Below are positions 1-64,000 of a stretch of 64,000 bases of DNA, in pieces. Made by a program: the position numbers and the translations under genes. The notes beneath the pieces were generated by a model. The model was not told the DNA's origin. It saw only the letters and a program-made list of their open reading frames with translations, and did not search any database. The DNA is from Cephalotus follicularis (Eukaryota > Streptophyta > Magnoliopsida > Oxalidales > Cephalotaceae). Location: the NCBI GenBank assembly GCA_001972305.1, contig BDDD01002131.1, positions 86,623 through 150,622 of the forward strand, given 5' to 3'. Each line of letters opens with the position of its first letter. The stretch's first letter is position 1.

Positions 1-446
1 AATTTACTATAGTATTGTATCATCCAAAGCATTCATGCTAAAACCTATAAAAAAAAATTCAATTTGGAGTTGGGGGATATCTAAGATATCCTCCACATTA
101 CAGTGTAACCAGTGTTTATAGTTTAGAATATCCATTTATAGAATTGCATCAAAAAATAAGTGTGAAAATATTTTTCTCATAATAAAAAAATCAGTTCCGT
201 CCTCAATCACTCTAAGGGCGCAATTTGAACCCTAAACATAGTGATAAATGATCTCCACATTTCACACATAAAAAAAAGGTCTTCGATTTTATTAATCTAT
301 ATTCCTGTTGTACTTAGTATTCATATTATACTTAGTAATTTTAACGCTATTTAAAGGGTTCTCATGTATACTCTTTTAGATAAGAGACACACAAGAATTA
401 ATACAAACATATGTTTTCCAAAATTTCCTTCACAATATTTGCATCA
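1..446 (+). mobile_element. Possible 3' part of a Ty1/copia-type LTR
   Basis: The stretch ends in TTTGCATCA directly against TGGTATCAGAG, the usual junction between a plant LTR and a primer site for initiator tRNA-Met. Upstream lies a TATTTAAAG promoter-like string (about 349) and an A/T-rich stretch, as in short copia LTRs. The LTR start is outside the window or decayed, and no second LTR was found. The assignment rests on the junction alone. Confidence 0.4.
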
Positions 447-457
447 TGGTATCAGAG
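447..457 (+). other. Primer binding site, tRNA-iMet type
   Basis: TGGTATCAGAG is the complement of the 3' end of plant initiator tRNA-Met and directly follows an LTR-like CA end. It would prime minus-strand DNA synthesis of a retrotransposon. Confidence 0.5.
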
Positions 458-1239
458 TACGGTTGTTGCTAATCTCGAAGGTATACTAAACCACATTGGC
501 TAACATCAATAATGTACATCATTTTATTTCTTGCTATTTTTAACAGGTAGTTTATTTTTGTTTCAATCACGAAACACTTACATTTTTCACACCTCTTGTA
601 CTGTTGAACTCAGCATATCGACATCTATTGGTCTGCAATTTTTCATCGTCATCAGAGCTTCCTTTATTCGTCACACGCCGCCGTTATATTCAGTCAGTTG
701 TCCATTCTTCATTCCATAAGTTCATGTTATATTCAAGCAACACTAGTGGTACTCTTTGTCCTCCAATATACACCTCCGTGAAATTTCAGGACCTGACGAC
801 GCTGAATGAAGTCTCACGCATTGTATGCGCCGTTCATTGCGTCTGGTCTTCAGTGCTGCTCCTATCCAACCTTTCAACCAATCTGATTCATTTGATCAGA
901 CCCGAGCCAGCCACTGCAGAATTGAGCCATCTTTAGCCGAGCCGAGTAGTTGACTTTTACAAAAAAACCTTTTTCATTTCAGTATAGGTCTAATTATTTT
1001 CTTTTCACCGTTATCTAACATTCGACATTGCATGAGGCACCAATATCTAATTTGTGGCGAGGACTGTTGTTAAGACTGTGTCATCTCCTTACTATCACGT
1101 TGCGCATTTGTAATGACTTGAACCTTATGTACTATATTTTAGCATACGCATTTCATATTTATTGCTTTATATTTTGTTTGATTGAGGTATTTTATGCCCA
1201 TTATTATATTATTATGTATGCATACATGTCATGTCCTGA
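458..1239. other. Unassigned decayed DNA after the primer site
   Basis: No protein domain is recognised. A 110-codon open frame at 604-936 has low-complexity composition and no gag motifs. It is probably decayed retrotransposon leader or unrelated DNA. Homology to family F begins near 1240. Confidence 0.3.
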
Positions 1240-2548
1240 ACTGTGAGGAAACCCCCACGACTCGACATGTGATATACATTCACTTCAATCCATTCATATC
1301 ATAATAATCAACCTCCAAAAAGTGCTATAAAATTTAAAACTTTACATCAAAGTCATGCAAGTGGAATAATCAATTGAATATATTCTAACTCTTATAATTT
1401 TATGAAAATCGGGCATGCAGTATCCGTTTATCGGACTATGCCCCCTGTAAAGAAAAACACATTTCATATATCCACACTCTCGAAGGAGGAACCAACAGTT
1501 TATACAATGGGCTCAGCCCTCAGCAAATCACAACTTAAATCAGAATTACATCATTCTAATACCTCAAGTGATGAACCCATCCATATCCAATACATCAACA
1601 CACATATCATAAGCACTGCCACATGTCGGTAGGTCGATAGATGAAATAAAACATGTCTCTTATATATATCAGTCTTATGAATCCATATAAATTAGTTATA
1701 TATACACGAGGCCCTGATAAGCAACTTATACAATTCATATAAGCATTCATAAAAAAAACCATATATAAGATCTGGTTATCATCCATAATCTGCTACAGAA
1801 ATCTGTCTGTCACAATCTCATTCACTGTAATCCATCACCTGGGCCTGACCCATTCCATTACAATGAAATGGGTCAGCGACATATAGTCGGGTAGGTATAC
1901 TATATGCAATGAATGCAACAGTATAACAGTGTATGTGTGCAGCCGTATAACAGTATTCCATGTAATGCAATAGTATAACCATATATGTATATGCATGGAA
2001 TGTTATATGCATGAATGCCAATTGCAGACAGCTTCGATATACCAACCATCCCTAAGCGGGGGTATACTTGGCTATGCCTAATCATATCAAAGGTCGTAGG
2101 CCTGCAGACACTCCATAAATAATCAGTAATCATAACAATCCATAAGGGGTCAATCCATAAGGTCTGTGTCACGCCCCCCGTTTCGAGAAGACAACATTAA
2201 ATCGGTAAAGGCAATTAACATATAAATTCAGCTTATGCAAAAACCATAAAATTTAACTTTTAAACAAGAGATCAGTTGCGGAAGCATAAGATTCATAAGC
2301 TGAAAACTCGTAACGTACATCCCATACTGCACGCTACCCAAAACAAGTCTGTCATTGTTAAAAGCCCACGAAACAGAGCGTGATCACGGTACAATATTAA
2401 ATCCCATCATTAACAAAACCATAAGTACAGTGCAACAAAAATCCTTTAACAAAACAGTTATTACAACTTAGAAAGTATAACCAAGAACAATAACGACATA
2501 ACGACATGTTCTTCATCCATCCCAGTCCAATCGTTCCACTGCATCAAT

Positions 2549-4038
2549 CTATAAAGTAGGGGGTTAGCCTTTGTCCTCACTCGGCGAAGTCATAAAAGTA
2601 GTTCGGGATCAACATTAAATGCATGTCATGTAATGTATGCATAAATGATGCAGTGCAGGAAATACCAGTTTATATATATATGAGAAATATATATATTTTA
2701 GCAGTACAGTAAACTAACAGTGGGTACATATATAAGAAAATATATGTATGCAAGAACAGTACAGCTGTAACCCGGCCAGGGTTACATCAACAGGCACAGT
2801 AATGTCCGAAAAGGACCAACAGGCAGTACAGTATATCCACAAAGGACCACAACAGTCAGGCAGTATGTGTAACGCCGCCAACTCCTGGCCCCACGTTCAC
2901 TCCCACTTCGGTCCCTACACCAGGCAACCAAGCGAGGCAACAGTACAGTACAGTGAGTCACCCAGCAAACTTCTGGCCCCTAGGTCAACCCTATGACTAG
3001 CAGGCGCTGGCAGCCTCCGTCATGCAACCAGTGGCTGAAGCACAACCACATAGAAATTCACAGAGCAAACAGTGAATCAAATAGTAAACTGTGCAGTAAC
3101 AGTACAGTGGTGATCGTTTAGATCGACAACAAGCAGTTCATTTTCAAATATTTCTGGAAGTAGCAAATATTTGAAATATGTATTTTCAGTAGTAGAAATA
3201 CTTTTGAACAATTCAGTAGTGTAAATCGCTTTCCAGTTCGTTCGAAAATACGTTATCAATCAATACATATTTTCAAAATCGCGCATTCCGAGTTTACATA
3301 TGCATTTCTAAATATCAAAACTTTAGAAATCATAAACGATCTACAAAAGAAAACAAACAGGCAGTAAATAGTGTATATGCAATGCATACAAATGCTCAAA
3401 TGCACCCAAACAGGAATCGGGATCATTTCGCATCGTTAGCTAAGGAAACCTCCAAATAGTACCAAAAGACGTCAATGTCTATTTAAAAGGCGTCGATGTC
3501 TTTTGTCCATCAGCGTCGATGTTCAAGTCCTTAGTGTCAGCGCATTCCACTGTTTAAAGATGTCGATGTCCATTTCATACGCATCGACGCTCAAGGTCTG
3601 GAACCTTTAAACGTCAGCGTATTGCTTACGGCGTCGACGCGTTAAGGTAGGAACCTTAGGCGTCGACATGTAATACGTCAAAACCCAAGTAGATAGCCTA
3701 AGGCGTCGATGTCTTTCTAAAGATGTCGATCTGTTTCACGTCAGTAACCAAGCAATAACCCAAAGACGTCGATGTTCTTAAAAGGCATCGATGTTTATCG
3801 AGTAGCAGTCGTCTTCTTCCTCACGACTTAACAGACAGTAGCCATTACAAACCATATACATGCAAAACAACATGTAATCAAGGCAGGAAACCAACATGCA
3901 AATACGTATTACATATCTAGCATAACATGGCATTAATCCAGTGAGAAAAATCAATTCAGTATTCATGCAATTTATACACCAAAATCATAGTCCATGCATG
4001 AACATTAATCTCAAGATTACAGTTATGGCTTCCCCTAC
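2549..4038 (-). other. Putative LTR leader intron (G1)
   Basis: On the minus strand AAAG/GTAGGG (GT at 4038-4037) follows the block CCTAACTTGGAA. The segment ends CCCCCTACTTTATAG/ATTGATG (AG at 2550-2549). Both ends lie in sequence conserved across families A, B, C and G. Splicing is inferred, not shown. Confidence 0.45.
3470..3792. repeat. GTCGAC-core array 2 of solo LTR G1 (GCGTCGACGC dialect)
   Basis: About 15 degenerate copies of GCGTCGACGC are present. The first pairs have cores at 3473/3494, 3517/3538, 3564/3585 and 3615/3635, and later ones at 3707/3727 and 3770/3789; most pairs are 19-21 bp apart with longer gaps between pairs. Most deviations are C-to-T or G-to-A at the central CpG, as expected from methylcytosine decay. 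The array lies inside the putative leader intron. Confidence 0.8.
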
Positions 4039-4282
4039 CTTTAGTTCCAAGTTAGGAACTGGAAAGTCCACCTCTTTGCGTTCCAAACTGGGCACAACAG
4101 CTCCAAGAATCGTCCCGTTGCTGCTAGCCCACAAGCTCTAAGTTCCAAGCTCCAAATTGCTCAACAATGGTGGTTTGGGTTTTCTCTCCTTAACTTTCTA
4201 TTTTCTTACCCTCACTGTGTTTCTCTCAAGCCTCCGGTTCTTTCCCAATCAGTAACAGCCAAAGGTAAGAGGTGAAGGCTGT

Positions 4283-4290
4283 CTTTTATA
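4283..4290 (-). promoter_or_regulatory. TATA box of solo LTR G1
   Basis: TATAAAAG on the minus strand is placed about 250 bp upstream of the putative splice donor and downstream of GTCGAC array 1. This is the same order as in B and C. Confidence 0.5.
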
Positions 4291-4644
4291 CAACTCACGT
4301 TCGTTTCTTCTTCCTCCGTGTTTTTGTTGCAGGTCACATGTGTCTAGGACACTCCCCACCCCTACATGCAATAGCTGGGTTTGTTTCTCAGTCCTTGTCT
4401 CAGCCCTCATGCCAGACAATGCCACATTCCTTCTAACCGTCCATTGCATGCACACATGCCCCTCTCTTCTTTGCACTTGTTGCATGTTCATACCCATGCC
4501 ACACTTGTCCTCACAACTTCAGTCATGCAGGTTAGGGAGTCATATGCATGCTCAACACGTCCCATTTCATGCCTCAAGGCGCCTGCAAAAGGCCCTAATT
4601 AGATTCCCTTTGCACGTTATTTTGTCAGCAGAGTAACGTGCCTG

Positions 4645-4806
4645 ACATTCGATGTTTACGCATCGACGTCTTCTTAAAAGACGTTGACGTCTTTTCCCTT
4701 TTACACGAGGGCGTCGATGTCCTCGCCTGCATCGACTTGCATGTGCATGCAGTTACGTGCGCCCCTTTGCTTAAAGGAGTCGATGTGTTTAGAAAGGCGT
4801 TGACGC
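4645..4806. repeat. GTCGAC-core array 1 of solo LTR G1
   Basis: Copies of the GCGTCGATG/CATCGACG type have cores near 4650, 4664, 4685, 4715 and 4733, and more around 4780-4805. The array is upstream of the TATA box in LTR orientation. Confidence 0.7.
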
Positions 4807-5123
4807 GTTTCCTCCAAAACAACGTCGTTTTACCCTTTTTAACATTCCTTTAACATTTTTACTCTAAAATCCACATTATTAGAGTTTGGAAAACATCATC
4901 AAAGTCTTGGAAATCCATTCTTTTATTAATTCCACAATAAAGACACATTACATTGTGAAATTACAACATAGGGAAAATCTCGGGCGTTACAGTCTGAGTA
5001 CTATCATGGCCTTCTGGCTCGAGATAGTACAACCACCACCTACACACCCCACCTACACACCCCACCCTTGGATCTTAGCCACGTGGAATCGAGATAACAC
5101 TGACCACACCGTGCATACCATAG

Positions 5124-5310
5124 GGCTTGTCCTCCATGGTCCCAGCCCCTACCTTTTGGCTTGTCCACAATGGTCCCAGCCAAAACCGTTCGACTTGTCC
5201 ACAATGGTCCCAGCCGATACCGCAACCGTAAGGCTTGTCCACAATGGTCCCAGCCTATCCCGTAATCATAAGGCTTGTCCACAATGGTCCCAGCCTATCC
5301 CGTAACCATA
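5124..5310. repeat. Minisatellite, about 40-bp units, in F copy 1
   Basis: Five imperfect units each contain CTTGTCCACAATGGTCCCAG (the first has CTCCATGG). The plus-strand F copy has a different minisatellite in the corresponding region (10395-10576). Confidence 0.85.
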
Positions 5311-5984
5311 TGATATGGTCTAACATTCATAACCTTCATGACCGAAATGAAGATTATGAATGGGTTATCTCGTTAGGTCTCAAACAATAATAACCATCAA
5401 TCATAATCGTACCGTACCCGTAACCCATATCCGTATAACTATACAAATGATAGGGACCTAATGAAAAGGATCACGTAGGATCCATATCCATCAAAACCAT
5501 TTATAAAACCATTTTTCGTAACCGTTTCCGTAATCGTTTTCGTAACCGTTTGTAAAACCATTTTCCGTAACCATAAACCATTTGGTTGGTCCCTATCAGA
5601 GTTTGTAAAGCAGTGGAGAGGAAGTCCAACTAGGATATCCGCGTCCAGATGCCCCAATGGAACTATCCTAACAATTTTTGAAATCCATTTCGAAATCCAT
5701 AAAACAATGGAGAGGAAATCCAACTAGGATATCCGCATCCAGATATCCCAATGGAACTATCCAAACCATTTTTGAAAACCATTTCTGTAAAACCCTTTGA
5801 ACGTTTATAAAACCCTTTTATTGAACTTTCTTTAAAGGTTTACTTGAAAGTAAATTTTGGAGACTAAACGTGTTCCATAGGCGACAAGGCATTAGGAAAG
5901 CTTCCTATGGAATCCATTTGGAGATAAAACTGTTTGGGATTGAAAATCATGTAAAATAGTAAAGTTTGGTTAAACAGAGCCTTA

Positions 5985-6140
5985 AGAGTTGATGTCGTTA
6001 CACTAAGCGTCGACGGTTAAGGCATTATGCCTTAAGCATCGACCCATAGCCATTTGTAATGCATAAGCATCGATCACTTGCGCATGAGTGTTGACTAATC
6101 AACACAAAGCATCGACTGATCAACCCCATGGCATAGACGG
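5985..6140. repeat. GTCGAC-type array in F copy 1
   Basis: Six to seven degenerate copies (GCGTCGACGG, GCATCGACCC, GCATCGATC, GTGTTGACT, GCATCGACTG, GCATAGACGG) are separated by A/T-rich spacers, reverse-complementary in position to the array at 9486-9700. Confidence 0.7.
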
Positions 6141-7365
6141 TTTGTCAACAAATGGGCAGTTCATAAACAGTTCAAGAAAACCAGATGAAAATCCGTTTCA
6201 AGTCAATTTACAATTCGGTTCAAAAGAAGATTTAATCTCCAAACATAAATGGAAACTCAAAACCAGTTTTAAACCATTGAAATTCGTTTTATATCCCTCG
6301 AATTAAGAGAAGGCATAATTGAACTTCTCTCAATTCTCCATTCCGTCCGTTATACCCGTACACATTTCCTTAAGCCATAAAATCATCAATCAAGCATAAC
6401 CGTAACAATCCATTTCGCACACAATAATCAATTTACGGCCATATTAGTCCATACAATCCATTCAAAATGTATGAATGCAAGAAAAATAGTATAACCTACC
6501 TGTTAGTAATTGAGCTTGGAAACCTCCTATCCTTGGTCACTTCTTTCACGCTGTATATACAATACGTTTCCGTTACACTCTACACACAGGAAGCAAACAC
6601 TGTCGCCACCGAAGCTCCGACCAAATTCTGGCCAACACACTGAAGTTCTGGCCATGCCATAGACAACCCTCAAATTAGAAGATCTACACATTACCACCAG
6701 AGACTCGTCGTGAGTCACCGTAGAAGGCGCTGCCATGGCCGACAGTGATTCCAACTCACTAAGTTGACTCGTCGGTCATCAACAACTCTGGCCACCTCAC
6801 AAACTGACCTCCACAAGACCCATTCTACACATCTCTACTTGAGACTCGCCGTGACTCGGCTCCAAATACCATGTCATAGGCTATAGCGAGCCAAAATCAC
6901 TGAGTCAACTAGGCAATCTATTCTGACCAAAATACGCCTCAGCCAACACCAAAATCGATGTAGCTGTTCTTCAAGGTGAAGAACAGCTCCATACGCGAGG
7001 CTATCGGCTGCAAAAAACAGACGACAGTGACGCAATGCTTGGGGAGGAAGAAGGAAAAAGAGGGAGAATGAGAGGAAGAGGGTTATCGTGCAATGGAGCT
7101 CGTAGTCTTCTCTTCCCGGTCCAGCGCCTTATGCCATTGTCTTCTCCGGTGCCCTCTCTCCGTCTCACTTTATGTTCTCTGGTGCGGGCGCTTTATGCGG
7201 CCGCCTCTCCCTTTCTATATACTGGCGCTTCATGCGCCTGTAATTATTATTTTTTAATTATTTATTTCTCCTTCTCTCTTTCCCTTTCTAGTCCATACAT
7301 ACAACACTCGGCCCGTTCGCCACAATTATTTATACAATTATTGTTATAAAATTCGGGGCATTACA

Positions 7366-8044
7366 ATACATATTCCATTATTGTTCGGGATATTTAATAT
7401 GAGTTTTAGTGAGTAAGGTCGTTGTTAATTGAAACCACATGTTCTAAGAGGTTTGAGACCACTTAAATTCCCTTAAAAGGTCGGTTGTCCCAACACTTCT
7501 GACCCACTCTCAAACATCTCTCTCTCTCTCTCCACCAAATTCTCTCCCTCTCTTGAGAACCATAACCAACTCAACAGCTTCTCTTCCTTCTCCATTAATG
7601 CTGAACCAACCATTAACCATTAAGGGAGAAGACTAATTCTTTTTCTTGCATGAACCACCCATTGAAGCTTGCAAATCAATTATGATCCTGGGACTTTAGT
7701 CCAATCTCCAATTTCCAATAGATTTTCAACCTACAAGCTTTAAATCATTGTGGTAGATATTCTCTACCTAAAACACATCTAATTATGCCTATATAAACTG
7801 ACTGATTGAATGATATTGATTGAAATTGATTGTATTGATTGAAAATTAGGGTTTGTATAGAGATTTTGACCTAGATTGGATCCTAGGATGAAATCAATGG
7901 TTTAAAGTTTTCCGAACTGATTTATAAACCCTAAATGACTTTTATAAAGCTTTGCTTTTGAAAGAAATGATTTGGAATTGAAATGGAATTGAAAATGGCA
8001 ATCTTGCATCCTGCAGATTTGCCTCTGTGCTATTTAAGCGTCGA
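7366..8044. other. Spacer between the two inverted F LTRs
   Basis: This 679-bp A/T-rich stretch contains a CT run near 7521 and short TTGATTGA-type direct repeats (7800-7850). There is no open frame above 60 codons and no recognised element. It may be the old locus into which both F copies inserted. Confidence 0.4.
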
Positions 8045-8397
8045 TTTAATGCCTGAAATTTTATAAATAATTAATTTGATATTGGCACAGTTTATGGTCT
8101 TATTGAGCTGATGGAGCCCAAATCAATAAAAATCATCGCGTATTGGAGTCGCAAATCATAAGGCCCAAAATGACTAATAAAGCCCACTTTTAATGCGTGA
8201 CAATAAGGCCCTTTGTTCGCATTTTTATTGCGATTATTTTGGTACCTATTCGAATAATTAATATCACAAAATTGGCATTAAACGGGACCCAGGCCTTAGT
8301 ATTTTGGCTGGTAAATACTAAAGAAGAGGCAAAGTTTAAAGGAAGAAGTATGAGACACGGGCGCATAAGGCGCCAGTGCAAAGAAAGAAACAGACGC

Positions 8398-8400
<3 letters not shown>

Positions 8401-8444
<44 letters not shown>
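8401..8444. repeat. (GA)22 microsatellite
   Basis: An uninterrupted GA dinucleotide run begins the purine-rich leader of F copy 2. Similar purine tracts sit in the promoter-proximal part of the I and D LTRs. Confidence 0.97.
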
Positions 8445-8446
<2 letters not shown>

Positions 8447-9485
8447 AGGAGAGACAGTGGGAGAGAAAGGGAGAGAGGGCGTCGGAGACGATGCCAAAGC
8501 CAGCCACCTGACCGGGAGAGCACGGCGGTCAACCCAGGACCTCCACCGGACGGTAACTCCTCCTTCCTCTTCCTCGTTTTCCTTCTTTTTCCCTTCTCTT
8601 TCCTCGACGTTTTCGCCTCTGCCATGCGTTTTGCCACCGGTTAGAATCGCGGATGGTGCTGGTCTTCATCTAGAAGGCTAGTTCTGCTCGTTTTGACCAC
8701 TGTTTAGGCGCCATTCAGCCGAAAACGGCCGGATTCGAACTGACGAGTTGACTCAGTGAACAAACTCACTGCCACCTTTGACCGCGCGTTTAGCGCTGAG
8801 TCTCGACGAGTTAAGGGCAAGGGTGTGTAAAGTTGATGATTGTGATTCATTTATGGTGGTAGCCGGAGTTGTGGACGATTGACGAGTCAACTCAATGAGT
8901 TGAACTCACTGGTCGGCCGTGACAGCGCGTTTCACGGCGAGTCACGGTGAGCCTCCAATGGTTTTGAACATATCGTCCAATGTGGAACCTATTTTTGGGT
9001 TTCGCCGGAGCTAAATGAGTTGGCCAGAAGCTGGCCGAAGCTCCGATGGCGGCTGTTCTTGGTTTTCATGCGTGGAGTGTAACAGAAATGTGTTGTACAT
9101 GCAGGATAAAGGAAACGAGCAAGGATAAACGAAACGATCAAGGATAGAGGATTTCCAATCTTTACAAGCTTAGTTGCTAAGAGGTAGGTTATACTATTGC
9201 TTGCATTACATTCATGCATTCTAAATGATTATATGGATTGATATGTGTACGAATTGCACTTGTATGGATGCATGATTGTATATATATATATACGAGCATA
9301 CGGATGGATATGTATACTGCATATGGAATATGATATAAGGGTTCGATGTTGAATTAAGAGGAGATGAATTCTTGGCTTCTCTTAATTCATGGGCTATGGG
9401 ATGAATCTAAAAGGGCTTTGAACTGTTTTGGACATAGTTCCATTGATTTACGAACTCTTTCACAAACTGCATTTTCTACCAAAAC

Positions 9486-9700
9486 TGTCGACGCTTTATG
9501 CTTTCAAAACTAAACCCGTCCACGCTTTCATGTCTTAAACTGAGTAGTCGATGTTTTATACTTATGCTTTTAAAACTATCGACGCGTTTATGAGTTAAAC
9601 CAAACAGTCGATGCTTTATGCTTTAAAACAAACAGTTGATGCTTTATACTTGTGCTTTTTAAAACTGTTGACGCCTGAGGCTAAGCATTGACACTTAGTT
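9486..9700. repeat. GTCGAC-type array in F copy 2, spaced about 30 bp
   Basis: Eight motif copies (TGTCGACGC and variants) have cores at 9489, 9520, 9549, 9580, 9609, 9637, 9669 and 9689. Spacings are 31, 29, 31, 29, 28, 32 and 20 bp. The period is near three helical turns rather than the two seen in the other families. Confidence 0.85.
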
Positions 9701-10394
9701 CCCTATTCTACCAAAACACACTGTTTTGCATGGTTTTCTATCCAAAATGGTTCTATCTTCAACCGGATTCCATAGAAAACCTCCCTAAGGCTTTGTAACC
9801 TATGCAAAATCCTTATGTATCACTTTTGATTTCTAAAACGATGTTCAAAGTGAAGTTTTAAGGAAGGTTCTCAATAAAAGAGTTTTACGCAAATGGTTTC
9901 TAAATGGTTTTCAAAATGGTCAGGATAGTTCCATTGGGATATCGAGACGCGGATATCTTATTTGGACTTCCTCTCCATTGTTTTATGGATTTTAGAATGG
10001 TCAGGTACTTCCATTGGGACATCTGGGCGCGGATATTCCCATTTGGACTTCCTTTCCATTCATTATAATTACGATAGGGACCAACCAAATGATATATGAA
10101 AAATTGATTACAAAATGGATTATGGACACAAAAATGGCCATTGGATATGAAAAATGACTAATGATTACGAAATGATCTTTATATGATTTGACGGATGTGG
10201 ATCCTATGAGATACTTTACGAAACGGTCCATATCCTTTAAATGAATATATGTTATGGATTACGAGTATTATAAGGTACGACTTGATATATATTTTTGTTT
10301 GAGACGTATGAGATAACCCATTCATAACCTACGTTTCCATCACGAGGGTTATGGGTGTTCGATCACATCATCATTGGAGGTTATCGGCGCCTAT

Positions 10395-10576
10395 GGGTTC
10401 TGACCGTTTTTATAGCTTTACCACTATACTACGAGTTCTGACCGTTTTTACGTCTTTACCACTATACTACGGGTTCTGACCGTTTTTACGGCTTTACCAC
10501 CATACTACGGGTTCTGACCGTTTTTACGGCTTTACCACTATACTTACGGGCTCTGACTGTTTTTACGGCTTAGCCA
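10395..10576. repeat. Minisatellite, about 38-bp units, in F copy 2
   Basis: Five units each carry GGTTCTGACCGTTTTTACGG (or a close variant) and most continue CTTTACCACTATACTAC. The unit differs from the minisatellite at the matching place in F copy 1. Confidence 0.88.
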
Positions 10577-10910
10577 TGATGTGATCAGCGTTATCTCTTC
10601 CCCACTCAGCTACGACCTCAAAAGGGTAGGTAGTCGGTGGTAGTACTATCTCGGGCCGGAGGGGCATAGTAGTACTCAGACCTATGGATTGTTTATCCCT
10701 ACGCATGATGACTGATTGTTTATGGAGTGTCTGCAGGCCTATGGCCTTTTATGTGATTAGGACCAGCCCAGTATACCGTTGCTTAGGGACAATTGGTATA
10801 CTGACGCCGTCCGCAATTGTCATTTATGCACACGACATGCCATACATATATATTATACTGTTGCACACATTTCACCATTATGCCGATGCACTACATGACA
10901 TTGGTTCGGG

Positions 10911-11222
10911 ATGCGACAGTCGATGTTTTGCCCGGCATCGCCGCTTAGAGCACTTAACATTGAAAAAGCGATCGGCTGCCCGACTAAGTGCTGACGCTTA
11001 AGTTGTGGGTGTCGTTGCTTAAGCTTGGGTTTCTTCCAGTGTTGACCGATGATGTTGAGTGCCAATGCATGGTTAAGTGCCAACACTTAACCCTAAGTCT
11101 TGATGCTTAAGCAGTCATTTCCACAAACTAAGCTACTGGGATCATTAAGCATTGATGCTTTAACCTAGGCGTCGCCGATTAAACACTCGCAATTAAATAT
11201 GGTCTCAGGTTTGGTGTGACAA
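10911..11222 (+). repeat. Orphan GTCGAC-type array and LTR-like end
   Basis: Degenerate motifs (CAGTCGATG, TGTTGACCG, GCGTCGCCG and others) alternate with CTTAAG-rich spacers and end in TCAGGTTTGGTGTGACAAA. The same 19-mer follows array 1 in the 5' LTR of element B (30082-30100). This is probably a fragment of another LTR U3 fused to F; no boundary repeats were found. Confidence 0.5.
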
Positions 11223-12153
11223 ACCATTATAATTAGGATAAGTCACTTTCCCAAAATCTACATTAGAATGCGCTTCCTTTAGAACCCACATGTTTACATG
11301 TCCAAGTGATAAAACTATCACGCGCTGAACCCCAAGGAAGACCCCAAGGCTCGATATGTGGCAGGTCCGTCCATACCATCCATCACATACATAGCAGCAT
11401 ATACCAAAATATGCTACAAAAAAACCTTAAATACCATATGCATGCAAAAGATAAACATCATTATCCATAGACAAGCCCAACCATATCCATAACATCCGAT
11501 ACATAGATCTTAAGCGCTGCCACAAGCCGGCAGGTCAAAAGCTGAAATACCATATGTCTTGTATGCATCCAAATCATATATACACAGGGTAGATAACAAA
11601 ATCATACTGCTACACGAGAATCTGAGCTGTGATTTGATCCATCCGATCACCTCGGAGCTTCACCTGTACCTGAGCCTGACCCATTACGAAAATGGGTCAG
11701 CAGCCTATGGCTGAGCAGGAATTACTATATGCAGAGAAATGCAATGCAATGAAATGTAACAGATATCATAGATATAGATATATATGTGCATGGCATATAT
11801 ATGCATGAATGCCAATTACGGACAGCTTTAGTATACCACTACCGTCCCTAAGCAGTGGTATACTTAGCTAGTCCTATTCACATCAATGCCAAAGGCCTGT
11901 AGACACTCCATAAAATAATCCATAACCATCCATGGGGGCAATCAATCCATAGGGTCAAGGACTTCTCTGCCACTCTGGCCCGAGGTAGTACCTCCACAGT
12001 CTATACACTCTTCGTGTCATAGCATTATGGAGAATAGGATAACACCGGCCACATAAATCATACCATAATGCTAGAGCCGAAGGTACCAGCCCATACCAGT
12101 CTCGAAGGTCCTGGCCCATAAGAGATATGTGCGATCTATACCATATCCATGCC
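11223..12153 (-). mobile_element. Family F fragment 3, left part
   Basis: From about 11320 the sequence parallels F copy 1 from 1240 onward: CTCGATATGTG, GCGCTGCCACAAGCCGGCAGGTC, GACCCATTACGAAAATGGGTC and GAATGCCAATTACGGACAGC appear in the same order. The fragment is cut at 12153 by element A and resumes at 21755. The first 100 bp are unassigned. Confidence 0.6.
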
Positions 12154-12297
12154 TGTAACGCCTGGAATTTCTATTAATGTATTTTATATTTCTCATTGAA
12201 ACTTAAATGAGGAACTAATGAGAATGTTGGATTTTGAATAGGACAACGCTAAAGAATGTGGTGTTGGATTGAGGAAAATTCAGTGAAGGAGACACTT

Positions 12298-12500
12298 GAG
12301 CGTCGACTCCAAGAGATAGCATCGACGGCAAGGAACAAAAGGGCACACTTAAGGGTCCTTTCCTTAAGGCGTTGACACCAAGTGATGGCGTCAACACCCA
12401 CTGACTGAGAACTACAGGGGTAAGTGTTAACACAGTACGCAGAACATGTTAATGCAAAGGAAGAGAGTCAACGCATCGACGCACATCGTGAATGTTGACG
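12298..12500. repeat. GTCGAC-core array 1, element A 5' LTR
   Basis: Paired motif copies have cores at 12304/12323, 12373/12392, 12428/12450 and 12477/12496, with 19-22 bp within pairs. The array lies 200-400 bp upstream of the TATA-like sequence at 12707. The 3' LTR carries the equivalent array at 18890-19100. Confidence 0.78.
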
Positions 12501-13183
12501 CCTAAAACTGTCGGTAGAATAAGACAAAACGTTGACAGGAGATGCATGATGGACAATGTGGAATGCTTGATCTCTTCCCCAAGCGTTGAAATGGTAAAGA
12601 GAAAAGAAAGAAAAGACAGTGGCATGCCATACCTGTAATGGCATAGGGAAAGAGAGAGAGAGGCGCTAGGCACCATAAAAGCGGGTGAGAGGAGAGATAG
12701 AAACTCCTCCATATAACACACTCTTTTCTCCTTCTTTGACCAGCACCTGATAGACAGAAATAAAGAAAAAGGCTGCGAGGAGACAGGAGAGAAACGAAAA
12801 AGAGAGGAACCATATCTCCTCTATCGTTGAACTGATTTAGAAGCTTGGAAAGCTTGAAAGCTGGAATTGGGAAGCTCGAATTTGGAGCTGCAGTGCAGGA
12901 CTAGGGAGCGCAAAGCTACTGGTCAGAAAAGCTTAAAGAGGTGGACTTTGATTCCTAATTTGGAATCAAAGGTAGGGACTATATACTTGTATTTTGAGTT
13001 CAAAAATAGTAGACGTTCATTTGGTGAAATGCATGAGTGTTGGATTGTGACTGTGCATGTTGAGGTATGCCATAACCTGTTTGCATGGTATGACCTAGAG
13101 TGAAAATGGGTTAAATTGCATGTTTTGTATGCATGATTCCTGCTGGTTTGATACACTAGGACGTTGTGATATTGTTCTTGTTT

Positions 13184-13550
13184 GAAAGACGTCGACGCTT
13201 AGAGGTAGCATGTCGACGCCTTGGCCTGCATTATAGGGAAGAAGACATTTAAAGTGTCGACGCCATGAGAAGACGTTGACGCCTATAGATAAGGCATTGG
13301 CTCTTAAAATTCCTACCCTATAACGTCAACGCCAAAAGAGATGGACGTTGAGGCCTAAGGCTCCTGCCTTAGAGCGTTGACTCAAAGGATGGAAGCACTA
13401 CCTTAATGGTCTGTTGTACACGTTAACACCTAGATTCCATGTTGACGCCCATAGGATTGGTATGCGAGTTGACGCATAGGTTACACATCGATGCCTAGAG
13501 TGGCTTGTGTTGACGTCAGGAGGATTGATATGCGCATTGACGCATAAGTT
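13184..13550. repeat. GTCGAC-core array 2, element A 5' LTR
   Basis: More than a dozen copies of GCGTCGACGCC and deaminated forms (GTTGAC, GTCAAC, GTTAAC) are present. The array continues after the nested solo LTR (15693-15755). Solo LTR I landed within it at AGTTA. Confidence 0.8.
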
Positions 13551-13684
13551 ATGTAAGGACCCAAATTTCCATGTAAGATATTAAAAATGATTGCTATTGT
13601 GTAGTTAGCAAATATTTCAAGGGACCCGTAGTATGACCCTACGCTCGGGGAGTACGGGGGTTCCGTTGCCCGAACAGCGGGCAG

Positions 13685-13714
13685 GCGTTCGGGGGGCAGC
13701 GCCCCCGAAAGAAA
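13685..13714. other. GC-rich perfect hairpin in solo LTR I
   Basis: TTCGGGGG and CCCCCGAA form an 8-bp stem around a six-base GCAGCG loop (about 13689-13710). It stands out against A/T-rich surroundings and may be a structured DNA or RNA element. Confidence 0.7.
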
Positions 13715-13752
13715 TTTGTTTTTAGCTAAGTGATGAGAAGGAAAACTATCTA

Positions 13753-14070
13753 AAGCGCCGACAGTTCCACTTAAAGCGCCGATGCTTTGGTAGTGACGGT
13801 CGATGCCTAGAACCCTTCTATCTGCGTTTTAAACCAGTTCAAACCGTCGACGCTTAGGGATAAAGAGTCGACGCTTTGGCTAACGGTCGACGCTCTAAAT
13901 GTAAATGTCGACGCTTTAAATTCAGGTGGGTCAGTTGACGTTGACGTTGACGAAGACTTAAAAGCGGCGACGCTTTGTATGAAAGCGTCAGCGCTTTAGT
14001 CGGGATAGAGATGAAAAAGCTCAGGTAAAACCCTTAACTGCCGACGCTTAGAGAGAAACCGTCGGCGCTT
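13753..14070. repeat. GTCGAC-core array of solo LTR I
   Basis: Cores are at 13759, 13780, 13801; 13848, 13869, 13888, 13909; 13936; 13968, 13989; and 14042, 14063. Within groups the spacing is 21, 21; 21, 19, 21; 21; 21 bp. The array ends about 60 bp upstream of the TATA box at 14130. Confidence 0.88.
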
Positions 14071-14128
14071 TGAGTCGTTTTTCTGATGTTTTGTGCGCCA
14101 CGAGCCACGAATGGAGGCGGCGTTTTTT

Positions 14129-14140
14129 TTCTATAAATAG
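14129..14140 (+). promoter_or_regulatory. TATA box of solo LTR I
   Basis: CTATAAATAG matches the plant TATA consensus and sits between the motif array and a purine-only leader. It is the clearest promoter in the window. Confidence 0.72.
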
Positions 14141-14163
14141 CTATGATCAGTAGAAAAATTTGA

Positions 14164-14305
14164 ATGAAAGAGAAAGGAGAGAAGAAAGAGAGAAAAAGAA
14201 AGGAGAGAAGGAAAAGAGAAAGAGAAGGAAGAGAAGGAAGAGAGGAAGAGAAAGAAGAGAAGGAATAGAGGATGAGAGAAAGAAGGAAAGAGGAGAAAAG
14301 AGAAT
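14164..14305. repeat. Purine-only tract in solo LTR I
   Basis: About 140 nt of the plus strand are almost all A/G, immediately downstream of the TATA box. Such homopurine strands can form triplexes or act as purine-rich leaders. It also opens spurious reading frames on both strands. Confidence 0.9.
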
Positions 14306-17238
14306 TTTGTTGGGATTTCAGCATAGTAATTTCTTCAATGTGGAGAAAATATAGAAGGAGATAAAGAAAAGTAAGGACTCCTGTTCTTTTTCTAAAAATA
14401 CTTTATGTTAGGAATTTCTACTCATTCTTTTAAAATATTTTATTTTAGTATTCAGCTCAATCTAATTTCACTTTCCCATCGATATGATCGGTATATCCAT
14501 CTGACCGAGTTGAGGAAGTTAATTTTTAATTTAATATTTCAATTAAGCAGTTTTATGCTCGTTGTAACCGTTTATTTTATCAACTCAATTTAATTTAACT
14601 TTTCCATCGAAATGATCGGTATATCCGTCTGATCGAGTGGAGGAAGTTAATTTTTAATTTAATAATTCAATTAAGCAATTTTTATGCTCGATATTTAAAT
14701 AACTTATCTGTATATATCTTTTATAATTATTACGTTCCTGTATTTTAAATTTCTGCCAATATTCATGGTAAATGTCTATATTAAATTTATGTAAATTCTT
14801 AAATTCTGTGTTGAATTGCTGCCGATTTCTTAACGAAATTTTGTATTATTATTTTAAAATATTTCCGTTTGAAATTTAAATTCTAGAAAATGTTGTACAA
14901 AATTATTTATGAATGCTTTGAGCTGATCACTAAACGTGTCAAGAAATGATTATTTTTACGAAATGAGAAAAGGCAACAAACTGAGATGAACAACGACTGG
15001 ATTGCGATCCAGGGTGGATTAATCTAATAAAAGATTAATGTGAAAGAGCGGAGAGTGCTCTCGGACATGCATGTGATGTAAGGATAGCAATCGGGGAGTG
15101 CACAATGCCCCGGTGAAGCAATGGTTCAACAGGGTTATTTAAGTTTATAAACCCCCCAGTATTTATACAATATTCTGATTCATGAGATATGATCAAAAAA
15201 GAAATGAATGAATGTGAAATATACTGGTTTTATAAAAATACCAGAAAATGAATTTCAACAATGTTTTATTACGATAATTCTTACTGAGCTATTTTGGTGC
15301 TCACTCATTTCAATGTTTTTGTTTTCAACTAAAATTTTCCAGGAAAGGATTGAACGAGGAAAGTCGAGCTTTGGCAGGAGCTCATAAGTGATATTTCGGA
15401 AGGAAATTATGTTACGAATATAGTTTGTGTAATAGTTTATGACATTATAAACTAATATTTTCCGCTGTATAATGTCTTTTGATAGATCCTGTGGAGATGT
15501 AAGATGTTGACTATAATTGTTATGATGATTTAAATAAGAGTATAAAATCTTAAGGTTTAGAATATCAAATTATTTATAGATATTAGAAATTAGTAGGATT
15601 GTTAAAGGATAATAGGTTTCACCACCGCGTAACGCACCGACTCCCCAAAGTTCGCTTTGAGCATAAAGTAGACTCGGATCTGGGGTGTTACAAGTTACAC
15701 GTTAACGCCTAAGGGTACTGAGATACGCGTCGATACCCAGAGGGAACACGTTGACGCCAAAAGGACTATCTTGCATTATGAGCATATATTTGTTTACAAT
15801 TCATTGGTTTGATTCTTAGAATCATTAATGACTGTACTATTTGACTGAATTGCATTACTGAAAGTTATTAGTGTTATCGATATTTTATATTTATCAACGT
15901 ATTTTATACAAATACTATTGTTCAAGGATTTTAAGGAACTGAGTACTATGGGTACTTTTCATGGTTTTCCACTGTTACTGTATTTTATTGTTTTCCTCAT
16001 ATGAGAGGTACCGCCATCGTTACTGTTTACTGTTTTCTCCAAGTGAGAATTACTGCACTGTACTATTTTCCTCCAATGAGAGGCATTGTTACTGAACTAT
16101 TACTGTTTTCTCAAACGAGATCTTACTGAACTGTTTTCCCGTTTTCCAAAAGAAAAATACTGTTTAATGAATGTATTATTTCAAGTATTTTATAACTATC
16201 ATCTACTTGGAAAAGGATTGATTGAATTGATTGATTGGTTACAAATCATAGAGTGTAATGTAACCTGGTGCAAAACATAGAGTGTACGCATCCCTTGACT
16301 GAATTGATTGATGGACTGTGATGGGAATTCCACTTTAGTTACTAAACACATAGTGGAAGTAAATAGGAATTTCACATGAGTGGGCTACTAAACACTGAGT
16401 GGAAGTATCTAGGGACTCCCAAAGTTGGCTGTTACTAAATGCATAGCGGAAGTAACCAGGTTGCTAAACACAGAGTGGAAGTGACCGGGTGCTAAACACA
16501 GAGTGGAAGCATCCCCGAATAGAGTGTTGTCCTATGTGACATGATTGACTGATAGAGTGTTGTCCTATGTGACATGATTGACTGATTGGATTGTTGTCCT
16601 TTGTGACATGACTGATGGATTTTTGTCCTTTGTGACAAGACCGATAGATTGATGGTTGTATCCACTTGTCATGGTTGCTTACCTATGGACTGATGTATAT
16701 ATATATATATATATATGTATAGTGATATATTATGTATTGCATCACGAATACATTCATTACATGGCATTTATTATAGTTGACCCCAAGTGCATTTATATTT
16801 TCTCTACTTAGCCTATGGTTTGGCTAACCCCCTACAATTTCCAGATTGACAGAGGAAATCGGACAAATGCTGCTGAAGCTGTTTTGGAAGCTTCCATTTT
16901 GAAGGTTGTTAAAAGTGTATTGCGTTGTAATAATCATGCTCTGTTGTGTTGTATTTACATTTCCGATATGTAAAATATAACGTGTATTGTAATGAGTTAA
17001 GCATGCAGTATGGGCTACATGCGATTACTACTTGAATAATCCAGTATACTGAATGCTTCCGCAAGGTTTTAATTTATTTGGATTTTTGATAATACTGGAA
17101 AAATTGATAACCATGTGTTAAACTGAAAACGGGGTATGAAGAGCTTATTATTAAATAAGCTATCGCTAGGATATTATCCTCAGCAATTAAGTAAATTGTT
17201 TCATAGTGATTAACACAACTTTCCTTATAGGAGACATT

Positions 17239-18463
17239 ATGGGTCGCCGAAGAGGTATACGGGGAAGGCATAGAGCCGAAGAAGGAGACAGTGCCCCACA
17301 AGTGAATGAAGGAGGAAATGTTCCGCAAGTGAATGAAGGAGGAAATGTTCCGCAAGTGAACGAATGAGGGAATGTTTCGCAAATGCCTGAAGAAGGAAAT
17401 GCCCCGCCAGTGCACGATGAGAGGAGTACTTTCGATCGCATGGCTGATCTTTTTCAACAACAGATACAAGCCAATGCGGCGAATATGGAACAGTTGAGGC
17501 AAATGTATGAAGCTAATCAAGCTTACCATCGAGCTCCTGAAGTTTATCATGCTAGTGGATTTGGCAGAGATTTGGAGAGGTTCACAAGACAGAATCCTCC
17601 AATGTTCAAAGGTGAGTTAGATGCTACTGTAGCGGAGCAGGGGATGAAGGACGTGGAAAAAATATTTGCTTCTCTCGAGTGTACTGATGAGCAAAAATTG
17701 AATTTTTCTGTGTACCGCTTATGGGGATAAGCTACCCATTGGTGGGAAATGATTGAAGCAAAGTGGATATCTTTGAATCTTTATAGGACTTGGGACAGAT
17801 TTCAGTTCGAGTTCTCTGAAACTTATATTCCCCAGATGGAGCGTGACCGAAGGGAGACTAACTGCTGGAGTTACGTCAAGAGGACATAACAGTAGCTCAA
17901 TACTAGACCAGATTCATTGAACTGGCGAGACACACGCCCTATCTAGTGGAGGGTGAATCAAGAATGATCAGAAGGTTCTTAAAAGGTCAGAGGCCTACCA
18001 TCATATCTAAACTAGTAGTGCTACAGCTGAGTTCTTTTGTGGATGTTACTAAAAAGGCTAGAATTCTGGAGGTTGATCCTAATGAAAGGAGGATAGAGAG
18101 AGCTCGTGCTACTCAATCGAGACCTACTTCTTCACACAGGAAAGGAAGTAATAATCTTGCTGGATCATCTAAGACTGCTACATAGGGTACTCTTAGTCAG
18201 GGGAGTAATGCGAGGTTTGAAGCTTGTTCTCATTGTGGCCATAAAAGCCATCGGTTAGAGGATTGTTGGTTGAACAATGGGTTATGCATGAAATGCGGAG
18301 CATCCGACCATTTTCTGAGGGATTGTGAAAGAACACAAACGATAGTGCTTACTGGGTCTGCGAATGATCGGGATGCTGCAGCTGGACCTTCACATCGAAG
18401 AGATACCGGCAAAAGCATCATGAGAGGTAAGGTTTTCACTCTTACTTTCGAAGTCTACTTATG
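17239..18463 (+). pseudogene. gag: gag of element A, broken
   Basis: The ATG at 17239 follows an acceptor-like TTCCTTATAG/GA. The reading runs through a three-fold 27-bp tandem repeat (PQVNEGGNV units), an in-frame TGA (17365), the retrotransposon gag domain (FTRQNPPMFKGELDA, then THWWEM), a TAA (17728) and a frameshift near 17860. It ends with two CX2CX4HX4C zinc knuckles (CSHCGHKSHRLEDC and CMKCGASDHFLRDC, about 18227-18315). Gag would form the particle and bind RNA. Sequence is closest to the gag of B and C in this window. No protease follows; after about 18463 the frame dissolves into non-coding DNA. Confidence 0.88.
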
Positions 18464-18729
18464 ATATCAAAGGTACATTGTACCGTTATTGATTGAAAGT
18501 ATCATTAATGGATTGGATTGTCTGTAATTGTAATTGAGTGGATACGGGTGGAAAGTAGTTAAAACCATTGGGGGCTAACTAGCAGGTACGAGAATGAATG
18601 AATGACTGGTTAACAATCTAGTGAACAATTGAATGATTGGATAGGAGACTAAGGCAACGTGAGGATGGTATCCGAGAACGTTACCCCCATTTGTTATAGG
18701 AAAGTTAAATTTTGAGGATGAATTTCTTT
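18464..18729 (+). other. Non-coding remnant between gag and polypurine tract (A)
   Basis: Only 266 bp separate the gag end from the polypurine tract, where a complete element has about 4 kb of pol. Short GAATGAATGAATGA-type repeats are present. No protease or RT relic is visible. Confidence 0.6.
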
Positions 18730-18743
18730 GAAGGAGGGGTGAA
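18730..18743 (+). other. Polypurine tract of element A
   Basis: GAAGGAGGGGTGAA lies directly before the 3' LTR start TGTAACGCC. The equivalent in element B is GAAGGAGGGGTGGA. Confidence 0.85.
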
Positions 18744-19782
18744 TGTAACGCCTAGAATTTCTATTAAAGTGTTTTGTATTTCTCATTGAAACTTAAATGA
18801 GGAACTAATGTGAATGTTAGATTTTGAATGGGACAATGTTAAAGAATGTGGTGTTTGATTGAGGAAAATTCAGTGAAGGAGACACTTGAGCGTCGATGCC
18901 AAGAGATAGCGTCGAGGCCAAGGAACAAAAGGGCACGCTTAAGGCTCCTTGCCTTAAGGCGTTGACGCCAAGTGATGGCGTCAACACCCACCGACTGAGA
19001 AGTAAAGGGGTAAGCGTTAACGCAGTACGCGGAACCTATTAGTGCCAAGGAAGGGAGCCAACGCATCGACGTGCATTGTGAACATTGACGCCTAAAACTG
19101 TCGGTAGAATAAGACAAAACACTGACAGGAGACGCATGATAGACAATGTGGAATGCTTTATCTCTTCCTCATGCATCGAAATGGCAGAGAGAAAAGAAAG
19201 AAAGGACAGTGGCATGCCATACCTGTAATGGCAGAGGGAAAGAGAGAGAGAGAGAGACACTAGGTGCCATGAAAGCGGGTGAGAGGAGAAAGAGAATCTC
19301 CTCCATAAAACACTCTCTTTTCTCTTTCTTCGACCAACACCTAATAGAGAGAAATAGAGAGAAAGGCTGAGAGGAGACAGGAGAGAAACGGAAAAGAGAG
19401 GAACCATATCTCCTCCATTGTTGAACTGATTTAGAAGCTTGGAAAGCTTGAAAGATGGAATTGGGAAGCTCAAACTTGGAGCTGCAGTGCTGGACCAGGG
19501 AGCGCAAAGCTACTAGTCGGTAAAGCTTAAAGAGATGGACTTCGATTCCTAACTTGGAATCAGAGGTAGGGACTATATACTTGTATTTTGAGTACAAAAA
19601 TAGGTGATGTTCATTTGGTGAAATACATGAGTGTTGGATTGTGACTGTGCATGTTAAGGTATGCCATAACCCGTATGCATGGTATGACCTAGAGTGAAAA
19701 TGGGTTGAATTGCATGTGTTGTATGCATGATTCCTACTGGTTTGATACACTGTGGCGTTGTGATATTGTTCCAGTTCGACAG

Positions 19783-20205
19783 ACGTCGACGCCTAGAGGG
19801 AAGACGTCGACTCCTTGGCCTGTATTATAGGGAAGAAGACATTTTAAGTGTCGACGCCATGAGAAGACGTTGACACCTATAGATAAGGCACTGGCGCTTA
19901 AGGTTCCTACCTTATAGCGTCGACACCAAAAGAGATGGACGTTGATGCCTAAGGCTTCTGTCGTAGAGCATCGTCGGAAAGGATGGAAGCACTGACACTT
20001 AATGGTGTGCTGTACACGTTAACTCCTAGATTCTGTGTTGACACCCAGAGGATTGGTATACGCGTTGATACATAGGTTACACGTCGACGCCTACTGTGAC
20101 TTGTGTGGACGTTAAGAGGATTGATATGCGCATTGACGCATAAGTTTCATGTTAACGCCTAAGGAAATTGAGTATGCGTCGACGCCTAGAGGGAACGTAT
20201 TGACG
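19783..20205. repeat. GTCGAC-core array 2, element A 3' LTR
   Basis: Cores occur in pairs: 19787/19808, 19852/19871, 19921/19943, 19972/19993, 20020/20039, 20066/20085, 20134/20153 and 20180/20201. Spacing is 19-22 bp within pairs and mostly 46-51 bp between neighbouring pair starts. A few extra motifs continue the about 21-bp phase. Many cores are deaminated to GTTGAC or GTTAAC. Confidence 0.82.
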
Positions 20206-20759
20206 CCAAAAGGATTATTTTGCATTATGAGCATATATTTGTTTGCATTTCACTGGTTTGATTCTTTGAATTATTAATGATTGCACTGTTTGACTAAATT
20301 GCATTACTGAAAGTTATTACTGTTGTTGATAGTTTATATCTATCAACGTATTTTATACAAATACTACTGTTCAAGAATTTTAAGGAACTGAGTACTATGG
20401 GTAATTTTCAAGGTTTTCCACTGATACTGTATTTTATTGTTTTCCTCCTATGAAAGGTACTGCCACCATTACTGTTTACTATTTTTTCCAAGTGAGAATT
20501 ACTGCACTGTACTGTTTTCCTCCAATGAGAGGCACTGTTATTGAATTGTTATTGTTTTCTCAAACGAGATCTTACTGAACCGTTTTACCGTTTTCCAAAA
20601 GAAAACTACTATTTAAAGAATGTATTATTTCAAGTATTTCATAACTATAATCTACTTGGAAAATGATTGATTGGTTACAAATCATAGAGTGTAATGTAAC
20701 CGGGTGCAAAACATAGAGTGTACGCATCCCTTGACTGAATTGATTGGTGGACTGTGATG

Positions 20760-21215
20760 GGAATTCCATATTAGTTACTAAACACAGAGTGGAATTAGCT
20801 AGGGTTTCTCGTACAATGGTTACTAAACGCAGAGCGGAAGTAATCGGGCTACTAAACATAGAGTGGAAGTAGCTAGGGACTGCCACAGTTGGCGGTTTCT
20901 AAACGCAGAGTGGAAGTAACCGAGTTTCTAAACACAGAGTGGAAGTGACCGGGTGCTAAACACAGAGTGGAAGCATCGCAGAATAGAGTGTTGCCCTATG
21001 TGACATGATTGACTGATAGAGTGTTGTCCTATGTGACATGATTGCCTGATAGAGTGTTGTCCTATGTGACATGATTGACTGATAGATTGCTTGTCCGATG
21101 TAATATGATTGATTGATAGAATGTTGTCCTATGTGACATGACTGACTGATTGGATTGTTGTCCTTTGTGACATGACTGATGGATTATTGTCCTTTGTGAC
21201 AAGACTGATAGATTA
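20760..21215 (+). repeat. Two families of short tandem blocks in A's 3' LTR
   Basis: Units around CTAAACACAGAGTGGAAG (20770-20975) are followed by units around GTTGTCCTATGTGACATGATTG (20985-21200). Both also occur, with different copy number, in the 5' LTR (16335-16640). Confidence 0.8.
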
Positions 21216-21264
21216 ATGGTTGTAGCCACTTGTCATGGTTGCTTCCCTATTGACTGATATATAG

Positions 21265-21266
<2 letters not shown>

Positions 21267-21319
<53 letters not shown>
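21267..21319. repeat. (AC)n microsatellite in A's 3' LTR
   Basis: A pure AC run of about 26 units is present. The same place in the 5' LTR (about 16694-16717) is a (TA)n run. Confidence 0.96.
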
Positions 21320-21324
<5 letters not shown>

Positions 21325-21754
21325 GTATAGTGATATATTATGTATTGCATCACAAATGCATTCATTACATGGAATTTATTATAGTTGACCCCAAGTGCAT
21401 TTATATTTTCTCTACTTAGCTTGTGGTTTGGCTAACCCCTTACAATTTCCAGATTGACAGAGGAAATCGGACAAGTGCTGCTGAAGCTGTGTTGGAAGCT
21501 TCCATTCTGAAGGTTGTTTAAAGTGTATTGCATTGTAATAATCATGCTCTGTTGTGTTGTATTTACATGTCTGATATGTAAAATATAACATGTATTGTAA
21601 TGAGTTAAGCATGCAGTATGGGCTACATGCGATTACTGCTTGAATAATCCAGTATACTGAATGCTTCCTCAAGGTTTTAATTTATTTGGATTTTTGATAA
21701 TACTGGATAATTTGATAACCATGTGTTGAATTGAAAACGGGGTATGACAATGCC

Positions 21755-21796
21755 ATACCATGTCACTCCATAATGCGGTGATGCCCTAGTGTTAGA
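21755..21796 (-). mobile_element. Family F fragment 3, right remnant
   Basis: This short continuation of the F fragment lies beyond element A's right target duplication, up to the TG that appears to start the copia-like LTR. Confidence 0.45.
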
Positions 21797-23962
21797 TGTA
21801 GTGACCCGACAAGCCATTGGATGGGCTGTCGTATTATATCTATCCTTGTATATAAACAATCTTATTCCTTTTATATATGACATGTGCTAATTTGTAATGG
21901 CAATATCACTTGTGTTTTATCACTTAATTGAAGTAGTTTATTATTTACCTACTTACGCCTGTGATGCCCTGACATAAGGTTGGATGCCTAGCATGGAGGC
22001 TGTGAGATTGGTTACCTTATTCCTTATGTCGAATTAGTTCCAAGTCATCGGTTCACTTTGTGGGCATTAGTGAAATGGATAGACTTGCCCCTATGTTGCC
22101 TGCTCATGGAATTGGAGGATGGATTCTTTCACTACCATCTGTGTTGGACACTAGGGCAAATTCGGGGTGCGCGCTGGGAGCGTGTACACTGAACTGGACC
22201 CACGTAGGAGACACTGTTTGGATAGTCGCTATTCTTGTATCACTAGTGACTCCTACTTGTTGCGGTTGTGTATAAGTGTTAGTCACTTAGTGAGTTCTCG
22301 AACTCGTCTGATCCTTAGACCTGAGTGAATGCTCTATATTGTATGGAGACGATTATGCTTTGATCTCCACCTTACCCAGTTCTTGCGCAAGGCTGGCAAT
22401 CGGGTGGTCTTTGGGTATGATCGAATCTATACGAATATAAGCGAGTGTGCAATAAGGGATTGTCACACATGAGCGAAGGTGATCGACCCTATTATGGTCT
22501 GATTGTACTTTGGACTCATGAAATTCTTGGCCAAGGTTGAGGTAAATTGGAAATTAGATTTTCGGAGAATCTGCCAAAGGTCCTAGTAATAATCAAATAT
22601 ATTAGATATTGAGGTTTTATCTACGGTTGACACGTATCCTTACCCTAGACCTCAATTGGGGCCAAGTATGACAAGGGATTATAGTACACTTGAATCGACG
22701 ACTTAGAAAGTCTTGCGTTAGGCGGTGTGTAATGAATAATGGGAAAATTAATTAGATTAATTTTTCCATATGAATAATATTAGATATTATTCCGAGAGCA
22801 TTTAAATTGATTTAGGACCATTTAGAATGGCTAAACCGAAGGGGTATTTCAGTAATTTATGAACACCTCCAATTTTAACCAAGATTTTATAGGGTCCTTG
22901 CCCAATAATGATTAGTTATTTAATATGTTGGACATATTAAGTCTTGGTGTAATTTTATCAAATATCGGTTAAGTGGATTTTGCATCTTGTGGAAACACAT
23001 CTGTTTGATCTTGCTTAATCAATATTAGAAGGGATAATATAAGTTGGACTTATACTCAATTTGCTTCACCTACCAGTCTAAGCGTCGACGCTTTCTACGA
23101 AGGCGTCGATGCTTAACACATGAATAGCCGTCGATGTCTTTTAGAAAGACATCGACGTTTAGTGAATTTATGTATAAGCATACACGCTTTCTACGAAGGC
23201 GTCGACGCTTTGAGCGCGATGTGCAACCTGTGCACGATAATAAATCATGGGCATGTTTTCTCTCTCATCTCCAGCCGTCTTCTCCCGTCCATGCACGATA
23301 TAGACACGTGGGGATCATGGTTTCGAGCTCCCTAGAAGTGAGGACCATGATCCTATGTGTGTGGGAGAGTGGAAAAGAGGGCTAGTGAGTGCTTTTTCTG
23401 CAGAAAATTTGTTTGTTTTCAAAAGAGGTTTTTCTGGGCAAAAACTTGAGAGTTCTCTCTGCAGAGTGTGAGTTCCCTTCTCTGATATACACTAAGCAAG
23501 TGCTTATCTAGGGTGGATTGATTTTGACTTCTCTTATCAATCTCAATTTACCTTACCTAAGCTTAGAGAGAGTGTGTGTGAGCTTTGTGTGTTTGCTTCT
23601 TCCTTGCTGGGCTGGAGTAGCAATTGTACCAAGGTCGTTGGGAGCATTATTGTGGTTGTCTTCCCAACCTTGTTGCGGCAGAGAAAGGATGAGCCACCAG
23701 CTGAAGGTATAAATTCTATGTCTTCCCTTAGGCTGCCATGTTTTGTCTTCTTGTGTGTCACCATTGGTTGTCTTTTGTGACACCAATTCAACTATTGTTG
23801 ATGATGTGGTGATCCTTGTGGCTTGTGTTCTTGCCATTATGGACTGGTTTTGTTTGTTTAGGGTGTTATTTCCGCTGCCATGATTACGCTTTTAAGTTTT
23901 GTTCTACACCTTTTAGCCTTAAGTCCATTTTTGGCTCTGGAGACGTTTTACCATTTCCATCA
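21797..23962 (+). mobile_element. Element H: probable 5' LTR of a Ty1/copia-type element
   Basis: TGTAGTGACCCG at 21797 and TTTCCATCA ending at 23962 delimit a 2.2-kb LTR. A tRNA-iMet-type primer site follows one base later and a copia-type gag lies 1.7 kb downstream in the same orientation. The left border is a judgement, since no second LTR or target duplication is visible. It carries a GTCGAC array (23082-23212) although it is not a gypsy LTR. Confidence 0.6.
23082..23212. repeat. GTCGAC-core array 1 of copia-like LTR H: three 21-bp pairs
   Basis: Cores are at 23086/23107, 23132/23153 and 23182/23203. Spacing is exactly 21 bp within each pair and 46-50 bp from pair to pair. This is the same three-pair geometry as in B (36587-36708) and C (28168-28288). 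Confidence 0.87.
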
Positions 23963-23963
23963 G

Positions 23964-23975
23964 TGGTCTCAGAGC
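23964..23975 (+). other. Primer binding site of element H
   Basis: TGGTCTCAGAGC is one mismatch from the tRNA-iMet site TGGTATCAGAGC and lies just after the LTR end. Confidence 0.6.
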
Positions 23976-25669
23976 GTCCCACATCATCCTTAGTTGAATT
24001 TTTACCTTGAATGATGAACAAATATAAGTTTTAATTAAAGGATGTGTTTTATGGTTAAACTTGATTTTCAAAGTGCCTTAGTGAATTTTGTATGAAATTG
24101 GATTTCATTGTGATTATGTCCTAGGGATTTTGATTCAATGAGTTTAGAATTATGTTTAGAACTTGCATAGTGCAGTTTGGATTGCCAAATGGAATGCCAA
24201 AGTCTAAACCATTGATTTCTGCTAGTTTTGCAAACTGCAGAATTTGTCAAGGGGACTTAAGCGTCGATGTTTTGGGTACAAGCGTCGACGCTCTTGTCTC
24301 ACCGTGTTCTTGTTGCGTCGACGCCTTGGCATAGCGTCGACGTTATTTAAGTTTTTATGTTTTGGCGCCTTAGACGTAAGCGTCGACGCCTCCAAGTTTT
24401 TATGTTTTGGCGCTTTAGTCAATTTATAAAAAAAAAATTATGTTTTTATTAAAATTGAAATTTTGCATTATGGTACGTAGAAAATAATAATCATTACTTG
24501 ATTATGTGGGAGTTTGACCAATTAACAATCCTTGGATTAAATTTTGTAATTGGTTATTATTTATGGAATTTGTTATTTTGTGTTAAATTATATTGGATAT
24601 AATTTTAAGTCTTATGCACAATAGATGGCCTAAAAGGATATTAACCTAGTTTATGGTTTTTCTTGTGTGGATGGATTTATTTATTTATTATCTTTAATGG
24701 TCTGTAATAAGGTTTCTGCGTGCACCATTTATTTTTCCTTCTTATGTAATTTCTCCTTGTAATTTTAAAATGTAATATGTATTTTCAATATGTAAAGTAC
24801 CCTTTTGTAAATGAAGACCTTGCAATGAGAGATGGAGGAGAGGAGAGACCATTGAAGGCCATGTATGAATGGTTTTTGTAGTAATAGATAAATTTATTCT
24901 TTACACCTAGGAAGACCTAGTAGTGACTTTGAGCTCAAGTCACTACTTATAATGTACTTGCCAATCCATTGATATATTTTTGAAATATGTCCAAGGTGCA
25001 TAAGATACACGTCATGCATGCTAAGCCGTAATTAATTGGAATTGGCTAATGCAACCAATGGATTAATTAATGGGTTGGTAATTAAAATGTGAGATCGCAA
25101 ATTCCCTCAAATCAATAATAAGTCTGAATGTAGGAACCACTATTTTCGTTGAGAAGTATTCCTAGGTTGTTGGTTTGTCATGTCCTAGCTGAGGCTGATA
25201 ACTTTGGAATACTATGTCAACGTCAGTGTTGGCACCATAAAGGGTGGCTATGTTTTAACACTTGGACACGCCTACATGTGGGTGTTAAAACTAGTGCATT
25301 CCAATGAAAATTGTGGCTGTTTGATTTATCAAGATTCTAATGGTTTGTCATGCCCTACCTGAGGCCATATTGAATTTTAAGGCCGAATTTTATGATTGGA
25401 TCTTGGATTGGATGCAGATTGGCAAGAAAGCCTACCCATTGGATATATTATGGTTTGTCATGCCCTAGCTGAGGCCATAATATGATTGCGATGGATTCCA
25501 ATCCCCACTAGGAAGTTGGACTTCTCGAGTTCCATATGGGGGTATGGAATACGATTAGAATAGTGGGAGGAACCATAAGCACTAAAGACCAAGTGTTATG
25601 GTTGTCGTTTATTAAAACTGGAATAAATGCTGACTCAACTTTATATTTCCTAATCTAGGTTGCTATAAA
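23976..25669 (+). other. Long leader of element H
   Basis: This is 1.7 kb without a gene between primer site and gag. It contains a GTCGAC-core array (24261-24412; cores 24265/24286, 24319/24338 and 24384). It also has three direct copies of TGGTTTGTCATGCCCTAGCT-GAGGC at 25171, 25341 and 25451. A packaging or regulatory role is possible but not shown. Confidence 0.55.
24261..24412. repeat. GTCGAC-core array 2 of element H
   Basis: Clean copies of GCGTCGACGC/GCGTCGATG have cores at 24265, 24286 (21 bp), 24319, 24338 (19 bp) and 24384. They are interleaved with repeats of AAGTTTTTATGTTTTGGCGC. Confidence 0.85.
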
Positions 25670-26110
25670 ATGGCTTTACAATATGCTATGTCCCGCATTT
25701 TAGAGACAAACAAATTGATAGGCCCAAACTTCATCGATTGGCAACGTAACCTCAAATTTATCCTAACGGCCAATAAATTGGCGTATGTGATGAAATGGGG
25801 GCCTCCATCACTAGGCGATGATCCTACGCCTGATGAGTGGGATCGTCTGGCCATGTAACTGGAGGACGATGAGCACGCTCGGTGTATCGCCCTTTTGAAG
25901 ATGGCACCGGAGCTACAATGCAAGTATGAGAAGATAGAGACCTTATCCGCTATACTACTCGATCTCGAGGAGATGTATGGGGCTGGGTCTGGGACTCAGA
26001 GGCTTAATCTCTCACACAAGATCTTCAAGGCACAGATGCCAGAGGGAGCTTCGTTCCATGATCATGGACTGGAGATGATAGACATGATTGAGCAGCTTAC
26101 TCAATTAGGG
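25670..26110 (+). pseudogene. gag: Copia-type gag, N-terminal part, truncated by element C
   Basis: The ATG at 25670 opens a frame running to 26110 with a single in-frame TAA (25856; context suggests CAA to TAA). The protein shows the Ty1/copia gag pattern: NKLIGPNFIDWQRNLKFIL near the start, P-P-ADEW-like spacing, a D-EHARCIALL segment, and FKAQMPEGASFHDHGLEMIDMIEQL before the break. It is cut in the middle of the domain at 26110 by the LTR of element C, whose left target site would be TAGGG. The zinc-knuckle half is missing from the window. The element probably resumes at 62641. Confidence 0.82.
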
Positions 26111-26494
26111 TGTCACACCCCATTCCCGTTAGGACAACATTAAAGTGGTAAAGGCAATCAATATAACATTATCCAACTTATACAAAATACGATAAAATTA
26201 AAAACTTTGATTCCATTCACATTGTGCGGAAGCATTTAATAACAAGCTGCATAAACAAACCGAATCATGCATCCCATACCACATGATTCCTACATTTAAT
26301 ATAATTGAGCCATCATCGATTGCCCATAAACGAGGCGTGATCAAAACTCGATCTACATCATTAATACGTTAATACATTATTCCAAAATAAGAACATGTCT
26401 CAACACAGTGTTTCAACATTTAATTAAGTAAATAAAACTCCATCTCCCATCTGAATCGGCCGTGCACGGTCGATATCCATATCACTTCATCAAT

Positions 26495-27813
26495 CTGCAA
26501 TAATAGGGGGTTAGCCTTTGTCCTCACTCGGCTAAATCATAAGTGTAATTCAAGGTCAGTGATAATGAATGTCATGAAATGAATGCACTCATGATGCAAT
26601 ATATAATATATCGTCACACGTACATATACATATGTATATATATATATGCCAATAGGTGCAACCATGCCAAGTGGCTACAACCATCAATCATGTCTCAAAG
26701 GACAAAACCAATCAAATCGAATCGGTACGAAGAGCGCCACCATCTCCTGGCCCTGACGTCGTACTCTTGCTCTGACCCCCGACTCCCGAGTCACGAAGCA
26801 AGGCAACAAATCAAACTCATGATGCTCGCACTCTGTGTTCAGCAATCATGGTAACCAGTTTTACTCGCACTATGTGTCAGGTAACATTGTATTTGGACGT
26901 CCCTAGCCATCTCCTGGCCCCTAGGAGAACATCCCGCCACCAGCCATCGGCGACACTCCGTCACCCCAGCCAGTACGACATCAATCACAATCAACAAATC
27001 AATTCAATTCAAATCGTTTCCAACTAATTTATAAGGTACTGGAAATAATACATTTATATCAAAATGTATTGCATCTTTGAAACCGTGTTTCAATCCGTGG
27101 AAAACATACATTTTTCAAAATATATTTTTTCATATCAAATAATGATTTGCATAAAATCATGTACACATTTCTAAAATGAATAAAACACTTTAGAATCATC
27201 CATATTCCAATCATCAATTCATTTCATATCAGAATGCAATACAAGGATATGCTCAAAATACGGGTCAGTCCCTAACAAGTCGGCTGTCTCTTATTGACAG
27301 TCGGCTGTTTCCCTTCGATAGATGGCTGTCCTAATTCTGGCAGTCGGCTGCCTCCCTTGGAAGTCGGCTGTCTCTCCTTGACAGTCGGCTACCTTCATTC
27401 AACAGTCGGCTGCCCGCTTAGCAATCGACTGTTTTCTCTCGATCAGTCGGCTGCCCTCTCTTGGCAGTCGACTACTCAACCTTTTGCAGGTATTTCCTAT
27501 TCAAATGCATGAACAGTCAACTGGTTCTTACGTCCAGTCGGCTATTTCTCATTAAGCAGTCGGCTGTTCATACCGAACAGTCGGCTGTTCAAGCTCAGCA
27601 GTCGGCTGCCTCCCTGTGGCAGTCGACTGGATTTGTGGCAGTAGGCAAAAATAGCAGCAAAACACATGCAATTCTCAACCAATCCAATTCAATTATGAGC
27701 ATTCAGCAACAATAACACACATTCATGCTCATATAACAGTCTATTGCATGCATTTCACCCATTAACGTCCATTATAATGGAACTTAAATCACAATTATGA
27801 GATTTGTCCCTAC
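26495..27813 (-). other. Putative leader intron in C's 3' LTR
   Basis: Minus strand: CTAAG/GTAGGGAC ... CCCCCTATTATTGCAG/ATTGATG. The block upstream of the donor (CCTAACTTGGAATTC) is shared with A, B and G. Array 2 lies wholly inside it. Confidence 0.48.
27278..27645. repeat. 21-bp phased GTCGAC/GTCGGC array 2 of element C
   Basis: Cores are at 27281, 27302, 27323, 27345, 27365, 27386, 27407, 27426, 27448, 27469, 27518, 27539, 27561, 27582, 27603, 27624 and about 27643. Successive spacings are 19-22 bp except one of 49 bp. The unit is CAGTCGGCTG (reverse complement CAGCCGACTG), sometimes the perfect palindrome CAGTCGACTG. Spacer sequences differ, so only the motif and its phase are conserved. 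Confidence 0.93.
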
Positions 27814-28164
27814 CTTAGAATTCCAAGTTAGGAATTGCAATCCACCCCTTTAAGTCCCGGATCCGAGGCGTTCAAAGCTCCCAGGTCCGTCCAATGACTT
27901 CACCAAGTCCAGTTTGAGCTCCAAGTATAGATTCCAAGCCCAAAATTGGAGAGATACAACTTCTTTCTCTCTTTTCTGTCCTTTTTCTTTCACCACTCTC
28001 TATCTCTTTGAAATTACTGATTAGAAGAGAAGAGGAAGTGTGTTTTTATGGGAAATTTCATGCCTCTCCTCACCAACCTACAAACTCAGCCATTTTTGTC
28101 ATCTCCCCCTTTTCCTCTGCCAAATGGGGTATGTCACACGCTTTTAACTGACAAGCCCCATGGC

Positions 28165-28292
28165 AGTCGACTGCCTTGTCTCAGCAGTCGGTTATCTCTG
28201 CCGACATCACCCCCAGCCGGCTGTCTCTCACAGCTGTCGGCTGGTTCAACTCAAGGGGGGTCCAGTCGACTGTCCCTCTTGGGCAGTCAATT
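28165..28292. repeat. GTCGAC-core array 1 of element C: three pairs
   Basis: Cores at 28168/28189, 28218/28238 and 28267/28288 are 20-21 bp apart within pairs and about 50 bp from pair to pair. The array lies upstream of the TATA-like site on the minus strand. Confidence 0.9.
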
Positions 28293-28438
28293 GCCCGCCC
28301 TGTTTCAGCACTTCTACACTTTAACTTTTGCTCAAGACTTAACATTTCAAAATGGGAAAAGTCATAATTCTCATTAATTCAAAACGTAAATTACATCGGG
28401 AAATACAATATTACAGTGATGAAATCCCGAGCATTACA

Positions 28439-28454
28439 TCCACCCCTTCTTCAA
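28439..28454 (-). other. Polypurine tract of element C
   Basis: Minus strand TTGAAGAAGGGGTGGA lies directly against the 3' LTR start TGTAATGC. It primes plus-strand DNA synthesis. Confidence 0.8.
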
Positions 28455-28483
28455 GGAATTTCATCCTCGAAATTAAAACAACA

Positions 28484-29777
28484 CTAGAACAAATGGGGGT
28501 ATCATTCTCTAATGTCCTCCTCGTGTTCCCAAGTCGCCTCATCGGGTCGATGGAACTGCCACTGAACCTTTACCATTGGGATGGTTTGGTTCCTCAATAC
28601 CTGCGTCTTCCAATCCAGAATCTGCACTGGTAACTCCTCGCAAGAAAGGTCATGCCGCACAGGAACAGAGTCATAATCCAAGACATGTGATGGGTCTCAA
28701 ATATATCTCCTCAGCATAGACACATGGAAGACATTGTGCACATTTGACAGTGCAGGAGGTAAAGCAAGCTGATAAGCCACCTCCCTAACTCTCTCTAAGA
28801 TCTCGAAAGGACCAATGTAGCATGGAGATAACTTGCCCTTCTTCCCAAATCTCTACACGCCCTTCCATGGCAAAACCTTTAGAAACACATGATCACCAAC
28901 GTCGAAGGTCAGAGGCCTCCTCTTAACGTTGTCCACATAACTCTTCTTCCGGCTCTGAGCAGCAAGCAGCTTCTCCTTTATGAACTTAACTTTATCAGAA
29001 ATCTCCTCCACCAAATCTGACCCAAGCAAAGGTCGCTCACTAACCTCATCCCAACAAATGGGTGATCTACACTTTTTTCCATACAGTGCCTTGTATGGTG
29101 CCATACCAATACTGGAGTGATAGCTGTTATTGTAAGAAAACTCTATCACAGGAATGTGGTCCGCCCAAGTACCAGCAAAGTCAATAATACAATCTTGGAG
29201 CATATCCTCCAAGGTCTAGATAGTACGCTCTGACTGACCATATGTCTATGGGTGAAAGGCAGTGCTAAGGTTCAGCTTCGTCCCAAAAGCTATCTGAAAC
29301 CTCTCCCAAAAGTTGGAAGTGAAGATCGAATATCTGTCACAAACTATACTCATAGGAACATTGTGCAACCTCATGATCTCCTTGATGTATAACAGAGCTA
29401 ACTTTCTCGCTGAATCAATGACATGGGTAGGCAAAAAGTGTGCTAATTTAGTAAGTTGATCCACAATGACCCAAACCGCATTGTGACAGTCTCGAGTCAA
29501 GGGAAAACCCAAAATAAAAACCATTGTTACATGCTCCCATTTCCACTCTGGAATTGGTAAAGGCCGTAACAAACCCGCTGGCCTTTGATGCTCAGCCTTG
29601 ACAGTCTGACAAGTATAACACTTTGCGACATAATCAGCAATCTCTTTCTGCATTACGGACCACCAGTAGTTCCTTCTCATATCTTGATACATTTTTGTGC
29701 TTCAAGGATGTATGCTATACCGTGATTTATGTGCCGCATATAACAACTCACTTCTTATCCAAGCCTCATCAGGAACA
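28484..29777 (-). pseudogene. Element C integrase and chromodomain-like C-terminus, broken
   Basis: The minus strand begins just after element B's left target site and runs through the integrase zinc region (RNYWW, then CYTCQTVK), the catalytic core and the GPY-type C-terminal region to a Tekay-style ending (YPHLF, stop at 28486-28484). It would cut and join the element DNA. Frame breaks include TAG codons at the usual HPQTDGQ and IQTLEDML positions (near 29250 and 29218, CAG to TAG) and a TGA in the last ten codons. Residues such as the MDF aspartate (here MVF) are altered. It is inactive. Confidence 0.88.
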
Positions 29778-30112
29778 CATAGTGTAATGCCCGGGTTTTC
29801 GTTAAAGTGTAATGTTGCTTTCCCAATGTAATTTTGCACCTTGTGTTAATGGGAACCGTGTTTTTCCTCTTTTGTGTGTTCAAAGTTGCAATAAAAGTGT
29901 GTTGGTGTGTTTTGAAGCAGGGGGCAGCCGACTGCCACAGGGAGGCAGCCGACTGGGCTGCCCTGGTGAAGGAACCAGCTAGCTGCTGTAGGGAAGCAGC
30001 CGGTTGTGTGTGTGTCAGAAGAAATAGCCGACTGTGAAGTCGAGGCAGTCGACTGCTAGGCGCCAGACAGCACACGTGCTGTCAGGTTTGGTGTGACAAA
30101 AGTGGGTGTTGG

Positions 30113-30123
30113 CTTTATATGGG
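30113..30123 (+). promoter_or_regulatory. TATA box of element B 5' LTR
   Basis: CTTTATATGGG lies about 60 bp downstream of array 1. The 3' LTR carries the same sequence at 36771-36780. Confidence 0.6.
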
Positions 30124-30410
30124 CAGAAGACAGGGAGAGGGGCCGGGTTTCTCCATAAAAACACAAGCTTCTTCCTCAATCTTCATCCTTTTTCACAGAG
30201 AGTTCAAAGAGAGTGTGAAAGAGTGAAGAAAAGGGAGTGAAAGTGTGTGTGTGTTGTGGATCCAAGGAGCTTTGTGTTGAACCGTGGACTTGGAGGCTAC
30301 GACAGTGGTAAGAACGGACCAGTGGGAGTTGCTGGATGAGTTGGGGAGTGCAAAAGCCTTGGTTTTGGACTTAAAGAGGTGGATTGCAGCTCCTAACTTG
30401 GAGTTCTAAG

Positions 30411-31303
30411 GTAGGGGGAAAGTCATTTTTGTGATGTTAAGTTCGGTTTTAATGTTTTCCATGATATAAAATGCATGTATGTGTTGTGTATTGAGCCTGG
30501 AATGTGTTGTTGCATAAATGTCCTATGTTGGGATGGGTTTGGTGTGTGTTGTGGCTTGTTTTGGCTACTGTTTTATGCGTTTTTGGCAGAGTTTGAACTG
30601 TTATATCACCTTTCTGGAAGTGCATTGTAGTTTAATGTAAATCATTACTTTACACGAAAATGTATGTTTTGAGAAAATATATATTTTTGAACCGTGAAAA
30701 TGACTTCCAAAAACACCGTGAACCGAGTTTTGTGAAATTGAGAACCGAGAACCATGACATCGTGAAAATGAGCTTGTTTTCACGTATTTTGTTTTATAAA
30801 TTACTTGGAAAACTGTGTTGAGCATCGAGATGACTGTGATTGTGATTGAGCTTGACTGTGATTGTTGATTGTGATTGTGATTGTGACCGTACTAGTTGCA
30901 TGGCAAAGATGCCAGCGATGACTAGTGGTCGGGTCGACTCAGGGGCTAGGAGTTGGCTGGGTGACTCACTGCATCGTGACCTGCTTCGTGCTGTCCGGAG
31001 TCGGGGGCGATGACGGGATGTACGACGTTGGGGCCAGGAGTTGGCGACGCTCTTCGTACCTATCGAAATTTGTGTAGTCCTTTTTGGGACGTGATTGTGA
31101 ACCGTGAAATGTGATATCGTGTTATTATGCATCGTGATACCGTGACATTGTAATTTGGCATATGTATATCTATATTTATATATATGCATCGAGATATAGT
31201 ATGTACTGCATCATGTTGCATTCATACCTTGGTTTTGTTGATCTTATGTCACTTTTATGACTTAGGCCGAGTGAGGACAAAGGCTAACCCCCTACTTTTG
31301 CAG
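30411..31303 (+). other. Putative leader intron of element B 5' LTR
   Basis: Donor CTAAG/GTAGGG and acceptor CTTTTGCAG/ATTGATG are intact in the 5' LTR. In the 3' LTR the acceptor reads TTGCAA/ATTGATG (AG to AA, near 38370), as expected of a site not needed there or of decay. Splicing is inferred only from consensus and cross-family conservation. Confidence 0.48.
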
Positions 31304-31683
31304 ATTGATGTTGCGTTTTGGATATCGTCGGGCATGGCTGTATCAGACAGTGAAGTGATGGAGTTTTATGCTTTAAGTGTTTTGTAAAGCAGTGTGTAAA
31401 CATGTTATACTTTAGTTCATGTACTAATGTTTAACCAGGTTGTTGTATCAACTTTTGGATCACGCTCCGTTTGTGGGATTTTTAAACAATGCTTTCCTGC
31501 GGATGTTGTGGGGATCATGTGGTATGGGACGCATGGCTCCGTTTGCTTTAAGCTTATAGTTAAATGCTTCCGCAAGTTTGATGTTTAATCAAAAGTTTTA
31601 AGTTTTATCGTTCTCTGTATAAGCTGGATGTTTGTTAAATTGCCATGTTGTATGTTGTTAATGCAAGCGGGGTGTGACAGCAG

Positions 31684-31695
31684 TGGTATCAGAGC
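31684..31695 (+). other. Primer binding site of element B
   Basis: TGGTATCAGAGC is a perfect match to the plant initiator tRNA-Met site, four bases after the LTR end. Confidence 0.93.
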
Positions 31696-31788
31696 ATATA
31701 TCCATTTATATGCTTAGCTTGGATACTATCCTTGGCAATTATCTTGTTTCCTCAAGAGGACTAATGACATCTTTCTTATAGGAACAAG

Positions 31789-32985
31789 ATGGACGGTCAG
31801 AGAAGGCACGGAAGGCGCAGGACCGTGAATGAGGATGTTCCCGAGGATGTGAATCTTGGGGGAGAACCGATGAATGATGTTCCACAGGGGGCGGCACCTA
31901 ATGTGAGGGATCCGATTGACCGCATCGCTGACTACATCCAGCAGCAGATAGCTGCTAATCAACAACAGATGGCCGCTAATGCAGCGAATATGGAGGAGAT
32001 GCAGAGATTGTATGTTCAAGCTCAGCCTCAGCCGATGGCTCCAGCTCAGGGTGTGCACGATGATGGTAGCCAGTTTGGCAGAAACCTGGAGAGGTTCATG
32101 AGACAGAATCCACCCAGTTTTAGGGGAGAGTTGGATGCTACCGCCACTGAGAGGTGGCTACAGGATCTTGAGAAGATCTTCGAGGTGATGGAGTGTACTG
32201 ACAGGCAGAAACTGAGATTTGCTGTGTACCGATTATGGGTTGAGGCCACTCACTGGTGGGAGATGGTCAAAGCTAAATGGGAGGATACTAGAGTTGTAGG
32301 CACCTTGGAGGGGTTCCAGAAGGAGTTTCTGGCAGCGTATGTGCCACGCATAGAGCGTGAGCGGAGAGAGACAGAGTTCTTGGAGCTACGTCAGGGAGAG
32401 ATGACTGTGGCCGACTACCAGGCCAGGTTTGTTGACCTTGCCAGACACTCAGCTTATTTGGTGGTAGATGAGGAAAAGAAGGTTCGGAGATTCCTGAGGG
32501 GCTTGCGACCAGATCTTCGGTCTCGGATCAGAGTGATGGAGCTTGGTACCTTTGTGGAGGTTACCCAGAAAGCAAGGTTGTTGGATAGTGTGTTGAATGA
32601 AGACAGGGCTGAGAAGGCCCGAGCACAACAGAGCAGGCAGACACAGAATCAGTCTAGACCAGCATCGTCAAAGTGGCAGGGCAGTGGTTCCCCGTCGAAG
32701 TCCCCGAGGAACAGGTCTCAACAGACAGCTTCACAGGGAGCTCCTAGTCAGGGGAGTGATGCAAGGACTGGGGTTTGCTTTCACTATGGTCGTGCAGGTC
32801 ACCAGCAGAAAGACTATTGGGCAAAGAAAGGGTTATGTTTGAGGTGTGGCACAGCGGGGCATTCCGTGAGGGATTGCCCGAGAGGAACGACGATAGTACC
32901 CGCTGGGCTAGCTAGTGGTAGTGCTTCTGCAGCAGGACCATCACAGCGAAGAGATACCGGCAAAGGCACAGTGAAAGGTAGAGTT
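31789..32985 (+). CDS. gag: gag of element B (open, altered zinc knuckle)
   Basis: The ATG at 31789 follows TTTCTTATAG/GAACAAG. Residues about 100-260 form the retrotransposon gag domain ([44 protein letters not shown]). A basic, Ser/Gln-rich linker follows, then two zinc knuckles at residues 330-343 and 350-363. The first has two zinc ligands changed to Tyr (residues 333 and 343). The second ([14 protein letters not shown]) is intact. Gag would assemble the particle and package RNA. It is fused in frame to protease, as usual in this group, and the frame is open throughout. Confidence 0.93.
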
Positions 32986-33513
32986 TTCGTTCTCACCCAG
33001 ACAGAGGTTCCAGAGTCTACTTCTGTTGTGGGAGGTACTGTGTATGTTTATGGTTTCTCTGCCAGAGCTTTGATGAATTCAGGAGCGTCACATTCTTTCA
33101 TTGCTTCCCGTTTTGCATCATGTTTGGATGTGTATCATGTTTGCATGCCTTTTGTTCTTGATGTAAGCACACCTTCTGGAGGTTCTTTGTGTGCAGACTC
33201 GGTGTACCGAGGTTGTGAGCTTTCTGTTGTAGGTGTTTTGTTGTGTGCAGACTTGATCGTGCTACCCCTTTATGACTTTGATGTTATCTTGGGTATGGAC
33301 TGGTTGTCAGCCTACCGTTCACAACCGGACTGTTACAACAACATGGTGGATCTTTGCTTGCCTGATGAGACTACTTTTCAGTTCCAGGGAGACAGAGGAT
33401 TCTCGATGCCGATTATATCTTTTATTCGTGCATCAAGGTATCTGGAAAAAGGGTGCGAAGGATTCCTTGCGCATGTGGTTGATAAAAGGAAGGAGAAAGG
33501 CAAGAGTCTGGAG
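32986..33513 (+). pseudogene. Protease region of element B with Asp-to-Asn active site
   Basis: The retropepsin-like region lies in the open gag-pol frame. Its active-site triplet reads NSG at residue 430 (AAT at 33076-33078), where element C has DSG (MDSGASHSF). Downstream are the expected [13 protein letters not shown] hydrophobic segment and linker. Aspartic proteases need this Asp, so polyprotein cleavage should fail. Confidence 0.85.
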
Positions 33514-34860
33514 GAGTTTCCTGTTGTAAGTGTGTTTCCGGACGTGTTCCCTCCAGATCTAGTATCCTTACTACCGAAGAGGAGTATGGAGTTTGTAATC
33601 GATCTGGTACCGGGTACAGCTCCTGCTTCTAAGGCGTCTTGTCGTATAGCTCCTACGGAGTTGCGAGAGTTGAAGTTGCAGTTGCAGGACTTGATCGATA
33701 AGGATTTTGTGCGACCCAGTGTTTCTCCGTGGGGTGCGCCAGTGCTTTTTGTGAAGAAGAAGGATGGGTCGATGAGGCTTTGCATCGACTACAGGATGTT
33801 GAATAAGGTGACTATCAAGAACAAATATCCTCTTCCACATATCAAGGATTTGTTTAACCAGCTGCAAGGGTCGAGGGTGTTTTCCAAACTTGATCTGAAG
33901 TCGGGTTATCACCAGCTGAGGGTGAAGGAAGGAGATGTAGAGAAGACTGCCTTCCGAACAATGTATGGTCACTATGAGTTCTTGGTATTGCCATTTGGTG
34001 TCACCAACGCACCAGCAGCGTTCATGTCCCTAATGAACGACGTGTTTCAATCGTATCTGGATCAGTTTGTGGTGGTGTTTATAGATGATATACTGGTGTT
34101 CTCAAGGAGTGAGAAAGAGCACGTCTATCATCTGAGGTTAGTTTTGCAGACTCTCCGAGAGCATAAGTTGCATGCTAAGTTTGGCAAGTGTGAGTTCTGG
34201 CTCGACCATGTGATCTTCCTGGGTTACATCGTGTCTGGAGAGGGTTTGGCGGTGGATCCGTCGAAGACCGAGGTAGTGCGGGATTGGCCGCGTCCGAGAA
34301 ATGTGACGGAGGTACGTAGTTTCCTTGGCTTGGCGGGGTACTACCGGAGGTTCATCCAAAACTTCTCAAGGATAGCTGTACCTTTGACAAGGCTGACTCA
34401 GAGGAAGACCTTGTTTGTTTGGGATGATGATTGTGAAACTAGTTTCTATGATCTGAAGCATCGGCTGATCTCCGCTCCTGTTCTGGCATTACCCGAGGGT
34501 AATGAGGGCTTTACAGTGTACAGCGATGCTTCGGGCAAGGGCTGGGTTGCGTGTTGATGCAACGAGGCAGGGTGATCGCTTATGCTTTGAGGAAGCTGAA
34601 GTCGTATGAGGAGAACTATCCGACTCATGATCTCGAGTTGGCAGCTATCATTTTTGCGCTTCAGAAATGGAGGCGTTACCTGTATGGAGCACAGTTTGAG
34701 ATCTTTACCGATCACAAGAACCTGAAGTACTTGTTTAGTTAGGATGATCTGAATATGAGGCAGCGTCGTTGGGTTGAGTTCTTTAATGACTACGACTGCA
34801 ATATTCAGTACCATCCGGGGAAGGAGAACGTTGTCGCGGATTCCCTAAGCCGAAAAGGCA
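33514..34860 (+). pseudogene. Reverse transcriptase and RNase H of element B, frameshifted
   Basis: RT is open and well preserved: [43 protein letters not shown] and the catalytic FIDD at residues 764-767. RNase H starts with VYSDASGKG, then the frame is lost near 34540 (one base missing compared with element C) and continues in the next frame ([24 protein letters not shown]), with a TAG at 34740-34742. The RNase H end (QYHPGKENVVADSLSR) follows. These enzymes would copy the RNA and degrade the template. Confidence 0.92.
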
Positions 34861-36395
34861 TGGTTGCCAATGCCATTGTGTCTCAGTGGAAATTGCTGGA
34901 GGACTTCCAGAAATGGTCGCCTTATTGCAGGGCATTGGGGTTCCTTGTTGCGAGTGTTCGTGCACAGCCAGGGCTTTTGGACCACATAAAGGATGCACAG
35001 CTGCGTGATCCTGAGTTGCTTGAGATTCGGGAGAATCTGGGTCCAGAGTCTGAGTTTCAGTTTCATGCTGATGGTGTTTTGAGGTTTAAGGGACGAGTGT
35101 GTGTTCCTTGCGATGCTTGGATAAGGAGTGAGTTGTTGAATGCAGCACATAAGTCTCAGTACAATATACATCCTGGTAGCACTAAGATGTACCAAGATCT
35201 GAAAAGGAACTACTGGTGGTCCGGCGTGAAGAGGGAGATCGTGGACTATGTCGCGAAGTGTTATACTTGCCAAGTAGTTAAGGCCAAGCATCAGAGGCCA
35301 GCAGGGTTGTTACAGCCCCTACTGATTCCAGAGTGGAAGTGGGATCATGTGACGATGGATTTTGTTTCGGGTTTTCCTTTGACTCGAAACCGCCACAACG
35401 CAGTGTGGGTGATTATGGATCGACTTATGAAGTCTGCTCACTCTTTTCCTACTCATGTTTTTTACTCTGCAAGCAAGTTGGCTCGGTTGTATGTGAAGAA
35501 GATAGTGAGACTACACGGTGTTCCTGTAAGTATAGTCTGTGACTGAGACTCGATCTTCACTTCCAACTTTTGGAAGAGGTCTCAGACAGTGTTTTGGACG
35601 AAGCTGAACCTGAGCACAGCTTTCCACCCACAGACGGATGGCCAGTCAGAGCGTACTATCCAGACCCTGAAGGATATGCTCCAAGCTTGTGTTGTTGACT
35701 TTGCTGGTACTTGGGAGGACCATATTCCTTTGATAGAGTTTTCTTATAATAACAACTATCATTCCAGTATTGGCATGGCACCGTTTGAGGCTCTGTATGG
35801 GAGGAAGTGCAGGTCCCCTATGTGTTGGGACGAGTTTGGCGAGTGACCTTTGTTGGGCTCAGACTTGGTGGAGGAGACTTCTGAGAAAGTCAAGTTCATA
35901 AAGGAGAAACTGCTTGCTGCTCAGAGCCAGTAGAAGAGCTATGTTGACAGTTTCAAGAGAAGACCTTTAACCTTTGGCGTCGGTGATCATTTGTTTTTGA
36001 AGGTTTCACCGTGGAAAGGCGTTCAGAGGTTTGGGAAAAAGGGCAAGTTAGCTCCACGCTACGTCGGTCCCTTTGAGGTTCTGGAGAGAGTTTGGGAGGT
36101 GGCTTACCAGCTTGCCTTACCTCCTGCACTGTCAGGTGTGCATGACGTCTTTCATGTATCCATGTTGAGGGGATATATCCGAGATCCTTCGCATGTTCTG
36201 GACTTTGATTCAGTTCCTGTGCCAGATGACCTATCTTGCGAGGAGTTACCTATGCGGATCCTGGATTGGAAAATGCAAGTGCTGAGGAACCGAACCATTC
36301 CTATGGTGAAGGTTCAGTGGCAGTTTCACCGTCATGAAGAAGCAACTTGGGAACGTGAAGAGGAGATGAGGGAGCGTTACTCTCACTTGTTCTAG
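34861..36395 (+). pseudogene. Integrase and chromodomain-like C-terminus of element B
   Basis: In the shifted frame: a zinc-binding region (HKSQYNIHPGS, then CYTCQVVK), a catalytic core with MDF (first Asp), SIVCD (second Asp) and [13 protein letters not shown] (Glu), and a GPY-type segment (KLAPRYVGPFEVLERV). The C-terminus is chromodomain-like (VKVQWQFHRHEEATWEREEEM), ending before the TAG at 36393. In-frame stops are at 35544 (TGA), 35844 (TGA) and 35931 (TAG). The ending is typical of Tekay/Del chromoviruses, whose chromodomain is thought to guide insertion into heterochromatin. Confidence 0.92.
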
Positions 36396-36426
36396 TACCG
36401 CCTTTATTTCGGGGACGAAATTCCTC

Positions 36427-36440
36427 GAAGGAGGGGTGGA
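36427..36440 (+). other. Polypurine tract of element B
   Basis: GAAGGAGGGGTGGA lies immediately before the 3' LTR start TGTAACGCC. Confidence 0.9.
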
Positions 36441-36582
36441 TGTAACGCCGGGGTTTTCGTTAAAGTGTAATGTTGCTTTTCCAATGTAATTTTGCACCTT
36501 GTGTTAATGGGAACCGTGTTTTTCCTCTTTTGTGTGTTGAAAGTTGCAAGAAAAGTGTGTTGGTGTGTTTTGAAGCAGGGGG

Positions 36583-36712
36583 CAGCCGACTGCCACAGGG
36601 AGGCAGCCGACTGGGCTCCCCTGGTGAAGGAACCAGCCAACTGCTGTGGGGAAGCAGCCAGCTGTGTGTGTGTCAACAGAAACAGCCGACTGCCAAGTCG
36701 AGGCAGTCGACT
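36583..36712. repeat. GTCGAC-core array 1 of element B: three 21-bp pairs
   Basis: Cores are at 36587/36608, 36638/36659 and 36687/36708. Spacing is exactly 21 bp in each pair and 28-30 bp between pairs. The array lies about 60-190 bp upstream of the TATA box. The 5' LTR keeps the same array (29925-30060) with point changes. Confidence 0.93.
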
Positions 36713-37252
36713 GCCAGGCGCCAGACAGTACTCGTGCTGACAGGCTTGGTGTGACAAAAGTGGGTGTTGGCTTTATATGGGCAGAAGACAGGGAGAGGGG
36801 CCGGGTTTCTCCATAAAAACACAAGCTTCTTCCTCCATCTTCATCCTTTTTCACAGAGAGTTCAAAGAGAGTGTGAAAGAGTGAAGAAAAGGGAGTGAAA
36901 GTGTGTGTGTGTTGTGGATCCAAGGAGCTTTCTGTTGAACCATGGACTTGGAGGCTTGGACAGTGGCAAGAACGGACCAGTGGGAGTTGCTCGACGAGTT
37001 GGGGAGTGCAAAGGTCTTGGTTTTGGACTTAAAGAGGTGGATTGCAGCTCCAAACTTGGAGTTCTAAGGTAGGGGGAAAGTCATTTTTGTGATGTTAAGT
37101 TCAGTTTTAATGTTTTCCATGATATAAAATGCATGTATGTGTTGTGTATTGAGCCTGGAATGTGTTGTTGCATAAATGTCCTGTGTTGGGATGGGTTTGG
37201 TGTGTGTTGTGGCTAGTTTTGGCTGATATTTTCTGCGTTTTTTGCAGAGTCT

Positions 37253-37560
37253 AGCCGACTGCCCGTGTTGGGCAGCCGACTGCTTAAGGGTTCCAGCCGA
37301 CTGTGCTTGAGGAGCCAGTCGACTGTCCATGTGTGTCTCTGGGAAGTGCCTGCAGAGGTTGTGTAGTCGACTGTTGTAGGTCAGCAGCCGACTGTTGAGT
37401 GTGGACAGCCGACTCTCCTGAGGGACAGCCGACTGTCGAGTGTGAGCAGCCGACTGTCGAGGGAGACAGCCGACTGATTAGTGTGGTCAACCGACTGCTA
37501 GTGTTGGGCAGCCACCTGTTTGAAGGCTAACAGCCGACTGCCAGTGAGGGACAGCTGACT
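37253..37560. repeat. 21-bp phased CAGCCGACTG array 2 of element B
   Basis: Fourteen motif copies have cores at 37256, 37277, 37298, 37320, 37368, 37389, 37410, 37430, 37451, 37471, 37492, 37513, 37535 and 37556. Spacing is 20-22 bp throughout, with one 48-bp gap. Spacers are not conserved. The array is missing from the 5' LTR. Confidence 0.95.
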
Positions 37561-38754
37561 GTTAGGGCCTGTTTTGCATTGTGAACATGTGTATGCATCG
37601 TGTATTGTGATGAACTGCTTTGTAAAGCTTTATGAACTATTTTGGGCATTGTGATTTCTGAGTTTGAACTGTTATATCACCTTTCTGGAAGTGCATTGTA
37701 GTTTAATGTAAATCATTACTTTACACGAAAATGTATGTTTTGACAAAATATATATTTTCGAATCGTGAAAATGACTTCCAAAAACACCGTGAACCAAGTT
37801 TTGTGATATTGAGAACCGAGAACCGTGACATCGTGAAAAGGAGCTTGTTTTCTAGTATTTTGTTTTATAAATTACTTGGAAAACTGTTTTGAGCATCGAG
37901 ATGACTGTGATTGTGATTGAGCTTGACTGTGATTGCTGATTGTGATTGTAATTGTGACCGTACTAGTTGCGTGGCGGAGATGCCAGCGATGACTAGTGGT
38001 CGGGTCGACTCAAGGGCCAGGAGTTGGCTGGGTGACTCACTGTATCGTGACCTGCTTTGTGTCGTCCGGAGTCGGGGCCGATGACGGGATGTACGACGTT
38101 GGGGCCAGGAGTTGGCGACGCTCTTTGTACCTATCGAGATTTGTGTAGTCCTTTTTGGGACGTGATTGTGAACCCGAAATGTGATATCATGTTATTGTGC
38201 ATCGTGATACTGTGACATCGTGGTTTGGCATATGTATATGTATATTTATATATATGCATCGAGATATAGTATGTCCTGTATCATGTTGCATTCATACCTT
38301 GGTTTTGTTGATCTTATGTCGCTTTTATGACTTTGGCCGAGTGAGGACAAAGGCTAACCCCCCACTGTTGCAAATTGATGCTGCGTTTTGGATATCGCCG
38401 GGCATGGCTGTATCAAACAGTGAAGTGATGGAGTTTTATGCTTTAAGTGTTTTGTAAAGTAGTGTGTAAACATGTTATACTTTGGTTCATGTACTAATGT
38501 TTAACGAGGTTGTTGTATCGACTTTTGGATCACGCTCCGTTTGTGGGCTTTTTAAACAATACTTTACTGTGGATGTTGTGGGGATCATGTGGTATGAGAC
38601 GCATGGTTCCGTTTGCCTTCAGCTTATAGTTAAATGCTTCCGCAAGTTTGATGTTTAATCAAACGTTTTAAGTTTTATCATTCTCTGTATAAGCTGGATG
38701 TTTGTTAAATTGCCATGTTGTATGTTGTTAATACAAGCGGGGTGTGAGACATAC

Positions 38755-40117
38755 TCGGCCCCGAAATCTTATAATGCCGTCAGAATGCATCTGAAAATCA
38801 GACTCAGGCTCCAGATTCTCGCGAATCTTCAGTAACTCAGGATCACGCAACTGTGCATCCTTTATATGGTCCAATAGCGCCGTTTGTGCCTGCATGCTAG
38901 CCACAAAAACAATTGGTAACTGATTAAACGGAGACTATTGTTGGAAATCCTATAGCATCTTCCACTGGGATATCATCGTGTTAGCAATCATAACCTTACA
39001 GCTTAAGGCATCTGCGACCACATTCACTTTCCCGGGATGGTACTGAATACTACAGTCATAGTCATTAAAGATCTCAACCCATCGTCGTTGTCTCATGTTC
39101 AGTGTATCTTCGCAGAAAAGATACCTCAAACTCTTGTGGTCAGTGAAAATCTCGAATTGTACCCCATATAGATAATGTCTCCATTTCTGAAGAGCAGAAA
39201 TAATCGTGGCCAATTCAAGATCATGCGTCGGGTAGTTCTCCTCATACGCAACCCAATCCCTTACCCGAAGCATCACTATAGACTGCAAAGCCCTCATTAC
39301 CCTCAGGTAACGCCAAAACAGGAGCGGAAACCAACCGATCCTTCCGATCACAAAAACTGGCTTCACATTCATCATGCCAGATAAACAAAGTCTTCTTTTG
39401 AGTAAGCTTCATCAACGGTGCAGCTATCCTCGAGAAGTTTTGAATGAACCTCCAACAATAACCTGCCAAACCAAGAAAACTACGCACCTCAGTCACATTC
39501 CTTGGTTGCGGCCAATCACGCACCACCTCTGTCTTCGACGGATCCACTGCCAAACCCTCTCCAGATACAATGTGACCAAGAAAAATCACATGATCGAGCC
39601 AGAACTCGCACTTGCCAAACTTGGCATACAACCGATGCTCCCTAAGAATCTGCAAAACTAATCTCAGATGATAGACGTGCTCCTCCTCACTCCTTGAGTA
39701 CACCAGTATGTCATCGATGAACACTACCACAAACTGATCCAGGTATAGTCGAAACACATCATTCATTAATGACATAAACGTTGACGGTGCGTTGGTGACA
39801 CCAAACGGCATTACCAAGAACTCATAATGACCATACCTAGTCCGGAAGGCAGTCTTCTCTATATCTCCTTCCTTTACTCTCAGTTGGTGATAACCCGACT
39901 TCATATCAAGTTTGGAGAACACCCTTGACCCTTGTAATTGGTCAAACCAATCTTCAATATGTGGAAGAGGATACTTATTCTTGATAGTAGCCTTATTCAA
40001 CATCATGTAGTCAATGCAAAGCCTCATCGACCCATCATTCTTTGTCACAAACAACACTGGCGTGCCCCACGGAGAAACATTGGGCCGTACAAAACCCTTA
40101 TCAATTAGGTCTTGCTG
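38755..40117 (-). pseudogene. Element C reverse transcriptase and RNase H, broken
   Basis: On the minus strand the RT is preserved ([51 protein letters not shown]). RNase H begins ([13 protein letters not shown]) and then jumps to [13 protein letters not shown]: about 53 bp present in element B are missing at 39246, with CGT at both ends of the lost piece. Later, QYHPGKVNVVADALS marks the RNase H end. A TAG for CAG precedes the RT near 40120. Element B's insertion ends the segment at 38754. Confidence 0.9.
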
Positions 40118-41102
40118 CTATAACTTCAACTCTCTCAACTCCGCAGGAGCCATTCGGTAAGGCGCCTTAGAGATAGGAGTCGTACCTAGTACTAGGTCAA
40201 TCACAAACTCCATGCTCCTCTTCGGTGGTAAAGACACCAAGTCTGCAGGGAACACATCTAGAAATTCATTCACAACCGGAACTTCCTCTAGGCTCTTACC
40301 TATCTCCTTTCTTCTATCAACCACGTGCGCCAGAAAGCCCTCACACCCTTTTTCGAGGTACCTTGATGCCCGAATAAAAGATATAATCGGCGTCGAGCAC
40401 CCTTTGTTTCCTTTGAACTGTATAGTAGTTCCATCTGGTAAGCAAAAATCCACAGTCTTGTTGTAACAGTCCATGCATGCACGGTAAGCTGACAACCAAT
40501 CCATACCAAAGATGACATCAAAATCATGTATGGGCAATACAATCAAATCTACATACACTGGAACACCTGCCATGGAAATCTCGCAACCTCTATACACTGA
40601 ATCTGTACACATGGAACCTCCAGTAGGTGTACTCACATCAAGAACGTAAGGCATGCAATCAGGAAACACATTTAAACATGATGAAAAACAGGATGCAATA
40701 AAAGAATGCGATGCTCCCGAGTCCATCGACACTCTAGCAGAAAAGCCGTAAACATATATAGTACCTCCCACAACAGAAGTAGACTCTGGAACCTCTGTCT
40801 GAGTGAGAATGAAAACTCTGCCTTTCATGATATCCTTACTGGTATCTCTCCGCTGTGATGGTCCAGGTGACGAACCGCTACCACTCGTTGGCCCAGTAGG
40901 TGCTGTCATCTGACCCCTCGAGCAATCCCTAGCCATGTGGCCAGACTCCCCACATCTCATACACAGCCCTTTCTTCAACCAACAGTCCTTCTGAATGTGA
41001 CCCATACGGCAGCAAGCAGAACAAGCTCCGGGCCTCGTGTTACTCCCCTGACTGGCAGACTGGTTGGATCTATTCTTATGTGTCTTTGTTGGAGAACCGC
41101 TG
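40118..41102 (-). pseudogene. Element C gag zinc knuckles and protease
   Basis: This minus-strand frame of about 295 codons starts inside gag, beside solo LTR G2. It has two intact zinc knuckles (CSACCRMGHIQKDC and CMRCGESGHMARDC), a variable linker, then the protease with an intact DSG active site (MDSGASHSF) and the YDFDV-type segment (here HDFDVIFGMDWLS). It would process the polyprotein. The upstream gag part continues at 43668 after the solo LTR. Confidence 0.9.
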
Positions 41103-41491
41103 TGTCACGCCCCCATTTTGAAAAGACGACATTTAAGCAAATAAAGGCAATTAACAAATAAATCCAGCTCATGCAAATACCATAAAATTTAACTTATAAA
41201 CAAGAGATCAGTTGTGGAAGCATAAGATTCATAAGCTGAAAACATGTAACGTGCATCCCATACTGCACGCTACCCAATACAAGTCCGTCATTGTTAAAAG
41301 CCCACAAAACGGAGCGTGATCACAGTACAATATTAAATCCCATCATTAACAAAACCATAAGAACGGTACATCAGTAGTCCTTAAACAAAACCCGGTTTAT
41401 TACAAAACATGAGAAATGTAAAACCAAGAACAAAACAACATAACATCTTGTTCCTTCGTCCATGCCAGTCTAACCGGTCCACTGTATCAAT

Positions 41492-42851
41492 CTGTAAAGC
41501 AGGGGGTTAGCCTTTGTCCTCACTCGGCTAAGTCATAAAAGTAGCTCGGGATCAACATTAGATGCATGTCATGTAATGTATGCATAAATGATGCAGTGCA
41601 GGAAATACCAGTTTATATATATATGAGAAATATATATATTTTAGCAGTACAGTAATATAATAGTGGGTACATATATAAGAAAATATATGTTTGCAGGAAC
41701 AGTACAGTTGTAACCCTACCAGGGTTACTTCAACAGGCACAGTAACGTCCGAAAAGGACCAACATGCAGTATAGTATGTCTATAAAGGACCACAACAGTC
41801 AGGCAGTATATGTAACGCCGCCAACTCTTGGCCCCACGCTACACTCCCACTTCGGTCCCTACTCTAGGCAACCAAGCGAGGCAACAGTACGGTACAGTGA
41901 GTCACCCAGCCAACTCCTGCCCCCTAGGTCAACCCTACCACTAGCCGGCGTTGGCAGCCTCCGCCATGCAACAAGTGGCTCAAGCACAACCACATAGAAA
42001 TCCACAGAGCAAACAGTGAATCAAACAGTAAACAGTGCAGTGACAGTACAGTGGTGATCGTTTAGATCGACAACAGGCAGTTCATTTTCAAATATTTTTG
42101 AAAGTAATAAATATTTGAAATATGTAATTTTAGTAGTAGAAATACCTTTGAAAAAATCAGTTGTGTAAATTGCTTTACCAGTTCGTTCAAAAATACGTTA
42201 TTAACCAATACATATTTTCATACTCATAATAGCACATTTTGAGTTCACATATGCATTTCTAAACATCACAACTTTAGAAATCATAAACGATTTACAAACA
42301 GTAACTAAACAGGCAGTAAAGAGTGTATATGCAATACATACAAATGCTCTAATGCATCCTAAGCGAAATCGGGATCGTCGGGTATCAAAACCGTAAATCT
42401 GTCCAACAAGACTCTAAAGCGTCGGTGTTTATTCCTTAGGCGTCGACGCTTATGTGCCTTAAGCGTCGATGTTCAGTCCCATGGCGTCAGCGCTTTCAGT
42501 GTCTGGGCGTCGATATCTCTTCCCTCTAGGCGTCGACGTTTAACGCTTTCAACATATGAAATGCAGTTCAAAGAACGAAGCGTCGACGCTTACCAAAGGC
42601 GTCGACGGTTTCGTGCAGGGGTCATCTTCTTCCTCTCAAGATGACCAAACAGTAACATTCCCATAACAGTAACATGCAATCAACATGTAAAAAGCCCAGA
42701 AAATGACCATGCAATATCATATGACACATCCAGTACCAGGTAGCATCATTTCAGTGACTAAAAACGGATCATCAAGCTATGAAATTCATGCATAAACATC
42801 ACTGAACAACACCAAGTATTGAACACAAAATACAATTATGGCTTCCCCTAC
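41492..42851 (-). other. Putative leader intron in solo LTR G2
   Basis: The minus-strand donor CCAGAG/GTAGGGGAAG (GT at 42851-42850) and acceptor CTGCTTTACAG/ATTGAT (AG at 41493-41492) correspond to the sites in G1. Confidence 0.45.
42412..42612. repeat. GTCGAC-core array 2 of solo LTR G2
   Basis: About eight copies (GCGTCGGTG, GCGTCGACGC, GCGTCGATG, GCGTCAGCGC, GCGTCGACGG and others) lie in the position of the 3470-3792 array of G1, fewer in number. Pairs at about 20-22 bp are visible, for example 42422/42443 and 42584/42603. Confidence 0.75.
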
Positions 42852-43667
42852 CTCTGGCATCAAGTTAGAAGCCGAAAGTCCACCTCTTTTAGTATCCAAC
42901 CAGTCACTTTGAGCTCCCAGGTACGGTTTGAAAGTTCCCAGTAGTTGGTGTGCAAGCTCCAAGCTTCCTTTGCTAAACAATGGTGGTAAAGCTTCCTCTC
43001 TCACGTTCTCCTGCTCTCTTTTGTCACTCACAGTGTCACTGACCCTCTAGCTTTCTGTAACAAATGAGAGGGGTGAGAGGAGTCGACTTTTTATGCAGAT
43101 TTCGTTGTGTCTTCTCTGCATGCTCTCCCAACTTCTTTTCCTCCCTCAACTGGCAGCCTGGTGCAACAAGTGCCCAAACCTCCCCTTTCACAGGCAATGC
43201 ACTCAGAGGTTGTCCCTCTGTCCCATTCCCTTTTGTTGTAGGTAATCCTGGCATTAAGGGCATGCATGCCACGTTCTTAAAGCGCTTGCTACGATGCTTG
43301 AAAAGTGTCACGAAATCACTTCCCTGTGACACGTCCATCTGCTATTATGTGTATGCAGAACACGCCGCAAAGTATCGACGTTTACATGCAGGCGTCAGCG
43401 CTTATGTGTTTGAATTTAAGCGCGCGTTCCAACGGCTTAAGCGTCGAAGCTCTAAACCCAGGTGTCAGCGTTTTAACCTCAAAACTGTACCGTTTTTTAT
43501 TTAATCTTACTTCCTTAACATTTCTTTAGCATTCTTTCTCCAAATTGACATTACAAGGGTTTGGAAAACACCATCAAAGTCAGAGGAATCCATCATTTAT
43601 TAATTCCACAATTAAAAGTACACTTATATTGTGAAATTACAACACATATAAAATTCCAGGCGTTACA

Positions 43668-44565
43668 CGCTGCCCTGCCATTTCGATGATGCTGGCCTAG
43701 ACTGAGTAGATGTCTGTTTATTCTGCTGTGCTCAGGCTCTCTCGGCCCGGTCTTCACTCGATATGCTCTCCAACAATCTTGCCTTCTGGGTGACCTCCAC
43801 AAAGGTACCCAACTCCATAGCTCTAATCCGAGACCGAAGATTCGGTCGTAAGCCCCTCAGAAACCTTCGGATCTTTTTCTCCTCATCTGCCACTAGATGG
43901 GCTGAATGCCCAGCTAGCTCAACAAATCTGGCCTGATACTCGACCACAGTCATGTCACCCTGACGCAGCTCCAAGAGCTCCGTCTCTCTCCGCTCACGCT
44001 CTATGCGTGGCACATAAGTCTCCAGGAACTCCTCTGAAACCCTTCCCAAGTACTAGCAACTCCAGTGGCTTCCCATTTAGCTTTGACCATCTCCCACCAG
44101 TGAGTGGCCTCACCCCACAGTCGGTACACAGCAAATCTCAGTTTCTATCTGTCAGTGCATTCCATCACCTCGAAGATCTTCTCTAGATCATGTAACCACC
44201 TCTCAGAAATAGTGGCTTCAAGCTCCCCTTTGAAACTGGGAGGATTCTGTCTCATGAACTTCTCAAGATTCCTTCCAAACCGATTACCGTCATCATGTAC
44301 GCCCTGAGCATGAGCCATCTGTTGAGGCTGAGCTTGAGCATACAATCTCCGCATCTCCTCCATGTTCACTGCATTAGCGGCCATCTGTTGCTGATTAGCA
44401 GCTATCTGCTGTTGGATGTAGTTAGCGATGCGGTCCATCGGATCTCTCACATTAGGCACTGCCCCCGGTACATTCATATTAGCAGCCCCCCTGAGGAACA
44501 TTCACATTCTCGGGAACCTCTTCGTCGGACACCCTACGCCTTCCGCGTCTTCTCCGACCGTCCAT
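43668..44565 (-). pseudogene. gag: Element C gag N-terminal part
   Basis: The minus-strand ATG at 44565 (MDGRRRRGRRR) follows TTTTTATAG/GAACAAT. A frameshift near 44500, a TAG near 44145 and another frameshift near 44050 break it. The gag domain is still clear: [27 protein letters not shown] and [19 protein letters not shown]. It ends at solo LTR G2; the zinc knuckles lie beyond it at 40900-41050. Confidence 0.9.
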
Positions 44566-44765
44566 ATTGTTCCTATAAAAATAACATTTGTCATCAGGAA
44601 CAATCTTTATCGAGAAACCTTTCCACATAGGGACAACTTAATTAATTGCTAAGGGATTATCATAATTAAGCATATATGGAACATGCTCGGTTACCACTAT
44701 TGTAGTATCAAATTGCTTAGTTGCCAATGATAGTATCCCAACGATAGCTTATAAAAGGAATATAA

Positions 44766-44777
44766 GCTCTGATACCA
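44766..44777 (-). other. Primer binding site of element C
   Basis: GCTCTGATACCA on the plus strand is the reverse complement of TGGTATCAGAGC, four bases from the 5' LTR end. Confidence 0.92.
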
Positions 44778-44781
44778 CTGA

Positions 44782-46036
44782 TGTCACACCCCGTTCCAGT
44801 TAGGACAGCATTAAAGCGGTAAAGGAATTCAATATAACGTTATCCAACTTATACAAAATACGATAAAACTAAAAACTTCGATTCCATTCACATTGTGCGG
44901 AAGCATTTAATAACAAGCTGGATAAACAAACTGAATCATGCGTCCCATACCGCATGATTCCTACATTTAATATAATTGAGCCATCGTCGATTGCCCATAA
45001 ACGGGGCGTGATCAAAAGTCGATCTACATCATTAATACAATGATACATTAATCCAAAATAAGAACATGTCTCAACACAGTGTTTCAACATTTATTTAAGT
45101 AAATAAAACTCCATCTCCCCTCTGAATCGGCCGCGCACGGTCGACATCCATATCACTGCATCAATCTGCAATAGTAGGTGGTTAGCCTTTGTCCTCACTC
45201 GGCTAAATCATAAGTGTAATTCGAGGTCAGTGATAATGAATGCATGAAATGAATGCACTCATGATGCAATATATAATATATCACCACAAGTACATATACA
45301 TATGTATATATATATATATATGCCAATAGGTGCAACCATGCCAAGTGGCTACAACCATCAAACCATCAATCATGTCTCAAAGGAAAAAACCAATCAAATT
45401 GAATCGGTACGAAGAGCGCCGCCATCTTCTGGCCCCGACATCGTACTCTTGCTCCGGCCCCCGACTCCCGGGTCACGAAGCAAGGCAACAAATCAAACTC
45501 ATGATGCTCGCACTCTGTGTTCAGCAATCATGGTTACCCGTGTTACTCGCACTATGTGTCAGGTAACATTGTATTTGGGCGTCCCTAGCATCTCCTGGCC
45601 CCTAGGAGAACATCCTGCCAGCAGCTATCGGCAACACTCCGTCACCCCAGCCAGTACGGCATCAATCACAATCAACAAATCAATTCAATTCAAATCGTTT
45701 CCAGGTAATTTATAAGGTACTGGAAATAATAAATTTATATCAAAATGTATCGCATCTTTGAAACCGTGTCTTTGAAACCGTGTTTCAATCCGTTGAAAAC
45801 ACATATTTTTCAAAATATATATTTTCATATCAAATGATGATTTGTATAAAATCATGTACACATTTCTAAAATGAATAAAACACATTAGAATCATTCACAT
45901 TCCAATCATCAATTCATTTCATATCAGAATGCAATGCAAGGATATGCTAAAAATGCGGGTCAGTCCCTAACTAGTCGGCTGTCTCTTTTTGATAGTCGGC
46001 TATTTCCCTTCGACAGCTGGCTGTCCTAATTCTGGC
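44782..46036 (-). mobile_element. 5' LTR of element C, truncated
   Basis: This is the homologue of 26111-27340 of the 3' LTR. It stops inside GTCGAC array 2 at TAATTCTGGCA. The missing 1.1 kb would hold the promoter and array 1. The cut is the C/D deletion joint. Confidence 0.9.
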
Positions 46037-46037
46037 A
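46036..46037. other. Deletion joint between elements C and D
   Basis: The left side matches 27322-27342 (C's 3' LTR). The right side matches 60476 onward (D's 5' LTR). The two share CA at the joint (TTCTGGCA / CATGCCCAAT). No target duplication is present, so this is a deletion by end joining. Confidence 0.88.
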
Positions 46038-46868
46038 TGCCCAATAGAATAGAAGTGTACGGCACTAGAGAAGTCAATTCTCATATCATATCATATCACA
46101 CATTGCATAACTCATCACGTATGCCATATACTAGAATCGATTCATACGCCTCTATCATACATAACGGATCCATAAATCCACCTCATGGGATTTATTCATA
46201 ACATAGAGAGACGCCGTAGACTAATCCCACCGCTACGGAAGTGTCATGTCCCTGTGTCAGGCATACGACATGGCTATGGTACGCCCCATAGGTGGGTACA
46301 AATACTTAGTATTTTGCCATTCAAAACATTGATTTATCACAATCAATTAAAATTCATATACAAGGCTTTTTCGAAACATATTCATAAATCGTTATCAAAC
46401 AACGTCGTTTTTTTCTCATAACATACATTTTCTTAGTCGGAAATCAACTCATTTATTTTCCACCATAAAAGAGATGACCATATCGTATTTCGTTACATAG
46501 CATAAAGTCAGGAACCTTTAATTTCACAAAAATGTCAAAATTGACGTTATTATCAAAACCGTAAAACATAACCGAGTTCATAAAACCGAAGGAACATATC
46601 ATAAAACAAAGCTGAATTTATCAAAGAATATGTCAAAGAGCAGAATATCCGTACCTTATGCGCTTACAGAAAAGACTTACAAAAAGACTGATTAAATTTT
46701 AACTGCCCTTCGAAGCACAACAATCTAAAAGACATAAAACCATTCATATAAGGGTCTGAAAATCATTAAGGCATAAAACATATTTATAACAGTGTTTAGG
46801 ACAGACCCCGATCAACCAGAAATGCCAACGGACCAAGAAAATTGAAAACAGAAATTTCTTGGGCAAAA

Positions 46869-47073
46869 CAACTGACTGTTATAGATCTCCAGTCGACTGT
46901 GGAAGCTTGGCAGTCAACTATCCAATAGGGCCAGTCGACTAGACAAACTGGACTGCAGGAAGTCGACTGTGACAGGGGTCCAGTAGACTGTGCAAGGCAA
47001 AGTAGTCGACTGATCAAACAAACAGCCGACTACACAACATATGATAGCCAACTGTCCATAAGAACAGCCGACT
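46869..47073. repeat. 21-bp phased GTCGAC array of element D 3' LTR
   Basis: Cores are at 46873, 46894, 46915, 46936, 46964, 46985, 47007, 47027, 47049 and 47069. Spacing is 21, 21, 21, 28, 21, 22, 20, 22 and 20 bp. The dialect is CAGTCGACTG/CAGCCGACT. The 5' LTR has the matching array at 61310-61520. Confidence 0.93.
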
Positions 47074-47814
47074 GTTCTGGACGACAGAACAGTAGAAACT
47101 AAACGATTTAATGCAGAAACTTGTCAAAACATGTATAACTTGATACCAGAGGCCTATGAACATATATATAAGACATTGTATGGCATTTAGACAGTAGGAA
47201 AACACATAATTAACATAATTTATGAGACCAGTGGCTAACTCAAGGAAAAGAGAGATTTTCTAAACGCATGCATACATATTTAACTCCCATTTTCTGACAA
47301 GTTACCAACCATTTATATAACACCAGATTGCATAACTCTTCCATGATGCTAAAACATGCTGACAGCCTCATAAACTATGACATAATACAATGACAGGAAT
47401 CAAAGCAACTCTAACAGCCTATATGAACCATGGATTCGGATAACATTAAAACTAAAACCGATACCAAGCCATAACTACAGATTAGACAAACCTGAAGGAT
47501 GCCAAAAACAGTTGTAGAGACACCAAATCAGAGGTAATCAAAGGCTGTCCAAAAAGAAAACGAAAGGGAGAAGCTTACGGATTCAAAAACTACCATTGTT
47601 ATGCATATCAAGCAACACAATCCCTTAATCCGAAATAAGAATAACAAACTTGATATTGATGAAGAACTTTGCACAAGAACAAAACAAATTCCAGAATGCA
47701 AAAATGGTCAGTGAGCAGGCAAAGGAAACGGATGGCAGAAAACCATAGACTAAAGCCATTCTTAAATCTAAAAGGAAGAGGATTTCGGGCAGGATAAGGA
47801 AAGAAAGGAAGAAA

Positions 47815-47965
47815 ACGCGTGAGGGAGTTAAGAGAGGGAGAGATCATCAGGAGAGATGGAGAGAGGAAAGAGAGACGAGTGGGGGAGGGAGAGATATGGG
47901 TGAAATAGAAGAGAGAGAAGAAAGAAAAAGGAAAGAAGAAAAAGAATAGGAAAAGAATAAGAATA
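47815..47965. repeat. Purine-rich tract in D's 3' LTR
   Basis: The run is dominated by GAGAGGGAGAGA and GAAAGAAGAAAAAG strings; the copy in the 5' LTR is at 62220-62380. Confidence 0.85.
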
Positions 47966-48218
47966 AAATTTTGTTTTAATAATTAATTAAAGTTTTAACA
48001 AAAAGAAATATAAAACTGATTTTTTTTTAAAAATAAAATTGATAAAAGGCATAATCCATACATATACATACTAACATACCCAAAAGTCCAAGCTGGTATC
48101 AGTCAGCCCAAAACACATAGACCCAAAAACAGGGCAAACGAACTTCACAAAATAAAAGCCCGAAAACAAACAGATTAAAAGTCCGTAAAACATGCATACG
48201 AACAAACAGGGTATTACA

Positions 48219-48240
48219 TTCACCCCACCTTAAAAAGGAT
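48219..48240 (-). other. Polypurine tract of element D
   Basis: Minus strand CCTTTTTAAGGTGGGGTGAA lies next to the 3' LTR start TGTAATACC. Confidence 0.78.
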
Positions 48241-50130
48241 TTCGTCCCGAAATCATAAACATAAACATACCATAAGCAAACAAGTGAGGGTATTGCTCCC
48301 GAATGTGCTCCTCTAACTCCCATGTAGCTTTACGTTCGGGATGATTCCTCCACAGAACTCTCACAAAAGGAATAGTCTTACTACGCGTAACCCGCCCCTG
48401 TCTATCCAGAATAGCCTCTGCCTCCTCGTCACAAGATAGGTCCTCCTGAATACTATCCAGAGAATAATGAACCACATGTACGGGATGGTACTGATAACCC
48501 CTCAACAAAGACACGTGGAACACGTTATGGACATGCGCTAACTGCGGAGGCAAAGCTAATGATATGCAACCGCGCCCACCTTTTCCAGAACATCAAAAGG
48601 TCCAATATACCGTGGACTCAACTTTCCCTTCATCCCAAAACATGGGACTCTTTTCCAAGGTGAAACTTTTAAGAACACATGTTCACCTACTTTGAACTCC
48701 GACTCCCTCCGATTTCTATCCGCATAACTCTTCTGTCGAGATTGAGCTGCCTTCAATCTTTCCCTTGCTATTGCCACTTTTTCAGTAGTGATCTGAACTA
48801 GTTCGGGTCCCTCGATAACTCACTCTCCAACCTCATCGCATCATGTCGGAGCTCGACACTTCCTCCCATATAAAGCCTCAAACGGAGCCATACGGATACT
48901 AGTGTGCAAACTATTATTGTAGGCAAACTCCACTATGCTCAAATACTCATCCCAGTTCCCAGTCCACTCCAAAGCACAAGACCTCAACATATCCTCTAAG
49001 GTCTGGATGGTCCTCTCAATCTGCCCATCTGTCTATGGATGGAAAGCTGTACTGTAACTGAGTCTAGTACCCCAAGCCTTCTGGAAACCTTTCCAAAACC
49101 GCGAAGTGAAACGAGGATCCCTATCTGAAACAATGGATACAGGAGTCCCATGGAGTGTCACTATCTCCTGCTGAAACACTTCTGCCAAACGATTCACAGA
49201 AAAGTCCTCTCGGATAGCCAAGAAGTGAGCCAATTTAGTCAATCGATCCACTACTACCCAGATAGTATCGTTCCTCCTGAAAGTCCTCAAAAAACCCGTA
49301 ACAAAATCCATCGATATGCTTTCCCATTTCAAAACTGGAACCTCCAAGGGCTGTAACAAACCACTAGCGCGCTGGTATTCAATCTTTACTTCCTGACAGG
49401 CTAAAAACCTCCCAACGAACTCTGCTGCATCCCTTTTCATTCCATTCCACCAGAAGTTTTTCTTCAAGTCTCTATACATTTTTGTAGAACCCGGATGTAT
49501 AGAAAATGGAGAACTGTGTGCCTCTAACAGTACAACATCTCTGATAGAAGGATCAGCTGGAACACACAACCGACTACCCAACCATATCACACCATGCTCA
49601 TCCACACGAAACTCTGATTGCTTACCCCTTTCAATATTCTGGACTAAGGCCCAAAGCTCACCATCATCATTATGAGCTATCTTAATCCGAGATATAAGAC
49701 TAGGCTCTACATTCATTGCAACAGCATAACCTCCAGAACCCCGAACAAACAGATTCAAGTCCAACCGCTCCATATCAGCTATCAACTGCGACTGAGTAAG
49801 TAAAGCCACTACGCTCCAAGAACTCTTCCTACTAAGAGCATTAGCTACCACGTTTGCTTTACCAGGGTGGTACTGAATATTCAAATCATAATCCTTCAGA
49901 AGGTCTAACCACCTTCTCTGACCCATATTCAACTCTTTCTGCATAAAGATGTACTTGAGACTCTTATGATCGGTAAAGACGTCACAAGTTTCTTCGTACA
50001 AGTAGTGCCTCCAGATCTTCAATGTAAACACTACTGCTGCCAACTCGAGATCATGTGCAAGATAGTTCACTTCATAAGACTTCAACTCTCTCAAAGCATA
50101 AGCTATCACATGATCGTGTTGTATTAAAAC
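48230..50130 (-). pseudogene. Element D RNase H (second half), integrase and chromodomain-like end
   Basis: From 50130 on the minus strand: [23 protein letters not shown]-like [22 protein letters not shown] and [17 protein letters not shown] (RNase H). The integrase zinc region follows ([11 protein letters not shown]; the first Cys of the C-x2-C pair is Phe in FLACQEVK). The catalytic core has [18 protein letters not shown] and, after a TAG near 49032 (CAG to TAG in the HPQTDGQ position), [13 protein letters not shown]. More stops lie near 48830. The C-terminus (NVFHVSLLRG, ATWELEEHIREQYPHLF) is chromodomain-like. An open frame that seems to start at 50253 takes its first 41 codons from element E's LTR. 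Confidence 0.9.
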
Positions 50131-52766
50131 TGTCAGGACCACGTTCCCGCTAACTCTATGGGACACGTGTCCTGCCGGGGATCGCGCTTCTCTAGCCAAC
50201 AACCCTCTTAAACTAAAACTGCCCAAGGAGAAAGCCTGGGCTGGGCTGGGCACGCACCTGACTAGGAAACCGGGGCAGAGGGTCTAACTCCTCTCCTGCA
50301 TGTGCCCAAAGCTCAGCTTAAAACCAAAGCTCCAAACGCGCTGTATCACTTAAGCCCAAAGAGAACACCCACGTGCTCCTCACGAGGTCACTTAACTTAG
50401 CGCACAAAAGCATGCCCGGGGAGAGCACACACGTGCAACTCACGAGCACACTTAAATACCTATGGTCCAACATGCCCGGGGACACTCCTTGTCCTTGGGT
50501 CTTTCTTCTTCCCTAGTTAAAACATCCTTAGCTCGTGTTCTAAAATGATGCGCATAACTAACGCCTGGGGAGAAACCCACTCACGTTTCACGTGCCCACT
50601 TAAACTCCCTTGGGGGCACGCAGCAAGTCCCCCGGTGCCCCTGCTTAATATAACAACACTAACATCAAACTTATGCCCGTCCCGGGCCTTACTCTAACAA
50701 GCCTTCTCTGACATCTACCCAAGGACTCCTTCTGAGGGCCAAACACCAAAGGCCCAACCTTACCCGGGGACAGCCTATCTCCACAGGTAACACTCTAAAA
50801 GCTTAGAACATCCATCCTGGCCTTAGCTATACTCCCCCGCTAAGCTCATCTTTGCTACCCAAGCCCGGGGACTCTCTAGCTCCCCTGCCAGGCCTGGGAT
50901 CACAAAACTCAAAACATGAAACAAACATAAAACATAAGATAAACATATCTATGAACTCAAAACATTCATAACATATCTCGAAAGCATCAGATCATTACAT
51001 ATCTTGTTCTCTGGCATACATACATGCCTCCTCTGGCAGGCAAAAGAACATCATATCTATACATAAAGAAAACTCTTAGCTACTTCACTACAAAAGAAGG
51101 GTAGCAGAACCCAAAGAATGCCCCATGCTATGCAATGCTAACGCCCGAGCTGACGTTCCCCAGCGCTAATCTCAAAAACTACCTCGTTAAGCTATCTACT
51201 GCTGGGCTGGAGGGTCTCCTCCGCCTGCCTGGTCTACAAAACAGTCTGTGACGGGATTAGTCCAACTGACAAAATGAAATGAGAACAAAAAATCCTCTGG
51301 TACATTCTTAAAAATGAATGTGCTGAAAGAAAGCTTACCATGAACATGAAAACTATCGCAAGTGGGGAAAAGACTGTAACAAACATATGTCATGGCATAC
51401 AATAAAGAAACGCTCAAAGTACTTGAAAAACTTACTCTTTCTATGCTTAGCTAGTTCTAGAACGTTCATAAAAGCTGAAATAAACTTAAGAATGCATCTG
51501 GTTAAAAGAAAGATATCTGTAAAAGAACTGGGTTCCTTCCTGGCTAAACACCCGAAGAGAACAACTAAGCTAGGAACTGGCTTTTCTATGCTGATCTAGG
51601 CCGAAGCCTGCTCGTTACATAGTATAGTTGCCAACTTATAGTGGCGCTGAGCTGATCTAGGCGGAAGCCTGCTTGGCAGTAACTACCGAGAACCCATGGT
51701 TCCCTCTGTGCTTGTTATTACTTGCTTTACTTACTAACGAGGCATGATGGCATGACTGTCGAGGACAAGGTCCTCCTCTAGAAGACTTACCGAAAGACTC
51801 TAATCATTATTTTAACAACTTAGCTCTGTTGTACTCAAACCCTAAACACCATCATAGACAATAGCGTAAAGGAGATCCAGGTAGGACCTGGGGACAGTCT
51901 CGCCGGGCTTCCTATCATAGACCGAGGAGGTTGGAGCTATGTACATAGTGCTCGGCTACACTCACCCTAAACACCATCATAGACAATAGTGTAAAGGAGA
52001 TCCAGGTATGGAACCCGGGGGCAGACTCGCTCGACTTCCCATCATAGACAATAGTTGGCCGAGGAGTTGGGTTGAGCACGTACGCGTTACCGTACTGGAA
52101 GTGACTAATTCACTTGGGACAAACTTGAGCTCTAGTGCTCGGGAACTCTCTTTCTCACTTCGGTTAAGGGAAACATACAAAGATGCTAGGGAAAAACAAA
52201 TTCCCGTTAGAAAACTCTCACTGTACTAGAATGAAAACTGAAAGATTTATCAAAAACATCATGAAACAATTTGAAACATAGAAAGGATGTCCCACTCATA
52301 GTTCTTGGCTGCCTTCTTACTGGCTTCCTCTGAGGAGAACTTCTCCTCTTTCTCCTCGTCTGCTACTGCTCCTGGCTGCTTCTCCACTAAGCTTGGAAAG
52401 CTTCAAACTACTGTTCTCCTCCCGCTCATCAACGACAACGAAGAAGAAGAAGAAGAAGAACTGGAGCTCTCCCTCTCACTCTAAAACTCTCCAATCTGCT
52501 GAAACTGAAGAAAGGAAAGACCACATCACCAGATATATCTCCAATCTCCCATCATAAGCCGTCATTTGCCTTTAAGATATGGAAGCTTTCTCAACAAGCT
52601 TTGCACTTAAGTCCCTTAACTTCCACTAATCATGCTTTATACTTAGGCTTATAACACTGAACAACACTTAACCTTTCTCTCTTACTCAATTAAGTCCAAA
52701 GCCCAAGAAAAACACAAAAGAAAATTTTTTTTCCCTTAGGCTCCAAAATAGCTACGGGGCGTTACA
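50131..52766 (-). mobile_element. 3' LTR of element E
   Basis: The 2636-bp LTR runs TGTCAGGACC...GGCGTTACA. It carries four CACGTG motifs (50164-50169 inside GGACACGTGTCC, 50370, 50430 and 50589), a duplicated block around CATCATAGACAATAG (51853-52060), and a (GAA)n run near 52440. It has no GTCGAC array, unlike the other LTR families here. Confidence 0.93.
51846..52065. repeat. Tandem duplication in E's 3' LTR
   Basis: Two units of about 115 bp each contain CTAAACACCATCATAGACAATAG...GTAAAGGAGATCCAGGTA, and CATCATAGACAATAG recurs near 52042. The 5' LTR has the same arrangement (56084-56305). Confidence 0.82.
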
Positions 52767-52782
52767 ACCTCCCCACCTTAAG
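52767..52782 (-). other. Polypurine tract of element E
   Basis: Minus strand CTTAAGGTGGGGAGGT lies directly against the 3' LTR. Confidence 0.82.
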
Positions 52783-52893
52783 AATTTTGTCCTCAAGATT
52801 TATAAAGTCACACCTTAGGAAAAACTGCTCTATCATCTCTGGCTTCTCTGCAACTATGCTCAACTAACAGATACTGTAACTTAACTTATCCTA

Positions 52894-54264
52894 CTAAAAG
52901 AAAAACATAGCACGCAAGATCTCACCTGGTGGCATGTCCGGTACTTTCATATCCATCCCTCTGTGAAGAGAGAAAACTCTTGTTGTAGCTCTTGGTCTGC
53001 TACCACTAGCTCTGGCTGTGCTGGTGTGGGGTGCTGTATAACTCATTCTCTGCGCTTCTGTAGGCTGAGATGATTGGGCTCTACCACTGGCCGTGGTCTG
53101 CTTCTTCACTGGTGCTGTCGTAGGTGTCAACGCTTCACTAAGAGATTGGTAGGGACAATCTCTCTTCATGTGCCCATCTTCGCCACACCTGTAACTAGCA
53201 GAACTTCCCTTCTTGCATTCTCCCGAATGCAGCTTGCCACAAACTTCACACTGAGGTGCCTTGTTGCTTTGATAAGAACTCCCTTGAACACTGCTAGCAA
53301 CTGGAGCCGTCTGTGTCTGCTGAGAAGCTCCTCCTCTGACATTTCCTGAGGACTGAGGTCCCCACTGCTTCTGAGCCTTGGAGGGGTTCTCCGCTTACTC
53401 AGACTAAGATAAGGATCTCTTATGTCCTTGCTCTTGATGCATCCTCTGGTTTGCTAGGCTAGACTCTACTCTCTCGGAAGCTTCCACCAAGTCTCCGAAC
53501 ACCGTCCACGGGGTGACTGACACCATATGCCTGATCTCGGGTCTAAGGCCCTCAAGAAACTTCTCACATCGTTCCTCTTGATCTGCTACCAAGGCTCGAG
53601 CAAAATGGGACAAGTCCATAAAATGATACTCATACTGAGATACAATCCCATTACCTTGCCGCAGATACAAAAACTCTTTCCTCTTCTCTTTAACGAACGT
53701 AGGTGGGAAGAAATACTGCCTAAACTCCTTCTTGAACTTCTCCCACGTGATCTTTGCTAAGCTCATGTGCTGAGCTACAAGAGCATCCCACCACCTTCGT
53801 GCACCTCTTGCAAGAAAGAAAGACGCATTCCTTACCCTCGTATCCTCTGCTATCTCCAACTGAACGAAGATCTCTTCTAGGTGGTTCAACCACACATCTG
53901 CATCCATGGGGTCTCCTGTTCCCTCGAAGGATGTTGCTCCCAACCGTTGCATGCGTTCCACTGGAAAAGGTTGAGGTCTGGCCAAACCCATAGTTTGAGC
54001 CCACATCGTCATCGCCTGTATCATCTCTGAAGGTCCACTAGCAGGCATCGGAGGAGGCGTTCGGGCAACTGACTGCGCTGCTGGAATAGGCTCCTCCGGT
54101 ACTTGCTGCGCTTCCTGCTCTTCAACTTCTACATGCGCTTGTTCCTCTGGTAGTTCCATAGGAACCTCCTGCTCCACTGTTTGGCGAGGAATCGCTCTTC
54201 CTCTGCCTCTGCCATGACCTCTGCTGTGATCTGCATGAGCTCCGCTACATGTCTAAGGTGGCAT
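52894..54264 (-). pseudogene. gag: gag of element E, three stops in one frame
   Basis: The likely ATG at 54264 (minus) opens MPP, with a TAG as the fourth codon, then a Gly-Arg-rich start (HGRGRGRA) typical of Tekay gag. The gag domain is preserved (GARRWWDALV, KKEFRQYFFPPTFVKEKRKEF, LYLRQGNGIV). TAG and TAA follow near 53406 and 53397, and the same frame continues to 52894 without frameshift. Zinc motifs: CEVCGKLHSGEC, and a second SYRCGEDGHMKRDC in which the first Cys is Ser. Total length is about 456 codons, the normal gag size. No protease motif follows. Confidence 0.9.
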
Positions 54265-54388
54265 CGTCTTCTACAACAACATACTAACGTATCACGAAAA
54301 CGTTGCAACCTATATGCAATGCATGAATGCAACCCAACATGATACCCCACTAGCCATCAAAGAAAACACAAGAAAAATGCAAACCTTG

Positions 54389-54400
54389 GCTCTGATACCA
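54389..54400 (-). other. Primer binding site of element E
   Basis: GCTCTGATACCA (plus) is a perfect reverse complement of the tRNA-iMet site, three bases from the 5' LTR. Confidence 0.93.
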
Positions 54401-54403
54401 TCT

Positions 54404-56686
54404 TGTCAGGACCACGTTCCCGCTAACTCTATGGGACACGTGTCCTGCCAGGGATGGCGCTTCTCTAGCCAACAACCCTCTGAAACTAAAACTGCCCGAG
54501 GAGAAAACCTGGGCTGGGCTGGGCACGCACCTGACTGGGAAACCGGGGCAGAGAGTCTAACTCCTCTCCTGCATGTACCCAAAGCTCAGCTTAAAACCAA
54601 AGCTCCAAACGCGTCGTATCACTTCAGCCCAAAGAGAACACCCACGTGCTCCTCACGAGGTCACTTAACTTAGAGCACAAAAGCATGCCCGGGGAGAGCA
54701 CACACGTGCAACTCACGAGCACACTTAAACACCAGTGGTCCAACATGCCCGGGGACACCTCTTGTCCTCGGGTCTTTCTTCTTCCCTGGATAAAACATCC
54801 TTAGCTCGTGTTCTAAAAATGTTGCGCATAACTAACGCCTGGGGAGAAATCCACGCACGCTTCACGTGCCCACTTAAACTCCCCTGGGGGCACGTACCAG
54901 TCCCCCGGCGCCCCTGCTTAACATCACAACACTAACATCAAACTTATACCCATCCCGGGCCTTACTCTAACAAGCCTTCCCTGTCATCTACCCAAGGACT
55001 CCTTCTTGGGGCCAAACACCAAAGGCCCAACCTTACCCGGGGACAGCCTATCTCCACAGGTAACACTCTAAAAACTTAGAACATCCATCCTAGCCTTAGC
55101 TATACTCCCCCGCTAAGCTCATCTTCGCTACACAAGCCCGAGGACTCTCTAGCTCCCCTGCCAGGCCTAGGATCACAAAACTCAAAACATGAAACATACA
55201 TAAAAACATAAGATAAACATATCTATGAACTCAAAACATTCATAACATATCTCGAAAGCATCAGATCATTACATATCTCGTTCCTTGGCATACATACATG
55301 CCTCCTCTGGCAGGCAAAACAACATCGTATCTATACATAAAGAAAACTCTCAGCTAGTCTACTACAAAAGAAGGGTAGAAGAACCCAAAGAATGCCCCAT
55401 GCTATGCAATGCTAATGCCCAACCTGACGTTCCCTGGCGCTAAGATCAAAAACTACCTCGTTAAGCTATCTACTGTTGGGCTGGAGGGTGTCCTCTGGCT
55501 GGCTGGTCTACAAAACAGTCTGTGAGGGGATTAGTCCAACTGACAAAGTGAAATGAGAACAAAACATCCTTTGGTACATTCATATAAATGAATGTGCTGA
55601 AAGAAAGCTTACCAGGAACATGAAAACTATCCCAAGTGGGGAAAAGACTGTAACAAACATATGTCATGGCATACAATAAAGAAACGCTCAAAGTACTTGA
55701 AAAACTTACTGTTTCTCTGCTTAGCTGGTTCTAGAACGTTCATAAAAGCTGAAATAAACTTAAGAATGCATCTGGTCAAAAGAAAGATATCTGTAAAAGA
55801 ACTGGGGTCCTTCCCGGCTAAACACCCGAGGAGAACAACTAAGCTAGGAACTGGCTTTTCTATGTTGATCTAGGCCGAAGCCTACTGGTTACATAGTGTA
55901 GTTGCCAACTTATAGTTGGCAATAACTGCCGAGAACCTTCCCTCTGTGCTTTCTATTGCTTGCTTTACTTACTAACTGGGCATGATGGCATGACTGCCGA
56001 GGACAAGGCCCTCCTCTAGAAGACTTACTGAAAGGCTCTAATCTCTCTTTAGCAACTTAGCTCTGCTGTACTCAAACCCTAAACACCATCATAGACAATA
56101 GCGTAAAGGAGATCCAGGTAGGACCTGGGGATAGTCTCGTCCGGCTTCCTATCATAGACAATAGTAGACCGAGGAGGTTGGAGCTATGTACATAGTGCTC
56201 GGCTGTACTCACCCTAAACACCATCATAGACAATAGTGTAAAGGAGATCTAGGTATGGAACTCGGGGGCAGACTCGCTCGACTTCCCATCATAGACAATA
56301 GTTGGCCGAGGAGTTGGATTGAGCATGTACGCGTTACCTTACTGGAAGTGACTAATTCACTTGGGACAAACTTGAGCTCTAGTGCTCGAAAACTCTCTTT
56401 CTCACTTCGGTTAAGGGAAACATACAAAGACGCTAGGGAAAAGCAAATTCCCGTTAGAAAACTCTCACTGTAATGGAATGAAAGTTGAAAGAGTTATCAA
56501 AAACATCATGAAATAATTTTAAACATAGAAAGGATGTCCCACTCACAGTTCTTGGCTACCTTCTTACTGGCTTCTTCTGACGAGAACTTCTCCTCTTTGT
56601 CCTCGTCTGCTACTGCTCTTGGATGCTTCTCCACTAAGCTTGGAAAGCTTTGAACTGCTGTTCTCCTCCCTCTCGTCAACGGCAAC

Positions 56687-56717
<31 letters not shown>

Positions 56718-57025
56718 AACTACAACTCTCCCTCTCACTCTAAAACTCTCTAATCTGCTGAAACTAAAGAAAGGAAAGACCACAGCACCAGATATATCTC
56801 CAATCTCCCATCATAAGCCGTCATTTGCCTTGGGATATGGAAGCTTCCTCAACAAGCTTTGCACTTAAGTCCCGTAACTTCCACTAATCATGCTTTTATA
56901 CTTAGGCTTATAACACTTAACAACATTTAACCTTTCTCTCCCACTCAATTAAGTCCAAAGCCAAAAAAAAACACCAAAGAAAAAAAGTTTTCTCTTAGGC
57001 TCCAAAACAGCTACAGGGCGTTACA
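54404..57025 (-). mobile_element. 5' LTR of element E
   Basis: This 2622-bp LTR is collinear with 50131-52766, including the GGACACGTGTCC palindrome (54434-54445), the tandem block and a longer (GAA)n run (56690-56720). Confidence 0.94.
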
Positions 57026-58100
57026 AAAAGACACCCCAAATCCTTCTTAGAAGCATCACTATAAATCTGGTATCCACCTTACCCAGATAGTGAACGAAGA
57101 ATCGGTGCTAACACAAGACCATTCTTCAGTTTCTCAAAGCTTGCTTCGCGTTCTTCATTCCACTCAAACTTAGCTCCTTTTCTCATAAGCTTGGTCAATG
57201 GTAAGGCTATGGAGGAAAAGCCTTCCACGAACTGCCTATAGTAACCAGCCAAACCCAAAAAGCTCCTAACCTCCGTCACTATGGTAGGTCTCTGCCATTT
57301 AGTAATAGCCTCAACTTTAGCAGGATCCACACTAATCCCTTCAGCTGTAACCACATGACCCAAGAAAGCCACCTGTTCCAACCAGAACTCACATTTTGAA
57401 AACTTTGCGTATAGTTGATTCTTCCTCAGAATACCCAGCACTATACGAAGCTGTTCTTCATGTTCTTCCTTCGACTTTGAATACATAAGGATATCATCTA
57501 TGAACACAATTACAAACTGATCCAGAAACTCATGAAACACCCGATTCATCATATCCATGAAGACTGTCAGTGCATTAGTAAGTCCGAATGGCATCACCAG
57601 AAAGTCATAATGCCCATATCGAGTACGGAAGCCAATCTTAGGTACATCTCCATCCTTATCCGAAGCTGATGATATCCCGATCTCAAATCGATCTTAGAAA
57701 AGTACGGAGCACCTTGGAGTTGATCAAATAAATCATCAATCAGAGGTAGAGGGTATTTGTTCCAAACAGTAATCCGATTCAACTCTCTGCAGTCTATACA
57801 TAGCCTCATTAAAACGTCCTTCTTCACAAAAAGTATCAGAGCATGCCATGGCGAAACACTAGGCCGAATGAAACCCCGATCCAACAACTCTTGCAACTGC
57901 TCCTTTAGCTCCTGTAATTCAAGTGGTGCCATCCTATAAGGTGCTTTAGATATAGGCGCCGCTCCAGGAATGAGCTCAATGGTAAACTCCACTTCTCGTT
58001 GCGGTGGCAAACCCGGTAACTCCTCCAGAAACACATCTGAAAATTCTCGAACCACAGGATAGTCTTCAATGTGAGGCTCAACCTGAGAGACATCTTTCAT
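57026..58100 (-). pseudogene. Element D reverse transcriptase and start of RNase H
   Basis: On the minus strand: the linker [20 protein letters not shown] motifs ([28 protein letters not shown]), a frameshift near 57640-57600, then [12 protein letters not shown], the catalytic [21 protein letters not shown] and the connection domain. RNase H starts just before element E's insertion at 57025. A missing or extra base and substitutions (for example [13 protein letters not shown]) show it is dead. Confidence 0.9.
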
Positions 58101-58670
58101 AACAGCTAAAAAACCCTCAGTGCTCTTAGTAACTAACTTCCAGCCTTCAAAGCAGGTATAACTTTAACTTCTTTTCTTGCCTGTGAACCTTGATAAATAA
58201 AATCTATCCACATCCCCAAACAGAATGCTCTGAGCGTGACAATCAATCGTAGCTCGATGGTGAACCAGCCAATTCACACCCATAATCATATCAAAGTCAT
58301 ACATATCAATAGGAAGAAGATCCGCATCGCGAATTCGATCATCAAAAACAAGAGGGCAAGCATAAAAACACTCAGATATCACAATAGATGTCCCCGTAGG
58401 GGTCGAAAGAACCAAAGCTGGATCAAGCAACTGTGAAGGCATCTCAAGATGCCAAACAAAAGACCTTGCTACAACCGAGTGGGTCGATCCAGTATCATAT
58501 AAAACATAAGCCCTACAGTTACCAACAGAAACAAAACCCAAAACCATTCCTGGTGCATTAGCAGCCTGTTGTGTCATGATAGCAAAAACATGACCTCCCA
58601 CATTGCGCTGTCCAGAATCAGAACTGTTTCCCCACCTATCCTTCGCTCTAGGAGCAGGACAATCTTTCAC
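58101..58670 (-). pseudogene. Element D protease
   Basis: This minus-strand frame of 168 codons begins with the last zinc-knuckle residues (KDCPAP) and contains the retropepsin active site YDTGSTHS, with catalytic Asp intact, and YDFDMIMGVNWL. It would cleave the polyprotein. Gag is in a different frame upstream, so a frameshift separates them. Confidence 0.88.
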
Positions 58671-59694
58671 AAAGTGCCCCTTCTGTCCACATACAAAACA
58701 GGCCCGATGGCCTTATAGTAAACTCCCACTGGATGCTGTCTACCGCAAGTATCACATCGGGCAATTCGAACATCTGCAGCTCCCTGTGTCTGCCTCTGAT
58801 CATTACCGGGTTGTTGTTGTCCTCGGTTATCATTCTTCCTTTTCTGTTTGCCATTTTTTCCTTTACCATGTTGTCCAGAATTTTTCCCCTGTGAATCTCC
58901 TCTATTCCTCTTCTTATCATTTTCCTGCCGACCTGCTTGGAAATCCAACATTTCCATTTCTATGTTCTTTGCCGCATTGGTTGCCTCGGAAACATCAGCA
59001 AACCTGGTATTAATCAGCTTACCTCGGAGCAGATAGTGCAACTTCCACTTGAATTTCTCAACTTGCTCCAGTGATGTCCCCGCCGTGGACGCAGCGAAAC
59101 CAGCAAACCTAGTAAAATGGGTCAGAAACTTCGTATCTTTCTTTCTTGTATTAATGAACTCCCTTGCATATGCCTCCTTATTAACAGCGGGAAAATACTG
59201 CTGATAGAAGACTTCACAAAACTCTGACCAAGTCAAAGCGTCAATATATTCTCTTCATTTAGCCAGTCCCAGAGTCTTCCACCACTTATGACCATCACCC
59301 TCAAGCTTATAAGCAGCCAACCTGACCTTCTGCTCGTTGCCACATCCCAGCACATCAAAGATCTTATCCATATGCGCAACCTAATGCTCAGCTTCCATAG
59401 GAGTCACAGTTGAGCTGAAAGACTGCGGCCTTTGTTTCTGGAACCGTTCAAGCCAGATATATAACAGGTGTGTCAGTCCTATCCCCAGGTTCTCCACCAA
59501 TCTAAACCTCAGCTGAAGCATCATCTTCAGCAACTTGCTCCCTACGGCCTTGTTCCAGATTCTGCTGACCCATCACACGATGTACCTCCTGAGAAACTGC
59601 CTGTCATACCAACTCTTCCATAGGAATCTCATTCCTGACTTCTCGAGCCTCAGCCGGGGTAGTTCCTTGAGAAGCGTTCCTTGTACGTACCATC
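58660..59694 (-). pseudogene. gag: Element D gag
   Basis: The minus-strand ATG at 59694 follows TATCTTTTCTTAG, a strong acceptor-like sequence. Many stops and frameshifts occur before 59236; from there a 189-codon frame shows the gag domain (WSEFCEVFYQQYFP, EFINTRKKDTKF) and a Lys/Arg/Gln-rich linker. The zinc region starts CDTCGRQHPVG; its second knuckle is split by a frameshift at about 58690. Confidence 0.85.
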
Positions 59695-59846
59695 TAAGAA
59701 AAGATACCGAAACATAAAATATCGAAAGCAAATAGAAACAAAAACATAAGGCATATCAAAAAGACCATATCAAAGTAACCTAACCCATAGTCTACCCAAC
59801 CTCATAGGTCAAACCTAGTTAGGTCTTCTAAGGAAACAAAACCTAT

Positions 59847-59858
59847 TCTCTGATACCA
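59847..59858 (-). other. Primer binding site of element D
   Basis: TCTCTGATACCA (plus) is the reverse complement of TGGTATCAGAGA, an almost perfect tRNA-iMet site, five bases from the LTR. Confidence 0.88.
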
Positions 59859-59863
59859 CAATC

Positions 59864-62640
59864 TGTAACACCCCCGAACGACAGGAGCCATTACAGGTTA
59901 TAGCATAACAAAACATAACATAACTTACTGAACATATGCATAACTTTATTAGCTAAAAACGTGACGGTCAAAGCATAACATATCTGGATAACATACTGAA
60001 AACTGATCATAAACTGAAAACTTAACATATTCTGAAAACTTAAACATGTTCCAAGGGTCAATTATTAAAAACATAAACCAAAAGTAACTTATTGTTCATG
60101 ACCACTCCTAACAGAAAACATACAGGGATCACACTCCTACAGGATCTTTGACATAAGGTGGTCATCTCTCAATAACACTCTCCCCCGTTGCTCCTGATAA
60201 CCTGTCACATGAAAACAAAAATGTGGCTGAGCAAACCTCAGTACGAATAAAGAATGTAAAACAGCAAACGATAATTTGGAAGCAGTAAGATTTCCAAAGG
60301 TTATCTCGAAACAGAAATCTTAAGCAGTAAATCAGTTTAAACATTCCTTGAAGTCAAATTCATAACTTTCGAAACATATACGAAACATTTTAAATACATA
60401 AGTTTCATAATATCATATTGAGCCACATAACATATCATGTATCAAAACATATGGATGGCAAGGAAGGCACTAATTCCACATGCCCAATAGAATTGAAGTG
60501 TGCGGCACTACACAAGTCAATTCTCATATCATATCATATCGCACATTACATAACTCATCACGTATGCCATATACTAGAATCGATTCATACGCCTCTATCA
60601 TACATAACGGATCCATAAATCCACCTCATGGGATTTATTCATAACATAGAGAGACGTTGTAGACTAATCACACCGCTATGGAAGTGTCATGTCCCCGTGC
60701 CAGGCCTACGATATGCCTATGGTACGCCCCATAGGTGGGTGCAAATACTCAGTATTTTTGAATTCAAAACATTGATTTATCACAATCAATTAAAATTCAT
60801 ATAGAAGGCTTTTTCGAAACATATTCATAAATTGTTATCAAACGATGTCGTTTTTTTCATAACATACATTTTCATAGTCGGAAATCAACTCATTTATTTT
60901 CCACCATAAAAGAGATGACCATATCGTATTTCATAACATAGCATAAAGTCAGGAACCTTTAATTTCACAAAGATGTCAAAACTGACTTTATAATCAAAAC
61001 CGTAAAACATAACCGAGTTCATAAAACCGAAGGAACATATCGTAAAACAAAACTGAATTTATCAAACATAGTGTCAAAGAGCAGAATATCCGTACCTTAT
61101 GCGCTTACAGAAAAGACTTACGAAAAGACTAATTAAATTTTAACTGCCATTCAAAGCACAACAATCTAAAAGACATAAAACCATTCATATAAGGGTCTGA
61201 AAATCACTAAGGCATAAAACATATTTATAACAGTGTTTAGGACAGACCCTGATCAACCAGAAATGCAAACAGGCCAAGAAAATTGAAAACAGAAATTTCC
61301 TGGGCAAAACAGCTGACTGTTACAGAGCTCCAGTGGACCGTGGAAGCTTGGCAGTAGACTATCCAACAGGGCCAGTCGACTACACAAATTAGACTGTAGG
61401 CAGTCGACTGTGACAGGGGTCCAGTCGACTGTGCAAGGAAAAGCAGTCGACTGATCAAACAAATAGCCGACTACACAACATGTGACAGCCGACTGTCCAT
61501 AAGAACAACCAACTGTTCTGGACGAGAGAACAACAGAAACTTGTCAAAACATGTATGACTCGATACCAGAGGCCTGTGAACATATATATAAGACATTGTA
61601 TGGCATTTAGATAGTAGGAAAACACATAATTAACATAATTTATGAGACCAGTGGCTAACTCAAGGAAAAAAGAGATTTTCTAAACGCGTGCATACATATT
61701 TAACTCTTATTTTCTAACAAGTTACCAACCATTTATATAACACCAGATTGCATAACTCTTTGATGATGCTAAAACATGCTGACAGCCTCATAAACTATGA
61801 CAGAATATAATGATAGGAATCAAAACAACTCTAACAGCCTATATGAACCATGGATTCGGATAACAATAAAACTAAAACAGATACCAAGCCATAGCTACAG
61901 ATTAGACAAACCTGAAGGAAGCCAAAAACAGTTGTAGAGACACCAAAATAGAGGTATTCAAAGGCTGTCCAAAAAGAAAACAAAAGGGAGAAGCATACTG
62001 ATTCAAAAACTATCATTGTTATGCATATCAAGCAACACAATTCCTTAATCTGAAATAAGAATTACAAACCTAATATTGATGAAGAACTTTGCACAAGAAC
62101 AAAACAAATTCTAGAATGCAAAAATCGGCAGTGAGCAGGCAAAGGAAAGAAATGGCACAAAACCATAGACTAAATCCATTCTTAAATCGAAAAGGGAGAG
62201 GATTTCGGGCAGGATAAGGAAAGAAAGGAAGAAAACGCGTGAGGGAGTGAAGAGAGGGAGAGATCATCGGGAGAGATAGAGATAGGAAAGAGAGACGGGT
62301 GGGAGAGGGAAAGATACAGGTGAAATAGAAGAGAGAGAGAAGAAAGAAAAAGGAAAGAAGAAAAAGAATAGGAAAAGAATACGAATAAAATTTTGTTTTA
62401 ATAGTTAATTTAAGTTTTAACAAAAATAAATATAAAACTGATTTTTTTTAAAAATAAAATTGATAAAAGGCATAAGCCATACATATACATACAAACATAC
62501 CCAAAAGTCCAGGCTGGTATCAGTCAGTCCCAAAACACATAGACCCCAAAACAGGGCAAACGGACTTCACAAAATAAAAGCCCGAAGACAAACAGATTAA
62601 AAGTTCGTAAAACATGCATACGAACAAACAGGGTATTACA
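59864..62640 (-). mobile_element. 5' LTR of element D
   Basis: This complete 2777-bp LTR runs TGTAACACCCCC...GGGTATTACA on the plus strand. It includes the 21-bp array (61310-61520), a GA-rich tract and TATATAA-type promoter candidates on the minus strand (61580 and 61735). A donor-like ATAAG/GTACGG is at 61092-61100 (minus). Confidence 0.93.
61312..61520. repeat. GTCGAC array of element D 5' LTR
   Basis: This is the same array as 46869-47073 with independent point changes, for example CAGTGGACCG and CAGTAGACTA. About ten units keep the roughly 21-bp phase. Confidence 0.9.
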
Positions 62641-62930
62641 GATTGTCATGTTACTGATCCTGGAGTCTGTTCTGATGTTTCGTATGGTGTGAACATATCA
62701 GGTATGTTCATAAATTGAACTGAATCTAGGTTTGAATAGTAGTTCTTCATGGGTATTGGATACTGGATATGGAACTAACCTATGCAATTCATTATAGGGA
62801 CTAAGAAAGTTAGAAAGCTTGGAGCTGGAGACTTGGAGTTACGACATGGGGATGGATCTGTTAGAGATGAAGTGATGCGAGCCAGTATCGAGCTTGTATT
62901 TACTTTATCTTGTATAAACGATTTATAAAT
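62641..62930 (+). pseudogene. Copia-type protease relic, probable continuation of element H
   Basis: Starting at 62744 the plus strand reads SSWVLDTGYGTNLCNSL, stop, GLRKLESLEL. This is the Ty1/copia protease pattern of W-x-L-D-TG with a following L-C and QGLR-like segment (DTG codons 62759-62767). A frameshift then leads to a GDLELRHGDGS-like stretch matching the next conserved block. The relic has the same orientation as the copia gag that breaks off at 26110. No RT is seen after it. Confidence 0.72.
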
Positions 62931-64000
62931 TCAATAAAGATGTTTATGTTTTATCAATGGGTATGAGTTCGTTTCATTAATATAGGCTTTACTAATTCTA
63001 AATGAATGTCCTGGAATAACGTTAGAAAACCAAGTTCATGATAAGATCATGATGTGAGAGTTGGAATCTCGGTGTACTTTATTTCGAATCTTCCTGGTCA
63101 TAGGATTGACACTCGGGGCATTATCAATCCAGATAGACCAGCACGTACTGTCGGATCGGTAAGCAGAGGGTGACTGATCTCAGACTCACTCGCATGGATG
63201 ATGGTATGACAATTACGTGGGTGCTCATTTAACGAGTTCACTGAAGGTGACTGTTGATAGAATATATGTATGGAGTTTTACTTACATGTCAAACAGAATT
63301 CTAGTTTTACAACAGTGCATGTGGTCCTTGGACATGAGCTGTCACTGGATGTCTTGTGCATAGGATGCTGTGTTTTGATGATACTTAAATACATATTCTA
63401 TGAAGTGTATACAGGCATTAGTTGGACATAGTACGCTTATGTATGGAGGCATGTGAACTGGCAACAATGAATCCATTGCTTCTAGTAAAAGAAGATTATG
63501 CTCAGGATGATTTTCGTTAGTGATTAAATGCCTGGCCAGACTAGCCACTATATCAAGAGTGTGATAGCATTGGTTGAATATTAGAGGGCACCTCTAATAT
63601 TATTAAGGCTAATGAAAGATAGTCACGAGGCTAAAGATTAAATTATCAGGGTCTGACATAATCCTTACCCTAGATTTAATTAGAGCATTGTCAATGGAAG
63701 GACTATACGTGCATGTACCTGTAAATAGTGGTTCGCAAATGATTCATATTACCTAGGGGTCATTATGCATTGCTAGATATCTATGTCGACCAGCAGGATG
63801 CCCAAGATTAAATTGATAAATTAATTTTGGAAGAAAAATAATTAAAAGAGTTTTAATTCGATATATTCAAGAGTATATGTGTTATGAGAATAAATATTTA
63901 ATTGGATAAATTGTGAGCGTCACAATTTAATCCTACGGCCAGCGTAAGAGTGAACCTATAGGCTCACACACAATACGTGCAGATATTTCTAACACGTGAT
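62931..64000. other. Unassigned DNA at the right edge
   Basis: This A/T-rich stretch has no domain and no long frame except a 68-codon minus-strand one without motifs. It could be non-coding or LTR sequence of a copia-type element. A short string CCTTACCCTAGA (63665) also occurs in the H LTR (22640), which is weak support. Confidence 0.3.

Follow-up and report, generated by a model that had tools for sequence, protein, structure and literature searches.

Known repeated-motif systems and the Cephalotus arrays

Sireviruses carry palindromic repeated motifs (RMs) that form clusters in the upper part of the LTR (Bousios et al. 2010, PMC2829016). In the sections of that paper used here, RMs also occur upstream of the extra ORF between pol and the 3' LTR, are described as a Sirevirus-specific feature among copia elements and bear a CGG-CCG signature; their clusters start 200-400 bp into the LTR, span 300-500 bp and comprise at least 8 copies per element, and the grapevine unit is CGGTCGACCG. 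A second comparable system is that of the VANDAL transposons of Arabidopsis. According to the relevant parts of two reports (PMC5735166, PMC10398659), their non-coding regions hold dense, short motifs in a single orientation, which grow by tandem repeats, exist as C- and T-types among relatives and are also found in the unrelated element AT9TSD1, and a VANC protein has been shown to bind these motifs and to demethylate. VANC proteins are named there together with DUF1985 and DUF287 (PMC5735166).

The window analyzed here is a stretch of 64,000 nucleotides from Cephalotus follicularis (contig BDDD01002131.1), for which a preliminary description had proposed one motif system in two dialects common to gypsy and copia LTRs. 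This observation is borne out, at a genome-wide frequency far over chance, for the dialects that we call GCG (GCGTCGACGC) and CAG (CAGTCGACTG). The further claim of an undescribed system was overstated, since palindromic Sirevirus motifs, including the grapevine unit, were published in 2010, and on the best reading the present arrays extend those motifs. We also consider it probable, at roughly 0.6, that the arrays are cis-regulatory binding-site modules of two specificities, served by at least two related trans-acting factors.

The grapevine unit and the units studied here share the GTCGAC core, and as in the published Sireviruses, extra units lie upstream of an ORF between pol and the 3' LTR in two Sirevirus-like copies, L033 (GCG) and L030 (CAG). 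Among the Sirevirus criteria in the consulted sections, AGGGGGAG PPT copies and the AT/TG attachment site were found in these two copies alone: each has the PPT/attachment 12-mer and four PPT octamers, and neither the window nor any other locus searched contains the 12-mer. Chromoviruses are not Sireviruses and so lack this feature. The LTR arrays of L030 (165-661, 16 units) and L033 (127-490, 10 units) agree with RM clusters in copy number and span but start earlier. The CGG-CCG signature is missing here, the cores being TCGA or CCGA and the consensus having no CGG...CCG. Unlike RMs as presented in those sections, the present arrays are also found in Ty3/gypsy chromoviruses, use two exclusive dialects in one genome, are polar and keep a near 21-bp register.

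Abundance of the two dialects

The two-dialect observation is confirmed as real and genome-wide, and chance is excluded. Genome-wide enrichment is evident from a whole-genome count of GCGTCGACGC and its reversed control string, with 73,186 copies of the former in the Cephalotus follicularis genome and 121 of the latter. A sample of 20 pieces of 10 kb each, arbitrarily placed and with 188,190 readable bases in total, contains GCGTCGACGC 7 times and CAGTCGACTG 14 times, versus dinucleotide expectations of 0.01 and 0.08, and the 8-bp palindromes highest over such expectation in it were CGTCGACG (73-fold) and AGTCGACT (18-fold). When window and sample are combined, CAGTCGACTG (24) and GCGTCGACGC (16) are the most frequent 10-bp palindromes after AT repeats; in the sample without the window, GCGTCGACGC (7) is tied by ACGTCGACGT and exceeded by ACATCGATGT (8). 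With at most one mismatch allowed, eight control words (seven palindromes and one non-palindrome) occur in 0-6 places each in window and sample, compared with 57 and 80 for the dialects.

Arrays in the window

Exact GCGTCGACGC occurs at 9 places in the window, between 3631 and 42580, and exact CAGTCGACTG at 10 places, between 27620 and 61444. With an array defined as at least three units, each with at most two mismatches, the array positions of the preliminary description were reproduced. GCG arrays lie on the minus strand at 3490-3815 and 4660-4806, in an LTR starting at 4991 (minus), and on the plus strand in both LTRs of family F, at 12300-12482 and 13189-13543 in the 5' LTR (start 12154) and at 18890-19072, 19783-19926 and 20081-20185 in the 3' LTR (start 18744). 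Another plus-strand array, 13776-14068, is within an insertion (13551-15691) inside the family F LTR; this insertion is solo-LTR-like, and its sense is assumed from its TGTAAGG start. Arrays 23082-23208 and 24261-24389, with no strand assigned, belong to what had been called family H, putatively copia-like, whose region (21501-26100) holds no ORF of at least 120 aa. GCG array 2 of family A (42440-42608, minus) belongs to an LTR starting at 43667 (minus).

CAG arrays were mapped in families B, C and D. Family B has array 2 at 27277-27746 and array 1 at 28164-28293, both minus, in an LTR starting at 28438 (minus), and family C has minus-strand arrays at 46890-47074 and 61310-61495 in its two LTRs (starts 48218 and 62640, both minus). 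Family D, on the plus strand, is a chromovirus-type Ty3/gypsy element with coding sequence at 31768-36392 (gag, RVP_2 protease, RT, integrase and an SH3/chromodomain-like tail). Its array 1 is found at 29925-30055 in the 5' LTR (start 29783) and at 36583-36713 in the 3' LTR, about 60 bp upstream of a TATA-like site at 36772; the corresponding distance is about 330 bp in the GCG LTRs L035 and L017. Array 2 of family D (37252-37561) has 14 units with at most two mismatches. A splice-donor-like GGTAGG at 37068-37073 (plus), conserved in position among these LTRs, may function as its sequence implies. Two LTRs of the window that share the TGTAACGCC start (52766 and 57025, both minus) have no array, so that arrays are dispensable for some such elements.

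Distribution among host elements

Both dialects were found in two kinds of host element, Ty3/gypsy chromoviruses and Sirevirus-like Ty1/copia elements, the GCG dialect being located in copia LTRs outside the window. This sharing is new; in the open-licence literature we found no paper on the occurrence of these motifs in gypsy LTRs, a single match to GCGTCGACGC, in an HIV paper, and none to CAGTCGACTG. Dialect shows no signal on the integrase and RT trees, which are small (8 labelled tips each) and weakly supported (three changes on each versus a shuffled mean of 2.9). One CAG array is that of a Sirevirus-like copy, with GGCTT on both sides, which interrupts the leader of a chromovirus; that chromovirus carries the GCG dialect in its own LTR and is labelled GCG on the trees, and the inserted array was counted as Sirevirus for polarity. 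Leaders from different dialects are slightly less alike (identity 0.54, 14 pairs) than those of two GCG elements (0.62, 21 pairs), and some linkage of dialect to LTR backbone is therefore possible on these sequence comparisons.

Spacing, purity and linkers

Units stand about 21 bp apart and are separated by unrelated linkers. Among adjacent units 11-60 bp apart, 64 of 90 in the CAG dialect and 20 of 35 in the GCG dialect lie at 19-22 bp, with 28 of the 64 and 11 of the 20 linkers distinct, related elements thus not being independent in these counts. In 15 comparisons of consecutive CAG units, linkers match at 3.2 of 11 bases and motifs at 8.3 of 10. The dialects are kept apart: 55 of 56 clusters hold a single dialect, where shuffling predicts 41 mixed ones, and the 204 GTCGAC cores include one GC/CA hybrid (34 expected) and 94 symmetric cores (40 expected). 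Array sites are homologous between LTRs, in that their flanks align across dialects while the arrays themselves fail to.

Such arrays might also be history without function, if a chance unit had multiplied by tandem duplication and the resulting arrays had spread with the elements, the dialects being lineage marks. Block duplication does exist, as one CAG array aligns with itself at an offset of about 123 bp with 75-76% identity, and related families have array layouts in common. Simple tandem duplication is nevertheless disfavoured by the unrelated linkers, across which motif and spacing persist. The excess of symmetric cores, the same two dialects in two superfamilies and the missing dialect signal on the pol trees likewise argue against a purely historical origin, which we regard as improbable.

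Polarity and substitutions within units

The polarity of the motif relative to the element is a new finding. With one unit set taken per element, 14 of the 16 elements that could be oriented have a better conserved 3' half (CGACTG or CGACGC) than 5' half (sign test p 0.004), family C and L012 showing no polarity in this test; over 180 units, there are 160 mismatches in the 5' half and 59 in the 3' half. Another set of oriented units, with both LTRs included for some elements, comprises 109 CAG and 60 GCG units, and the polarity count left out thirteen further GCG arrays with unknown or unclear sense. On the sense strand, the two proposed specificities read (C/t)AG(C/T)CGACTG and RCRTCGACGC. 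The units had been described as palindromes, which is correct for the commonest symmetric form, but they are polar once oriented by element. In having dense, polar units in arrays, the system resembles the VANDAL motifs as reported in the parts cited above, which unlike the present ones are non-palindromic, have no CpG and reside in DNA transposons rather than LTR retrotransposons.

Methylation or mutation bias by itself has been considered as a source of the pattern, and in the GCG dialect 132 of the 160 substitutions are indeed C-to-T or G-to-A. These 160 are distributed over the core CpG (31), the outer CpGs (53) and the outermost bases (48); in the CAG dialect, 43 of 110 substitutions are C-to-T or G-to-A, 11 affect the core CpG and 51 are T4C or A7G. 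This tally does not support the earlier claim that decay is mostly at the core CpG. When the paired LTRs of an element are compared, 9 of 36 CpGs in the motifs have decayed and 100 of 259 in the rest of the LTR, summed over pairs D, C, B and F (F in two parts owing to the insertion; the "A" LTRs are two separate copies and were excluded). Motif CpGs decay no faster than others, a result in keeping with ordinary methylation across the entire LTR. The suggestion that the sites are methylated is compatible with this, but there is no sign that the motif sites are special, and special methylation is supported neither by the tally nor by the LTR-pair decay. Moreover, strand-symmetric deamination is unable to give polarity relative to the element, and words hundreds of times over expectation are not creatable by bias, which makes bias as the sole cause scarcely credible.

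Palindromes of maize Sireviruses are a source of small RNAs, and the units could act at the RNA level by pairing in the transcript, through dimerization, hairpins or small-RNA production. All symmetric units are mutually complementary, and array 2 of family D lies downstream of the TATA-like site and so is probably transcribed. The asymmetry points in a direction that speaks against RNA pairing: the favoured CAG sense-strand change, T4C (60 of 109), creates C-A mismatches, and the pairing-neutral A7G is seen in only 6 of 109 units. We hold such a role to be somewhat less probable still than an origin by duplication.

Candidate factors

The cis-regulatory reading draws on the non-random abundance, the spacing of about 21 bp, the dialect separation and polarity, together with the position around promoter and leader, the sharing by two superfamilies and the absence of dialect signal on the pol trees. 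LTR arrays would then be putative rows of sites for sequence-specific DNA-binding proteins acting on the LTR promoter. The bound proteins may activate the promoter and/or hold the LTR out of silencing, and at least two related factors, one per specificity, would serve in trans any element of matching dialect. That proteins bind the arrays, how many of them there are and how they affect transcription or silencing is in each case inferred.

There is about one chance in three that the factor is a host RYCGAC-type (AP2/DREB-like) protein. The DRE/CRT-type site RYCGAC (CBFHV) and LTR-associated DREB1D sites are treated in sections of earlier papers (PMC4482647, PMC11656987); the sense core of our units fits this site, with variable letters coinciding with its R and Y, and RYCGAC is present on the sense strand of 85 of 109 CAG and 50 of 60 GCG units (some elements with two LTRs). 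Unlike the site in those sections, the units have the dialect letters TG or GC after CGAC, a mirrored 5' arm and regular arrays. The dialect-setting letters fall outside RYCGAC. The either-half test gives this idea no help, RYCGAC being on neither strand in 20 of 109 and 8 of 60 units versus 15.9 and 4.3 expected.

At about one in five, the factor is a PF20167 protein of the Sirevirus-like elements, and something else takes the rest. The preliminary description had held that an element elsewhere could be needed, and a candidate is now available: a PF20167 ORF lies between an own-dialect array and the 3' LTR in both Sirevirus-like copies, one per dialect (Pfam matches 8.5e-23 and 7.7e-17). In L033, the array (372-476), with zero exact units, precedes an ORF at 482-1705 and ends 150 bp before its ATG (626); in L030, the array (89-160) ends 116 bp before the ATG (276). 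PF20167 is annotated as a putative plant transposon protein, nothing more.

The best reading can be narrowed to a VANC-like system encoded by the elements, in which the PF20167 protein binds own-dialect arrays and chromoviruses ride along; no PF20167-type ORF was found in chromoviruses. The protein, whose gene sits in 'envelope position', would be a candidate dialect-specific activator or anti-silencer reading its own promoter and LTR, with chromoviruses exploiting the same dialects in trans, and the elements could form two regulatory guilds between which families switch by array replacement. The position of the ORF in both copies is consistent with this, and published Sirevirus motifs likewise cluster upstream of the ENV gene in the sections of PMC2829016 used here. 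The GCG- and CAG-type proteins share 20% identity, but profile comparison shows them to be homologous, as expected with diverged specificity, and each of the two families has many members in this genome (108 and 247 protein clusters at E <= 0.001; the lists may overlap). Against it stand the single copy per dialect, the lack of an exact unit before the GCG-type ORF and the absence of any DNA-binding domain, Pfam returning PF20167 alone. The structure model is weak for the GCG type (pLDDT 56), without a fold match in the PDB at E <= 0.001, and failed for the CAG type (pLDDT 38); profile comparison with the PDB likewise gave no match at E <= 1. In the CAG-type copy, gag and most of pol are gone and the LTRs are 98.6% identical, so its open ORF may just reflect youth. 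We regard both the VANC-like system and its guild form as tentative and unlikely overall.

The parallel with VANDAL drawn earlier thus holds for array form but not for the protein family: PF20167 is a Pfam family other than those named for VANC in the cited part, and neither DUF1985 nor DUF287 was matched in any of 93 PF20167 proteins scanned (E up to 10). Of the listed relatives, 2 of 108 and 36 of 120 have membrane-strength hydrophobic stretches (19-residue mean of at least 1.6); an envelope role is therefore unsupported for most PF20167 proteins, which says nothing on DNA binding.

Implications

If the cis-regulatory reading is true, the Sirevirus motif system extends beyond Sireviruses, and two superfamilies share one pair of mutually exclusive cis codes within a single genome. 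Families would appear to swap code while keeping LTR backbone and polymerase. The reader of the palindromes would become testable with two defined baits, and the PF20167 ORF would gain a testable role.

Abundance and organization of the motif arrays

Nested LTR retrotransposons are present in the window, and a motif search located both palindromic unit types that share a GTCGAC core, the CAG and GCG dialects, where the preliminary description had placed them. A whole-genome count (1.577 Gb) gave 73,186 copies of GCGTCGACGC versus 121 of its reversed control. A genome sample of 188,190 readable bases, drawn as 20 pieces of 10 kb at arbitrary positions, contained GCGTCGACGC 7 times versus 0.01 expected and CAGTCGACTG 14 times versus 0.08, which scales to about 59,000 and 117,000 copies, the former close to the true count. 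Nine of the 20 pieces contain at least two same-dialect units inside 130 bp. The symmetric words ACATCGATGT and ACGTCGACGT, which look like GCG-dialect variants, match GCGTCGACGC in frequency, judged on this sample alone.

Array grammar was analyzed in 32 sources (322,793 readable bases) containing 131 CAG and 115 GCG units with at most one mismatch; dialect proportions in this set are not unbiased, since loci L025-L035 were not random but picked around GCG sites or for array extension. Fifty-five of 56 clusters contain a single dialect, while label shuffling produced 41 mixed clusters on average and never fewer than 30. Of the 204 exact GTCGAC cores, 94 are symmetric, where 40 would be expected, and a GC arm is combined with a CA arm in only one, where 34 would be expected. 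Neighbors 11-60 bp apart are mostly separated by 19-22 bp, both for CAG (64 of 90, 47 at exactly 21 bp) and GCG units (20 of 35, 10 at 21 bp). Consecutive 21-bp CAG linkers agree at 3.2 of 11 bases versus 8.3 of 10 for the motifs (15 comparisons); the GCG dialect offered one such comparison. The spacing signal is partly common by descent, as only 28 of 64 CAG and 11 of 20 GCG linkers are distinct, and one CAG array self-aligns at an offset of about 123 bp, showing block duplication. In the window and L005-L024, CAG unit distances peak at 20-22, 27-29, 41-43, 48-50, 62-64 and 69-71 bp, corresponding to steps of 21 bp and, now and then, of 28 bp; descent may be behind this 7-bp offset.

Polarity and CpG decay

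On the sense strand of their elements, CAG units follow the pattern (C/t)AG(C/T)CGACTG, with C at position 4 in 60 of 109 units and G at mirror position 7 in 6, and the GCG dialect reads RCRTCGACGC, with A at positions 1 and 3 in 28 and 21 of 60 units and their mirrors changed in 7 and 2. The 5' half is more mismatched in 14 of 16 elements (160 versus 59 mismatches, 180 units; sign test p 0.004, which is optimistic because the elements are related) and in 18 of 22 arrays. This excess is seen in either dialect and in either superfamily; the exceptions are family C and L012. Strand-symmetric deamination cannot produce such polarity, and plain mutational strand bias is unlikely too because the direction of change is dialect-specific (T4C in CAG; G1A and G3A in GCG).

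The suggestion that most decayed units carry core-CpG transitions was not supported, as these account for only 31 of 160 GCG and 11 of 110 CAG substitutions. Between LTR pairs of families D, C, B and F, 9 of 36 motif CpGs are decayed versus 100 of 259 others; motif CpGs thus resemble the other CpGs of LTRs in which CpG decay is fast.

Carrier elements

Family D encodes gag, RVP_2 protease, RT and a zinc-binding part of integrase, with a tail that matches SH3_Tf2-1 (7.6e-26) and, below threshold, a chromodomain (5e-4), and families B and C hold parts of this set. By these predicted domains all three are chromovirus-type Ty3/gypsy elements, labeled Tekay in this analysis. At L006, L017, L021, L025 and L035, relatives of these proteins lie next to GCG arrays. 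At L034, a piece of copia gag (71% identity over 87 residues to a PF14223 gag) comes after a GCG LTR. The related LTR of L033 (73%) is preceded by the PPT/attachment 12-mer AGGGGGAGATTG and four PPT octamers, a Sirevirus hallmark according to PMC2829016, and the same hallmark lies ahead of a CAG LTR at L030. Since chromovirus and copia/Sirevirus-like carriers were found for each dialect, both dialects occur in both superfamilies; the proposed span across gypsy and copia LTRs is supported, with the copia evidence coming from L034, L033 and L030, all outside the window.

L026 and L030 form a nest (C1:152001-165000) of a GCG chromovirus 5' LTR and PBS, a CAG Sirevirus-like copy and chromovirus gag. 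The insert, which lacks gag and most of pol, sits in the chromovirus leader with GGCTT on both flanks. A solo-LTR-like insertion in the window (13551-15691) carries CCGTCGACGC, CGGTCGACGC and CTGCCGACGC, GCG-type units that also appear in the Sirevirus-like L033. A tandem satellite at L028:956-3250 (period about 190 bp by self-match offsets) lies beside LTR-like sequence with GCG units. At L029, a GCG array (3292-3497) is about 1.7 kb from a host-gene-like RING-H2 finger ORF (171-1583, minus strand; 9.4e-13), and sites in LTRs may be close to host genes.

Apparent switching of dialect between LTRs with a common backbone

In LTRs starting with TGTAAYGCC, array 1, the first row of units, begins about 138-220 bp into the LTR and array 2, the second, comes after a GGTAGG site (625-628 bp in B and D LTRs, 779-953 bp in GCG LTRs). 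In family D a TATA-like site (LTR position 332) follows array 1 at a distance of about 60 bp; the first one listed for L035 and L017 is at 656-657. Two window LTRs with this start (52766 and 57025, minus strand) contained no unit of either dialect. The corresponding LTR-like direct repeats (50131-52767 and 54404-57026, minus strand; start TGTAACGCC) are 91.7% identical and constitute a natural array-free control.

The LTR start, leader and post-array-2 stretch can be aligned across dialects and the arrays cannot; the CAG LTR of family B and the GCG LTR of L026 agree at 75%, 66% and 83% over 107, 331 and 121 columns. Leaders from different dialects have a mean identity of 0.54, those within GCG of 0.62; over the first 85 bp the values are 0.61 and 0.62. 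Integrase and RT trees, with eight tips each labeled by array adjacency and some weak supports, showed no dialect signal (3 changes each, shuffled mean 2.9). The alignable backbone and the absence of dialect signal on pol trees therefore suggest that families switch dialect while retaining backbone and pol, which would proceed by array replacement or exchange of short LTR stretches.

Possible readers and relation to known systems

Each of the two Sirevirus-like copies that include a 3' part has a PF20167 ORF between an own-dialect array and the 3' LTR, and the first ATG lies 150 bp (L033) and 116 bp (L030) downstream of the array end; a CAG-type relative at L022 has a truncated N-terminus and was left out of this measurement. 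The L033 and L030 proteins are 20% identical, homologous by profile (98.5%), and belong to large families of 108 and 247 clusters in this genome. The 108 relatives listed for one ORF and the 120 listed, out of 247, for the other all come from Cephalotus follicularis, which points to this species as the source; one relative matches its query at 100% identity over 77% of the length. Motifs upstream of the ENV gene are likewise described for Sireviruses in PMC2829016, so that an array upstream of the ORF before the 3' LTR is common to both. PF20167 is the candidate for an element-encoded reader, an alternative that we regard as rather unlikely. Pfam, structure models and PDB matches by profile and fold revealed no DNA-binding domain in these proteins.

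The preliminary description called the system its best candidate for an undescribed one. Its kind is already known from the Sirevirus repeated motifs (PMC2829016), while the presence in Ty3/gypsy and two exclusive dialects across two superfamilies, with polarity and register, set the arrays apart. As far as we have seen, the apparent change of dialect within LTRs that keep their backbone is also new, as is the association of arrays of either dialect with PF20167, none of these features having been found in the open-licence literature searched.

In RYCGAC, known as the CBFHV element (PMC4482647), R and Y are the letters on which the variable sense positions fall, and PMC11656987 reports an association of a DREB1D site with plant LTRs; together these slightly favor a host AP2-type factor as the putative reader. 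RYCGAC does not include the letters that set the dialect, and an RYCGAC factor gained no support from the either-half test (RYCGAC on at least one strand per unit). Rows of protein sites would be expected to be polar, pure in dialect, located at the promoter and regularly spaced at about two helical turns, as these arrays are, and we consider it probable (roughly 60%) that the arrays are cis-regulatory: rows of predicted protein sites near the LTR promoter that two or more related putative factors would recognize in trans.
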